Assembly (NCBI GenBank): GCA_938010435.1
Contig: CALLUS010000030.1
Location: forward strand, 1-41,703
Reading direction: 5' to 3'
Length of the DNA stretch: 41,703 nt
Source of the DNA: an uncultured Rhizobiaceae group bacterium
GTDB taxonomy: Bacteria; Pseudomonadota; Alphaproteobacteria; Rhizobiales; Rhizobiaceae
Positions 1 to 41,703 of this stretch are shown here, one piece after another (positions within the stretch are counted from its first letter, which is position 1; every line of letters starts with the position of its first letter). Position numbers and translations under genes: made by a program. The notes beneath the pieces are model-generated. The model did not search any database and had not been told where the DNA came from. It saw nothing but the letters and a program-made list of their open reading frames with translations.

Positions 1-80
1 GCGAGCGAAGCCTGCGATCGCTGTATTGCTGCTCGGACTGCGTGCGTAGTCGTGGCGCTGCCATGTAAAATTTGTCCCAT
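1..80 (-). CDS. IS481-family transposase, N-terminal fragment (partial)
   Basis: Reading leftward from the ATG at 80-78, the frame encodes MGQILHGSATTTHAVRAAIQ and then runs off the window. This closely resembles the very conserved N-terminus of IS481-family transposases (MGQxLHGSATTT-AVRxAIQxSQxSL), which precedes a helix-turn-helix that binds the element's ends. A good ribosome binding site, GGAAGGAAG, lies just upstream of the ATG. The catalytic DDE core lies outside the window, so it is unknown whether the gene is intact. It diverges from the peroxiredoxin gene that follows. Confidence 0.7.
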   Translation of the reverse strand, partial: MGQILHGSATTTHAVRAAIQRSQASL

Positions 81-136
81 AGTGCTTCCTTCCATTCAGC
101 AGAAAATAATGCACCATCAAATGCCGGGACTAAACA
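1..136 (-). mobile_element. 5' end of an IS481-family insertion sequence, cut by the window edge
   Basis: This covers the start of the transposase reading frame plus about 55 bp of leader. On the minus strand the outer end reads TGTTTAGTCCCGGCATT (136 inwards). It starts with TGT, as IS481-family ends do, so 136 is the likely outer boundary. The other end lies outside the window, so completeness and target duplication cannot be judged. The family call rests on the transposase N-terminus. Confidence 0.6.
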
Positions 137-223
137 ACTAGTATTGTTGAAAATCATCCTTGAACGTTTAGCGAACTTGGTGGCGTGTGTAGACGTTCAT
201 AACAATCACATGGAGTATTTTGA

Positions 224-742
224 ATGACACCCTCAAAACCTAACCCCGGCGCACCGATTGGCGTCTTTAACTTTCCTAATGTTGAGGGGGGAGAGCCAAT
301 TACTATTGGTGAATCAACAGACCGATGGACTTTGCTGATTGTTTATAGGGGCAAACACTGTCCACGTTGTAAAAAATATCTCAACAAGCTGAATGATGCT
401 TTGAATTCATGGACGGACGTTATGGACGTTGTCGTAGTATCTGCTGATACGAAAGAAAAAGCACTTGCAGACAAGGAGGAATTCGGTTGGAATTTTAATC
501 TTTGTTACGGCCTTGCAGAGTCTCAAATACGGTCGCTTGGGCTCTATGTTTCGGAGCCTCTCTCAGATGCCGAAACGACAGGCTTGTTTGCCGAACCTGG
601 CACATTTGCGATTCGCTCAGACGGATCACTCATGCTCGTAGATATCTCCAACGGTCCGGCTGCACGTCCGGATTTGGAAGAACTTTTGGATGGAATGAAA
701 TTTAATATAGACAATGACCGGCCAGTCAGAGGAACTGCCTGA
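224..742 (+). CDS. Peroxiredoxin-like (AhpC/TSA, thioredoxin-fold) protein
   Basis: The product has 172 residues. It has the AhpC/TSA layout: an N-terminal strand (PIGVFNFPN), then a hydrophobic strand leading to [13 protein letters not shown], with a CxxC pair at about residues 46 and 49. After it comes [12 protein letters not shown], typical of thioredoxin-fold peroxidases or disulfide reductases. There is no signal peptide, so it should be cytosolic. The start is supported by a GGAG 8 bp upstream. It is the first gene after the IS481 end and is separated from the enolase-superfamily gene by about 90 bp. A CxxC in place of the usual single peroxidatic cysteine context means it could be a reductase rather than a classical peroxidase. 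Its link to the acid-degradation genes is only by position. Confidence 0.75.
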
Positions 743-834
743 AAAGGACAAGAGTTCAGCTTGACACGATGTTGCTGGAAAAGTCTTTGTCAGAGATTAT
801 CGGGAAGGCTAATTTAAGATTAGCGAGGGAAAAT

Positions 835-1926
835 ATGGCGAAAATTTCGAAAGTTGAGGTTCGGCAATTTCACATTCCTCTCGTTGAAGTTTTGGTGGAC
901 GCAAAGCATGGCGATCACACTCATTTTGAATTGATCACCGTGGTGATTTCCCTTGATGATGGGAGCGAAGGCACTGGTTACACTTACACAGGCGGCAAAG
1001 GCGGTTTCTCGATTGTCGCAATGATTGAGCACGACCTTGCTCCGATGTTGATGGGTCGAGAGGCTGAAAACATCGAGGCGATTTACGATGAAATGCAGTG
1101 GCACGTTCATTATGTAGCACGCGGCGGTATCGCATCCTTCGCGATCTCGGCTGTTGATATTGCTCTGTGGGACATTCGAGGAAAAAAATCGAAACAGCCT
1201 CTCTGGAAAATGGCGGGTGGGGCTGGAACAACTTGCAAAGCCTATTGCGGCGGCATTGATTTAGCATTCCCGTTGCCAAAACTGCTCGACAGCATTCGAG
1301 GTTATCTTTCACGGGGTTTCAACGGGGTTAAAATTAAGATTGGTCAACCAAGTTTGGAGGCTGATCTTGAGAGAATTACAGCTGTGCGTCAGCTCATTGG
1401 CCCTGATATCGTATTCATGGTTGATGCGAATTATTCAATGACTGTTGAAGAAGCGATCACTGCAGCCAACGCATTCAAAGATCAAAACATATTGTGGTTT
1501 GAGGAACCAACCATTCCAGACGATTACCAAGGATATGCGGAGATTGCTGAACGAACTGGGATGTCTTTGGCCATGGGTGAAAATCTACACACCATTCACG
1601 AGTTTGGTTATGCATTTGAGCAATCCAAACTAAGTTTCGTTCAACCTGATGCATCCAATTGTGGTGGCATAACCGGATTTCTTCAAGTCGCAGAACTGGC
1701 AAAAACACACAATGTTCCCGTCTGTAGCCATGGTATGCAGGAGCTTCATGTGAGCTTACTTTCAGGCCTACCGGATTCTGGTTGGTTGGAAGTGCATTCG
1801 TTTCCAATTGACCAATACACGAAACGCCCACTTGTTGTGGAAGACCAGTTGGCGGTAGCACCAAACGAACCGGGAACTGGGGTCATATTCGATTGGAAAA
1901 AACTAGAGGCGGCAAATATGCTGTGA
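835..1926 (+). CDS. Mandelate racemase/muconate lactonizing enzyme family protein (enolase superfamily, MR subgroup)
   Basis: The product has 363 residues. An N-terminal capping domain is followed by a TIM barrel. The barrel carries the full mandelate-racemase residue set: K166-I-K168, metal ligands D197, E223 and E249, the D272/H299 dyad, and E319. Each lies two positions after its counterpart in Pseudomonas mandelate racemase numbering, which indicates a close overall alignment. Members abstract a proton alpha to a carboxylate using Mg2+, giving racemisation or acid-sugar dehydration. The exact substrate cannot be read from the motifs, and the sugar-acid-type neighbours favour a dehydratase. 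A longer frame begins at 769, but the ATG at 835 has GAGGGA upstream and matches the family's N-terminus. No benzoylformate decarboxylase is present to suggest mandelate use. Confidence 0.85.
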
Positions 1927-1976
1927 TAAATAATCTGGCCAATAGTTCTTCACAGTCGATCACAATCGCGTTGACG

Positions 1977-1999
1977 AGCTAAACATATGATGTTTAGCT
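1977..1999. promoter_or_regulatory. Perfect 23-bp palindrome, candidate GntR operator
   Basis: The left arm AGCTAAACAT (1977-1986) and right arm ATGTTTAGCT (1990-1999) are perfectly complementary, with spacer ATG. The site ends 6 bp before the start codon of the FadR-type regulator. A symmetric site of this size suits a dimeric GntR repressor acting on its own gene. Alternatively it could be a transcript-end hairpin for the upstream gene, although no T-run follows. Confidence 0.45.
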
Positions 2000-2005
2000 T
2001 CACGA

Positions 2006-2827
2006 ATGTTAACGAGTTACTACGATCTAAAACTTGCAGAAAATAGCTCAGGCAGTCTGGCATTTGTGCTAGCGCGAGAGCTTGGGCAAGAGATCGTTGG
2101 GCAAGTTTATAAACCGGGTCAATTGATTCAGGATGAAGCTGCTCTTGCTTCCCGGTTTGAAGTCAGCCGTTCTGTTGTTCGTGACTCTGTAAAAATCTTG
2201 GTTGGTAAAGGTCTGCTTGAAGTCAGACGCGGAATTGGCACCAGAGTTAAACCCCGATCAGATTGGTGCCTTTTGGACAATGATGTGATGGCTTGGAGTC
2301 AACATGGACCCGCTGACGTCAATCAACTGTTCAAGCTTCTTGAGTTGCGCCAAACTATTGAACCTAAGGCTGCCTTTCTCGCAGCGTACCATGCCACGAA
2401 CGCCGACCTTGAAGCAATTGGTGCTTCGGTTGAAGCCATGGAGAAATCGACAGACACAGGCGACGCATTCGTTTTCGCGGACGCTCAATTTCATCGTTCA
2501 ATCCTGAAGGCAACAGACAATGAATTTTTTGCAGCACTAGAGGGTGTGATTTTTTCCACTTTATTGACCAGCATTCGTTTAACTAATTCTGACCCGGCTC
2601 GAAGTGCTGAATCAACGCTTTTACATCGGCAGGTTTTTGAAAAAATTAGAGCACGGGACGAACAGGCCGCCGAAAAGACCATGACAGAACTGTTGGTCGA
2701 TGCTGAAAAGAATTTGAAGGACCAACTCGGTGCCTCAAGTGAGACTTCAACAAGTGACCGTTGGAGAAAATTTCCGATAAAAAATCAAAGAATAAATACA
2801 ATCGGAGGAGTTCAGCGACTGGGGTAA
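2006..2827 (+). CDS. FadR-subfamily GntR transcriptional regulator
   Basis: The product has 273 residues. The N-terminal winged helix-turn-helix spans roughly residues 15-80 (LIQDEAALASRFEVSRSVVRD, then LVGKGLLEVRRGIGTRV). It is followed by an all-helical FCD ligand-binding domain with DAQFHRSIL at about 160 and a later conserved His (HRQVF), the usual metal/carboxylate ligands. FCD regulators commonly sense sugar acids or short organic acids and repress the adjacent catabolic operon. It sits between the first enolase-superfamily gene and the TRAP operon, and so probably controls one or both. The polar tail after about residue 245 is longer than usual and of unknown role. A perfect palindrome lies just upstream of the start. 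Confidence 0.88.
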   Translation: MLTSYYDLKLAENSSGSLAFVLARELGQEIVGQVYKPGQLIQDEAALASRFEVSRSVVRDSVKILVGKGLLEVRRGIGTRVKPRSDWCLLDNDVMAWSQHGPADVNQLFKLLELRQTIEPKAAFLAAYHATNADLEAIGASVEAMEKSTDTGDAFVFADAQFHRSILKATDNEFFAALEGVIFSTLLTSIRLTNSDPARSAESTLLHRQVFEKIRARDEQAAEKTMTELLVDAEKNLKDQLGASSETSTSDRWRKFPIKNQRINTIGGVQRLG

Positions 2828-2873
2828 ATTTTACTTCGTCGCAAATTGAAAGAGCAAACGGGAGGAACCAATC

Positions 2874-3899
2874 ATGCTCAATAAAATTAAAACAACAATG
2901 CTCGCCAGTGTGGCAGTAGCAACGCTTGCCGTTACAGGTGGTGTCGCTGATGCCGCACAAACCAAACTGCGTATTCAGACACACTTTTCAACTGAAACAC
3001 TGTCCGGAAAAATGGCTGGTGAATTCATCGAAGACGTCAAGGCGATGTCTAACGGCGAAATCGAAATCGAAATGTTCTATTCAGGCGCCGTTGTTAAGGC
3101 TGCTGAAACATTCGATGCGGCTGCAACGGGTATTCTTGATTGCGACATGACAGGTGGTGCTTATCAAACCGGTAAGAACCCAGCATTCCAATTCACTGGT
3201 GATTTAACCGGTGGTTATCAGAACCCCTATCAACAATATGCATGGTTGCTCCATGGTGGTGGTTATGATCAGTTGAACAAACTGTATAATGCCCACAACA
3301 TGGAATTTGTCGGCTGGTGGATTCCGGGCCCTGAATCACTTTCTTCAACCAAGCCGTTCCGCGGCGTGGCTGATCTAAAGGGTTGGAAATTCCGTTCCCC
3401 TCCAGGCGTCATTACCAACATTTTCTCAAATCTTGGTGCGTCACCGATTGTGATGGATTTCAATGAAATCTTTACAGCACTTGAAACGGGCATCATCGAT
3501 GGTGCGGATGCGGCAAACCTGACCAACAATGTTGGACTTGGTCTTTACGATATTGCCAAGCACACCAACTATCCTGGTTTCCACTCCATGCCTGCTGACC
3601 ACCTTGCTTGTCGCAAGGACATTTGGGACGGCATGCCGGCCCACCACAAAGCGATCTTGAAAGTTGGTATGCAAGCTCTTGGCTTGAAGAACTCGACCAT
3701 CAACGAAGTGAAAAACGCTCAAACAGCTAAAGACTTACGTGCAAAGGGTGTGAACCTGAATACATGGTCTGATGAAGATATGGCTGTCTATCGTGGCGCT
3801 GTTCAAAAAGCTTGGGCAGATTTTGCGACAACACCAGAATCTAAAGAGCTTCTGAAGAGTCACGTCGACTTCTTGAAAGATCTTGGCGCAATGAAATAA
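2874..3899 (+). CDS. dctP: TRAP transporter substrate-binding protein (DctP family)
   Basis: The product has 341 residues. A Sec signal peptide spans residues 1-27 (basic MLNKIKTT, hydrophobic core, VADA then AQTK). The mature part is a DctP-type two-lobe solute receptor, with KGWKFRSPPGVITNIFSNLGA carrying the region where the conserved arginine pairs with the substrate carboxylate. It delivers an organic acid to the DctQ-DctM permease at 5158-7649. The start has GGAGG 8 bp upstream. A 9-bp hairpin follows the stop, as often seen after highly expressed binding-protein genes. An enolase-superfamily gene lies between dctP and dctQ, which suggests the imported ligand is that enzyme's substrate. 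Confidence 0.9.
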   Translation: MLNKIKTTMLASVAVATLAVTGGVADAAQTKLRIQTHFSTETLSGKMAGEFIEDVKAMSNGEIEIEMFYSGAVVKAAETFDAAATGILDCDMTGGAYQTGKNPAFQFTGDLTGGYQNPYQQYAWLLHGGGYDQLNKLYNAHNMEFVGWWIPGPESLSSTKPFRGVADLKGWKFRSPPGVITNIFSNLGASPIVMDFNEIFTALETGIIDGADAANLTNNVGLGLYDIAKHTNYPGFHSMPADHLACRKDIWDGMPAHHKAILKVGMQALGLKNSTINEVKNAQTAKDLRAKGVNLNTWSDEDMAVYRGAVQKAWADFATTPESKELLKSHVDFLKDLGAMK

Positions 3900-3920
3900 G
3901 CCAATCGGCTTGCAACTTTT

Positions 3921-3943
3921 GTCAGGGCGCTCGTCGCCCTGAC
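3921..3943 (+). terminator. Hairpin after the first dctP (attenuator or 3'-end stabiliser)
   Basis: GTCAGGGCG (3921-3929) pairs perfectly with CGCCCTGAC (3935-3943) around a 5-nt loop and is followed by the T-rich ATTTTCTCTTTTCT. This fits a partial intrinsic terminator between the receptor gene and the remaining operon, which would keep receptor mRNA in excess over permease mRNA. Confidence 0.65.
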
Positions 3944-3978
3944 ATTTTCTCTTTTCTAATTCTCAAGCTCGGTTCACC

Positions 3979-5145
3979 ATGAAGATCACAAAGATCACAT
4001 CTCATGTGTTGCAGTATGATCTGCCTGAACAGCTTGGCTATTCACAACAATATTATTCAAAACGCACCGCCCATCTCGTTGAAGTCGAAACTGACTCCGG
4101 GATAACGGGTTGGGGCGAATGCTTTGGTCCGGGCAATGTAGCACTTGCCAACAAGGCAATTGTCGAACAGGTCATCCAACCGATGATTCTGGGTGACAAT
4201 CCAATGAACAGGGATGTGATCTGGCATAAAGTCTATAATCTGCTGCGTGATCATGGGCAAAAGGGCATGCCGATGCAGAGCCTGTCCGGTGTCGATATTG
4301 CGCTGTGGGACATAGCGGGAAAAGTCGCAAACCTTCCCATTCACATGCTAATTGGTGGGCGATATCGCGAAGATGTCCCGGTCTATGGCTACGGCATGAT
4401 GTTGCGACCTGAACCTACTGACAGCCTTTTAGCGCGCTTCAAAGATGAAGCCGCAGCAATAAAGAATATGGGCTTTGTCGCGACGAAAATGAAAGTGGGT
4501 CTTGGTCCAAAGGACGATATCCGTCTTGCTCAAGCTGTACGCGATGGTGTTGGCGATGATTTCAAATTCATGGTCGATGCCAATCACTGTTATACAACCA
4601 GTGATGCTTTTTATGTTGGTCGCGCTTTAGAAGAATTGGATGCGTACTGGTTTGAAGAACCGATCGCACCCGAAGATATAGAAGGTTATCATGAGTTGCG
4701 CACCGGATTGAAGGTCAATATCTCGGGTGGAGAAGCTGAATTTAACCGCTGGGGATGGCGCAACCTTTTGGAAGTGCGAGGCTTGGATATAGCGCAACCC
4801 GAAGTCTGTGCCTTAGGTGGTATCTCAGAATATTTGCGTGTACTTGCCCTTTGTCATGCACACTTCACCCCAGTGGTTAATCACGTATGGGGGTCGGCCA
4901 TTGCGATAGCTGCGAATTTACAACTTTTAGCTGCGATGCCCCCACTTCCGGGCGGATTGCATCCTTGGGAACCGATGTTGGAATTCGATACGACGGATAA
5001 CAAATTTCGAGATGAACTGCTGAAGACACCGCTTGATATTCAAGGGCAGGTAAAGGCCAACAATGGCCGCGTTTCAATTCCAAGTGGTGTTGGATTGGGC
5101 GTCGAACCAGATGAAGATTTTATCCGACGGTACAAGATTGCTTAG
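3979..5145 (+). CDS. Enolase-superfamily (mandelate racemase/MLE type) enzyme, probable acid-sugar dehydratase
   Basis: The product has 388 residues and is clearly different from the enzyme at 835-1926. Capping domain and barrel motifs are present: K170-M-K172, D200-A-N, E226, E252 and H302 (VNHVWGS). The position pairing with the catalytic His is E275 (QPEVC) rather than the Asp of mandelate racemase, so the dyad is Glu/His. The family removes the alpha proton of a carboxylate substrate with Mg2+; with a TRAP receptor directly upstream and permease genes downstream, dehydration of an imported aldonic or aldaric acid is the best guess. No strong ribosome binding site precedes the ATG. The specific substrate is not determined. 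Confidence 0.85.
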   Translation: MKITKITSHVLQYDLPEQLGYSQQYYSKRTAHLVEVETDSGITGWGECFGPGNVALANKAIVEQVIQPMILGDNPMNRDVIWHKVYNLLRDHGQKGMPMQSLSGVDIALWDIAGKVANLPIHMLIGGRYREDVPVYGYGMMLRPEPTDSLLARFKDEAAAIKNMGFVATKMKVGLGPKDDIRLAQAVRDGVGDDFKFMVDANHCYTTSDAFYVGRALEELDAYWFEEPIAPEDIEGYHELRTGLKVNISGGEAEFNRWGWRNLLEVRGLDIAQPEVCALGGISEYLRVLALCHAHFTPVVNHVWGSAIAIAANLQLLAAMPPLPGGLHPWEPMLEFDTTDNKFRDELLKTPLDIQGQVKANNGRVSIPSGVGLGVEPDEDFIRRYKIA

Positions 5146-5157
5146 GAGAGGAAAACG

Positions 5158-6021
5158 ATGACGGCACAAGCAAATGATAAGGGCACAGGTGGGCTGTGGG
5201 AATGGGTTGTTCCCTTTGCATTCGTGTTTTGCTTTGGATGGGTCATTTGGCACGGCCCTGCCTACATTTTGGACTTTTATCCTAATGACAATGCCAGCAA
5301 CACGACCCAATTAACGGCGCTTCACAAACGCAATGATGTCGCTCCCGGCTTTGGTGGTCTGTTTGGTGGTATAACAGATATTTGGGACTGGATCGCATTG
5401 TTAGCCTTACCAATTTTGGGGTTTTTCGGCATTCGTTCAGTCGTCCATGCACCAATGGAATTTGAATATTCGACCCGCATTGATGGTTTTGCCCTCTTCA
5501 TTGGTCGCGTCACAATGATCTTGATCATCTCTATGACCTTCATCATGCTATACGAGGTGTTCTTACGTTATGCGATCGAAGCACCAACTCTATGGGCCAA
5601 CGAACTTACACTTTGGATTGCCGGATTTGTGTTCTTATTGGCTGGCCTCTACGCGATGCAACAACGCTGTCATATCCGTATCTTCATTCTCTACGATGTG
5701 ATGCCTCGTTGGGCACAACATGTTTGCGATGTTATTTCTGTCGGTCTGCTATGCTTGTTTGCCTTCTTCCTTGTGTTTGGCAGCTATAAACAGGTTTTCG
5801 TGGTCAAATTTTACAAGTGGCAAACATTTGGCACAGCCTTTGATCCGCCACTACCTGCCACGATTCAACCGATGATTTTGATCGTTATATGTCTCATCGC
5901 CCTACAAGCCGTGGCGAACCTGATTGCCGATTGGAACCGCGATCCATCGCAATTGATGGAGAAGGATGTGATCGATCAGGAAGAATTAGAAGCCATTAAG
6001 AAAAGTGTGGGGTCAGTCTAA
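5158..6021 (+). CDS. dctQ: TRAP transporter small permease subunit (DctQ), enlarged
   Basis: The product has 287 residues, against roughly 160-200 in usual DctQ proteins. The DctQ core is in the C-terminal two thirds: hydrophobic segments near residues 115-140, 150-172, 185-207 and 235-257, with WANELTLWIAGFVFLLAGL typical of the family. The extra N-terminal stretch of about 100 residues holds two further hydrophobic segments, near 15-38 and 75-95. An AGGAGAGG site precedes the ATG. The gene overlaps dctM by one base, indicating coupled translation. It partners the receptor at 2874 and the equally enlarged DctM. Confidence 0.87.
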   Translation: MTAQANDKGTGGLWEWVVPFAFVFCFGWVIWHGPAYILDFYPNDNASNTTQLTALHKRNDVAPGFGGLFGGITDIWDWIALLALPILGFFGIRSVVHAPMEFEYSTRIDGFALFIGRVTMILIISMTFIMLYEVFLRYAIEAPTLWANELTLWIAGFVFLLAGLYAMQQRCHIRIFILYDVMPRWAQHVCDVISVGLLCLFAFFLVFGSYKQVFVVKFYKWQTFGTAFDPPLPATIQPMILIVICLIALQAVANLIADWNRDPSQLMEKDVIDQEELEAIKKSVGSV

Positions 6022-7649
6022 TGGATGTTGGAACAATATCGATCGTCCTGGTTATTGGGTTGGTCTTTCTACTCGCTGTAGGCATGCCTTTGGGATTCGC
6101 GTCCGCGATTTTGGCTGCTCTCGTTATGGTGATGAAATTCGAACCAACTCTGCTCACGGACCCGATGAGTTTTGGCACTGGGATGCTGACCAGCAATCCC
6201 GGGACAGGGGCACTCTATCTGCTGACGCAGAAGATATACGATTTGATGACCGAGTATGTGCTCATCTCTGTGCCATTGTTTATTTTCATGGCATCGCTTT
6301 TGGAACGCTCCGGTGTCGCCAAACAAATGTATGATAGCCTCGACTTCTGGTTGCGCCGGATGCGTGGCGGCGTTGCTGTCGTAACGTCACTCATGGCCGT
6401 TCTGATGGCTGCAATGTCGGGCATTATCGGTGGCGAAGTCGTTCTGCTTGGCCTCATCGCGCTACCACAGATGTTGCGGCTGGGTTACAATCAAAACCTT
6501 GCAATCGGCACAATCTGCGCCAGTGGTTCATTGGGAACCATGATTCCGCCATCTATTGTTTTGATTATTTATGGTCTCATAACCGAGACTTCCATTAAAG
6601 CACTGTTCACTGGTGCGTTTTTGCCGGGTTTTATGCTGGCCAGTTTCATCATTCTATACATCATCATTCGAACACATCTTGATCCATCGCAAGCGCCGCT
6701 GCCAGAGCCCAAAGAGACTGACCCGACTGGTCGAGAATTAGGTGTGATGTTTGCCGGTTTCTTGTCAATGTTGGTCGCGGGTGGCACCGCGCTTCTTCTA
6801 GGGCGTTTGGCTTTTCTCACTGTGACGGGCCGTAATGCTTCCACCGATCCGGATTTTGAACCTCTCGCTTTAGGAATGCCGTCTCACCTGCCATATTTCT
6901 TAGCCATTATTGTCGTGGCTCTGATCGTTATTTTCTTCGTGGTGGGTCGAAACAAAACCATGCAGGGTTGGCATAACGGCAAAGGCCTCGTGCCCCCATT
7001 GACCGTCATCGGAATTGTGTTGGGTTCAATTTATGGTGGTGTCACGGGCATTACGGAAGCTGCTGGCATGGGTGCATTGGCTGTGTTTGTTATCGCTGCC
7101 ATGCGCGGCGAAGCATCGGTCGATCTGGTATGGACCAGCTTGATGCGGACCTTGCGTTCAACGGGAACCATTATATGGGTCACCGTAGGCGCTGCAGCTC
7201 TTGCCGGTGCTTACACATTGGCCGGTGGACCTGCTTATATTGCCCAACTTATCGTGGGAGCAGAAATGCCGACCATGGTAGTGATATTGACCATGATGTT
7301 GATCCTTCTGTTCATGGGAGCTTTCATGGATTGGGTTGGTATTGTTTTGCTGATTATCCCGGTCTTCCTACCTATCGTGCAGCGTCTTCCAATTGAAGAA
7401 ATCGGATTCTTTGGGCAACTATCACCACAACATGTGTCAATCTGGTTTGGGGTGTTGTTTTGTATGAACATGCAAGTGAGTTTCTTGTCGCCACCATTTG
7501 GTCCTGCAGCATTTTACCTGAAGTCGGTCGCTCCAGCACACATTTCGCTCACTGATATTTTCCGCGGCTTCCTGCCATTTATCGGTGTGCAATTGTTGGC
7601 ACTCGCTGTTTTGCTGATGTGGCCTTCGATTGTCACTTTGCTTTTGTAA
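6021..7649 (+). CDS. dctM: TRAP transporter large permease subunit (DctM), enlarged
   Basis: The product has 542 residues, while typical DctM proteins have about 430. Many transmembrane segments and DctM signatures are visible: ICASGSLGTMIPPSIVLIIYG, YGGVTGITEAAGMGALAVF, and FMGAFMDWVGIVLLIIPVFLPI. The extra length is a loop-plus-membrane insertion at about residues 225-320 with two hydrophobic stretches (FAGFLSMLVAGGTALLLG and YFLAIIVVALIVIFFVVG). It forms the Na+-driven transport channel with DctQ. The ATG overlaps the dctQ stop by one base. The matched enlargement of both subunits suggests one structural variant of the TRAP family. Confidence 0.92.
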   Translation: MDVGTISIVLVIGLVFLLAVGMPLGFASAILAALVMVMKFEPTLLTDPMSFGTGMLTSNPGTGALYLLTQKIYDLMTEYVLISVPLFIFMASLLERSGVAKQMYDSLDFWLRRMRGGVAVVTSLMAVLMAAMSGIIGGEVVLLGLIALPQMLRLGYNQNLAIGTICASGSLGTMIPPSIVLIIYGLITETSIKALFTGAFLPGFMLASFIILYIIIRTHLDPSQAPLPEPKETDPTGRELGVMFAGFLSMLVAGGTALLLGRLAFLTVTGRNASTDPDFEPLALGMPSHLPYFLAIIVVALIVIFFVVGRNKTMQGWHNGKGLVPPLTVIGIVLGSIYGGVTGITEAAGMGALAVFVIAAMRGEASVDLVWTSLMRTLRSTGTIIWVTVGAAALAGAYTLAGGPAYIAQLIVGAEMPTMVVILTMMLILLFMGAFMDWVGIVLLIIPVFLPIVQRLPIEEIGFFGQLSPQHVSIWFGVLFCMNMQVSFLSPPFGPAAFYLKSVAPAHISLTDIFRGFLPFIGVQLLALAVLLMWPSIVTLLL

Positions 7650-7667
7650 TGATGGGAGAAGTCACTC

Positions 7668-8615
7668 ATGATCACTGACCAAGATGTCGAACTGTTCAAT
7701 CGCCAAGGATATCTGATTGTAGAGAGCCTATTGGACCAAACAATGCTTGATGCAATTCAAGCTGAGTACAGTGTCTTGATGGATAAATTATATGACGGCT
7801 GGTGGCGTGAGGGGAAAGTTCCAGCAGCAACAGGCGACATGAGTTTCTGGCAAAAACTCGACCACGCTTATAAAGGCGGGTTCGACTGGTATCAGCCTTT
7901 TGACATCAGTTTACCCCACGCTGACATCAGTAACGAAACGCTGATGCATTTCGGACCAGCTGTTTTTCAGATGGCAACGCATAAGAACATTTTGGATACG
8001 GTAGAAAAGCTGATCGGGCCAGAGATAACATCAAACCCGATCCAACATGTTCGCATTAAACCACTTGAAAGAGCAGTCGATAAATCTGAAATAAGAGCTC
8101 ATGTGGTGGCGACTGATTGGCATCAAGACAAGGGCGTCACGCTGGAAGAGGCAGACAATACTGACTTCGTCACTGTTTGGCTTGCAATAACCGATGCCAC
8201 TGTTGAGAACGGGTGTTTGCAAGTGGCTTCAGGGGCGTTTGATAAAATGCTACCCCATTGTTCCAAAGTTCAGACGGGTATTGCCGATGCATTCATCCCA
8301 ACGGGTAACGCTACACCCACACCTGTAAAAGCCGGAGGCGCGGTCATTTTCCACCCGCTGACGCCCCACGCCTCACTGATCAATAAAAGTGATGGATACC
8401 GCTGGTCGTTTGATCTGCGCTATAACGTGACCGGGCAACCAACGGGCCGAAGCCATTTCCCGGAGTTTGTTGCGAGATCAAAAGCTGACCCACAATCCGA
8501 ATTGAAAGATTGGCGGATCTGGAAAAAAATGTGGGAAGATACCCGTCACCGTCTGGCGCATTCAGAGCATATAGAACAACACCGCTGGAATTCAGATGGT
8601 CCACATTGTGCATAA
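7668..8615 (+). CDS. Phytanoyl-CoA dioxygenase (PhyH) family protein
   Basis: The product has 315 residues. It shows an Fe(II)/2-oxoglutarate facial triad: H152-x-D154 (TDWHQDKG) and a distal His, probably H234 (HPLTPHAS), with a later arginine (YRWSFDLRYN) expected to hold 2-oxoglutarate. It would hydroxylate a small substrate with release of succinate and CO2. PhyH-family members act on many substrates besides acyl-CoA, so the name does not fix the reaction. GGGAGAA lies just before the ATG, 18 bp after dctM, so it belongs to the same operon and probably feeds the hydro-lyase and dehydrogenases that follow. Confidence 0.82.
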   Translation: MITDQDVELFNRQGYLIVESLLDQTMLDAIQAEYSVLMDKLYDGWWREGKVPAATGDMSFWQKLDHAYKGGFDWYQPFDISLPHADISNETLMHFGPAVFQMATHKNILDTVEKLIGPEITSNPIQHVRIKPLERAVDKSEIRAHVVATDWHQDKGVTLEEADNTDFVTVWLAITDATVENGCLQVASGAFDKMLPHCSKVQTGIADAFIPTGNATPTPVKAGGAVIFHPLTPHASLINKSDGYRWSFDLRYNVTGQPTGRSHFPEFVARSKADPQSELKDWRIWKKMWEDTRHRLAHSEHIEQHRWNSDGPHCA

Positions 8616-8651
8616 AGATTTCGCAGCTGGACGTGCTTGGATAGAGACACA

Positions 8652-10163
8652 ATGAATCAGTTCATACGGCTTGATCCAACCGACAATGTTGTCACAGTCA
8701 CATCTTATCTTGAAATGGGAACAGCCGTTGATGGTGTTGTAACCAAAACTGTTGTTCCTCGCGGTCACAAGGTGGCTGCTCAGCCCATTGAGGTGGGCGA
8801 GGCCGTTGTCAAATACGCTCAGTTGATCGGCTTTGCGAGCCAACCCATTGCAGCGGGCGAACATGTGCACACTCATAATGTTGAGTTTCGAAATACAGAT
8901 CACGTCTACGACTTCTCAACGGATCTACGCGCTGTGAAAATGGTGCCTGAAACCGCACGCGATACTTTTATGGGATTCAAACGGAGCAATGGCTCGGTTG
9001 GCACACGAAATTATATTGCCGTCATCTCTTCTGTAAATTGTTCAGCCACGGCGGCCCGCATGATAGCCGATGCATTTGGGCCGGAACAAATGGCCGATTA
9101 CCCAAATGTCGATGGCGTGGTTGCCTATGTTCATGGCACTGGCTGCGGCATGGCCGGTTCGGGTGACGGCTTTGAGGCACTACAACGCGTCTCTTGGGGA
9201 TATGCCAAACATGCCAACCATGCAGGTGTTTTGATGGTTGGTCTCGGTTGCGAAATGAACCAAATCGATTGGTTGCTTGAAGCTTTCGGTCTCGAGCGTG
9301 GACCGCATTTTCAAACCATGAACATCCAAGATGTTGCAGGACTTCGGCACACAGTTGAAACAGGCATTGCCAAAGTGAAGGCAATGTTGCCTGAGGCGAA
9401 CAAAGCCACACGCGAACCTTGCCCTGTCAGCGAATTGACAGTTGCTCTGCAGTGCGGCGGATCAGATGCTTGGTCGGGTGTGACTGCAAACCCTGCCTTG
9501 GGATATGCTTGCGATCTTCTGGTCGCTCAGGGCGGCACAGGTGTCTTGGCTGAGACGCCAGAAATATATGGCGCTGAACATTTGTTGACACGACGGACGG
9601 TTGATCAGAAAGCGGGCGACAAGCTTATTGGGCTCGTAAAATGGTGGGAAGACTACACAGCGCGCAATCATGGATCGATGGACAACAATCCAAGTCCTGG
9701 AAACAAAAAGGGCGGATTGACTACAATTCTGGAAAAGTCTCTTGGAGCTGTCGCCAAAGGAGGAACGAGTCCTTTGACCGGGGTTTTCAAATATGGCGAA
9801 CCGATTACCTCGAAGGGGTTTGTATTTATGGATTCGCCTGGCTATGACCCCGCATCGGTAACTGGGCAAATCGCTTCTGGTTGTAATTTGGTGACGTTTA
9901 CAACAGGGCGCGGGTCCACTTTTGGATGTAAGCCAGCACCGTGTATCAAGATTGCTACAAACACCCAAATGTATGACCGCATGGTCGAAGACATGGATGT
10001 AAATGCTGGAACGATGTTGAGCGCTGGCATAACGCTGGAAGAAAAAGGTCGCGAAATTTACGATATGTTTTTACGCGTTGCGTCGGGAGAAGAAACCAAG
10101 TCTGAACAACAAGGTCTCGGTGACTTCGAATTTGTACCATGGCAAATTGGAGCAACTATGTGA
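8652..10163 (+). CDS. UxaA-family hydro-lyase (altronate/galactarate dehydratase type)
   Basis: The product has 503 residues. A short N-terminal SAF domain (about 1-90, AVDGVVTKTVVPRGHKVA) joins a long C-terminal altronate/galactarate dehydratase domain. Conserved cysteine and glycine motifs of that domain are visible: GTGCGMAG, GLGCEMNQ, LQCGGSDAWSGVTANPA, QIASGCNLVTFTTGRGS and FGCKPAPCIKI. Such enzymes are Fe-dependent and dehydrate aldonic or aldaric acids to 2-keto-3-deoxy products. A TTG in frame at 8637 could be used, but the ATG at 8652 suits the family N-terminus. It overlaps the next gene by one base (TGATG). With two enolase-superfamily enzymes, this makes three candidate dehydratases in one cluster. 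Confidence 0.85.
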   Translation: MNQFIRLDPTDNVVTVTSYLEMGTAVDGVVTKTVVPRGHKVAAQPIEVGEAVVKYAQLIGFASQPIAAGEHVHTHNVEFRNTDHVYDFSTDLRAVKMVPETARDTFMGFKRSNGSVGTRNYIAVISSVNCSATAARMIADAFGPEQMADYPNVDGVVAYVHGTGCGMAGSGDGFEALQRVSWGYAKHANHAGVLMVGLGCEMNQIDWLLEAFGLERGPHFQTMNIQDVAGLRHTVETGIAKVKAMLPEANKATREPCPVSELTVALQCGGSDAWSGVTANPALGYACDLLVAQGGTGVLAETPEIYGAEHLLTRRTVDQKAGDKLIGLVKWWEDYTARNHGSMDNNPSPGNKKGGLTTILEKSLGAVAKGGTSPLTGVFKYGEPITSKGFVFMDSPGYDPASVTGQIASGCNLVTFTTGRGSTFGCKPAPCIKIATNTQMYDRMVEDMDVNAGTMLSAGITLEEKGREIYDMFLRVASGEETKSEQQGLGDFEFVPWQIGATM

Positions 10164-11242
10164 TGATAAAGCTTCCTGTTCGATTGGTGGTCATTGGAGC
10201 CGGGTTGGTGGGTGAACGCCACGCAAAACTTGCTGCTGGTCATGAAGATTTTGAACTCGTGGCCATTGTTGATTCCAATCCGGATAGACAGAGATTAGCA
10301 GATGAACTGGATTGCCGGTTAATCAGCTCAATCGACGAGCTTGGTGCCGGAGAATGTGATGCAGCAATTGTAGCAACACCAACCAGTGATCACTTGCCTT
10401 CAGGATTAGCCTGTTTAAAAAATTCATGGCCTTGTCTTATCGAGAAACCGATAACTGACACGCTAGCGAGTGCTTACAAATTGCATTCTGCATTTGCTGC
10501 AGAAAACGTTCCTTTGTTGGTGGGCCATCATCGTCGTTACCACCCCAGCGTTATTGAGGCCCGACGCATGATGGATGAAAGAGAATTGGGTGATCCGGTC
10601 ATGGCTTCTATCATTTGGGCCGTTCGTAAACCGGACGATTATTTTCGACAAGGCGCTTGGCGTTTGAACAAAGATGGTGGGCCGTTGCTGATCAATTTCA
10701 TCCATGAAGCCGATCTTATGTTGAATATTCTCGGTCCAGTTAGCGATGTTCAGGCTATAGTTTCGTCAAACATACGGGGTGGTTCTGTGGAGGATACGGC
10801 TGCGATACTGCTGAGATTTGAAAGTGGGTTGTTGGCAACGGTGGCACTAACTGATGCTGCGCTCACACCTTGGAGTTTTGAGGGCGCAAGCAACGAAAAC
10901 CCGAATATAGCCGACACTGGTGTGTGCCCTTGGCGGATCGGATGCACGAATGGCGCCTTTGAGTTTCCGAAATTGAAAATCTGGAGCGATGCGAAAAACC
11001 GAGAAGGGGATTGGTCTCGCAGTCTTCGCGAAACTGAAAGGCCGACCAAAACCGTCAATCCACTACATGAACAATTGAGCCATTTCTCAGCTCTTGTTCG
11101 TGGCGAAGTCAAAGAGCCAATGGTAAGAGGAAGTGACGGACTGAACGCACTTCGATTGGTTCAAGCCATTCAAGAAGCCGTTGAGACTGGGTGCCTAGTT
11201 TCAATGAACACATATTATGACAACTCTCATAAAGTGGCATAG
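10163..11242 (+). CDS. Gfo/Idh/MocA family oxidoreductase
   Basis: The product has 359 residues. The N-terminal Rossmann fold has VVIGAGLVGERHAKLA, followed by the family marker EKP (CLIEKPITDT) at about residue 95. The C-terminal substrate domain has VGHHRRYHP and a conserved FIHEADLML, in which the His is the likely proton relay. It should oxidise or reduce a sugar, inositol or sugar acid with NAD(P). The chosen ATG overlaps the preceding stop (TGATG), with GGAG about 10 bp upstream; a longer frame from 10139 would overlap the previous gene without a better signal. Its exact substrate is unknown. Confidence 0.85.
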   Translation: MIKLPVRLVVIGAGLVGERHAKLAAGHEDFELVAIVDSNPDRQRLADELDCRLISSIDELGAGECDAAIVATPTSDHLPSGLACLKNSWPCLIEKPITDTLASAYKLHSAFAAENVPLLVGHHRRYHPSVIEARRMMDERELGDPVMASIIWAVRKPDDYFRQGAWRLNKDGGPLLINFIHEADLMLNILGPVSDVQAIVSSNIRGGSVEDTAAILLRFESGLLATVALTDAALTPWSFEGASNENPNIADTGVCPWRIGCTNGAFEFPKLKIWSDAKNREGDWSRSLRETERPTKTVNPLHEQLSHFSALVRGEVKEPMVRGSDGLNALRLVQAIQEAVETGCLVSMNTYYDNSHKVA

Positions 11243-11275
11243 ACCACGAAATGATGAGTAATTGGGAGAAATAGA

Positions 11276-12184
11276 ATGAGTAAACCATCAATAGGTTTTA
11301 TCGGCATCGGTCTAATGGGGGCAGCCATGTGTAACCGTTTGTTAGATCAGGGTTATAACCTAACCACCATCGCCAATCGCTCACGTGAGCGGGTTGATCA
11401 ATTGGTGTCGCGCGGGGCAGCAGAAGTTACCACTGCTCGAGAAATTGCTCAAGCAAGCGATATTGTCATGTTATGTGTCGATACCTCCGCTTCAGTTGAA
11501 TCGCGCATGTATGGTGATGATGGTGTGATTGCGGGTATGAGAGATGCAGCAGTTGTAATTGATTTTGGCACGTCGCTTCCTGCATCAAGCCAAGCCATTG
11601 GTGAAGATGTGTTAAAGGCAGGAGGAATTTTCCTTGATGCACCTTTGGGTCGCACACCAGCCCACGCTCTAGACGGTCTTTTGAATATCATGTGTTCTGG
11701 CGACAAGGCCGGATATGATCGTGTTGAACCCGTGTTGAAAGATGTTGGTGAAAACGTTTTTCATCTTGGAGAGTTGGGGACGGGGCACACTATCAAGTTG
11801 CTCAACAATTTCTTTGCACAAACCTGCGCCAATGCCATGGCTGAGGCTTTTGTGATGGCCGACAAAGCGGGTGTCGACCGTCAAAAGGTCTATGATGTTA
11901 TGTCTGCAGGGCCAGGCCATTCGGTTATCATGGATTTTGTCAAAGACTACGCCATTGACGGAAATCCGGACAATATGGCTTTCTCCATTCGCAATGCGCG
12001 AAAAGACATTGGGTACTACGCAGCGATGGCAGAAAGTCTGGGTGTTGAAAGTATCATGGTGACTGGCGCGCGCCAAGCATTCGGATTGTCTATGGCACAT
12101 GGTCATGGTGATAAATATGTACCCCAGCAAGTTGATTTCTTTGAGGAGCTTTTTGAAACCAAATCGCCAAAACCAAGTACTTAG
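11276..12184 (+). CDS. 3-hydroxyisobutyrate dehydrogenase-like NAD(P)-dependent oxidoreductase
   Basis: The product has 302 residues. The N-terminal Rossmann motif is GFIGIGLMGAAMCNRL. A substrate-site segment (LDAPLGRTPAHALDGLLNIM) replaces the common DAPVSGG motif. The catalytic lysine is in GTGHTIKLLNN, at about residue 172, and an all-helical C-terminal domain follows. Relatives include tartronate semialdehyde reductase and other beta-hydroxyacid dehydrogenases, which suits a sugar-acid pathway. GGGAGAA precedes the ATG. The altered DAPLGRTPA segment suggests a substrate other than 3-hydroxyisobutyrate. Confidence 0.87.
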   Translation: MSKPSIGFIGIGLMGAAMCNRLLDQGYNLTTIANRSRERVDQLVSRGAAEVTTAREIAQASDIVMLCVDTSASVESRMYGDDGVIAGMRDAAVVIDFGTSLPASSQAIGEDVLKAGGIFLDAPLGRTPAHALDGLLNIMCSGDKAGYDRVEPVLKDVGENVFHLGELGTGHTIKLLNNFFAQTCANAMAEAFVMADKAGVDRQKVYDVMSAGPGHSVIMDFVKDYAIDGNPDNMAFSIRNARKDIGYYAAMAESLGVESIMVTGARQAFGLSMAHGHGDKYVPQQVDFFEELFETKSPKPST

Positions 12185-12190
12185 AATTCT

Positions 12191-13099
12191 ATGGCAGGTT
12201 TTGTACCGAAGGCGGTAGAAGATAAGCCGCTGTTAGGCATTGGTTTGATGTTGGCTGCCTATCTCTTGTTTTCATGCATTGATACAGGGTCAAAATGGCT
12301 TGCGCTTTTGGGCTTGCCTGCCTTGCAACTCTCTTTCATGCGTTACTTCGGACACTTCCTGATATCTTTTGGGTTAGTGTGCCGTGGTGGTTTTGATTTC
12401 AATAAATTATCTTGCGAAAAACCGCTGCTGGTTTTGATACGCGGCTTTTTGTTGATGCTTTCAACCATTTTAAATTTTATCGCGATCCGCTACCTACCGT
12501 TGACTCTCACAGCGACAATTTTGTTTTCCGCTCCGATCATCATTTGCGCCTTGTCATGGCCTTTGTTACGAGAAACCGTTGGCATCTTTCGGTGGTCTGC
12601 GATTGCTTTGGGGTTTGTTGGTATTGTAGTGGCTATTCGCCCCTTTGATGACAGTTTTCATTGGGCTGTGTTTTTGTCACTTGGCGGCGCGTTTTGTTTC
12701 GCACTCTATTCCATCATAACGCGCAAACTCTCCGGCGTTGTTGCTGCGGATACGATGCAGTTTTATTCTGGGGCTGTTGGAACCTTTTGCCTTTTACCTT
12801 TTGCTTTTTTTGAGTGGCAAAGCCCCTCAGGAGGGCTTCAATGGACGGTTTTATTTGCATTGGGTTTCTTTGGTTGGGCCGGGCATCAGTTTCTAACCAA
12901 TGCGATGGGATTCGCCCCGGCCAATTTGTTGATGCCTTTTGGTTATTCCTTCATTCTTTATATGACTGTTTGGAGTTATTTCCTGTTTGACAACTTGCCA
13001 GATCATTGGACCATTACAGGTGCTGCAATTATCATTTTAGCTGGACTGATTATCTGGTTCCGCGAAGGAAAACTCTACCGTGCCCGTTTGGCAAAATAG
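12191..13099 (+). CDS. DMT-superfamily (EamA) permease
   Basis: The product has 302 residues and is predicted to have about ten transmembrane helices in two EamA repeats. The first begins with LLGIGLMLAAYLLFSCIDTG and the second with FHWAVFLSLGGAFCFALYSI. Such proteins move small metabolites, often as exporters. The gene starts 6 bp after the preceding stop and closes this operon. The spacer after it contains a decayed insertion sequence. The substrate is unknown; removal of a pathway intermediate is only an inference from position. Confidence 0.85.
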   Translation: MAGFVPKAVEDKPLLGIGLMLAAYLLFSCIDTGSKWLALLGLPALQLSFMRYFGHFLISFGLVCRGGFDFNKLSCEKPLLVLIRGFLLMLSTILNFIAIRYLPLTLTATILFSAPIIICALSWPLLRETVGIFRWSAIALGFVGIVVAIRPFDDSFHWAVFLSLGGAFCFALYSIITRKLSGVVAADTMQFYSGAVGTFCLLPFAFFEWQSPSGGLQWTVLFALGFFGWAGHQFLTNAMGFAPANLLMPFGYSFILYMTVWSYFLFDNLPDHWTITGAAIIILAGLIIWFREGKLYRARLAK

Positions 13100-13194
13100 A
13101 TTGAAAAGACGTAGCTATTCAGATAATTCATACTCGGCTTTGGTATGTGGACTTGTCCCGCTTTAATTCCGCATCCGGTTCTCGTTTGAGCTGA

Positions 13195-13435
13195 TTTTTG
13201 TTCGAATTTAACGGGTGACATTCCTCTTATTGCTGAGTGTCTGTGGCGGGTGTTGTAGAAACCTCTTCTCGACGATGTAAACATCGACTGTCAGGCAGTG
13301 ATCGATATATTGGCAGAGGGCCGTGGTGACTTGGTCGCACGCCTATCAAGTGTCCCGCCAAACGAGTACCACCTTCAATGTTTTGAAGAACGCCTTAACC
13401 GCAGCATTGTCCCAGCAGTTAGCCTTGCGGTTCAT
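13195..13435 (-). pseudogene. IS3-family transposase (OrfB) C-terminal remnant, frameshifted
   Basis: Reading leftward from 13435 the translation gives MNRKANCWDNAAVKAFFKTL, then a stop. This matches the IS3-family OrfB motif MSRKGNCWDNAxMExFFxTLK. After a frameshift, the minus frame near 13265-13200 gives RRGFYNTRHRHSAIRGMSPV-KFE, matching the OrfB ending (EYIExFYNxxRRHSALGxxSPxxFE). The catalytic Glu at the usual ME/VE position is replaced (AVKAFF), and the two parts lie in different frames, so the gene is dead. It marks an old insertion at the boundary between the sugar-acid and aromatic modules. Confidence 0.75.
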
Positions 13436-14017
13436 CAAAATAACATTGGTAGATAGTGGCTACCTCGCTAGGATATACCACCAAGGGTCGTTCGTCCGCC
13501 AATGCCGTATTGACGTGGTATTAATCCAACCTAAGCTGCAAAGCTTCGATTTCAATCAAAAATTTCTCCAAGACCAATTGCTGTCGAGATCATGGGGTTC
13601 ATGCCGAGAGGGACGTCATAACACGTGCACAATTTTCTTCACTATTGTCGCTCTCTTCGATCTCTGAAGAGATGGTTTCAATATGCTCATTACGTCAATG
13701 CTAATCGTTTCGAAGGTAGAACAGAATGGCATGCATACGAGGGGATATTTCATTTTGGCGTTGTTCCAGAATAACATCAAACGAATTATTCAAAGCACGA
13801 AGTCCCCAGTGGGTTTGTGGTGTCTTGTTCAATCAGAAACGCTCGTGTCTGATTGATAGTCGCCATTTTGTTCGACACTAACCTCGAACGTTTTTCATTT
13901 CTAGGCCTGTCTCACATCTTCTAGAATATCCTAAACAATCAAAACCAATTGTCGGATGATATGCATGCGCGGATTAAGATCGATCACCTACTTGTTAAAA
14001 GGTGGTGACAGATTAAC

Positions 14018-14038
14018 ATTGTTATGTTTAGTAACAAT
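14018..14038. promoter_or_regulatory. 21-bp inverted repeat upstream of the aromatic-acid TRAP operon
   Basis: ATTGTTA (14018-14024) and TAACAAT (14032-14038) form a perfect inverted repeat around TGTTTAG. It lies about 110 bp before the second dctP in an AT-rich upstream region. The size suits a MarR- or GntR-type dimer; the MarR regulator at 18880 is the obvious candidate. No binding data exist here. Confidence 0.4.
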
Positions 14039-14147
14039 CTACAAAATATGTATATCATTTTTATGGTCGTTTCTGGGAGAGTCGGGAGATCAACCATAAA
14101 GCTGACCCGTATAAAAACTTTAACCTTGTCAAATGGGAGGAACCGAA

Positions 14148-15194
14148 ATGACAAAGAGAACAACAGCAATCAAGACGGTAATGAGTGCAGCTTTGGGTGC
14201 GATGCTTGCAAGCACAGCTCAAGCACAAGAAGTCACGCTGAAGATGCATCAATTCCTTCCCGCCCAAGCAAATGTACCCAAACTGGTCCTAGATGTTTGG
14301 GCCGATAAAGTTCAGGAAACATCGGGCGGTAAAATCAAGATTGATCGCTTTCCTTCTATGCAATTGGGTGGCAAACCGCCTGAGCTGATGGACCAAGCGG
14401 TTGATGGTGTTGCTGACATCGTATGGACTGTAGTTGGTTACACACCTGGACGTTTTCCAACGACCGAAGTTTTTGAACTTCCGTTTCTCGTTGAAGACGC
14501 TCGTGCTGCGTCATGTGCATACTCAAAGATGTTCGATGAGCACATGAAAGATGGCGAATTCAAAGATCTAAAAATTCTCGGCACTTGGGTTCACGGGCCT
14601 GGTATGTTCCACACGAATGAACCTGTCGAAAAACCTGCTGATCTACAAGGGATGAAAATTCGCGGTGGATCGCGTTTGGTAAACCAACTGCTGACACGTG
14701 CGGGAGCAACGCCTGTCGGCATGCCTGTTCCAGCCGTTCCTGAAGGTTTGTCGAAAGGGGTTATCGACGGGACAACAATCCCTTGGGAAGTAACAACAGC
14801 ATTAAAGGTTCCGGAACTGGTTGAAAATCATACAGAATTTAAAGGACCAGCTCTTTACAATCTGACCTTCGTTTTAGCTATGAACAAGCAGAAGTATGAA
14901 AGCTTATCTGCTGAGATGAAGAAAGCGATTGACGACAATTCGGGATTGAAATTTTCTGTTTTTGCCGGTGGTGTTCAGGCAGATGCTGATGGTCCTGCGC
15001 GCAAAATTGCTGTCGACAATGGAAACAACATCGTCACCGTGACAGATACGTCCGAATGGAAAAAATTGGTTGAACCGATCTACGGACAATGGGTTGCTGA
15101 CATGAAAGCCAAAGGTATCGATGGTCAAGCGCGTATCGATCAGGCCAAAAGCTTGATGAGTGGTGAATGCAAGGGCATGACTGCCAAGCTGTAA
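14148..15194 (+). CDS. dctP: TRAP transporter substrate-binding protein (DctP family), aromatic-acid cluster
   Basis: The product has 348 residues. A signal peptide spans residues 1-27 (MTKRTTAIKTVMSAALGAML, then STAQA-Q). The mature receptor begins EVTLKMHQFLPAQANV and carries the DctP helix region (LQGMKIRGGSRLVNQLLTRAGA), in which the arginine is the expected carboxylate ligand. The start at 14148 has GGGAGG 7 bp upstream; an in-frame upstream ATG at 14133 lies before that site and is unlikely. It opens the aromatic operon, so the ligand is probably a hydroxycinnamate or benzoate-like acid, as for the TRAP receptors beside cou genes in Rhodopseudomonas (established for that family, inferred here). 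Confidence 0.9.
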   Translation: MTKRTTAIKTVMSAALGAMLASTAQAQEVTLKMHQFLPAQANVPKLVLDVWADKVQETSGGKIKIDRFPSMQLGGKPPELMDQAVDGVADIVWTVVGYTPGRFPTTEVFELPFLVEDARAASCAYSKMFDEHMKDGEFKDLKILGTWVHGPGMFHTNEPVEKPADLQGMKIRGGSRLVNQLLTRAGATPVGMPVPAVPEGLSKGVIDGTTIPWEVTTALKVPELVENHTEFKGPALYNLTFVLAMNKQKYESLSAEMKKAIDDNSGLKFSVFAGGVQADADGPARKIAVDNGNNIVTVTDTSEWKKLVEPIYGQWVADMKAKGIDGQARIDQAKSLMSGECKGMTAKL

Positions 15195-15203
15195 TTCAAA
15201 TGT

Positions 15204-15233
15204 AAGGCCGCAGGGCATGTGTGTTGCGGCCTT
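15204..15233 (+). terminator. Hairpin after the second dctP (attenuating terminator)
   Basis: AAGGCCGCA (15204-15212) pairs perfectly with TGCGGCCTT (15225-15233) around a 12-nt loop, and TTGCTTT follows. It sits between dctP and dctQ, as in the first TRAP operon. It overlaps an in-frame GTG at 15221 that would otherwise be a possible dctQ start. Confidence 0.65.
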
Positions 15234-15250
15234 TTGCTTTGGTTTTATTC

Positions 15251-15835
15251 ATGTTTCGATTTGTTCATAATTTGGCGCGCTTGTTTGCGTTGCTCGGCGG
15301 TTTTGTCCTCGCTGGGTTGATCGTTTTGACCTGCTTGTCGATTGCGGGACGATCCATAAATTCAATATTACACAGTGGTTTTCTACAGTCGGTTGCGCCA
15401 GATACTGCATCGCTTTTTTTGGCTTCGGGTGTAGGGCCTATCAACGGCGACTTTGAATTGGTTGAAGCAGGAATGGCGTTTACGATCTTCGCATTTTTGT
15501 CTCTTTGTCAGTTGAACGGGTCTCACGCATCCGTTGATATTTTTACTTCAAGTCTAGGGCCGCGGGTTCAACAATGGTTACGAACGATCATTGAGATCGT
15601 ATTTGCTGCGATATTGGTTTTGATTGCTTGGCAACTGTTTGAAGGAATGGAAAGTAAACGACGTTCTGGCCAGACGTCCTTTCTGCTGGAAATGCCAGTT
15701 TGGTGGGCATACGCCACAAGCCTCTTGGCATGCGCTGTCGCAACATTTGTTGCTGTCTATGTCGCGGTTGCGCGCATTATAGAACTCACCACTGGCCGTT
15801 TAATATTGCCTCCTGAAATGGAGGCAAGCCATTGA
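15251..15835 (+). CDS. dctQ: TRAP transporter small permease subunit (DctQ)
   Basis: The product has 194 residues, a normal size for the family. Four hydrophobic segments are visible: about 8-30 (ALLGGFVLAGLIVLTCLSI), 70-90 (AGMAFTIFAFLSLCQL), 110-132 (IIEIVFAAILVLIAWQLF) and 152-175 (YATSLLACAVATFVAVYVAV). The ATG at 15251 is preferred because the alternative GTG at 15221 falls inside the hairpin; neither has a convincing ribosome binding site. The stop overlaps the TTG start of dctM. It works with the receptor at 14148 and DctM at 15832. Confidence 0.85.
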   Translation: MFRFVHNLARLFALLGGFVLAGLIVLTCLSIAGRSINSILHSGFLQSVAPDTASLFLASGVGPINGDFELVEAGMAFTIFAFLSLCQLNGSHASVDIFTSSLGPRVQQWLRTIIEIVFAAILVLIAWQLFEGMESKRRSGQTSFLLEMPVWWAYATSLLACAVATFVAVYVAVARIIELTTGRLILPPEMEASH

Positions 15836-17328
15836 GTGATCTTATGATCGGGCTGCTATCGTTCCCAGCTCTTCTAGGTCTTATATTTCTGCGCGTACCA
15901 ATTGGTCTTGCCATGTTTTTGGCTGGATTGGTCGGTCTGCTGATTGTTACTGGAGACACGACACTTCCATTTGCTCGGCTTAAGTCGGAAACCTACGGAA
16001 CGTTTTCGAATTACTCACTTTCTATCGTGCCAATGTTTTTGCTGATGGGACATTTTGCGACGCTCGGTGGAATGAGCCAAGCGCTGTTTAAGGCTGCAGA
16101 AAGTTGGCTTGGCCACCGCAAAGGTGGCGTTGCAATGGCGGCCGTTGGTGCCTGTGCTGGCTTTGGTTCAATCTGTGGGTCTTCATTGGCGACTGCTGCA
16201 ACCATGAGCCGTGTGGCGTTGCCCGAATTGAAGGCCTATGGATATGCAGGTGGCTTTTCAACAGCCACATTGGCTGCGGGGGGGACGCTTGGGATTTTGA
16301 TACCCCCGTCTGTGGTTCTCGTTATCTATGCCATCCTCACCGAGCAAAATATTGCAAAACTGTTTCTTGCAGCATTTATTCCCGGGATTCTTGCCGCGCT
16401 GGGATATATGATCGCTATTTCAATCTATGTGCGCATCAATCCGGAATCTGCCGGCACGAGACCGAGAGTTGCCTATCTCGACCGTCTTAGAACCATTGTT
16501 GATGTTTGGCCCGTACTTATTGTTTTCTTTTTGGTTGTCGGCGGCATCTATTTGGGATGGTTCACCCCAACAGAAGGAGCTGCTGTTGGCGCTTTAGGAA
16601 CAGGACTGATTGCTTGGTTCTCAGGTGGATTAAACCGCGCGTCTTTGTCAGAGAGTTTTTACACCACAGCGCGATCATCAGCGATGATCTTCTTCATTGT
16701 TTTAGGTGCGGCTTATTACAATGGCTTTCTGGCGTTGACCCAATTGCCTCAAGAAGCCGCTGCGTGGGTGGGAGAGAGCGGATACAGCCCCTGGTTGATA
16801 TTGATTGGTGTATTGATCTTTTACCTATTGCTCGGTTGTCTGATGGACAGTTTGAGTATGATCTTACTGACGATCCCTATCTTTTGGCCGATCATTCAGG
16901 AACTTGATTTTGGTCTTGTGTCGATGATCGACCTGCAATCTGCTAAGCTTGATGAATTGATCGCAAGCGGCAAGCAGCTTCCGCAAGCACTTGTTTCCGA
17001 AGCACAAGGTATTCTTGCCAGCGGTCAGGAACTGACCAGAGAACTCACGAGGGAATTAGGTCTTCGCGGTGTTACAAAGGGTGCACTCAGTCGATTAAAC
17101 ACCGAACAAGTTGCCATCTGGTTCGGTATCCTTGTGCTGATTGTGGTTGAAGTTGGACTTATCACGCCGCCGGTTGGAATGAATCTATTTGTCATCAATG
17201 CGGTAGATCGAGCGACTCCTATCGTCGAAACATACAAAGCAGTTGTCTATTTTGTAGCTTCTGACCTTATCCGCGTCGCCGTTCTTGTGGCGTTTCCTTT
17301 CATCACACTGGCGCTTTTGCCTTGGTAG
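15832..17328 (+). CDS. dctM: TRAP transporter large permease subunit (DctM)
   Basis: The product has 498 residues and more than ten hydrophobic segments. DctM signatures include AAGGTLGILIPPSVVLVIYAIL, YLGWFTPTEGAAVGALGTGL and LGCLMDSLSMILLTIPIFWPII. The start is taken as TTG at 15832, which has GGAGG 7 bp upstream and overlaps the dctQ stop; the first ATG (15844) is too far from that site. A hydrophilic insertion of about 60 residues (near 365-425, with repeated acidic/basic residues such as LTRELTREL) precedes the final membrane segments and is not usual in shorter family members. Confidence 0.9.
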   Translation: MSDLMIGLLSFPALLGLIFLRVPIGLAMFLAGLVGLLIVTGDTTLPFARLKSETYGTFSNYSLSIVPMFLLMGHFATLGGMSQALFKAAESWLGHRKGGVAMAAVGACAGFGSICGSSLATAATMSRVALPELKAYGYAGGFSTATLAAGGTLGILIPPSVVLVIYAILTEQNIAKLFLAAFIPGILAALGYMIAISIYVRINPESAGTRPRVAYLDRLRTIVDVWPVLIVFFLVVGGIYLGWFTPTEGAAVGALGTGLIAWFSGGLNRASLSESFYTTARSSAMIFFIVLGAAYYNGFLALTQLPQEAAAWVGESGYSPWLILIGVLIFYLLLGCLMDSLSMILLTIPIFWPIIQELDFGLVSMIDLQSAKLDELIASGKQLPQALVSEAQGILASGQELTRELTRELGLRGVTKGALSRLNTEQVAIWFGILVLIVVEVGLITPPVGMNLFVINAVDRATPIVETYKAVVYFVASDLIRVAVLVAFPFITLALLPW

Positions 17329-17352
17329 TTGTCTTTTTCAGGAGACTTAAAT

Positions 17353-18117
17353 ATGGAAATTGACGGTTCGAATTCTGTTGTTGTTGGAGGTGCAAGTGGT
17401 CTTGGTGAGTCAACAGCTCGCTATTTTGCTGATAAAGGATCAAACGTAACAATTCTAGATTTCAACGGCGAAAAGGCTGCCCAAGTTGCAGCTGAAATCA
17501 GCGGTTATTCTCAGCAATGTGATGTTGCCGAGGAGGAATCTGTTGCAGCAGGTATTACATCGGCCATGGCTCGATTTGGGGAAGCACCCAGAATTGTCAT
17601 CAATTGTGCGGGCATAGGTGTCGCAGCCAGAATTGTGGGGCGTGAAGGTAAAGTATCTACCCCACTGTTTCGTCGTGTAATCGATGTCAATTTGATTGGC
17701 TCATACAACGTCATGACTTATGCGGCGCAAGGTATGATGGATTTACCCGAACTGGAAACCGGGGAACGGGGCGTAATCATCAATACATCGTCTGCAGCAT
17801 ACGAAGATGGCCAATTGGGGCAGGCGGCCTATGCAGCTTCAAAGGGCGCGATCGCGTCCATGTGTCTTCCCGCTGCCCGCGAGTTTGCAAAGCTCGGCAT
17901 TCGGGTCATGGCGATCGCACCAGGTCTCTTCAACACCCCCATGATGGAAGGTTTGCCAGAAGAGACTGTTGATCAGATTACAGCAAATATACCATTTCCT
18001 CACCGCCTTGGAGCGCCGCATGAATTCGCTCAAATGGCGGGGGATATTGTCGAAAATCCATATTTGAACGGCACAACCATCCGATTGGATGGTGCGGTGC
18101 GACTGCCACCGAGGTGA
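17353..18117 (+). CDS. Short-chain dehydrogenase, 3-hydroxyacyl-CoA dehydrogenase type 2 (HSD10)-like
   Basis: The product has 254 residues. The cofactor motif is GGASGLGES (about 12-20), D is at the end of beta-2 (ILDFNG, NAD preference), and NCAGIG and the catalytic S-Y-K (NTSSAAYEDG, YAASK) are present. The insert between the cofactor and catalytic motifs and the ending DGAVRLPPR resemble HSD17B10-type enzymes, which oxidise 3-hydroxyacyl-CoA to 3-ketoacyl-CoA. AGGAGA precedes the ATG. Next to a crotonase and a phenylpropenoyl-CoA ligase, it probably oxidises a 3-hydroxy-3-arylpropionyl-CoA, like CouN of Rhodococcus p-hydroxycinnamate catabolism (analogy by gene content). Confidence 0.85.
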   Translation: MEIDGSNSVVVGGASGLGESTARYFADKGSNVTILDFNGEKAAQVAAEISGYSQQCDVAEEESVAAGITSAMARFGEAPRIVINCAGIGVAARIVGREGKVSTPLFRRVIDVNLIGSYNVMTYAAQGMMDLPELETGERGVIINTSSAAYEDGQLGQAAYAASKGAIASMCLPAAREFAKLGIRVMAIAPGLFNTPMMEGLPEETVDQITANIPFPHRLGAPHEFAQMAGDIVENPYLNGTTIRLDGAVRLPPR

Positions 18118-18121
18118 ATGT

Positions 18122-18883
18122 ATGACTTTAATAAATAGAGAGATCGACGGTTCTATCGCGACGATCACTATGAACCGTCCTGACAAGCGAAATGCCATGT
18201 CAGATGCATTTATTGCACAATTAGAAGCTGCCTTTTCATCACTTCCCGACGCCGTGCGCGTTGTCATACTCACTGGTGCCGGAGGGCATTATTGCTCCGG
18301 ACTGGACTTGGCTGAACATGTCGAAAGAAGTGCTGAAGAAGGAATATATCATTCGCGAAATTGGCACCGAATTCTGGACTTGATTCAATTCGGTGGAAGG
18401 CCTGTCGTGAGCGCAATGTCAGGTGCGGTTATCGGCGGCGGTCTTGAAATAGCCGCCGCTACGCATGTACGCATCGCCGAACCTTCAACCATTTTTCAAC
18501 TGCCTGAAGGCCGACGTGGAATTTTTGTTGGTGGTGGTGCAACTGTGCGTGTTGGTCGAATTCTCGGACCTGACCGCATGACTGAAATGATGCTGACTGG
18601 CCGGAAATACAATGCGGACGAGGGGCAAGCATTGGGTTTGGCGCATTATTCAGTTGGTGAAACCGAAGCGATGGAGCTTGCCAAAGAACTTGCTGGTAAA
18701 ATTTCAAGAAATGCACCTTTGTCAAATTACTTCATGGTGCAAGCCTTGGCTCGAATTGGAGACATGTCTCAAGCTGACGGGCTGTTCACAGAGAGTCTTT
18801 GTGCGGCTTTGAGTCAAACGACACCTGACGCCGAAGAAGGTTTAAAGGCATTCCTAGAAAAGCGAGTGCCCAAATTCCGATGA
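18122..18883 (+). CDS. Crotonase-family enoyl-CoA hydratase
   Basis: The product has 253 residues. N-terminal MNRPDKRNAMSD, oxyanion-hole segments (GHYCSGLDL and SGAVIGGGLE) and both catalytic glutamates of classical enoyl-CoA hydratases are present: GGGLEIAA (Glu144-like) and LPEGRRG (Glu164-like). It is therefore likely to hydrate an arylpropenoyl-CoA. It lies 4 bp after the HSD10-like gene and overlaps the MarR gene by 4 bp. With an adjacent 3-hydroxyacyl-CoA dehydrogenase, hydration followed by oxidation is more likely than the vanillin-forming hydratase/aldolase reaction, although the latter is not excluded. The ATG at 18122 follows GAGGTGA; an upstream in-frame start at 18089 would overlap the previous gene. 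Confidence 0.85.
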   Translation: MTLINREIDGSIATITMNRPDKRNAMSDAFIAQLEAAFSSLPDAVRVVILTGAGGHYCSGLDLAEHVERSAEEGIYHSRNWHRILDLIQFGGRPVVSAMSGAVIGGGLEIAAATHVRIAEPSTIFQLPEGRRGIFVGGGATVRVGRILGPDRMTEMMLTGRKYNADEGQALGLAHYSVGETEAMELAKELAGKISRNAPLSNYFMVQALARIGDMSQADGLFTESLCAALSQTTPDAEEGLKAFLEKRVPKFR

Positions 18884-19344
18884 GTGAAGCAAAGGACAGC
18901 AACCTACGTGAATTAACTGGTTATCTTTTGCGTCGCGCTATCAGTGCCAGTATGCCGGCAACAAACCGCTTGCTCGGCGAATTAGGTTTGCGCAGGACAA
19001 CTTTCTCTGCGTTAACGGTTGTTGGCAACAATTCAGGTCTCAGCCAAAGTCAGCTTGCTAAAGTGCTATCTATTGAACGTCCCAACATTGTTAAGATCAT
19101 TGATGAGCTAGAAAAGTCTAACTTGGTCGAACGACACCCAACACCGAATGACCGGCGAACCTATTCACTGTCAGCGACCAAGGCAGGTGTAATACTGCAA
19201 AAGCAAGCACAGTCTAGGCTGCAACAATATGAACAGCAGCTGACGCACGGTCTGTCACCTTCGGAGATTGAAGAGCTGCACAGAATGCTAAATTTGATCG
19301 AAGCCAATGCATCTGAAAAACCCCGGCAAGAGGAGGTGTCTTAG
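18880..19344 (+). CDS. MarR-family transcriptional regulator
   Basis: The product has 154 residues. The winged-helix core spans about 35-105: SQSQLAKVLSIERPNIVKII for the recognition helix region and LVERHPTPNDRRTYSL for the wing, which contains the family's DRR motif. It overlaps the crotonase by ATGA and the ligase GTG start by one base, so it is made together with the pathway enzymes. MarR repressors beside hydroxycinnamate genes (CouR, FerR types) are relieved by the aryl-CoA thioester. The same ligand logic is expected here but is inferred. Possible operator: the inverted repeat at 14018-14038. Confidence 0.88.
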   Translation: MSEAKDSNLRELTGYLLRRAISASMPATNRLLGELGLRRTTFSALTVVGNNSGLSQSQLAKVLSIERPNIVKIIDELEKSNLVERHPTPNDRRTYSLSATKAGVILQKQAQSRLQQYEQQLTHGLSPSEIEELHRMLNLIEANASEKPRQEEVS

Positions 19345-21146
19345 TGAGTACGAAGTATCGAAACCATCATGTAATTCGTGAGGATCTTCCCAATGGGAAT
19401 ATCTTGTTAAAATCAGGTGATCCGCTTGGGCAAGTGGCTGAACGCACGACCGACTGGTTAGATAATTGGGCAGAGAGAACACCTGATGCGATTTTTCTCG
19501 CAGAACGGTCTGGCGATGGGTGGCGTGAAGTCAGCTATGCTGATGCGCGTGATCAGGCGCTTGCAATTGCAAGTGGTCTAGCTGGTCTTGGCTTGGACCA
19601 ATCAAAACCAATTCTGATTCTGTCTGGTAACAGCGTTGATCACGGATTGCTGGCGTTAGCCGCCCAATATGTTGGCGTCCCAATAGTGCCTTTGCCCGAA
19701 CAGTATTCACTTATTTCGGCTGCGAGAAACCAGATAGACTTAGCTGCTTCAATGATACAACCCGGCGCAGTTTTTGCTGAAGATGCTAATGTATTTTCTG
19801 AAGCTTTAGGACGTGAAGTTTTCGACAATGTTCATAAGATAAGTAGCAGTGGTGGTGGTCCAGATATTCGCTCTCTAGAAACATTGAAGAAGATGGAGAA
19901 CGATATTTCGTTTGATATGGCACGGGTCAATCATGACTCGGTTGCTAAAATTCTAATGACATCGGGGTCGACATCAGCTCCAAAAGGTGTTCCCACAACT
20001 CATCGTATGATGTGTGTCAATCAAGCTCAGATAGCTCACGCACTGCCTTTCCTTGTTGATCATCCGCCTTTGATTGTCGATTGGTTGCCTTGGAACCACG
20101 TATTTGGAGGATCACACAACTTCAATCTGATGCTTGCAAACGGCGGGGCGCTCTATATCGATGGTGGTAAACCAACGCCTCAACTTGTCGGTCAGACACT
20201 GGAAAACCTGCGCCTGAAAACAGGCACAATGGCATTCAATGTTCCTGCCGGGTTTGCCATGATCCGCGATGAATTGCGCAAGGATAAAAATTTACGTCGA
20301 CGCTATTTCGAGAGCCTTGATATGCTTTTTTATTCGGGTGCCAGTCTGCCTCAAGATGTTTGGGCTGACCTAGAAGACATGGCGCGAGAAGTTCGTGGTG
20401 ATATGCCATTGTTTACGTCTTCTTGGGGACTGACTGAAACAGCTCCGGCAGTGCTTCTCCAACATCAACCGACCGACAGGTCAGGTGTGATTGGTGTTCC
20501 TTTGCCGGGCGTTGATATTAAACTGATACCCGATGCCGACAATAGATGCGAAGTTCGCGTCAAAGGTCCAAATATATTTTCAGGTTATTGGGATAACCCC
20601 GAAGTCACGGCAAAGGCCTTTGACGATGAAGGCTATTTCATAACTGGCGATGCCATGAACTTCGTAAAGTGGGATGATCCAAATTTGGGTTTGAAGTTTG
20701 ATGGTCGGATTTCTGAAGAATTCAAACTTCTTTCAGGGACATGGGTACGTGCCGCTGGTTTGCGTTTGTCTTTGATCGCCGAGCTAAAAAACGTCGCCTC
20801 AGACATCGTTATCACTGGCGCAGACCGAAATGATATCGGACTTTTCGTCATTCCAACGGCGTTGACCCGGGAAGCGAATGATCTGTCAGAAGACAATGGA
20901 GCAATTGTGAGTCTTTCCATCGCAGACAAACTGCGTGAGGCACTTGGAAACATTGGTGGTTCAAACTCAACCCGCATCGCGCGCGCTATGGTTCTTTCGG
21001 AACCACCATCTATTGCGGACGGAGAAATCACAGCAAAAGGCAATCTCAACAATCGCAAAATTTTAACACGCCGGAAAGTCTTACTAGAGCGTCTTTATGA
21101 TGACACTGATCCGGCGACCATTCTAATTGGAACTGCTGCCAAATGA
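19344..21146 (+). CDS. Feruloyl-CoA synthase-type acid-CoA ligase
   Basis: The product has 600 residues and belongs to the ANL adenylate-forming superfamily. The P-loop is ILMTSGSTSAPKGVPTTH (around residue 210). The segment WLPWNHVFGGSHNFNLML is characteristic of the feruloyl-CoA synthase branch. Later motifs are SSWGLTETAP and YFITGDAM, and the C-terminal catalytic lysine region is ITAKGNLNNRKIL. It activates a hydroxycinnamate-like acid with ATP and CoA. GTG start, with AGGAGG 7 bp upstream. The order hydratase-regulator-ligase-amidohydrolase indicates that its CoA product is hydrated and shortened by its neighbours. The ring substituents of the substrate cannot be read from the sequence. 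Confidence 0.88.
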   Translation: MSTKYRNHHVIREDLPNGNILLKSGDPLGQVAERTTDWLDNWAERTPDAIFLAERSGDGWREVSYADARDQALAIASGLAGLGLDQSKPILILSGNSVDHGLLALAAQYVGVPIVPLPEQYSLISAARNQIDLAASMIQPGAVFAEDANVFSEALGREVFDNVHKISSSGGGPDIRSLETLKKMENDISFDMARVNHDSVAKILMTSGSTSAPKGVPTTHRMMCVNQAQIAHALPFLVDHPPLIVDWLPWNHVFGGSHNFNLMLANGGALYIDGGKPTPQLVGQTLENLRLKTGTMAFNVPAGFAMIRDELRKDKNLRRRYFESLDMLFYSGASLPQDVWADLEDMAREVRGDMPLFTSSWGLTETAPAVLLQHQPTDRSGVIGVPLPGVDIKLIPDADNRCEVRVKGPNIFSGYWDNPEVTAKAFDDEGYFITGDAMNFVKWDDPNLGLKFDGRISEEFKLLSGTWVRAAGLRLSLIAELKNVASDIVITGADRNDIGLFVIPTALTREANDLSEDNGAIVSLSIADKLREALGNIGGSNSTRIARAMVLSEPPSIADGEITAKGNLNNRKILTRRKVLLERLYDDTDPATILIGTAAK

Positions 21147-22018
21147 TTGATCTTGAAAAAATTCGCGCTGTCGACATTCACACCCACGCGGAAGAGCCCT
21201 GTGGGTGTCATGCAGATGACGGTTACGATGAATTGCAATCCACAATGGCGAAGTATTTTCGTGCACCATGGGAACATCCGCCAACGATCGCTGAAACGGC
21301 TGTTCATTACCGCGAACAAAACATTGCTGCGGTAATCTTTCCAGTCGATGCAGAACGAGAGACGGGCTATCGACGCTACTCCAATGATGAAGTTGCCGAA
21401 CAAGTTGCTCAGAACAGTGATGTGTTGATTCAGTTCGCGTCCATTGATCCGTGGAAAGGGAAAATGGGAGTGCGTGAAGCACGTCGATTGATCCGCGAAT
21501 ACAAAGTCAAAGGATTTAAGTTTCATCCGACCATGCAAGGCTTTTTCGCCAATGATCGAATGGCTTATCCGCTCTACGAGGTTTTGCAAGAAGAAGGTTG
21601 TATTGCATTGTTCCATACGGGCCAGACGGGCGTTGGTTCTGGGATGCCTGGTGGCAATGGTATGCGGTTGAAATATTCAAACCCGATGACAATGGACGAT
21701 GTGGCTGTTGATTTCCCTGATTTAAAAATCATTCTGGCTCATCCATCGTTTCCTTGGCAGGAGGAGGCGCTGGCAGTCGCGCAACACAAGCCGAATGTTT
21801 ACATCGATTTATCCGGTTGGTCGCCGAAATATTTTCCAGAAATTTTGGTGCGTTACTGCAATTCAATCTTACGTAAAAAAGTTATTTTCGGGTCAGATTG
21901 GCCAATGATTTCTCCGGAACGTTGGTTGGCTGACTTTGAAAAAATCGGGATCAAAGACGAATTGCGTCCTGACATCATCAAAAACAATGCGGCTCGTTTG
22001 TTGGGGTTGATGGACTAA
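21143..22018 (+). CDS. Amidohydrolase family protein (ACMSD-like), candidate 3-ketoacyl-CoA retro-Claisen hydrolase
   Basis: The product has 291 residues and an amidohydrolase barrel. Metal ligands are visible: DIHTHAE (HxH), LFHTGQ, ILAHPSFPW and the last-strand Asp in FGSDWPM. It starts within the ligase stop (ATGA). In Rhodococcus jostii p-hydroxycinnamate catabolism, as I recall, an amidohydrolase-type protein (CouO) is placed after ligase, hydratase and dehydrogenase and cleaves the aryl-3-ketopropionyl-CoA to a benzoate plus acetyl-CoA. The same four activities sit together here, so this role is proposed by analogy. A decarboxylase, the ACMSD-family alternative, is also possible. Confidence 0.8.
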   Translation: MIDLEKIRAVDIHTHAEEPCGCHADDGYDELQSTMAKYFRAPWEHPPTIAETAVHYREQNIAAVIFPVDAERETGYRRYSNDEVAEQVAQNSDVLIQFASIDPWKGKMGVREARRLIREYKVKGFKFHPTMQGFFANDRMAYPLYEVLQEEGCIALFHTGQTGVGSGMPGGNGMRLKYSNPMTMDDVAVDFPDLKIILAHPSFPWQEEALAVAQHKPNVYIDLSGWSPKYFPEILVRYCNSILRKKVIFGSDWPMISPERWLADFEKIGIKDELRPDIIKNNAARLLGLMD

Positions 22019-22043
22019 ATTGAATGTTTGGGAGGACATGATT

Positions 22044-23579
22044 ATGGATGGAAATGCAGCACATTGGTTTGTTGACCGTCACCTCAATGAAGGGCGCAGT
22101 AAAAAAACCGCTTTTCATGAGGCTTGGGACGGTGGTCGTGAATTGTCCTACGGCGACTTGGCATTTGGATCGGGCGTTGTAGCGTCTGCATTTGATGCCA
22201 CTAGTATTTACCGCGAAGAACGGGCAGCAATGTTCGTACTGGATCAGGTTGAGTTTCCATTGATTTTTTGGGGCGCTTTGAAAAGTGGTGTGGTGCCAGT
22301 CGGGTTGAATACACTGCTTGCCACTGACGTTTATCGAACGATACTCAATGACAGTCGCGCAGCTATCGCTTTTGTTTCGAGTGAACTGTTAAATGTGGTG
22401 TTACCGGCTGTAAAAGATTCCAAATATATCCGCAAAGTCGTGGTCATTGGTGGCGATACTCCTGACGGCACAATGTCTTGGGACGAATTTGTTGGAAATT
22501 CCAAACCGCGAGAAACTGTTGAGTGCAGTGGTGATGAAGTAGCGTTTTGGCTCTATTCATCGGGCTCAACGGGCGCGCCGAAAGGAGTTAGACATGTTCA
22601 CAATGCTCTTCGTTGCACATGTGATACTTTTGGATCTCAAGTTCTCAATATTTGTGAAGACGATTTAGTTTTTTCTGCTGCCAAATTGTTTTTTGCTTAT
22701 GGCTTGGGAAATGGGATGTCATTTCCCATGGCAGCTGGAGCAACTGCATTGCTGTTCAATGGACGTCCAACGCCAGATTCAGTAAGCGATATTCTGGCCA
22801 CTTATAAACCAACAATTTATTGCGGTGTTCCAACTTTATATGCTGCGATGATTCACAAATGGCAGGCGGAAGGAAAACATCCAGATGCTCCTCTTCGTAC
22901 GTGCATTTCGGCAGGTGAGGCTTTGCCGGCTGAAATAGGCCGTAAATGGAAAGATATTTGGGGGGTAGATATTGTTGACGGTGTTGGTTCTACGGAGATG
23001 TTGCATATCTTTCTTTCCAACAGACCTGACGATGTTGAATATGGCACTTCAGGGACCGCCGTGCCGGGATATGAAGTTCGCTTGGTGGATGAAAATGATG
23101 CTGATGTTGGCGTCGGTGGCATCGGTGAATTGTTGGTAAAAGGTGGATCTGCCGCCTCTGATTATTGGAACCAGCGTGACAAATCTCGAACCACATTTGA
23201 AGGGGAGTGGACGCGCACCGGCGATAAGTACGAACTCCTAGGGTCTGGTCGTTTTACTTACTGCGGCCGAACAGACGACATGTTCAAAGTTTCTGGAATT
23301 TGGGTCAGTCCCTTCGAAATTGAACAAGCGCTGATTGAATATCCTGCTGTTTTAGAAGCTGCAGTCGTGGCGTATCGGGACGATGATGATTTGGAAAAAC
23401 CCAAAGCGTTTGTCGTTCTAAAAGATGGACAGAACGAAGCTACTTTGGACGGTTTAAAGGATTTCATCAAAGACAAAATTGGTAAGTGGAAATATCCGCG
23501 CTGGGTCGAAATCGTTGATGATCTGCCAAAGACGGCAACAGGAAAAATTCAACGATTTAAATTGAGAGAGCCCGTATGA
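22044..23579 (+). CDS. Benzoate-CoA ligase family protein
   Basis: The product has 511 residues and belongs to the ANL superfamily. The N-terminus NAAHWFVDRHLNEGRSKKTA is typical of benzoate/4-hydroxybenzoate-CoA ligases. The P-loop is WLYSSGSTGAPKGVRH (about 165). FFAYGLGNGMSFPMAAGAT and GVGSTEMLHIFLSN are benzoate-CoA ligase signatures, and the catalytic Lys is in PKTATGKIQRFKLRE near the end. It forms benzoyl-CoA from benzoate, ATP and CoA, the entry to the box pathway encoded downstream. The start at 22044 has GGAGG 8 bp upstream, better than the TTG at 22020 or ATG at 22038. It overlaps the next gene by 4 bp. Confidence 0.92.
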   Translation: MDGNAAHWFVDRHLNEGRSKKTAFHEAWDGGRELSYGDLAFGSGVVASAFDATSIYREERAAMFVLDQVEFPLIFWGALKSGVVPVGLNTLLATDVYRTILNDSRAAIAFVSSELLNVVLPAVKDSKYIRKVVVIGGDTPDGTMSWDEFVGNSKPRETVECSGDEVAFWLYSSGSTGAPKGVRHVHNALRCTCDTFGSQVLNICEDDLVFSAAKLFFAYGLGNGMSFPMAAGATALLFNGRPTPDSVSDILATYKPTIYCGVPTLYAAMIHKWQAEGKHPDAPLRTCISAGEALPAEIGRKWKDIWGVDIVDGVGSTEMLHIFLSNRPDDVEYGTSGTAVPGYEVRLVDENDADVGVGGIGELLVKGGSAASDYWNQRDKSRTTFEGEWTRTGDKYELLGSGRFTYCGRTDDMFKVSGIWVSPFEIEQALIEYPAVLEAAVVAYRDDDDLEKPKAFVVLKDGQNEATLDGLKDFIKDKIGKWKYPRWVEIVDDLPKTATGKIQRFKLREPV

Positions 23580-24394
23580 GTAACAATTGGATATCATCCG
23601 GAAAACTGATTGCTGATAATAAATCGCTTGAATACGCTTGTTGGGGTCCATCGCCGGATGAAGCGCCAACGATCATCTTATTGCATGAAGGGCTTGGTTG
23701 TGTCGCATTGTGGCGCGATTTTCCTGAAAAATTGAGTGACGCTACGGGGTTCGGTGTTGTTGCTTATTCGAGGGCAGGATATGGCCAATCAGATCTTGCT
23801 AATCTACCACGGCCAATGGACTATATGACCCAAGAAGCAATTCATGTTCTTCCTGATGTGCTTGAACATATCAGTTTTCAGCGCGGTGTGCTCGTTGGGC
23901 ACAGCGATGGTGCGACTATTGCAACAGTCTATGCTGGCGGTGTTTCCGATATGCGCGTGCGCGGCGTAGTTGCAATGGCTCCCCATTTCTTCACAGAAGA
24001 AATGGGATTGAACACAATTGTCGAAGCCAAAACTGAATTCGAAATGGGAGATATGCAAGAACGCATGGGCAAATACCATCGAGATCCAAAGCATACATTC
24101 CAAGGATGGAACGATGCATGGCTCGATCCTGCTTTTAAATCATGGGATGTTGCAGACTCCATTGACCACATTCGCATCCCAATGCTGGCCATTCAGGGTC
24201 GTCAGGATCAATATGGCACGTTGGCGCAAATTGAAGAGATGGAAACGCGATCTTACGCGCCGGTGAATGTTGCAATCTTCGATAACTGCCGACACGCACC
24301 TTTTGTAGACCAAGAACAAAAAACGCTCGCCGCAATTACTTCGTTTTGCACTCAGCTTGAACGGATAGAAGCGGTTAAAGTCGAGACCACTTGA
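23576..24394 (+). CDS. Alpha/beta hydrolase
   Basis: The product has 272 residues. Alpha/beta hydrolase fold: oxyanion region LLHEGLG, nucleophile elbow GHSDGATIA (Ser at about 103), acid Asp in QGRQDQYG and the terminal His in NCRHAPF. It may hydrolyse an aromatic ester, or a CoA thioester released by the pathway. The ATG overlaps the benzoate-CoA ligase stop and its own stop overlaps the DUF309 gene, so the three are translationally coupled. The substrate is unknown. Confidence 0.85.
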   Translation: MSNNWISSGKLIADNKSLEYACWGPSPDEAPTIILLHEGLGCVALWRDFPEKLSDATGFGVVAYSRAGYGQSDLANLPRPMDYMTQEAIHVLPDVLEHISFQRGVLVGHSDGATIATVYAGGVSDMRVRGVVAMAPHFFTEEMGLNTIVEAKTEFEMGDMQERMGKYHRDPKHTFQGWNDAWLDPAFKSWDVADSIDHIRIPMLAIQGRQDQYGTLAQIEEMETRSYAPVNVAIFDNCRHAPFVDQEQKTLAAITSFCTQLERIEAVKVETT

Positions 24395-24840
24395 TGGGTT
24401 CAAAAGAGTTTCAACCCAGTCACGCCTATATTCCGGGACTTAATAAGCGCCATGCAGAAGGTCTTTTTGACCATATCCGGGACACAGCCAAATCAGGCAT
24501 GTCAGCAAAGGTTTTGGCCCAGAGTGAAGCATTTCAAACGGGCCTGCGGTTTATCGAAGAGCAATATTTTTGGGAAGCTCATGAGGTACTTGAGCCTGTT
24601 TGGATGTTGCTTGAGAAATTCAGTGATGAGCGTCATTTCGTTCAAGGCCTTATTCAATTGGCAAATGGTTTGCTAAAAATGCGTATGAATCGCCCGAAGG
24701 CGGCGCATCGTTTGGCCATTATTGCGCTCAGTCTTGTAAGTCTTGGGAAAGCTGAATTTGTAATGAACGTGAAACGAGAAGATTTCATTCTTAAAATAAG
24801 AGAATTGGAACATAATTCAAAATTGCAATATAATGCATGA
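24394..24840 (+). CDS. DUF309 domain-containing protein
   Basis: The product has 148 residues. It carries the DUF309 signature: FWEAHEVLEPVWMLLE at about 65-80, followed by FVQGLIQLANGLLKM. This is a small all-helical domain with conserved Glu and His residues that could bind metal. Members occur singly in many bacteria with no settled function. It overlaps the hydrolase stop by one base (TGATG). Presence inside an aromatic operon is odd and gives no clear hint; it may simply be carried along. Confidence 0.8.
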   Translation: MGSKEFQPSHAYIPGLNKRHAEGLFDHIRDTAKSGMSAKVLAQSEAFQTGLRFIEEQYFWEAHEVLEPVWMLLEKFSDERHFVQGLIQLANGLLKMRMNRPKAAHRLAIIALSLVSLGKAEFVMNVKREDFILKIRELEHNSKLQYNA

Positions 24841-24975
24841 TTTTTTCTAATTTGGAATTAATTCATTAAAATGTTGTTTTAATACAATAATATTTTGCTT
24901 TATTTTGCATATTTTGATTTACCGGCATTTTCTAAACCTCTAAGATTTATCAAAGTCGCATCTAAGAGGTTTCCA
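24841..24975 (+). promoter_or_regulatory. AT-rich promoter/operator region of the box operon
   Basis: The 135 bp between the DUF309 gene and boxC are strongly AT-rich. TGCA occurs at 24824, 24834 and 24906. BzdR/BoxR-type repressors are known to bind operators built on TGCA repeats, and a BoxR homologue is encoded at 30017. A clear -35/-10 pair could not be chosen with confidence. AAGAGG at about 24964-24969 is the boxC ribosome binding site. Confidence 0.4.
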
Positions 24976-26634
24976 ATGACCAAGGTAATTGATTTTCAAA
25001 CCGATCCCACAAAATATCGCCACTGGCGGGTGGAGTATGATGGTCCAATTGCTAACCTGATCATGGATGTGGATGAGAATGGCGGGCTCTTTGAAGGATA
25101 TGAGTTAAAGCTCAACTCTTATGATCTCGGTGTAGACATTGAACTCAATGACATTGTTCAACGTATGCGTTTCGAGCATCCGGAAGTAAAAGTTGTCGTG
25201 ATGCAATCCGGCAAGGACAAAGTATTTTGTGCCGGTGCCAACATTCGAATGTTGGGTGGCGCTGCTCATTCTCACAAAGTCAATTTCTGTAAGTTCACAA
25301 ATGAAACTCGCAACGCATTTGAAGCCGCGGAATTCGACAGCGACCAGAAATATATTGCAGCCGTCAAAGGTGCTTGCGCAGGCGGTGGATACGAATTGGC
25401 GTTGGCTTGCAATCACATCATGCTCACTGATGACAGCACCTCGGCGGTCGGTTTGCCCGAGGTTCCGCTTCTGGCTGTTCTTCCGGGAACTGGGGGTCTG
25501 ACGCGCGTAACGGACAAGCGCAAAGTGCGTCGCGATTTGGCTGATGTCTTTTGCTCCATAGAAGAAGGGGTTAAAGGACAACGTGCCAAAGATTGGCGTT
25601 TGGTTGATGAAGTCATTGCAAATTCAAAATTCGAGGAAACAGTTCAAGAACGTGCAAAAGAATTCGCGGATGCTTCTAACAAGAGTGAAATCGCAAAGGG
25701 TGTTGAGTTTGGACCTCTTGATCGCGCAATCGGCGAGAACGATCTGATTTATTCGTTGGTTGAAGTCGAGATAGACCGCGTAGGACGGAAAGCGACGATA
25801 ACACTCAAAGGCCCGCAAGAAGATGCACCATCCGATATGGATGCTTTTCAAGCGCAGGGCGATCAAGCTTATATGCTGCGCCTATGTCGTGAACTGGAAG
25901 ACACGATTTTGCATCTGCGCCTTAACGAGATGGAAGCAGGTCTGTGGGTGTTCAAGACCCAAGGAGACTCTGAGATATTTGCTGCTCACGAGAAGCTTCT
26001 GGCCGACAATGCGGATCATTGGCTGGCCCATGAAGTTCGTCAGTATTGGAAGCGCACACTAAAGCGTGTTGATGTAAGTTCTCGTTCGCTGGCTGCATTC
26101 GTTGAGCACGGTTCTTGTTTTACAGGTGTTCTTGCTGAACTTCTGTTTGCGGTCGATCGTACGTACATGATGGAAGACGAGTTCGAAGGTGACAACCGTC
26201 CAACAGCTACCATCACTTTAACCGAATCTAACTTTGGTCCGTATCCGATGGGCAATGATTTGACCCGACTGCAAACACGTTTTTTGGGTGAGCCGGAATG
26301 TGTGGACTCAGCCAAAGAAAAAATCGGTGAAACGCTTGAAGCTGAAGAAGCTAGCAAAATGGGTCTCGTAACGATGATACTCGACGACATCGATTGGGAA
26401 GATGAAGTGCGCATATTTATGGAAGAGCGCGCAAGTTTCTCACCCGACGCTATGACGGGAATGGAAGCCAACTTGCGCTTTGCTGGCCCTGAAACAATGG
26501 AAACCAGAATTTTTGGGCGCCTGACAGCCTGGCAAAATTGGATATTCAACCGCCCCAACGCTGTGGGCGAAGACGGCGCACTGCAACGCTACGGGACTGG
26601 TGTACGTGGCGATTACAACATGGAACGTGTTTAG
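24976..26634 (+). CDS. boxC: Benzoyl-CoA-dihydrodiol lyase (2,3-epoxybenzoyl-CoA dihydrolase)
   Basis: The product has 552 residues, the usual BoxC size. An N-terminal crotonase-like domain shows VFCAGANIRMLGG (oxyanion), CAGGGYELALAC and LPEVPLLAVLPGTGGLTRV. It is followed by a second, divergent crotonase-like half. BoxC hydrolytically opens the 2,3-epoxide of benzoyl-CoA to 3,4-dehydroadipyl-CoA semialdehyde and formate. It acts after BoxA/BoxB, encoded next. The ATG at 24976 follows AAGAGG; an upstream in-frame start at 24895 lies in the promoter region and is not supported. Confidence 0.93.
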   Translation: MTKVIDFQTDPTKYRHWRVEYDGPIANLIMDVDENGGLFEGYELKLNSYDLGVDIELNDIVQRMRFEHPEVKVVVMQSGKDKVFCAGANIRMLGGAAHSHKVNFCKFTNETRNAFEAAEFDSDQKYIAAVKGACAGGGYELALACNHIMLTDDSTSAVGLPEVPLLAVLPGTGGLTRVTDKRKVRRDLADVFCSIEEGVKGQRAKDWRLVDEVIANSKFEETVQERAKEFADASNKSEIAKGVEFGPLDRAIGENDLIYSLVEVEIDRVGRKATITLKGPQEDAPSDMDAFQAQGDQAYMLRLCRELEDTILHLRLNEMEAGLWVFKTQGDSEIFAAHEKLLADNADHWLAHEVRQYWKRTLKRVDVSSRSLAAFVEHGSCFTGVLAELLFAVDRTYMMEDEFEGDNRPTATITLTESNFGPYPMGNDLTRLQTRFLGEPECVDSAKEKIGETLEAEEASKMGLVTMILDDIDWEDEVRIFMEERASFSPDAMTGMEANLRFAGPETMETRIFGRLTAWQNWIFNRPNAVGEDGALQRYGTGVRGDYNMERV

Positions 26635-26693
26635 CACCCGTTACGGCAAAATGAGTGCTTTCCGCGCTGAAACGATTTACCAAGGAGAAGACC

Positions 26694-28145
26694 ATGCAAG
26701 ACCTGTTGAGTGTAAACTATGACACCAAAATCCCGAACAATGTCGGTTTGAGTGAAGACCGCAAAGTACTGAAAGCTTTGGAAAAATGGCACCCGGGTTA
26801 CATCAACTGGTGGAACAAACTCATCCCTCAAAATTTCCAAGAATCAATGGTTTACTTGCGTACTGCTGTATCCGTGGACCCAAAAGGGTGGGCGAAGTTC
26901 GACTACGTGAAAATGCCCGATTATCGTTGGGGCGTGCTTCTGGCACCACAGGTTGAAAATCGCATCATTCCCTTTGGTGAACATGCGGGAAAGCCCGCTT
27001 GGCAGGAAGTGCCGGGGGAATATCGCAATATGCTCAAGCGCTTGATCGTTATTCAGGGTGACACCGAGCCGGGGTCTGTTGAACAGCAACGTTTCTTGGG
27101 TCTCACTGCACCTTCGCTTTACGATATGCGTAATTTGTTTCAGGTGAATGTGGAAGAAGGGCGCCATCTTTGGGCAATGGTCTATTTGTTGCAAAAATAT
27201 TTTGGCAAAGATGGCCGCGAAGAAGCCGATGATTTGTTGCGTCGTTCGTCCGGTTCAGAAGATGCACCACGTATGTTGGGCGCTTTCAACGAAGAAACAC
27301 CCGATTGGTTGTCTTTCTTCATGTTCACATATTTCACCGACCGTGACGGAAAAATGCAGCTTGAGTCTTTGGCACAATCAGGATTTGACCCGATGTCGCG
27401 GACCTGTCGCTTTATGCTTACGGAAGAAGCGCATCACATGTTTGTAGGTGAAACCGGTGTAGGCCGGGTCATTCAGGCAACGTGTGAGGCGATGAACAAA
27501 GCCGGTATTACCGATCCGTACGATATCGGCCGTGTGCGCGATCTGGGAGTTATTGATCTACCAACCATTCAGAAAAAGTTGAACCTGCATTATTCCTTGT
27601 CACTGGATCTATTTGGTCAGGAAGTTTCCACTAACGCTGCTAATGCATTTAACGCCGGTGTTAAAGGGCGTTATATGGAACAAAGGATCGATGACGATCA
27701 CAAGCTGCAAAACGACACCTATAAAGTTCGCAATGTCGTGGATGGTAAAATTGTTGAGGAAGAGGTTCCTGCTCTGACAGCAATTAATATGCGCCTGCGT
27801 GATGATTATATCCGTGACGCATCTGGCGGAATTGGACGCTGGAATAAAGCGATCGAAAAAGCGGGCGTGAACTTTAAACTTGTGCTGCCGCACGAAGCAT
27901 TCCACCGCCAGATTGGTGTTTTCTCATCCATCAAAGCAGATATGGATGGAAACGTGATTTCCGATGCCGAATGGACAGTCAGCGAAGGCAAATGGTTGCC
28001 GACCCGTGAAGATGGAGCATATATCGAGTCGCTCATGGTACCTTGCTATGAGCCGGGTAAATACGCGCGTTGGATCGCTCCACCAAAGGTCGGTATCGAC
28101 AATAAGCCGGGCGACTTCGAGTATGTAAAATTACACATGGCCTAA
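26694..28145 (+). CDS. boxB: Benzoyl-CoA 2,3-epoxidase oxygenase component
   Basis: The product has 483 residues, matching BoxB. Two diiron motifs are visible: E154-E-G-R-H158 and E244-E-A-H-H248, each in the expected helices (VNVEEGRHLWAMVYLLQKYF and MLTEEAHHMFVGETG). BoxB uses O2 and electrons from BoxA to epoxidise benzoyl-CoA. AGGAGA precedes the ATG. BoxD, the semialdehyde dehydrogenase of the pathway, is not found in this window. Confidence 0.94.
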   Translation: MQDLLSVNYDTKIPNNVGLSEDRKVLKALEKWHPGYINWWNKLIPQNFQESMVYLRTAVSVDPKGWAKFDYVKMPDYRWGVLLAPQVENRIIPFGEHAGKPAWQEVPGEYRNMLKRLIVIQGDTEPGSVEQQRFLGLTAPSLYDMRNLFQVNVEEGRHLWAMVYLLQKYFGKDGREEADDLLRRSSGSEDAPRMLGAFNEETPDWLSFFMFTYFTDRDGKMQLESLAQSGFDPMSRTCRFMLTEEAHHMFVGETGVGRVIQATCEAMNKAGITDPYDIGRVRDLGVIDLPTIQKKLNLHYSLSLDLFGQEVSTNAANAFNAGVKGRYMEQRIDDDHKLQNDTYKVRNVVDGKIVEEEVPALTAINMRLRDDYIRDASGGIGRWNKAIEKAGVNFKLVLPHEAFHRQIGVFSSIKADMDGNVISDAEWTVSEGKWLPTREDGAYIESLMVPCYEPGKYARWIAPPKVGIDNKPGDFEYVKLHMA

Positions 28146-28217
28146 CGCACGCTATTAGGATGGAAGGACTTGTCATTCCTCCACTTTGATCGGGTTAATA
28201 ATTCAACGGGAGACGTG

Positions 28218-28376
28218 ATGTTGATAGAACGAAAAGCTTTAAAGCCGCGTAGAGATTTTAAGATCGTGAAAGATAATTGTATCGGTTGTCCTGATTGCGA
28301 AGGTGTATGTGCTGAATATTTACACTTGATCCAATACCCAGAGGTAATGGCTGGAATTCGAGAGGCTCGCACGTGA
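28218..28376 (+). CDS. Small ferredoxin-like protein between boxB and boxA
   Basis: The product has 52 residues with a single cluster motif, C21-x2-C24-x2-C27-x3-C31 (CIGCPDCEGVC), after a basic N-terminus (RKALKPRRDFK). The spacing is that of one [4Fe-4S] centre, but the Pro that usually follows the fourth Cys is replaced by Ala. GGGAG lies 5 bp before the ATG, and the stop overlaps the boxA GTG start by 4 bp, so it is co-translated with BoxA. BoxA already has its own two clusters, so this is an extra component. It could be an electron carrier for BoxA/BoxB. I do not know of a named family for it. Confidence 0.65.
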   Translation: MLIERKALKPRRDFKIVKDNCIGCPDCEGVCAEYLHLIQYPEVMAGIREART

Positions 28377-29566
28377 CAGGGCCACTCAAGCAGCATCTTA
28401 TAGACCCGGAAATTTGTATTCGTTGCTACACGTGCGAAATGACTTGTCCCATTGAAGCTATTACCCACGATGACAACAATGTTGTCGTGGATGAATCAAA
28501 GTGTAATTTCTGCTTGGACTGCATTCCAGTCTGCCCCACTGGTTCAATCGATGAATGGCGAGTCGTTGATAAGCCGTATTCTTTAGATGAACAATTTGGT
28601 TGGGATGAACTGCCTGAACAAGGTGAAGTGACCCAACTCGAAATCGTAGATAGCGATACGACTGAAGGCGGTGATCCAATTGTTGCTTTGCTTGCGGAGG
28701 CTCATAGTGGAGCAGGGGGCAAAGCCAAGGCACCTGCATCAGCCAGTAAGCCTTCACTAAATCTCTACAATCTTGGGCATCCGGTCGAAGCTGTTGTGCA
28801 GGGCAATTATCGCCTGACCTCAGAAGAGTCTGAATCAGATGTGCGTCACATCATTCTTGATTTTCAAGGGACACCGTTTCCTGTTTTGGAAGGGCAGTCT
28901 GTAGGCATTATCGCTCCTGGAACAGATCAGGAAGGCAAACTTCATTTGCCACGCCTCTATTCGGTATCCAGTCCGCGTGATGGGGAACGCCCTGGTTATC
29001 ACAACGTTTCACTGACTGTGAAACGTGACAATCCAGGAATATGTTCGAACTATCTTTGTGATTTACAGAAGGGTGACAAGGTTCAAGTCACAGGGCCATT
29101 TGGAGCAACCTTCTTGCTTCCATCTGACCCCAATGCGCGTTTGTTGATGGTCTGTACCGGCACTGGTTCTGCGCCAATGCGATCTTTCACAATGGCGCGG
29201 CAACGCACTGTTGGTGAAAAATCTGGCGGCATGGTTATGTTTTTTGGTGCCCGCACTCCTGACAGTCTTCCTTATTTCGGACCTCTGAAAAAAGTTCCTG
29301 AAACACTTCTCCAACAACATTTGGTGTTTAGCCGTATGCCAAATAATGAAAAGGAATACGTACAAGATCGAATGAAAGTGGAAGAAGATTTGATTGCTGA
29401 AATGCTCCAAGATGACAACACCCATATTTACGTCTGCGGATTGAAGACAATGGAAGATGGTGTTGAACACGCATTCACAGACATCGCGGAATCTTTTGGT
29501 CAACAATGGCGTACCTTGCGCGATTCGATGCGTGAAGATGGTCGCTATCACGTCGAAACATATTAA
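28373..29566 (+). CDS. boxA: Benzoyl-CoA 2,3-epoxidase reductase component
   Basis: The product has 397 residues. The N-terminal two-cluster ferredoxin has Cys 15, 18, 21, 25 and 44, 47, 50, 54 (CIRCYTCEMTCP, CNFCLDCIPVCP). After a linker rich in Ala, Ser and Lys comes a ferredoxin-NADP+ reductase module: FAD motif PRLYSVSSPRDG, GICSNYLCDL, and the NADP motif MVCTGTGSAPMRSF. It passes electrons from NADPH to BoxB. GTG start inside the preceding small ferredoxin gene. The length and domain order match known BoxA. Confidence 0.93.
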   Translation: MTGPLKQHLIDPEICIRCYTCEMTCPIEAITHDDNNVVVDESKCNFCLDCIPVCPTGSIDEWRVVDKPYSLDEQFGWDELPEQGEVTQLEIVDSDTTEGGDPIVALLAEAHSGAGGKAKAPASASKPSLNLYNLGHPVEAVVQGNYRLTSEESESDVRHIILDFQGTPFPVLEGQSVGIIAPGTDQEGKLHLPRLYSVSSPRDGERPGYHNVSLTVKRDNPGICSNYLCDLQKGDKVQVTGPFGATFLLPSDPNARLLMVCTGTGSAPMRSFTMARQRTVGEKSGGMVMFFGARTPDSLPYFGPLKKVPETLLQQHLVFSRMPNNEKEYVQDRMKVEEDLIAEMLQDDNTHIYVCGLKTMEDGVEHAFTDIAESFGQQWRTLRDSMREDGRYHVETY

Positions 29567-29567
29567 T

Positions 29568-30017
29568 ATGGAAGCGCGGTCAGTCGGTGCATTCGAACAC
29601 GGAATCCGTGTCACATGGGGAGACTGCGATCCGGCAAAAATTGCCTATACTGGGCGACTGCCTTGGTTTGCTCTGGATGCAATAAACGCATGGTGGGAGA
29701 ACAATTTAGACGGAGATGGTTGGTTTCAAATAGAGTTGGACCGAAACGTCGGCACTCCCTTTGTCCGGCTGGAAATGGACCTTATTTCTCCTGTCACACC
29801 CCGTTACGAATTGAAGTGTTATGTTTGGCCCGTGAAGTTGGGGGACACCTCAATCACCTTCAGGGTTGACGGCGAACAAGATGGAAATCTGTGCTTTTCA
29901 TTCAGATCAGTAAGCGTTTTTACAATTGCTGATAAGTTTGAGAAGCAAGGGGTGCCGAAAGAGTTTCGGGAAACCATCGAGAGACACTTACCAGCTAGCA
30001 ATTTGGTTGATGTCTAA
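29568..30017 (+). CDS. 4-hydroxybenzoyl-CoA thioesterase-like (hot-dog) acyl-CoA thioesterase
   Basis: The product has 149 residues and a single hot-dog domain. The family motif WGDCDPAKIAYTGRLPWF carries the catalytic Asp (DCDPA) as in 4-hydroxybenzoyl-CoA thioesterase. It may release trapped aryl-CoA, or act on a pathway intermediate to recycle CoA. The ATG lies 1 bp after the boxA stop, without a clear ribosome binding site, suggesting coupling. The frame is open upstream to 29457, but that part lies inside boxA. The next gene overlaps by one base. Confidence 0.85.
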   Translation: MEARSVGAFEHGIRVTWGDCDPAKIAYTGRLPWFALDAINAWWENNLDGDGWFQIELDRNVGTPFVRLEMDLISPVTPRYELKCYVWPVKLGDTSITFRVDGEQDGNLCFSFRSVSVFTIADKFEKQGVPKEFRETIERHLPASNLVDV

Positions 30018-30937
30018 TGGCAGAAAACAAACTTCAATTTGATCATAAGTCAATCGCGGCAGTATCATCTGAAAACGATGCAGGGGTCTCTGCTCTCATT
30101 CGTTTGGTTGGCGAAAGAGTGAAGCAGGTTCGCAAGACATGCCATTTGTCTCGCAGAGAACTCTCTGAGCGATCCGGCGTGTCACCCCGCTATCTGGCCC
30201 AATTGGAAAGCGGGGAGGGGAACATATCGATCGGATTGTTACAGAAAGTGGCCGTCGCTCTTGATCAACCAATAGAAGCCTTTTTGCGTCAGGCAGCTTC
30301 ACGTTCAGTGGAAGCAGATTACGTGGCATCGTTTTACAGGCGCGCAGATGCTGTAACACGCACACGGGTAATGGAAATTCTTGATCCAGATCGTATGCGT
30401 GAACAAAAGGCCGAACGTATTTGTTTGGTTGGGTTACGCGGCGCAGGAAAATCGACACTAGGTGCGCTTGTTGGGGAAAAACTGGGCTTGCCGTTTATCG
30501 AGTTGAACTCTGCAATTGAAGAACGAGTGGGCATCGCAATTGGCGAAATCATAGCACTATATGGCCAAGAAGGTTTCAGACAAATGGAGGCTGATACACT
30601 CGACGATATTATCGCCAACCATAAAAGAGCGATCGTAGCGGTTGCAGGTGGCATCGTCTCGGAAGACTCCACGTTTCAACAAGTGCTGGCTCGATTTCAT
30701 ACGATTTGGGTGAGAACAACACCGAGTGAACATATGGACCGTGTCAAAGCGCAGGGCGACACACGTCCTATGGCTGGCAATCCGCAAGCAATGATCCAAC
30801 TTCGCGAAATTCTCAAAGCTCGGGAAGTGCTGTACGAACAAGCCGATTATGAACTCGATACCAATGGAAAGTCCGTGGTAGATAGCAAAACAGAGCTTCT
30901 GCACCTTCTTAGTTACAACGAAGTTATTGCTCTATGA
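30017..30937 (+). CDS. boxR: BoxR/BzdR-type regulator: XRE helix-turn-helix fused to a shikimate-kinase-like domain
   Basis: The product has 306 residues. An N-terminal XRE/HTH_3 domain spans about 28-85 (LSRRELSERSGVSPRYLAQL, ESGEGNISI). After a linker comes a shikimate-kinase-like domain with P-loop G139-LRGAGKST, then an SK-like core (EEGFRQMEADTL-type region, VAVAGGIV, DTRPMA lid). In the known BzdR and BoxR repressors this domain senses benzoyl-CoA and derepresses the operon; the same is expected here. It overlaps the thioesterase gene by one base, so it is transcribed with its targets. The candidate operator lies before boxC. Confidence 0.92.
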   Translation: MAENKLQFDHKSIAAVSSENDAGVSALIRLVGERVKQVRKTCHLSRRELSERSGVSPRYLAQLESGEGNISIGLLQKVAVALDQPIEAFLRQAASRSVEADYVASFYRRADAVTRTRVMEILDPDRMREQKAERICLVGLRGAGKSTLGALVGEKLGLPFIELNSAIEERVGIAIGEIIALYGQEGFRQMEADTLDDIIANHKRAIVAVAGGIVSEDSTFQQVLARFHTIWVRTTPSEHMDRVKAQGDTRPMAGNPQAMIQLREILKAREVLYEQADYELDTNGKSVVDSKTELLHLLSYNEVIAL

Positions 30938-30985
30938 GCGAATTGCAATCCCTGTCGCATCTGACGTGCACGATCGGAGTTTTTT

Positions 30986-31708
30986 ATGGGAGATTTTGAT
31001 GATGCAGACGTTCTATCTTTAGACAAAGAGCAGTGTATCAATCTCATTGGCAGTAGATTGTTGGCCAGATATTATGAGGCGGCTGATACAGTTTTCATGG
31101 ACGGATCAACGCCTTGGGAAGTTGATGAGGCGATGGTAGAATTCGGTTTTTCCATGGGACCATTTGAAACGCAAGATTTGACGGGCGTGGATGTCTCCTA
31201 TGAAATTCGCCAAAGCAACCCATCTTATGATTCTGGTAATCGTCGAAGAATTCCGCTGATTACTCGATTGTTAGAACTGGGCAAGCTCGGCAAAAAATCA
31301 GGTGCAGGCTGGTATCGTTACCCTGGCGGCGGAGGCAAGGTCGATGATCCCATTGTCGCTGATTTAGCCATTGAAGAATCTTATTTTGAAAAGCGTGAAC
31401 GAGTAGATTATTCCGCCACGGAAATTTGTGAACGTTTGCTTTTTGCAATGATTCAAGAGGCTTGCGATATTCTGGATGCAGGAGTTGCACAAGGTACAGC
31501 CGATATTAATTTGGCTTCGATACAAATTTGCGGTTTTCCTAAATCAAAAGGAGGGGTGATGCAGTACGCTGGCACATTGGGTGCACAAACTCTCACCACT
31601 AAGTTTGCGGAGCTTGCAAAAGAAGATGCTGCGGTCTGGCGTATCAACCCAATGTCGCAGCGTTACATTGAAAACGGTTTCACACCCTCACAAACCAAAA
31701 GAACCTGA
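30986..31708 (+). CDS. Stand-alone C-terminal 3-hydroxyacyl-CoA dehydrogenase domains (no NAD-binding domain)
   Basis: The product has 240 residues. It starts at a point matching the first residues of the 3HCDH C-terminal domain (INLIGSRLLARYYEAADTVF, EFGFSMGPFETQDLTGVDV, GKKSGAGWYRYP) and continues into a second, FadB/FadJ-like 3HCDH domain (ATEICERLLFAMIQEACDIL). There is no GxGxxG Rossmann domain and no catalytic His/Glu, both of which lie in the missing part. CGGAG is 7 bp before the ATG, so it appears to be a real, separately started gene rather than a broken one. It may be a subunit or a substrate-binding partner. A strong terminator follows. Confidence 0.75.
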   Translation: MGDFDDADVLSLDKEQCINLIGSRLLARYYEAADTVFMDGSTPWEVDEAMVEFGFSMGPFETQDLTGVDVSYEIRQSNPSYDSGNRRRIPLITRLLELGKLGKKSGAGWYRYPGGGGKVDDPIVADLAIEESYFEKRERVDYSATEICERLLFAMIQEACDILDAGVAQGTADINLASIQICGFPKSKGGVMQYAGTLGAQTLTTKFAELAKEDAAVWRINPMSQRYIENGFTPSQTKRT

Positions 31709-31715
31709 CCAGGTT

Positions 31716-31744
31716 AAATGCAAGCAAGGTGAGTGCTTGCATTT
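31716..31744 (+). terminator. Intrinsic terminator after the box operon
   Basis: AAATGCAAGCA (31716-31726) pairs perfectly with TGCTTGCATTT (31734-31744) around a 7-nt loop and ends in a short T-run. It separates the box operon from the hydroxylase gene. It contains two TGCA motifs in inverted orientation, so a second role as an operator is possible. Confidence 0.7.
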
Positions 31745-31766
31745 TTCATACTAGGAATTGAAGCTC

Positions 31767-33647
31767 ATGCAATATCACTTCAACGGTTTTATCTCAGGTG
31801 ATCCAAGCATAAAGCCAGTTTCAGATGAAGCTCCAAAAGAGAGCGACAATGTTGATGTGCTTATCGTTGGTTGCGGCCCGGCCGGCCTGACACTCGCTTC
31901 TCAATTGGCGCAAATTGATGGAGTTTCAACTCGCATTTTTGATCAAAAGGCAGGGCCGCTTGAAGTAGGTCAAGCTGATGGCGTCGCTTGCCGTTCCATG
32001 GAAATGTTTGAAGCATTTGGGTTTGTCGAGAAAGTTTTAAAGGAATCCTATTGGGTCAACGAAACGTCGTTTTGGCGACCGCAAGCTGATGGAACTGACT
32101 TGGCGCGTGCTGATCGAATTCAAGATGTAGAAGACGACCTTTCGCACATGCCCCACGTCATTTTGAATCAGGCGCGTATTCATGACTTTTTTCTGGAGGT
32201 CATGCGCAATTCATCCGCTAGGTTAGAGCCAAATTACAACCGTCAATTTTCGAACATCCAATTCACTAACGACACGGATTACCCGCTCAAAGTTACTTTC
32301 GAATGCTTGGATGCTGACGACAAACAGGAAATCGTAAATGCGCGATATATGGTGGGATGTGACGGTGCACGAAGCGATGTACGCAAGTCGCTGGGTCTGA
32401 GATTAGAGGGAGAAGCAGCACGGCAACTTTGGGGGGTGATGGACGTATTGGCTGTGACTGACTTTCCAGATATCCGTTTGAAATGCGTAATCCAGTCTGC
32501 AGCGCAGGGTAGCATTCTCGTCATTCCGCGCGAGGGTGGTCACATGGTTCGTCTTTACATTGAATTGGATGAATTGCACGGCAATGAACGAGCATCAGAT
32601 CGAAATGTGACCCCTGAATTACTCATTGAAAAGGCAAAGAGTATCATCGCGCCTTATTCTTTTGATGTGAAAGAGGTCGCTTGGTGGTCAGCTTATGAAA
32701 TTGGCCAGCGGGTATGTAATCGATTTGATGATGTGGCTGATACCGATCGGGATACTCAATTGCCACGTGTTTTTATCGCCGGAGACGCCTGTCATACCCA
32801 TAGTCCAAAAGCTGGGCAGGGTATGAACGTTTCAATGGCCGATGCCTTCAATTTGGGTTGGAAACTCGCATCAGTTATTCGAAACGAAGCACGACCCGAA
32901 CTGCTGCACACTTACTCGCAAGAGCGCCAAACAAAAGCCGTTGAACTGATTGAGTTTGACCGTGATATGGCGCGTCTGTTCAGCGAAAAACCAAAAACTG
33001 CTGATGCGGCAAAACAATTTCAACGGTATTTCCAAAAACACGGGCGCTATACTGCAGGCGTTGAAACAACCTATTCACCCTCACATATTGTTGGCAATTC
33101 TCAGCATCAATCTCTTGCAGCAGGGCAGAAAATTGGCAAACGGTTCCACTCCGCACCAGTTATTCGTCTCGCAGATGCCAAACCTATAGAGCTTGCGGAG
33201 ACGCTGGTCGCTGATGGGCGTTGGCGTTTGTTTGCATTTGCAGATCAATGTGACACCGGAAATGCACTCGGTAAAATCGGGAAATTGTGCGGGTATTTGG
33301 AATCTGATGCAAAATTATCAATTTCGGGCCTTGCTGGAGATGCGCAGGGCGAGGGCGGTACGATTGAGCTCAATGCAATTTTTCAGCAATCGCACAGAAC
33401 CCTAAACCTAAGTCAAATGCCTGCACTTCTGTTGCCCCCTAAAGGGAAATATGGCCTTACAGATTACGAAAAAATGTTCTGCGTAGAGGCCAATAAGCAC
33501 GGTGATATCTTTGATTTGCGCGGCATTGATCGAAAAGAAGGGGCTCTAATCATTGTGCGCCCTGATCAATTCATTGCTCAAGTTTTGCCGCTTGACGCGC
33601 ATGCAGAGTTGCTGAATTTCTTCCGCAATATTTTTATGAAGGTATAA
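31767..33647 (+). CDS. FAD-dependent 3-hydroxybenzoate 4-monooxygenase-like hydroxylase (MobA/phenol hydroxylase family)
   Basis: The product has 626 residues. N-terminal MQYHFNGFISGDP closely resembles MobA-type enzymes. The FAD fold has VLIVGCGPAGLTLASQL, then GCDGARS and the second FAD motif GDACHTHSPKAGQGMN. The C-terminal thioredoxin-like domain (about 460-626) is typical of phenol hydroxylase relatives. MobA converts 3-hydroxybenzoate to protocatechuate with NADPH and O2, giving a non-CoA route beside the box pathway. It is outside the box operon, after the terminator. The ATG at 31767 has AGGAA about 9 bp upstream; the TTG at 31758 is less likely. No protocatechuate dioxygenase is in the window. 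Confidence 0.85.
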   Translation: MQYHFNGFISGDPSIKPVSDEAPKESDNVDVLIVGCGPAGLTLASQLAQIDGVSTRIFDQKAGPLEVGQADGVACRSMEMFEAFGFVEKVLKESYWVNETSFWRPQADGTDLARADRIQDVEDDLSHMPHVILNQARIHDFFLEVMRNSSARLEPNYNRQFSNIQFTNDTDYPLKVTFECLDADDKQEIVNARYMVGCDGARSDVRKSLGLRLEGEAARQLWGVMDVLAVTDFPDIRLKCVIQSAAQGSILVIPREGGHMVRLYIELDELHGNERASDRNVTPELLIEKAKSIIAPYSFDVKEVAWWSAYEIGQRVCNRFDDVADTDRDTQLPRVFIAGDACHTHSPKAGQGMNVSMADAFNLGWKLASVIRNEARPELLHTYSQERQTKAVELIEFDRDMARLFSEKPKTADAAKQFQRYFQKHGRYTAGVETTYSPSHIVGNSQHQSLAAGQKIGKRFHSAPVIRLADAKPIELAETLVADGRWRLFAFADQCDTGNALGKIGKLCGYLESDAKLSISGLAGDAQGEGGTIELNAIFQQSHRTLNLSQMPALLLPPKGKYGLTDYEKMFCVEANKHGDIFDLRGIDRKEGALIIVRPDQFIAQVLPLDAHAELLNFFRNIFMKV

Positions 33648-33676
33648 TCGCCGATATAAATCATTGCTGAAAATAA

Positions 33677-34537
33677 CTAGGGTGTGAACCTAATTCATTG
33701 ATTTGAATTATTTGAGCCAATCAGATTCAAAGTCTCCGACACCGGAGGTTTTGATGGCTAGATTTGATCTAACTGACGATGAATGGGCGGTTATTGCGCC
33801 ACTTCTTCCTGCACAAGGGCGTGGTCCCCGACGCAAAGGTGGTCGAAAAATTCTCAATGGTCTCTTTTACATTCTACGCTTCGAAGCGTCCTGGCGGGAT
33901 CTTCCTGACCGATATGGTCCAAGAACAATGGTTTACAACCGCTATGTTCGATGGGGCGAGCGAGGTATTTGGCAAAGAATATTCGAAAGCCTTGCTCAAG
34001 AGTGTGAAGACGCCTTGGTTTTCATCGTTAAAGCTCACCATGCAGCGGCTGGGTCAAAAAAGGGGATTGGAAGAAAATATTGGACACCTCGCGACGGCGC
34101 TTCGCTTGTCTGCCCCGGCGGCTCACGCGGAGGCCGCACAAGAAAGGTTCACACGGCTGTAGATACCAAAGGACGTCCGTTACGACTTGCCATATCAGGT
34201 GGACAACTTCACGATAGCCTAATGATGGGGGCTTTCCTCGATTGGGAAATACCATCATCAACCATAGTTGCAGACAAGGCATATGGCAGCGCCAAGATCA
34301 GACAACAGATCGCCGATGAAGGCGCATTGGCTGTCATTCCATCTAAGAGTAGTGCTCGTGAGCCCATCCCGAATGATGCGAGACTCTACAGACATAGAAA
34401 TGTTGTCGAACGTTTCTTTTGCAAAATGAAGGACAGGCGAAGACTGGCAACGAGGTTTGAGAAGAAAGCACAGAACTTCCTCTCAATGGTCCAGATAATC
34501 GCAATCAGGTGTTGGGCCAATTGAGTCCAAACCCTAG
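33677..34537 (+). mobile_element. IS5-family (IS427-type) insertion sequence
   Basis: The element is about 0.86 kb, the usual IS427 size. Imperfect terminal inverted repeats are visible: CTAGGGTGTGAACCTAATT (33677-33695) against the complement of the segment 34519-34537, with about 15 of 19 positions matching. Both ends carry CTAG, the common target of this group, in which TA is duplicated. It contains one transposase frame. The right end is only 3 bp from the 3' end of tRNA-Phe. Confidence 0.8.
33754..34524 (+). CDS. IS5-family transposase, first catalytic Asp apparently missing
   Basis: The product has 256 residues. The N-terminus MARFDLTDDEWAVIAPLLP and GPRTMVYNRYVRWGERGIW are typical of the IS427 group. 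The second catalytic Asp (VADKAYGS) and the Glu (RNVVERFFCKMKDRRRLATRF) are present. At the first site, where relatives read FIDST-VKAH, this protein reads VFIVKAHHAAAG. The D-S-T codons appear to have been deleted in frame, which would inactivate the enzyme. A segment before GGSRGGRTRKVH is also longer than usual. GGAGG lies 5 bp before the ATG. Single frame, with no OrfA/OrfB shift needed. Confidence 0.85.
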   Translation: MARFDLTDDEWAVIAPLLPAQGRGPRRKGGRKILNGLFYILRFEASWRDLPDRYGPRTMVYNRYVRWGERGIWQRIFESLAQECEDALVFIVKAHHAAAGSKKGIGRKYWTPRDGASLVCPGGSRGGRTRKVHTAVDTKGRPLRLAISGGQLHDSLMMGAFLDWEIPSSTIVADKAYGSAKIRQQIADEGALAVIPSKSSAREPIPNDARLYRHRNVVERFFCKMKDRRRLATRFEKKAQNFLSMVQIIAIRCWAN

Positions 34538-34540
34538 AAA

Positions 34541-34615
34541 TGGTGCCCGGGGGCGGAATCGAACCACCGACACGCGGATTTTCAATCCGCTGCTCTACCC
34601 CTGAGCTACCCGGGC
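34541..34615 (-). tRNA. tRNA-Phe (anticodon GAA)
   Basis: A complete cloverleaf can be read on the minus strand: acceptor GCCCGGG paired with CCCGGGC, D-stem GCTC/GAGC, anticodon stem GCGGA/TCCGC with loop TTGAAAA (anticodon GAA), T-stem GGTGG/CCGCC with loop TTCGATT, discriminator A and encoded CCA. It is 75 nt including CCA. It is the first gene of the conserved block on this strand and borders the insertion sequence. Confidence 0.95.
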
Positions 34616-34767
34616 ACTGGACACGTTGGACAACGTGTTTTGGAGGTATCCTTTCAAACCCAAAAAGTGTCTGAAAGCTTGCGTTGTATAGCCATCCGAT
34701 TTTGTACTGTCCAGCCGATATTGGACTGCAAATACGAATTTATCTCAATTTGAGAATCTATCTTGAT

Positions 34768-34953
34768 TCAATCCGGTACACTGGTGTCATCTTCGGCAGC
34801 ACCAATTGCATAATTCCCATTCAGCCAAGCGCCAAGATCAAGGTTAGAGCATCGTTTAGAGCAAAACGGATAAGTGTCGCGAGAACTGAGTTTGGAACAT
34901 TGAGGGCAGGGGACAGGTTTTCGCAGCGGCGTAATATTCTCAGTTTGCGTCAT
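34768..34953 (-). CDS. yacG: DNA gyrase inhibitor YacG
   Basis: The product has 61 residues. A four-cysteine zinc site is visible (PCPQC and FCSKRC), followed by the YacG ending NLDLGAWLNGNYAIG. In E. coli YacG binds GyrB and restrains gyrase. The ATG at 34953 follows the maf stop by about 20 bp, so the two are probably cotranscribed, as in many alphaproteobacteria. A TTG immediately upstream is less likely as the start. Confidence 0.88.
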   Translation of the reverse strand: MTQTENITPLRKPVPCPQCSKLSSRDTYPFCSKRCSNLDLGAWLNGNYAIGAAEDDTSVPD

Positions 34954-34973
34954 CAATCAAGTACCGTTTTCTA

Positions 34974-35681
34974 TCAACCGTTCTGTGTCACCCAGTTAAA
35001 ATGCATGGGATAGCCTTCGCCTTGCAAAAGCGATGTGGTTTCATAAAGCGGCAGGCCCACAACATTTGTGTAGGAACCAATGAGTTTCACAATGAAAACA
35101 CCGGCAATACCCTGAATGGCATAACCGCCCGCCTTACCACGCCATTCGCCTGAGGCCAGATAGCTTTCGAACTCGTCATTAGAGAGTTTTTTGAAACGCA
35201 CGCGTGTTTCCACCAAACGTTGCCGAAATGCGCCTTTTGGTGTGACAAGTGTGACGCCTGTAAACACTTTGTGGGAACGACCGGACAGCAGACGCAGACA
35301 GTAAGATGCTTCATCCAGCATTTCGGCCTTAGGCAAAATACGACGCCCCACAGCAACCACCGTGTCGGCAGACAATATGAAACTGTTCTCGTCGTCGCCA
35401 GAGCGCTTCAAGTTCTCAAGCGCCATTTCAGCCTTAAGGTTGGCTAAACGTTTTGCCAAAGACCGCGGTGCTTCTGATTTTAGCGGTGTCTCATCCGCTT
35501 CAATCGGCGACAGCATGTCGGGTTCGATGCCCGCTTGTTGCAACAGCGCAAGCCGACGCGGCGAACCGGATGCCAAAATAAGTTTAGGACGAGCGGCCAA
35601 AGCGTGTCTTTCTCTAAGCGCTGAACGGTTTGCTTTTTCATCCGAAGCAACTGAACCCAGAGCGGGCGATGCCAAAGACAA
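34974..35681 (-). CDS. maf: Maf family nucleotide pyrophosphatase
   Basis: The product has up to 235 residues. Maf motifs are visible: [19 protein letters not shown], then [20 protein letters not shown], and [25 protein letters not shown]. Maf proteins hydrolyse non-canonical or pyrimidine nucleoside triphosphates and are linked to septum control. The frame begins at a TTG 8 bp after infA, but the first 27 residues do not belong to the family. A TTG at 35600 with an A/G-rich stretch before it would start just ahead of the conserved fold. The start is therefore uncertain. Confidence 0.88.
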
Positions 35682-35689
35682 TGGGCGAA

Positions 35690-35908
35690 CTATTTGAACC
35701 GATAAGTGATACGACCTTTGGTCAAATCATAAGGTGTCATTTCAACAAGCACTTTATCACCTGCCAAAACGCGAATTCTGTTTTTGCGCATACGGCCAGC
35801 CGTGTGAGCAATGATTTCATGTTCGTTTTCCAATTTAACACGGAATGTTGCATTGGGGAGCAATTCGCTCACTGTGCCTGGAAACTCCAGAACTTCTTCT
35901 TTCGCCAT
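35690..35908 (-). CDS. infA: Translation initiation factor IF-1
   Basis: The product has 72 residues, the standard length. It is a single OB fold with family sequence [20 protein letters not shown], the central [16 protein letters not shown], and the ending [13 protein letters not shown]. It binds the ribosomal A site during initiation. The gene sits directly upstream of maf and yacG, and downstream of the phosphatase/UPF0262/DUF2948 genes across a 150-bp gap that probably carries its promoter. Confidence 0.97.
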
Positions 35909-36062
35909 GCGATCTATTTGTCCTTGTTGACGTTTGGATGCTGAACACCCTTTAGAATTTGCGCGAAACTAACCGCAAAAGGTGCGTTTGTGAACCGCTG
36001 TTTGAAAACCATGTTAATCGGGCTTTTTCGAGGTCAATTTGCACGTGCTGTTTGGAATAAGA

Positions 36063-36515
36063 TTAAGTGTTAAAAAGAGCCTTTATGTTGTCGTCCAATC
36101 GGTCGCGCACATCGCGATAAGCATCCAGCATTTGTTCCCGCGAGCCTTGAACGACGGTCGGGTCGGCAGACGCCCAGTACAATACTTCACCAGCGCTAAT
36201 TGTGCCAGAAGCCAATGCCACATGGTGGGCTGTGGGAGACAGTGTCACAATCACGTCGAAATAAGTGTCTTCGAGATGTTCAAGTGCCTGGGGTTCTCGG
36301 TTATGTAGGTCGATACCGCGTTCTGCCATCGCAGCATCTACAAAAGGGTCCGGCGTTCCGGTATTCACACCGGCGCTGGCGGTATACACGGTTTTCCCGA
36401 AATAATGTCGGGTAAGAGCCTCTGCCATGGGCGAACGGATGATGTTGTGATTGCACAAAAATAAAATCGACTGGATGTCCGATTTATCGGGCATGGCGGG
36501 GGAGGAGTCTGTCAT
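36063..36515 (-). CDS. Low-molecular-weight protein-tyrosine-phosphatase family protein
   Basis: The product has 150 residues. The phosphate loop is C-NHNII-R-S (CX5RS), in ILFLCNHNIIRSPMAEAL. The distal general-acid region is VLYWASADPT, where the family Asp occurs in a less canonical setting than the usual DP. Arsenate reductases share this fold, so the physiological substrate is open. The ATG at 36515 lies just before the UPF0262 stop region (TGACCATG), so the pair is tightly linked; an earlier in-frame ATG at 36542 overlaps that gene further. Confidence 0.82.
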   Translation of the reverse strand: MTDSSPAMPDKSDIQSILFLCNHNIIRSPMAEALTRHYFGKTVYTASAGVNTGTPDPFVDAAMAERGIDLHNREPQALEHLEDTYFDVIVTLSPTAHHVALASGTISAGEVLYWASADPTVVQGSREQMLDAYRDVRDRLDDNIKALFNT

Positions 36516-36517
36516 GG

Positions 36518-37021
36518 TCAGCCCCGCCAATGCAAAACGCATATCAGTGTGAATAGGCGTCTGGCTGTTTGAAAATCAATTTTCACTTTCCCGTCAAGGC
36601 GTTCTTGTAGCGTTTCGGACCCTTCATTGTGCAAGCCGCGGCGGGCCATATCGATCGCTTCAATCTGACTTGGAGTCGAAGACCGAATCGCGTCGTAGTA
36701 ACTTTCGCAGATTTGAAAATAATCTTTTACAATGCGTCGAAACGGGGTGAGCGAGAGAATATGCGTGGCAACAGCTTTGCCAGCTTCATCGGAAATCTCA
36801 AAAGCCAAACGTTGTTCAATCAGCGAGAGGTTTAACTTGTATTCAAATCGGTCTTTATCGTCTTGGCCCGCTTTATGCCCAATGGGCCAAAAATAATTCT
36901 CTTCGATCAGATCAAATATTGCGACAGCCCGCTCATGTTCGATGTCGGCATTGCCTCGCCCGATGGTACGTTCGTCCAGAACGATGTCAATCAAACAGGA
37001 TTGTTCGGGTTGCTCTGACAC
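36518..37021 (-). CDS. UPF0262 family protein
   Basis: The product has 167 residues. It matches the alphaproteobacterial UPF0262 family by the pattern [20 protein letters not shown], the central [20 protein letters not shown] and the ending [19 protein letters not shown]. No catalytic motif or membrane segment is evident, and no function is known to me. GTG start. It is followed by the phosphatase gene and preceded by the DUF2948 gene with an 8-bp gap. Confidence 0.85.
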
Positions 37022-37029
37022 GGTGATAC

Positions 37030-37482
37030 TCAGGTTTTGTGTCGAGGTTTAGAATTGGTGGCCCACGCAGCGCCCAAATCTGTAAGACGCAATTCCAATG
37101 CTTCAACTTCAATCAACAGATTGGCTCCTCCGGCAAAAACAATATCGACTGTTCCGCCAGCAGAAGATTCGTCTTCTTCCTCATGAAAGTCGATCGACAA
37201 TATGGAACGAACTTCTTCGGTGTCGTTTTTGTTCAGCCCTTTGCTGCGGATGCTGGTGACTAAATCAATGTGTAAAACGCAACGCCGCCTTTCATATTTT
37301 TTGAAAAACCAACGGCGTGCACCGGGGGTTTCCCAAGCAAAACGATTGATCGGCAAAAGCACTCTTTTCAAAGATGGCGAAAAGTCCACTTCAGCACTTT
37401 TCAAGACGGCATCTTGGCAATGGGCGGACACCACAGAGAGGTCAGTGTCGTCAAAGGCAGCAAGTTTCAAAAGCTGTGTCAT
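37030..37482 (-). CDS. DUF2948 family protein
   Basis: The product has 150 residues from the ATG at 37482, starting [21 protein letters not shown]. The core [13 protein letters not shown] and [11 protein letters not shown], and the ending [18 protein letters not shown], are typical of this alphaproteobacterial family. The frame is open further upstream to 37605, but that part lacks family sequence. Function unknown. In relatives this gene usually lies between murA and hisD; neither is present here. Confidence 0.82.
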
Positions 37483-37782
37483 TTTTGTTGCAATCATTCC
37501 CGACCAGCTGGTCAAACCGATGTTGATATCAGACCTAAGCGCTTGGCGTGTTTCAGGCAAGTTATGAAACGCAAAACAGGCACCGTTGTGTTGTTGGATC
37601 AGCAATTATTTTACGGCAATAGCATGTCGGCCAATTGGTTGTGGTTCTTTGTCATGACAGACGAGAGGGTTCGTGTCAGGTTTTACAGATTGTTAACCAC
37701 ACTTTCTCACCGATGTTTAACCAATCTTATTTACCATGACACTTGTTCGCGGAGATTGAGTCTATCTCCGTGATGCCCTTTT

Positions 37783-39039
37783 TTGTTTTGCGTATGGGTG
37801 TCAATTTTGCGTATTTCCAATGGCCTTCTGGGCCTGGTGTTTGGTTGTGTTTTTTCAACTGCCACACCTTCAATCGCTGCAGCTTATTGCGGTCCCGATA
37901 AACTTGGCACCAGCCGAACTATGAAGGTGAGTGCGTCGAAATTTCGAACTATTGTCGGACATGAGAAATCCTTCGGGTTGCGCCACAAAGAAGTTGTGTT
38001 GACCTTCGATGATGGACCGATTGCTGGTGTTACATCACGTATTTTGAAAACCCTTTCTGATGAATGTGTAAAAGCCACATTCTTTTATGTGGGGCGCATG
38101 GCGAAGTCTCAGCCCCGCCTTGTGCGCAAGGTTGTGTCCCAAGGTCACACTCTTGGTCACCACACCCACGCTCACAATCGCTTGGTGGCTTATTCCAGTT
38201 CACAGGTTGAGCGGCACGTTACCCGTGGCATTTCAACCATTGAAAAGATCGCTTACGGCCAAACTGGTGCTACGCCACGCGTGCCATTTTTTCGTTATCC
38301 CTATTTGGCACGCAACAAACGCACAGATGATATATTACGACGCAAAGGTTTGATCGCTTTTGACGCCAATATAGATTCCCTTGACTGGAAAAAAGTCAGT
38401 GGTGACGCTGTTCACAACCGCATCATGCGTCGTTTGCGCCAAGAGGGAAAAGGCATCGTTTTGATGCACGATATCCAAAAGCGTACGGCCTCCATGCTGC
38501 CCCGTTTGTTGCGATCTATGAAACGCGAGGGTTACAAAATTGTGCATGTGGTTCCATCCACATCGCCGGCGCCAAAGCCAGATCCGATTGTTGTGGCTTC
38601 GCTTGATCAGCCGGAAGAAATTGCACTCGATTTGCCGAAGAAAAGCATTGAATTGAAACTGCGGCCTGTGGGGTCAATGCCGCAAAACAAACGCGCGCCA
38701 GTTCAAGTTGCTGCTTTGAGCACAAAACCTTCAAACGAGAGCTCCGTTGTTGAACTGGCAACTTTGCCAGACAACGTAACCGCGCCGCCTGTTACTGTTT
38801 CAAGCAAAGTTACGACGCCCGCCGTCGTCGCGGCTTTAAGTGAAGATCAATTGTCAAAGCCCCGTAAAAAGCTTCGTCAAAAGAAAACACGTAAACGCGG
38901 GCTCAAAATTGTGGCGGGTGGTTCCAAGACGACCAAACGTAAAAAACCGCGTAAAACGGTTCGTCGTAAAAAGCGCCAATCAATTCGGGTAGCATCAACC
39001 CGCTGGAAACTGCGTCGCTCACAATGGATATTGCGCTAA
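37783..39039 (+). CDS. Polysaccharide deacetylase (NodB domain) with a long basic C-terminal tail
   Basis: The product has up to 418 residues. An N-terminal signal peptide region (LLGLVFGCVFSTATPSIAAA) suggests export. The NodB homology domain at about 65-265 has all family motifs: TFDDGP, the zinc-site H-x3-H in GHHTHAHN, RYPYL, and LMHDI. It should remove N-acetyl or O-acetyl groups from an envelope or capsular polysaccharide. After a Pro/Val/Thr/Lys linker the last 60 residues are very basic (for example TKRKKPRKTVRRKKRQ), suggesting binding to an anionic polymer. No ATG starts this frame: TTG 37783, GTG 37798 or TTG 37807 are possible, or a T-run miscount joins it to ATG 37773. Confidence 0.87.
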   Translation: MFCVWVSILRISNGLLGLVFGCVFSTATPSIAAAYCGPDKLGTSRTMKVSASKFRTIVGHEKSFGLRHKEVVLTFDDGPIAGVTSRILKTLSDECVKATFFYVGRMAKSQPRLVRKVVSQGHTLGHHTHAHNRLVAYSSSQVERHVTRGISTIEKIAYGQTGATPRVPFFRYPYLARNKRTDDILRRKGLIAFDANIDSLDWKKVSGDAVHNRIMRRLRQEGKGIVLMHDIQKRTASMLPRLLRSMKREGYKIVHVVPSTSPAPKPDPIVVASLDQPEEIALDLPKKSIELKLRPVGSMPQNKRAPVQVAALSTKPSNESSVVELATLPDNVTAPPVTVSSKVTTPAVVAALSEDQLSKPRKKLRQKKTRKRGLKIVAGGSKTTKRKKPRKTVRRKKRQSIRVASTRWKLRRSQWILR

Positions 39040-39350
39040 TTTATTGAGGGTACTCATACAAGTGATCGCTTAACCTTCGCTGGATAATCATGATGCATTG
39101 CACTCAACGGCACTTAACTGTTCGGGCTATTTTAATAGTCGAAGCGCGTGTCTTTGAATTTTAAGCAAAGCAATCTTTTTTGTGTAGGTACGGTTTAACC
39201 AGGATAACGAGTCATGAAATAAATGTAGTTATCGCTTGACAGGTCCCCAAATTGGGCGCAAACTTTTCCTATCGATGAAAGCTGTTTTCCAAGCGAAAAC
39301 AATAGTTTACGTTGAAGAAAAGGCTGTTTTCACGCTCTATTTCTACGATT

Positions 39351-39364
39351 TTTTCGTACGAAAA
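39351..39364. repeat. Perfect 14-bp palindrome and nearby GCTGTTTTC repeats
   Basis: TTTTCGTACGAAAA at 39351-39364 is perfectly self-complementary. Just upstream, GCTGTTTTC occurs twice in direct orientation (39281-39289 and 39323-39331), and the first copy is part of an inverted repeat GTTTTC/GAAAAC (39284-39300). These could be protein-binding sites ahead of the small ORF. Confidence 0.4.
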
Positions 39365-39403
39365 GCAAGGTTGATGAAAACTGTCGATGGAAAAGGAGGC
39401 ACT

Positions 39404-39460
39404 ATGACACCACCTGAAAAGCGTGTGGGTCTAACCCGAAAGGGCGGCCACGGACGCTAG
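39404..39460 (+). CDS. Putative 18-residue leader peptide
   Basis: It reads MTPPEKRVGLTRKGGHGR, rich in Arg, Lys and Gly. GGAGG lies 4 bp before the ATG in AAAAGGAGGCACT, a near-ideal site. The last codons overlap GC-rich sequence (GGGCGGCCACGGACGC) that can form stems, as expected if ribosome position controls folding. A second in-frame ATG at 39374 would add ten residues but has no ribosome binding site. The family is not recognised with certainty. Confidence 0.4.
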   Translation: MTPPEKRVGLTRKGGHGR

Positions 39461-39635
39461 CTTCGACAGCGCTAAAATTCCTTGTGTTGTCAGATTGAGG
39501 CCCCAGTAGGCTACCCCGAAAGGCTGAAATCAGAAGTGACGCCCGAAACGCATCTTACAATCGAATAATACAATCGGCGGTGCTTGTGCACACGCTGAAT
39601 TATACATGCCAGAAAATTGGCTGTGAAACAAAGAT

Positions 39636-39675
39636 CCCGCAAGCGCAAATGTTTAGAGCGCTGCGGGGGGTTTTT
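39636..39675 (+). terminator. Strong intrinsic terminator
   Basis: CCCGC plus AGCGC (39636-39646, one bulged A) pair with GCGCT plus GCGGG (39658-39667) around an 11-nt loop. GGG and five T residues (39671-39675) follow. It ends the putative plus-strand RNA. Confidence 0.75.
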
Positions 39676-40003
39676 ATAAGATAATAGTGGCGTATATTTC
39701 ATAGGATAGTGAGTAGACGACGACGATTCTTGCAACCGTAAGCGTTGAGTGCACTTACCAATTTTCTGTATCATAAAAAAGTGTTCTTTCGGGAAACACA
39801 AAAACCGTACTCAGAAGACACGACCCGATACGGGCGTTCGGGTTTATTGATTTTCAACTCCTCAATTTCGATAAAGCAATTATACGAACGCCATACAAAG
39901 ATCTAACATTTCAAAAACGATAGCCGGAATTGGAAAGAGGGCGATGTCCGATCATATCCAGACTTAGTTCACCTGCATCAATCTCCGTTTAAACTTGTGC
40001 GGT

Positions 40004-40840
40004 TTAGTTCGCCAAAATGCTGTTGTCCAAAGCTTCGGTGAATAAATGGTTCGGATAACGTGCCAGCATTCCTTGTTTGATGAGAGCCGCAGTCAGGTTT
40101 CGTGTTTTCATCGACAAGAAATCTCGCAAATAGCTATCGGTTAACCCAATCAACTCTGGGCCACCAATGTCTCCATGTCCCGGCAACACAACCTTGGGCG
40201 AAAGGTCTGCCAACAATGCGAGATTGTTCCGCCACGCCTCCATCCTGCCTTCTACCATCCATAGATGTTGCCGATTCAACACATGATCTCCTGTAATGAG
40301 CGTTTTGCTTTTGGTGTCAAAGAGAACTACTGGCGCGACACTTTCTGCATCAGCAAGTAACAGGCATTTAAATTGACGGTTCGCCAACAATATGTCGCCT
40401 TGTTTCAATGGCTTCAGCGAATTTGGAAACGCCTGCCAATCAGCAGCAGTGGTTCGAATGATCTCTAATGTTGCTTTGGAGCTTTGAATTGTTGCGGTGG
40501 GAAATAGCGGTCCTAGATGTTCCAATCCAAGGTAATGGTCAGGGTGAGGGTGCGTGATGACAATGGTTTTAAGTGGTTTGCCAATTGCATTTATCAGTTT
40601 CGTCAGGTCCTGCGCTTCGTCTATATTCAGATGAGTGTCAATCAAAGCGCATTCATCTTCACCTTCAATGAGATACGAGTTTGCATAAAATCCCTTAAGT
40701 GTTGATCGGTGCTGATGGAACTTGTGGTCTGCCTCTTTAGCCGCAACCTGAAAGGGAAAAACCAGAGCGGATGTGGCCGCTGCACCTGAAATCCCAATCC
40801 ATTTCCGCCGTGAGAGAATTGTTTTGGGAGAATTGGTCAA
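40004..40840 (-). CDS. Metallo-beta-lactamase-fold hydrolase with Tat-like signal
   Basis: The product has 278 residues. The N-terminus SRRKWIGISGAAATSALVFP looks like a twin-arginine (or lipid-free Sec) export signal. The MBL metal motif is THPHPDHYLG (HxHxDH) at about residue 98, followed by the second-site Asp in LITGDHVLN and a late His (LPGHGD). The fold binds two zinc ions; the class includes quinoprotein-relay proteins, lactonases and glyoxalase-type enzymes, and the substrate here is unknown. A TTG start overlaps the stop of the pentapeptide-repeat gene by 4 bases, so the two are translationally coupled. Confidence 0.83.
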   Translation of the reverse strand: MTNSPKTILSRRKWIGISGAAATSALVFPFQVAAKEADHKFHQHRSTLKGFYANSYLIEGEDECALIDTHLNIDEAQDLTKLINAIGKPLKTIVITHPHPDHYLGLEHLGPLFPTATIQSSKATLEIIRTTAADWQAFPNSLKPLKQGDILLANRQFKCLLLADAESVAPVVLFDTKSKTLITGDHVLNRQHLWMVEGRMEAWRNNLALLADLSPKVVLPGHGDIGGPELIGLTDSYLRDFLSMKTRNLTAALIKQGMLARYPNHLFTEALDNSILAN

Positions 40841-41265
40841 TTGCAGCTGCCAACCGATCCTTTAGCGCATATATGGAAATTGTTATAATAAGCGCCTTCA
40901 AAGAGCGTGCCTTCAAAATTGTTTTTTCCCAACTGGGCTTTCGTCAGAAAGGCGCCGCGTAAATCAGCTCCAGAAAAATTTACCAATTGAAGATTGGCAC
41001 CCAAAAGCGATGCTCCTCTAAGGTTCGCATTTGAAAGGTTCGCACCACGCAACATTGTTGCACCAAATTTTGTGCCTTGCAGGTTTGCCCCCCGTAAGTC
41101 GACGCCCGACAAATCATCGTGAGAAAAATCGCAATTGTGCCAATCCACTCCTGGTTTAGCCTCTTCATCGCAATGATCTACAGATGAACTTGTCTCCGCA
41201 AATGCTGTTTGAGTCAGCACCAATAAAATGCTGGCGAGGAGGCTGAATTTTCTATTGGTATTCAT
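40837..41265 (-). CDS. Exported pentapeptide-repeat protein
   Basis: The product has 142 residues. A signal peptide is present (MNTNRKFSLLASILLVLTQT, ending AFA-E). Residues about 45-125 form roughly 14 pentapeptide repeats of the A(D/N)LxG type (for example GVDLRGANLQGTKFG, LRGANLSNANLRGASLLGAN), predicted to fold as a right-handed quadrilateral beta-helix. Cysteines lie outside the repeats (DHCDEEA, HNCDF, HICAKGSVGSC) and may form disulfides in the periplasm. The ATG at 41265 has GAGGAA upstream; an earlier in-frame start at 41334 is not supported. The partner gene is the MBL-fold hydrolase. Confidence 0.85.
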   Translation of the reverse strand: MNTNRKFSLLASILLVLTQTAFAETSSSVDHCDEEAKPGVDWHNCDFSHDDLSGVDLRGANLQGTKFGATMLRGANLSNANLRGASLLGANLQLVNFSGADLRGAFLTKAQLGKNNFEGTLFEGAYYNNFHICAKGSVGSCN

Positions 41266-41703
41266 ACTTAAGTTCCTCAATGTCCAGCGATCTTGGTTGG
41301 TTCGACTCATTATAGAATTCAATGTGGTCCGCACAATGTAGGTCTCGGTAAATTCATTTTGAGTGTTTGATCAACATTTCCTGAGATGCTTAACAATGTT
41401 TGCTTGGAAGGCGGGGGTTGGTCACTCGGAAGGTAAAGTCCTGTTTGAACACTTTTCCGTCGTTGCTGTGTAGTTTCTAACCCCGGTTTCTTAATCCAGT
41501 AGAGGCAGGATATTTGCAAAAAAATCATTTAATATATTGAAATAATTACGAATATTAGATCACGTGTCAGAATACACATTCATCCTTTCAAAAATTCGTC
41601 ATTGTGTGTTTATCGAAAGAGATCTCCCGCTCTTTCGACCAGTACAGAACCTAAACACAATAATCGCCCTAACAGGCAAACGAATGAGAGAGGAATGAAA
41701 AAA
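41266..41703. other. Terminal spacer
   Basis: The region carries the promoter and leader of the minus-strand pair and AT-rich sequence. A perfect 8-bp inverted repeat CGAAAGAG/CTCTTTCG (41614-41621 and 41630-41637) is present with an 8-nt loop; no T-run follows. An ATG at 41695 (ATGAAAAAA to the window end) could begin a plus-strand gene, but only three codons are visible. Confidence 0.4.

Follow-up and report, generated by a model that had tools for sequence, protein, structure and literature searches.

A co-oriented gene run joining a putative cinnamate side-chain-shortening module to the aerobic benzoyl-CoA (box) pathway

Side-chain shortening of arylpropenoates and aerobic opening of benzoyl-CoA have been described as separate systems. 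According to the accessible parts of the sources, the first has precedents in Agrobacterium (Atu1415-1417 and Atu1421, with the MarR-type regulator HcaR) and in the Rhodococcus cou genes, which include the amidohydrolase CouO and the p-coumaroyl-CoA-sensing CouR. As outlined there, A. fabrum SpG8-1b and R. jostii RHA1 cou combine a CoA ligase, an enoyl-CoA hydratase, a dehydrogenase and a MarR repressor, and their last enzyme, an amidohydrolase in RHA1, yields a free aryl acid that proceeds to protocatechuate. For the aerobic hybrid benzoyl-CoA (box) pathway, the portions available report a benzoate-CoA ligase, BoxA, BoxB, BoxC, the regulator BoxR, an alpha/beta hydrolase and TGCA-N6-TGCA sites, with betaproteobacterial clusters being divergent and carrying boxD. 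The available text on the TRAP transporter TarPQM of Rhodopseudomonas palustris names cinnamate and coumarate as ligands of its binding protein TarP.

We analysed a stretch of 41,703 nucleotides from an uncultured Rhizobiaceae group bacterium (the window), in which counterparts of all these systems form one co-oriented run on the plus strand, from the dctP ATG at 14148 to a stop at 31708. The order is TRAP transporter, SDR, crotonase, MarR regulator, ligase, amidohydrolase and benzoate-CoA ligase, followed by alpha/beta hydrolase, DUF309 protein, BoxC, BoxB, BoxA, thioesterase, BoxR and a 3HCDH-like gene, so that open reading frames and family scores bear out an earlier note on this DNA, which had called the uptake, side-chain, CoA-ligase and box genes contiguous and same-stranded. 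The note overstated matters in describing the junctions as mostly 1-4 bp overlaps: of the 16 that separate its genes, 7 overlap in this way, or 8 of 17 once a small four-cysteine gene is counted, the others being gaps. The widest lie before boxC (54 nt if it starts at a TTG, 135 nt if it starts, as is likelier, at the ATG at 24976) and between boxB and boxA (227 nt, containing the small gene), while the benzoate-CoA ligase starts 1 nt after the amidohydrolase. As far as the sources extend, the product in A. fabrum and RHA1 leads to protocatechuate whereas the window genes run directly into benzoate-CoA ligase and box, and the window box cluster differs from the betaproteobacterial ones in its single direction, its lack of boxD and its extra small cysteine protein and 3HCDH C-domain. 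The run continues past 31708 into a MobA-like gene, and a transposase is found at 33703-34524.

The upper module begins with TRAP genes dctP (14148-15194; PF03480, 2e-40), dctQ (15221-15835, true start possibly the ATG at 15251; PF04290, 1.5e-19) and dctM (15832-17328; PF06808, 5.5e-89), which share with TarPQM, judged against the accessible text, a place at an arylpropenoate locus, here a putative one. Next come an SDR, likely an aryl-3-hydroxypropionyl-CoA dehydrogenase (17353-18117; PF00106, 7.3e-38), a crotonase-type putative arylpropenoyl-CoA hydratase (18122-18883; NF006013 (PRK08150), 347 bits, cut-off 232) and a MarR-family regulator in the place of HcaR/CouR (18880-19344; PF01047, 4.7e-14). 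The ligase (19344-21146) is PRK12582-like and scores 589 bits with NF009232, below the cut-off of 777, its assignment as an arylpropenoate-CoA ligase relying also on a tree. The amidohydrolase (21143-22018; PF04909, 3.4e-52) gave no NCBIfam match at 1e-10, and a 66% relative is annotated as 4-hydroxyphenyl-beta-ketoacyl-CoA hydrolase; it is likely an aryl-3-oxopropionyl-CoA hydrolase of the CouO/Atu1421 type. The full hca/cou set of ligase, crotonase, dehydrogenase, amidohydrolase and MarR is thus present together, and family membership and described homologous pathways support the proposed shortening to an aryl carboxylate, with substrates and flux order as the conjectural part. An SDR relative occurs in 6 of 20 fused clusters, the window included, and none was seen in the other 14, in 2 of which the upstream side was unread, a point against the pathway reading given below.

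The box half starts with the benzoate-CoA ligase (22020-23579; TIGR02262, 702 bits, cut-off 375; 474 bits to 4rlf), whose putative benzoate-pocket residues are identical in alignment to those of BadA, which we take to be A227, Y228, L332, H333 and I334. An alpha/beta hydrolase that is present in the majority of the box clusters read (23576-24394; PF00561, 9.3e-16) and a DUF309 protein (24391-24840; PF03745, 1.7e-18) precede the ring-opening genes, which occur together, each above its curated cut-off: BoxC, the 2,3-epoxybenzoyl-CoA dihydrolase (24895-26634, likely start 24976; TIGR03222, 964 bits, cut-off 712), BoxB, the benzoyl-CoA 2,3-epoxidase (26655-28145, likely start 26694; TIGR03225, 909 bits, cut-off 499; 694 bits to 3per), and BoxA, the ferredoxin/reductase component (28373-29566; TIGR03224, 544 bits, cut-off 459). 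At the putative di-iron ligand positions, presumably E120, E150, H153, D211, E240 and H243 in 3per, BoxB is identical in alignment. A 4HBT thioesterase (29457-30017, likely start 29568; PF13279, 7.6e-06) and BoxR (30017-30937; NF006015 (PRK08154), 340 bits, cut-off 204) follow. No BoxD (3,4-dehydroadipyl-CoA semialdehyde dehydrogenase) was found in the window, and two PaaZ proteins from other parts of the genome exceed the cut-off of the BoxD-type model NF008868. Re-activation by benzoate-CoA ligase and box ring opening, as previously proposed, are supported by family membership and described homologous pathways.

Gene identities and order are established at the level of sequence, as are recurrence and the operator-like sites reported below, and from them we infer substrates, flux, the CoA ligands of the regulators and the transcript structure. 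In our preferred reading, to which we assign a probability of roughly 70%, the window holds a supercluster for the catabolism of cinnamate-type acids. Uptake of these acids would fall to the TRAP transporter, the first ligase would convert them to arylpropenoyl-CoA, the crotonase would hydrate this, the SDR would oxidise the 3-hydroxyacyl-CoA, and the amidohydrolase would split the 3-oxoacyl-CoA into acetyl-CoA and the free aryl acid. The benzoate-CoA ligase would re-activate benzoate arising from cinnamate, after which BoxAB and BoxC would open the ring, and 3-hydroxybenzoate arising from 3-hydroxycinnamate would pass through MobA to protocatechuate. The MarR repressor, released by arylpropenoyl-CoA, would control a promoter before dctP, and BoxR, released by benzoyl-CoA, an inner promoter before boxC. 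If this is correct, the locus would provide a concrete, recurrent route for cinnamate-type plant acids into central metabolism, with two nested CoA-ester sensors.

The single funnel proposed in the earlier note is probably not the whole arrangement. Directly next to the run lies a MobA-type 3-hydroxybenzoate hydroxylase (31758-33647, plus strand), a second exit with a near full-length match to MobA (PDB 2dkh; 774 bits, versus 360 to the phenol hydroxylase 1pn0), unlike which it is placed where a box cluster ends. The same genome encodes PobA and LigAB at other sites; because of these genes there are probably several exits from the upper module, and ring-hydroxylated products can probably leave by routes other than box. 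For protocatechuate 3,4-cleavage, one intradiol dioxygenase match was obtained and no alpha/beta pair. Among the matches listed, 80 upper-module loci have as neighbours MobA in 15, PobA in 7, LigAB in 2, box in 16 and none of these in 42, which would mean, if the reading is right, that one side-chain-shortening module has been placed beside different ring-opening exits. The same variety favours an explanation that we regard as unlikely, in which a broad hydroxycinnamate module merely adjoins a benzoate module, p-coumarate or 3-hydroxycinnamate being the main substrates, with PobA/LigAB or MobA as the way out for their products and free benzoate as the substrate of the box genes. It is also consistent with the host having, besides PobA and LigAB, a single amidohydrolase of the window type (E <= 1e-100), and with PipUVWX, which in the part of the source available sets a precedent for such enzymes tolerating varied substrates.

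The ligase bears on this explanation from both sides. In a tree of matches above length and identity limits (52 upper-only rows out of 64 unlinked loci, the partial ligase of L197 dropped), 29 of 33 box-linked rows fall within one 31-row clade, which speaks against a merely adjoining module, as do the recurrence of box linkage and the single nucleotide between amidohydrolase and benzoate-CoA ligase. Pocket-equivalent positions, chosen by motif and presumed in part from 4CL and luciferase, nevertheless showed no split between 31 box-linked and 47 unlinked rows, 7 further rows whose place was unclear having been excluded. They consequently failed as a mark of ligase specialisation in box-linked clusters, and a cinnamate-only funnel is not supported, because the pockets are alike in both groups. 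The amidohydrolase tree, likewise built from matches above length and identity limits, hardly tracks box linkage (12 changes against a shuffled mean of 18.2), and the window copy is nearest to copies from unlinked clusters. The duplicates L179, L180, L184, L192, L200 and L220 were excluded from the ligase, amidohydrolase and BoxB trees and from the small-protein and BoxR-site counts, including that for the benzoate-CoA ligase.

Both halves are already known, and the joining recurs in other bacteria. Box genes lie beside the amidohydrolase in at least 16 loci (16 of the 80 kept among the matches listed), so that the linkage exceeds chance, and of 45 Rhodobacteraceae box loci read, 21 have the ligase upstream in the same orientation, a count that includes later-fetched copies of already named loci. 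The joining had been singled out as noteworthy: it is real and recurrent, and by these same counts it is not peculiar to this genome. No description of it was found in titles and abstract openings of the open-access papers listed. Linkage as mere neighbourhood on a transferred stretch, devoid of metabolic meaning, would suit the absence of BoxB from all 12 other genomes of the family listed, the nearby transposase, and the nine-row set holding the window BoxB, which contains no unlinked locus from the window's own order. We consider it very unlikely, since the same gene order is found across several genera, box-linked ligases occupy three separate places in the ligase tree, and 7 of 16 junctions overlap.

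Returning to the supercluster reading, the predicted operator sites fit its two nested control points. A MarR-type operator-like palindrome, GTTATGTTTAGTAAC, at 14021-14035 (plus strand) upstream of dctP agrees with GTTATG-N3-CATAAC at 10 of 12 positions; about one such match per window is expected by chance, so only its position before dctP counts. Among the upper modules, 7 of 15 fused ones and 15 of 29 unfused ones have a site of at least 10/12 positions before dctP (1.6% and 1.1% in shuffles), as does 1 of 8 TRAP-box loci that lack the ligase; the consensus was derived from three of the loci counted afterwards. A consensus-free palindrome scan before dctP, which preceded the consensus test, gave mixed matches. 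The BoxR-type operator-like site TGCA-N6-TGCA, with TATAAT inside, lies before boxC at 24824-24837 (plus strand) and is the sole window match, against 1.86 expected by chance; similar sites lie before boxC in 12 of the 20 fused loci, in 27 of the 37 other loci from Rhodobacteraceae and in 10 of 32 loci of the window's own order (shuffles <1%). As a point against this reading, no BoxR-type site precedes the benzoate-CoA ligase gene in the window, and such a site before this gene did not serve as a mark of linkage (7/32 versus 6/24, p = 1). Of the two CoA-sensing regulators claimed earlier, the presence of MarR and BoxR with operator-like sites at two places stands, and their CoA ligands remain presumptive.

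Two small features of the region seem undescribed. The first is a 52-residue protein (28218-28376, plus strand) with the pattern C-x2-C-x2-C-x3-C, overlapping boxA by 4 bp; a four-cysteine protein of ~55 residues is conserved at the boxB-boxA position. Titles and abstract openings of the open-access papers listed yielded no description of a small BoxAB protein, and a predicted structure with pLDDT 60 was set aside. The second is the gene at 30986-31708 (plus strand), previously read as a 3-hydroxyacyl-CoA dehydrogenase. It encodes only C-terminal 3HCDH domains, and the NAD-binding catalytic domain and the HFF histidine motif, which we take as the mark of the FadJ-type catalytic domain, are absent from it; because that domain is missing, its product is not a dehydrogenase. 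We tentatively propose, while thinking it somewhat unlikely, that Rhodobacteraceae-type box operons carry two undescribed functional proteins, a ~55-residue one-cluster ferredoxin-like third component of the BoxA-BoxB epoxidase (electron carrier or assembly factor) and a dead 3HCDH C-domain acting, as a CoA-ester-binding protein, together with BoxR or the lower pathway, and that two CoA-ester sensors gate the halves of the fused cluster in series. The small protein would then be a testable candidate for a missed component of this group's benzoyl-CoA epoxidase, and the dehydrogenase next to boxR, whose catalytic half has been lost repeatedly, would offer a tractable case of an enzyme becoming a binding domain.

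A catalytically dead 3HCDH C-domain recurs after boxR in other loci, often with a 4-bp overlap with boxR (in the motif check, L192 and L200 stand in for L009 and L020). The end branch of the window copy is 0.65, versus 0.05-0.09 in its nearest full-length relatives, in a tree that leaves out L232, which a contig end truncates, and includes L026 and L074 as additions. Longer non-catalytic forms have a pN/pS of 0.57, and these, or the window copy, may be pseudogenes; this is less likely for the 155-residue Tateyamaria form, with a pN/pS of 0.31, full-length relatives having 0.25.

Gene calls and family searches bore out the gene list of the earlier note for 14148-31708, all on a single strand, within a window that is one complete 41.7-kb contig of a 3.57-Mb genome. 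For the benzoate-CoA ligase (22020-23579), BoxR and the box proteins, scores lay well above the curated cut-offs of their family models. Alignment with BadA showed identity at what we take to be the pocket residues of the benzoate-CoA ligase, and BoxB keeps all six residues that are presumably its iron ligands. The co-oriented run extends past 31708 into 31758-33647 (+ strand), whose product scores 774 bits against a solved 3-hydroxybenzoate hydroxylase versus 360 against phenol hydroxylase, corresponding to a MobA-type 3-hydroxybenzoate hydroxylase. A transposase follows; it is of the IS5 type (33703-34615), adjoins a tRNA-Phe at the cluster end and is partly matched (82%) at two other places in the genome. 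A separate sugar-acid cluster (769-12184) carries enolase-superfamily dehydratases, a GntR regulator, a second TRAP system, a member of the galactarate/altronate dehydratase family and dehydrogenases.

The ligase (19344-21146), crotonase, SDR, amidohydrolase (21143-22018) and MarR protein of the upper half match two described sets: that for ferulate in Agrobacterium fabrum (Atu1416, Atu1417, Atu1415, Atu1421 and HcaR; PMC7797058) and the p-hydroxycinnamate set of Rhodococcus jostii, whose amidohydrolase CouO gives an aromatic acid and whose CouR senses p-coumaroyl-CoA (PMC4737184). Similar side-chain shortening is described for piperic acid (PMC12753220), with enzymes that took the other tested acids too. 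A free acid as the product of the upper half would account for the second ligase ahead of the box enzymes.

This arrangement of two known pathways is real and recurrent. When the amidohydrolase was used as query, the benzoate-CoA ligase and box genes adjoined it in 16 of the best 80 named loci of a longer list, from Planktotalea, Tateyamaria, Mesobacterium, Aestuariivita, Sinisalibacter, Carideicomes, Ahrensia and two further isolates. Across 297 genomes of the window's own order, BoxB occurs in 54 and the amidohydrolase (E <= 1e-100) in 43, and their positions place them at most 10 kb apart in two, the window's and one other (G172). The corresponding figures for the family of Planktotalea frisia are 66 of 315 genomes with BoxB over cut-off, 84 with the amidohydrolase and 7 with both within 10 kb. 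We read 45 box loci from those 66 genomes, including all 7 joint cases: upstream, on the same strand and within 9 kb, the ligase is present in 21 (in one of them, L197, other genes separate it from the benzoate-CoA ligase) and absent in 24, and the amidohydrolase is present in 7. The ligase is linked in one (G172) of 34 further own-order box loci. From these counts the joining is graded: TRAP with box; TRAP, ligase and box; these with MarR and crotonase; and finally with the amidohydrolase. Four fused relatives (L019, L022, L059 and L080) carry an acyl-CoA dehydrogenase between amidohydrolase and benzoate-CoA ligase, and L019, L059 and L080 also a protein of about 155 residues, presumably DUF4863-like, which L020 has without the dehydrogenase; the two proteins might provide a 3-phenylpropanoate entry. 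A second amidohydrolase of the same type, 68-73% identical, lies elsewhere in 4 of the 16 fused genomes (L127-L130).

The ligase tree places 29 box-linked rows, together with two others (for one, the contig is too short to judge linkage), in a single 31-row clade (support 98), and the remaining 4 of 33 box-linked rows at two further places. Because pocket-equivalent positions of the ligase do not separate box-linked from unlinked groups, this clade may merely reflect joint inheritance of linked genes. The crotonase tracks box linkage less closely than the ligase (8 changes against a shuffled mean of 20.5), and for the amidohydrolase there is almost no agreement (12; shuffled 18.2), the window's copy being closest to unlinked ones. 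The closest relatives of the window's BoxB are Ahrensia and Rhodobacteraceae rows, and the starred nine-row set containing it includes none of 33 unlinked own-order rows, five of which sit in a neighbouring group with Rhodobacteraceae, and BoxB is absent from all 12 other family genomes listed. Acquisition by transfer, in either direction, is likely.

The earlier note had read the cluster as a single funnel from cinnamate-type acids to the box pathway. The joining of both halves agrees with this, but a branching scheme with several exits is the better fit, given MobA next door and PobA, LigA and LigB encoded in the same genome. Of the best 80 amidohydrolase loci, 57 span 20 kb or more; across the 80, the upper module adjoins box genes in 16, MobA in 15, PobA in 7 and LigAB in 2, and none of these in 42; MobA lies downstream of the box genes in the window, Planktotalea (L192) and Ahrensia (L200). 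The window's genome has one amidohydrolase of this type and two PaaZ proteins over the cut-off of a BoxD-type model (loci L257, at C3 of this genome, and L250, at C2). One of the two adjoins a full-length FadJ-like protein, which might replace what an eroded gene at 30986 lost.

Control was approached through two motifs. A GTTATG-N3-CATAAC palindrome, with its consensus drawn from three loci (L025, L069 and L080), was scored upstream of dctP, counting matches at 10 or more of its 12 positions. It is present in 7 of 15 fused upper modules versus 1.6% of mononucleotide shuffles and in 15 of 29 unfused ones versus 1.1%; among 8 TRAP-box loci lacking the ligase, one has it. The window's candidate lies at 14021-14035, with about 1.3 matches as good expected by chance across the window. 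The BoxR motif, TGCA-N6-TGCA (PMC6449761), occurs once in the window versus 1.9 times expected by chance, as a candidate site with TATAAT inside it just before boxC (24824-24837). Ahead of boxC, sites of this type stand in 12 of the 20 fused loci, 27 of the 37 other Rhodobacteraceae ones and 10 of the 32 own-order ones (<1% of shuffles); ahead of boxB they stand in 0 of 20, 1 of 38 and 0 of 33, respectively, and ahead of boxA in none of 75 loci. They are rarer before the benzoate-CoA ligase than before boxC (2 of 20, 11 of 36 and 2 of 27), with no association there with ligase linkage. From the placement of MarR-type and BoxR-type sites, two nested units are predicted, and the benzoate-CoA ligase would belong to the MarR one.

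Two smaller leads may be newer than the joining itself. The first is a 52-residue protein with a C-x2-C-x2-C-x3-C pattern (28218-28376, + strand), between boxB and boxA and overlapping boxA by 4 bp. A search by cysteine pattern, which makes the cysteines common to all rows by construction, recovered it in the window but in none of 33 own-order box loci. Of 57 box loci from beyond that sample, all Rhodobacteraceae except Ahrensia (present) and L059 (absent), 40 gave a match. A proline and two glycines around the cysteines are also conserved in nearly all rows. None of the three members compared with Pfam reached a family cut-off; for the window's protein the best models, below cut-off, were 4Fe-4S ones. 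The mean pN/pS of 0.43 over 47 pairs indicates purifying selection.

The second lead, at 30986-31708 (+ strand), comprises 3-hydroxyacyl-CoA dehydrogenase C-terminal domains without the catalytic domain. Downstream of boxR in 91 loci, the window included, we found a full FadJ-like protein with catalytic motif in 10, a shorter form without it in 22 (two cut by the locus end; 12 overlapping boxR by 4 bp) and a contig-end fragment in one; the other 58 had nothing found, boxR on the opposite strand or an unreadable region. The tree needs four changes between full and shorter forms, two of them forced by starred branches. The pN/pS values are 0.25 for full-length forms, 0.31 for a 155-residue Tateyamaria form and 0.57 for longer non-catalytic forms. 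Decay of the window's copy is possible because of its long branch. Its fold, predicted with moderate confidence (pLDDT 77), resembles the C-terminal region of multifunctional beta-oxidation enzymes (best match 6ium, TM 0.70 by query length).
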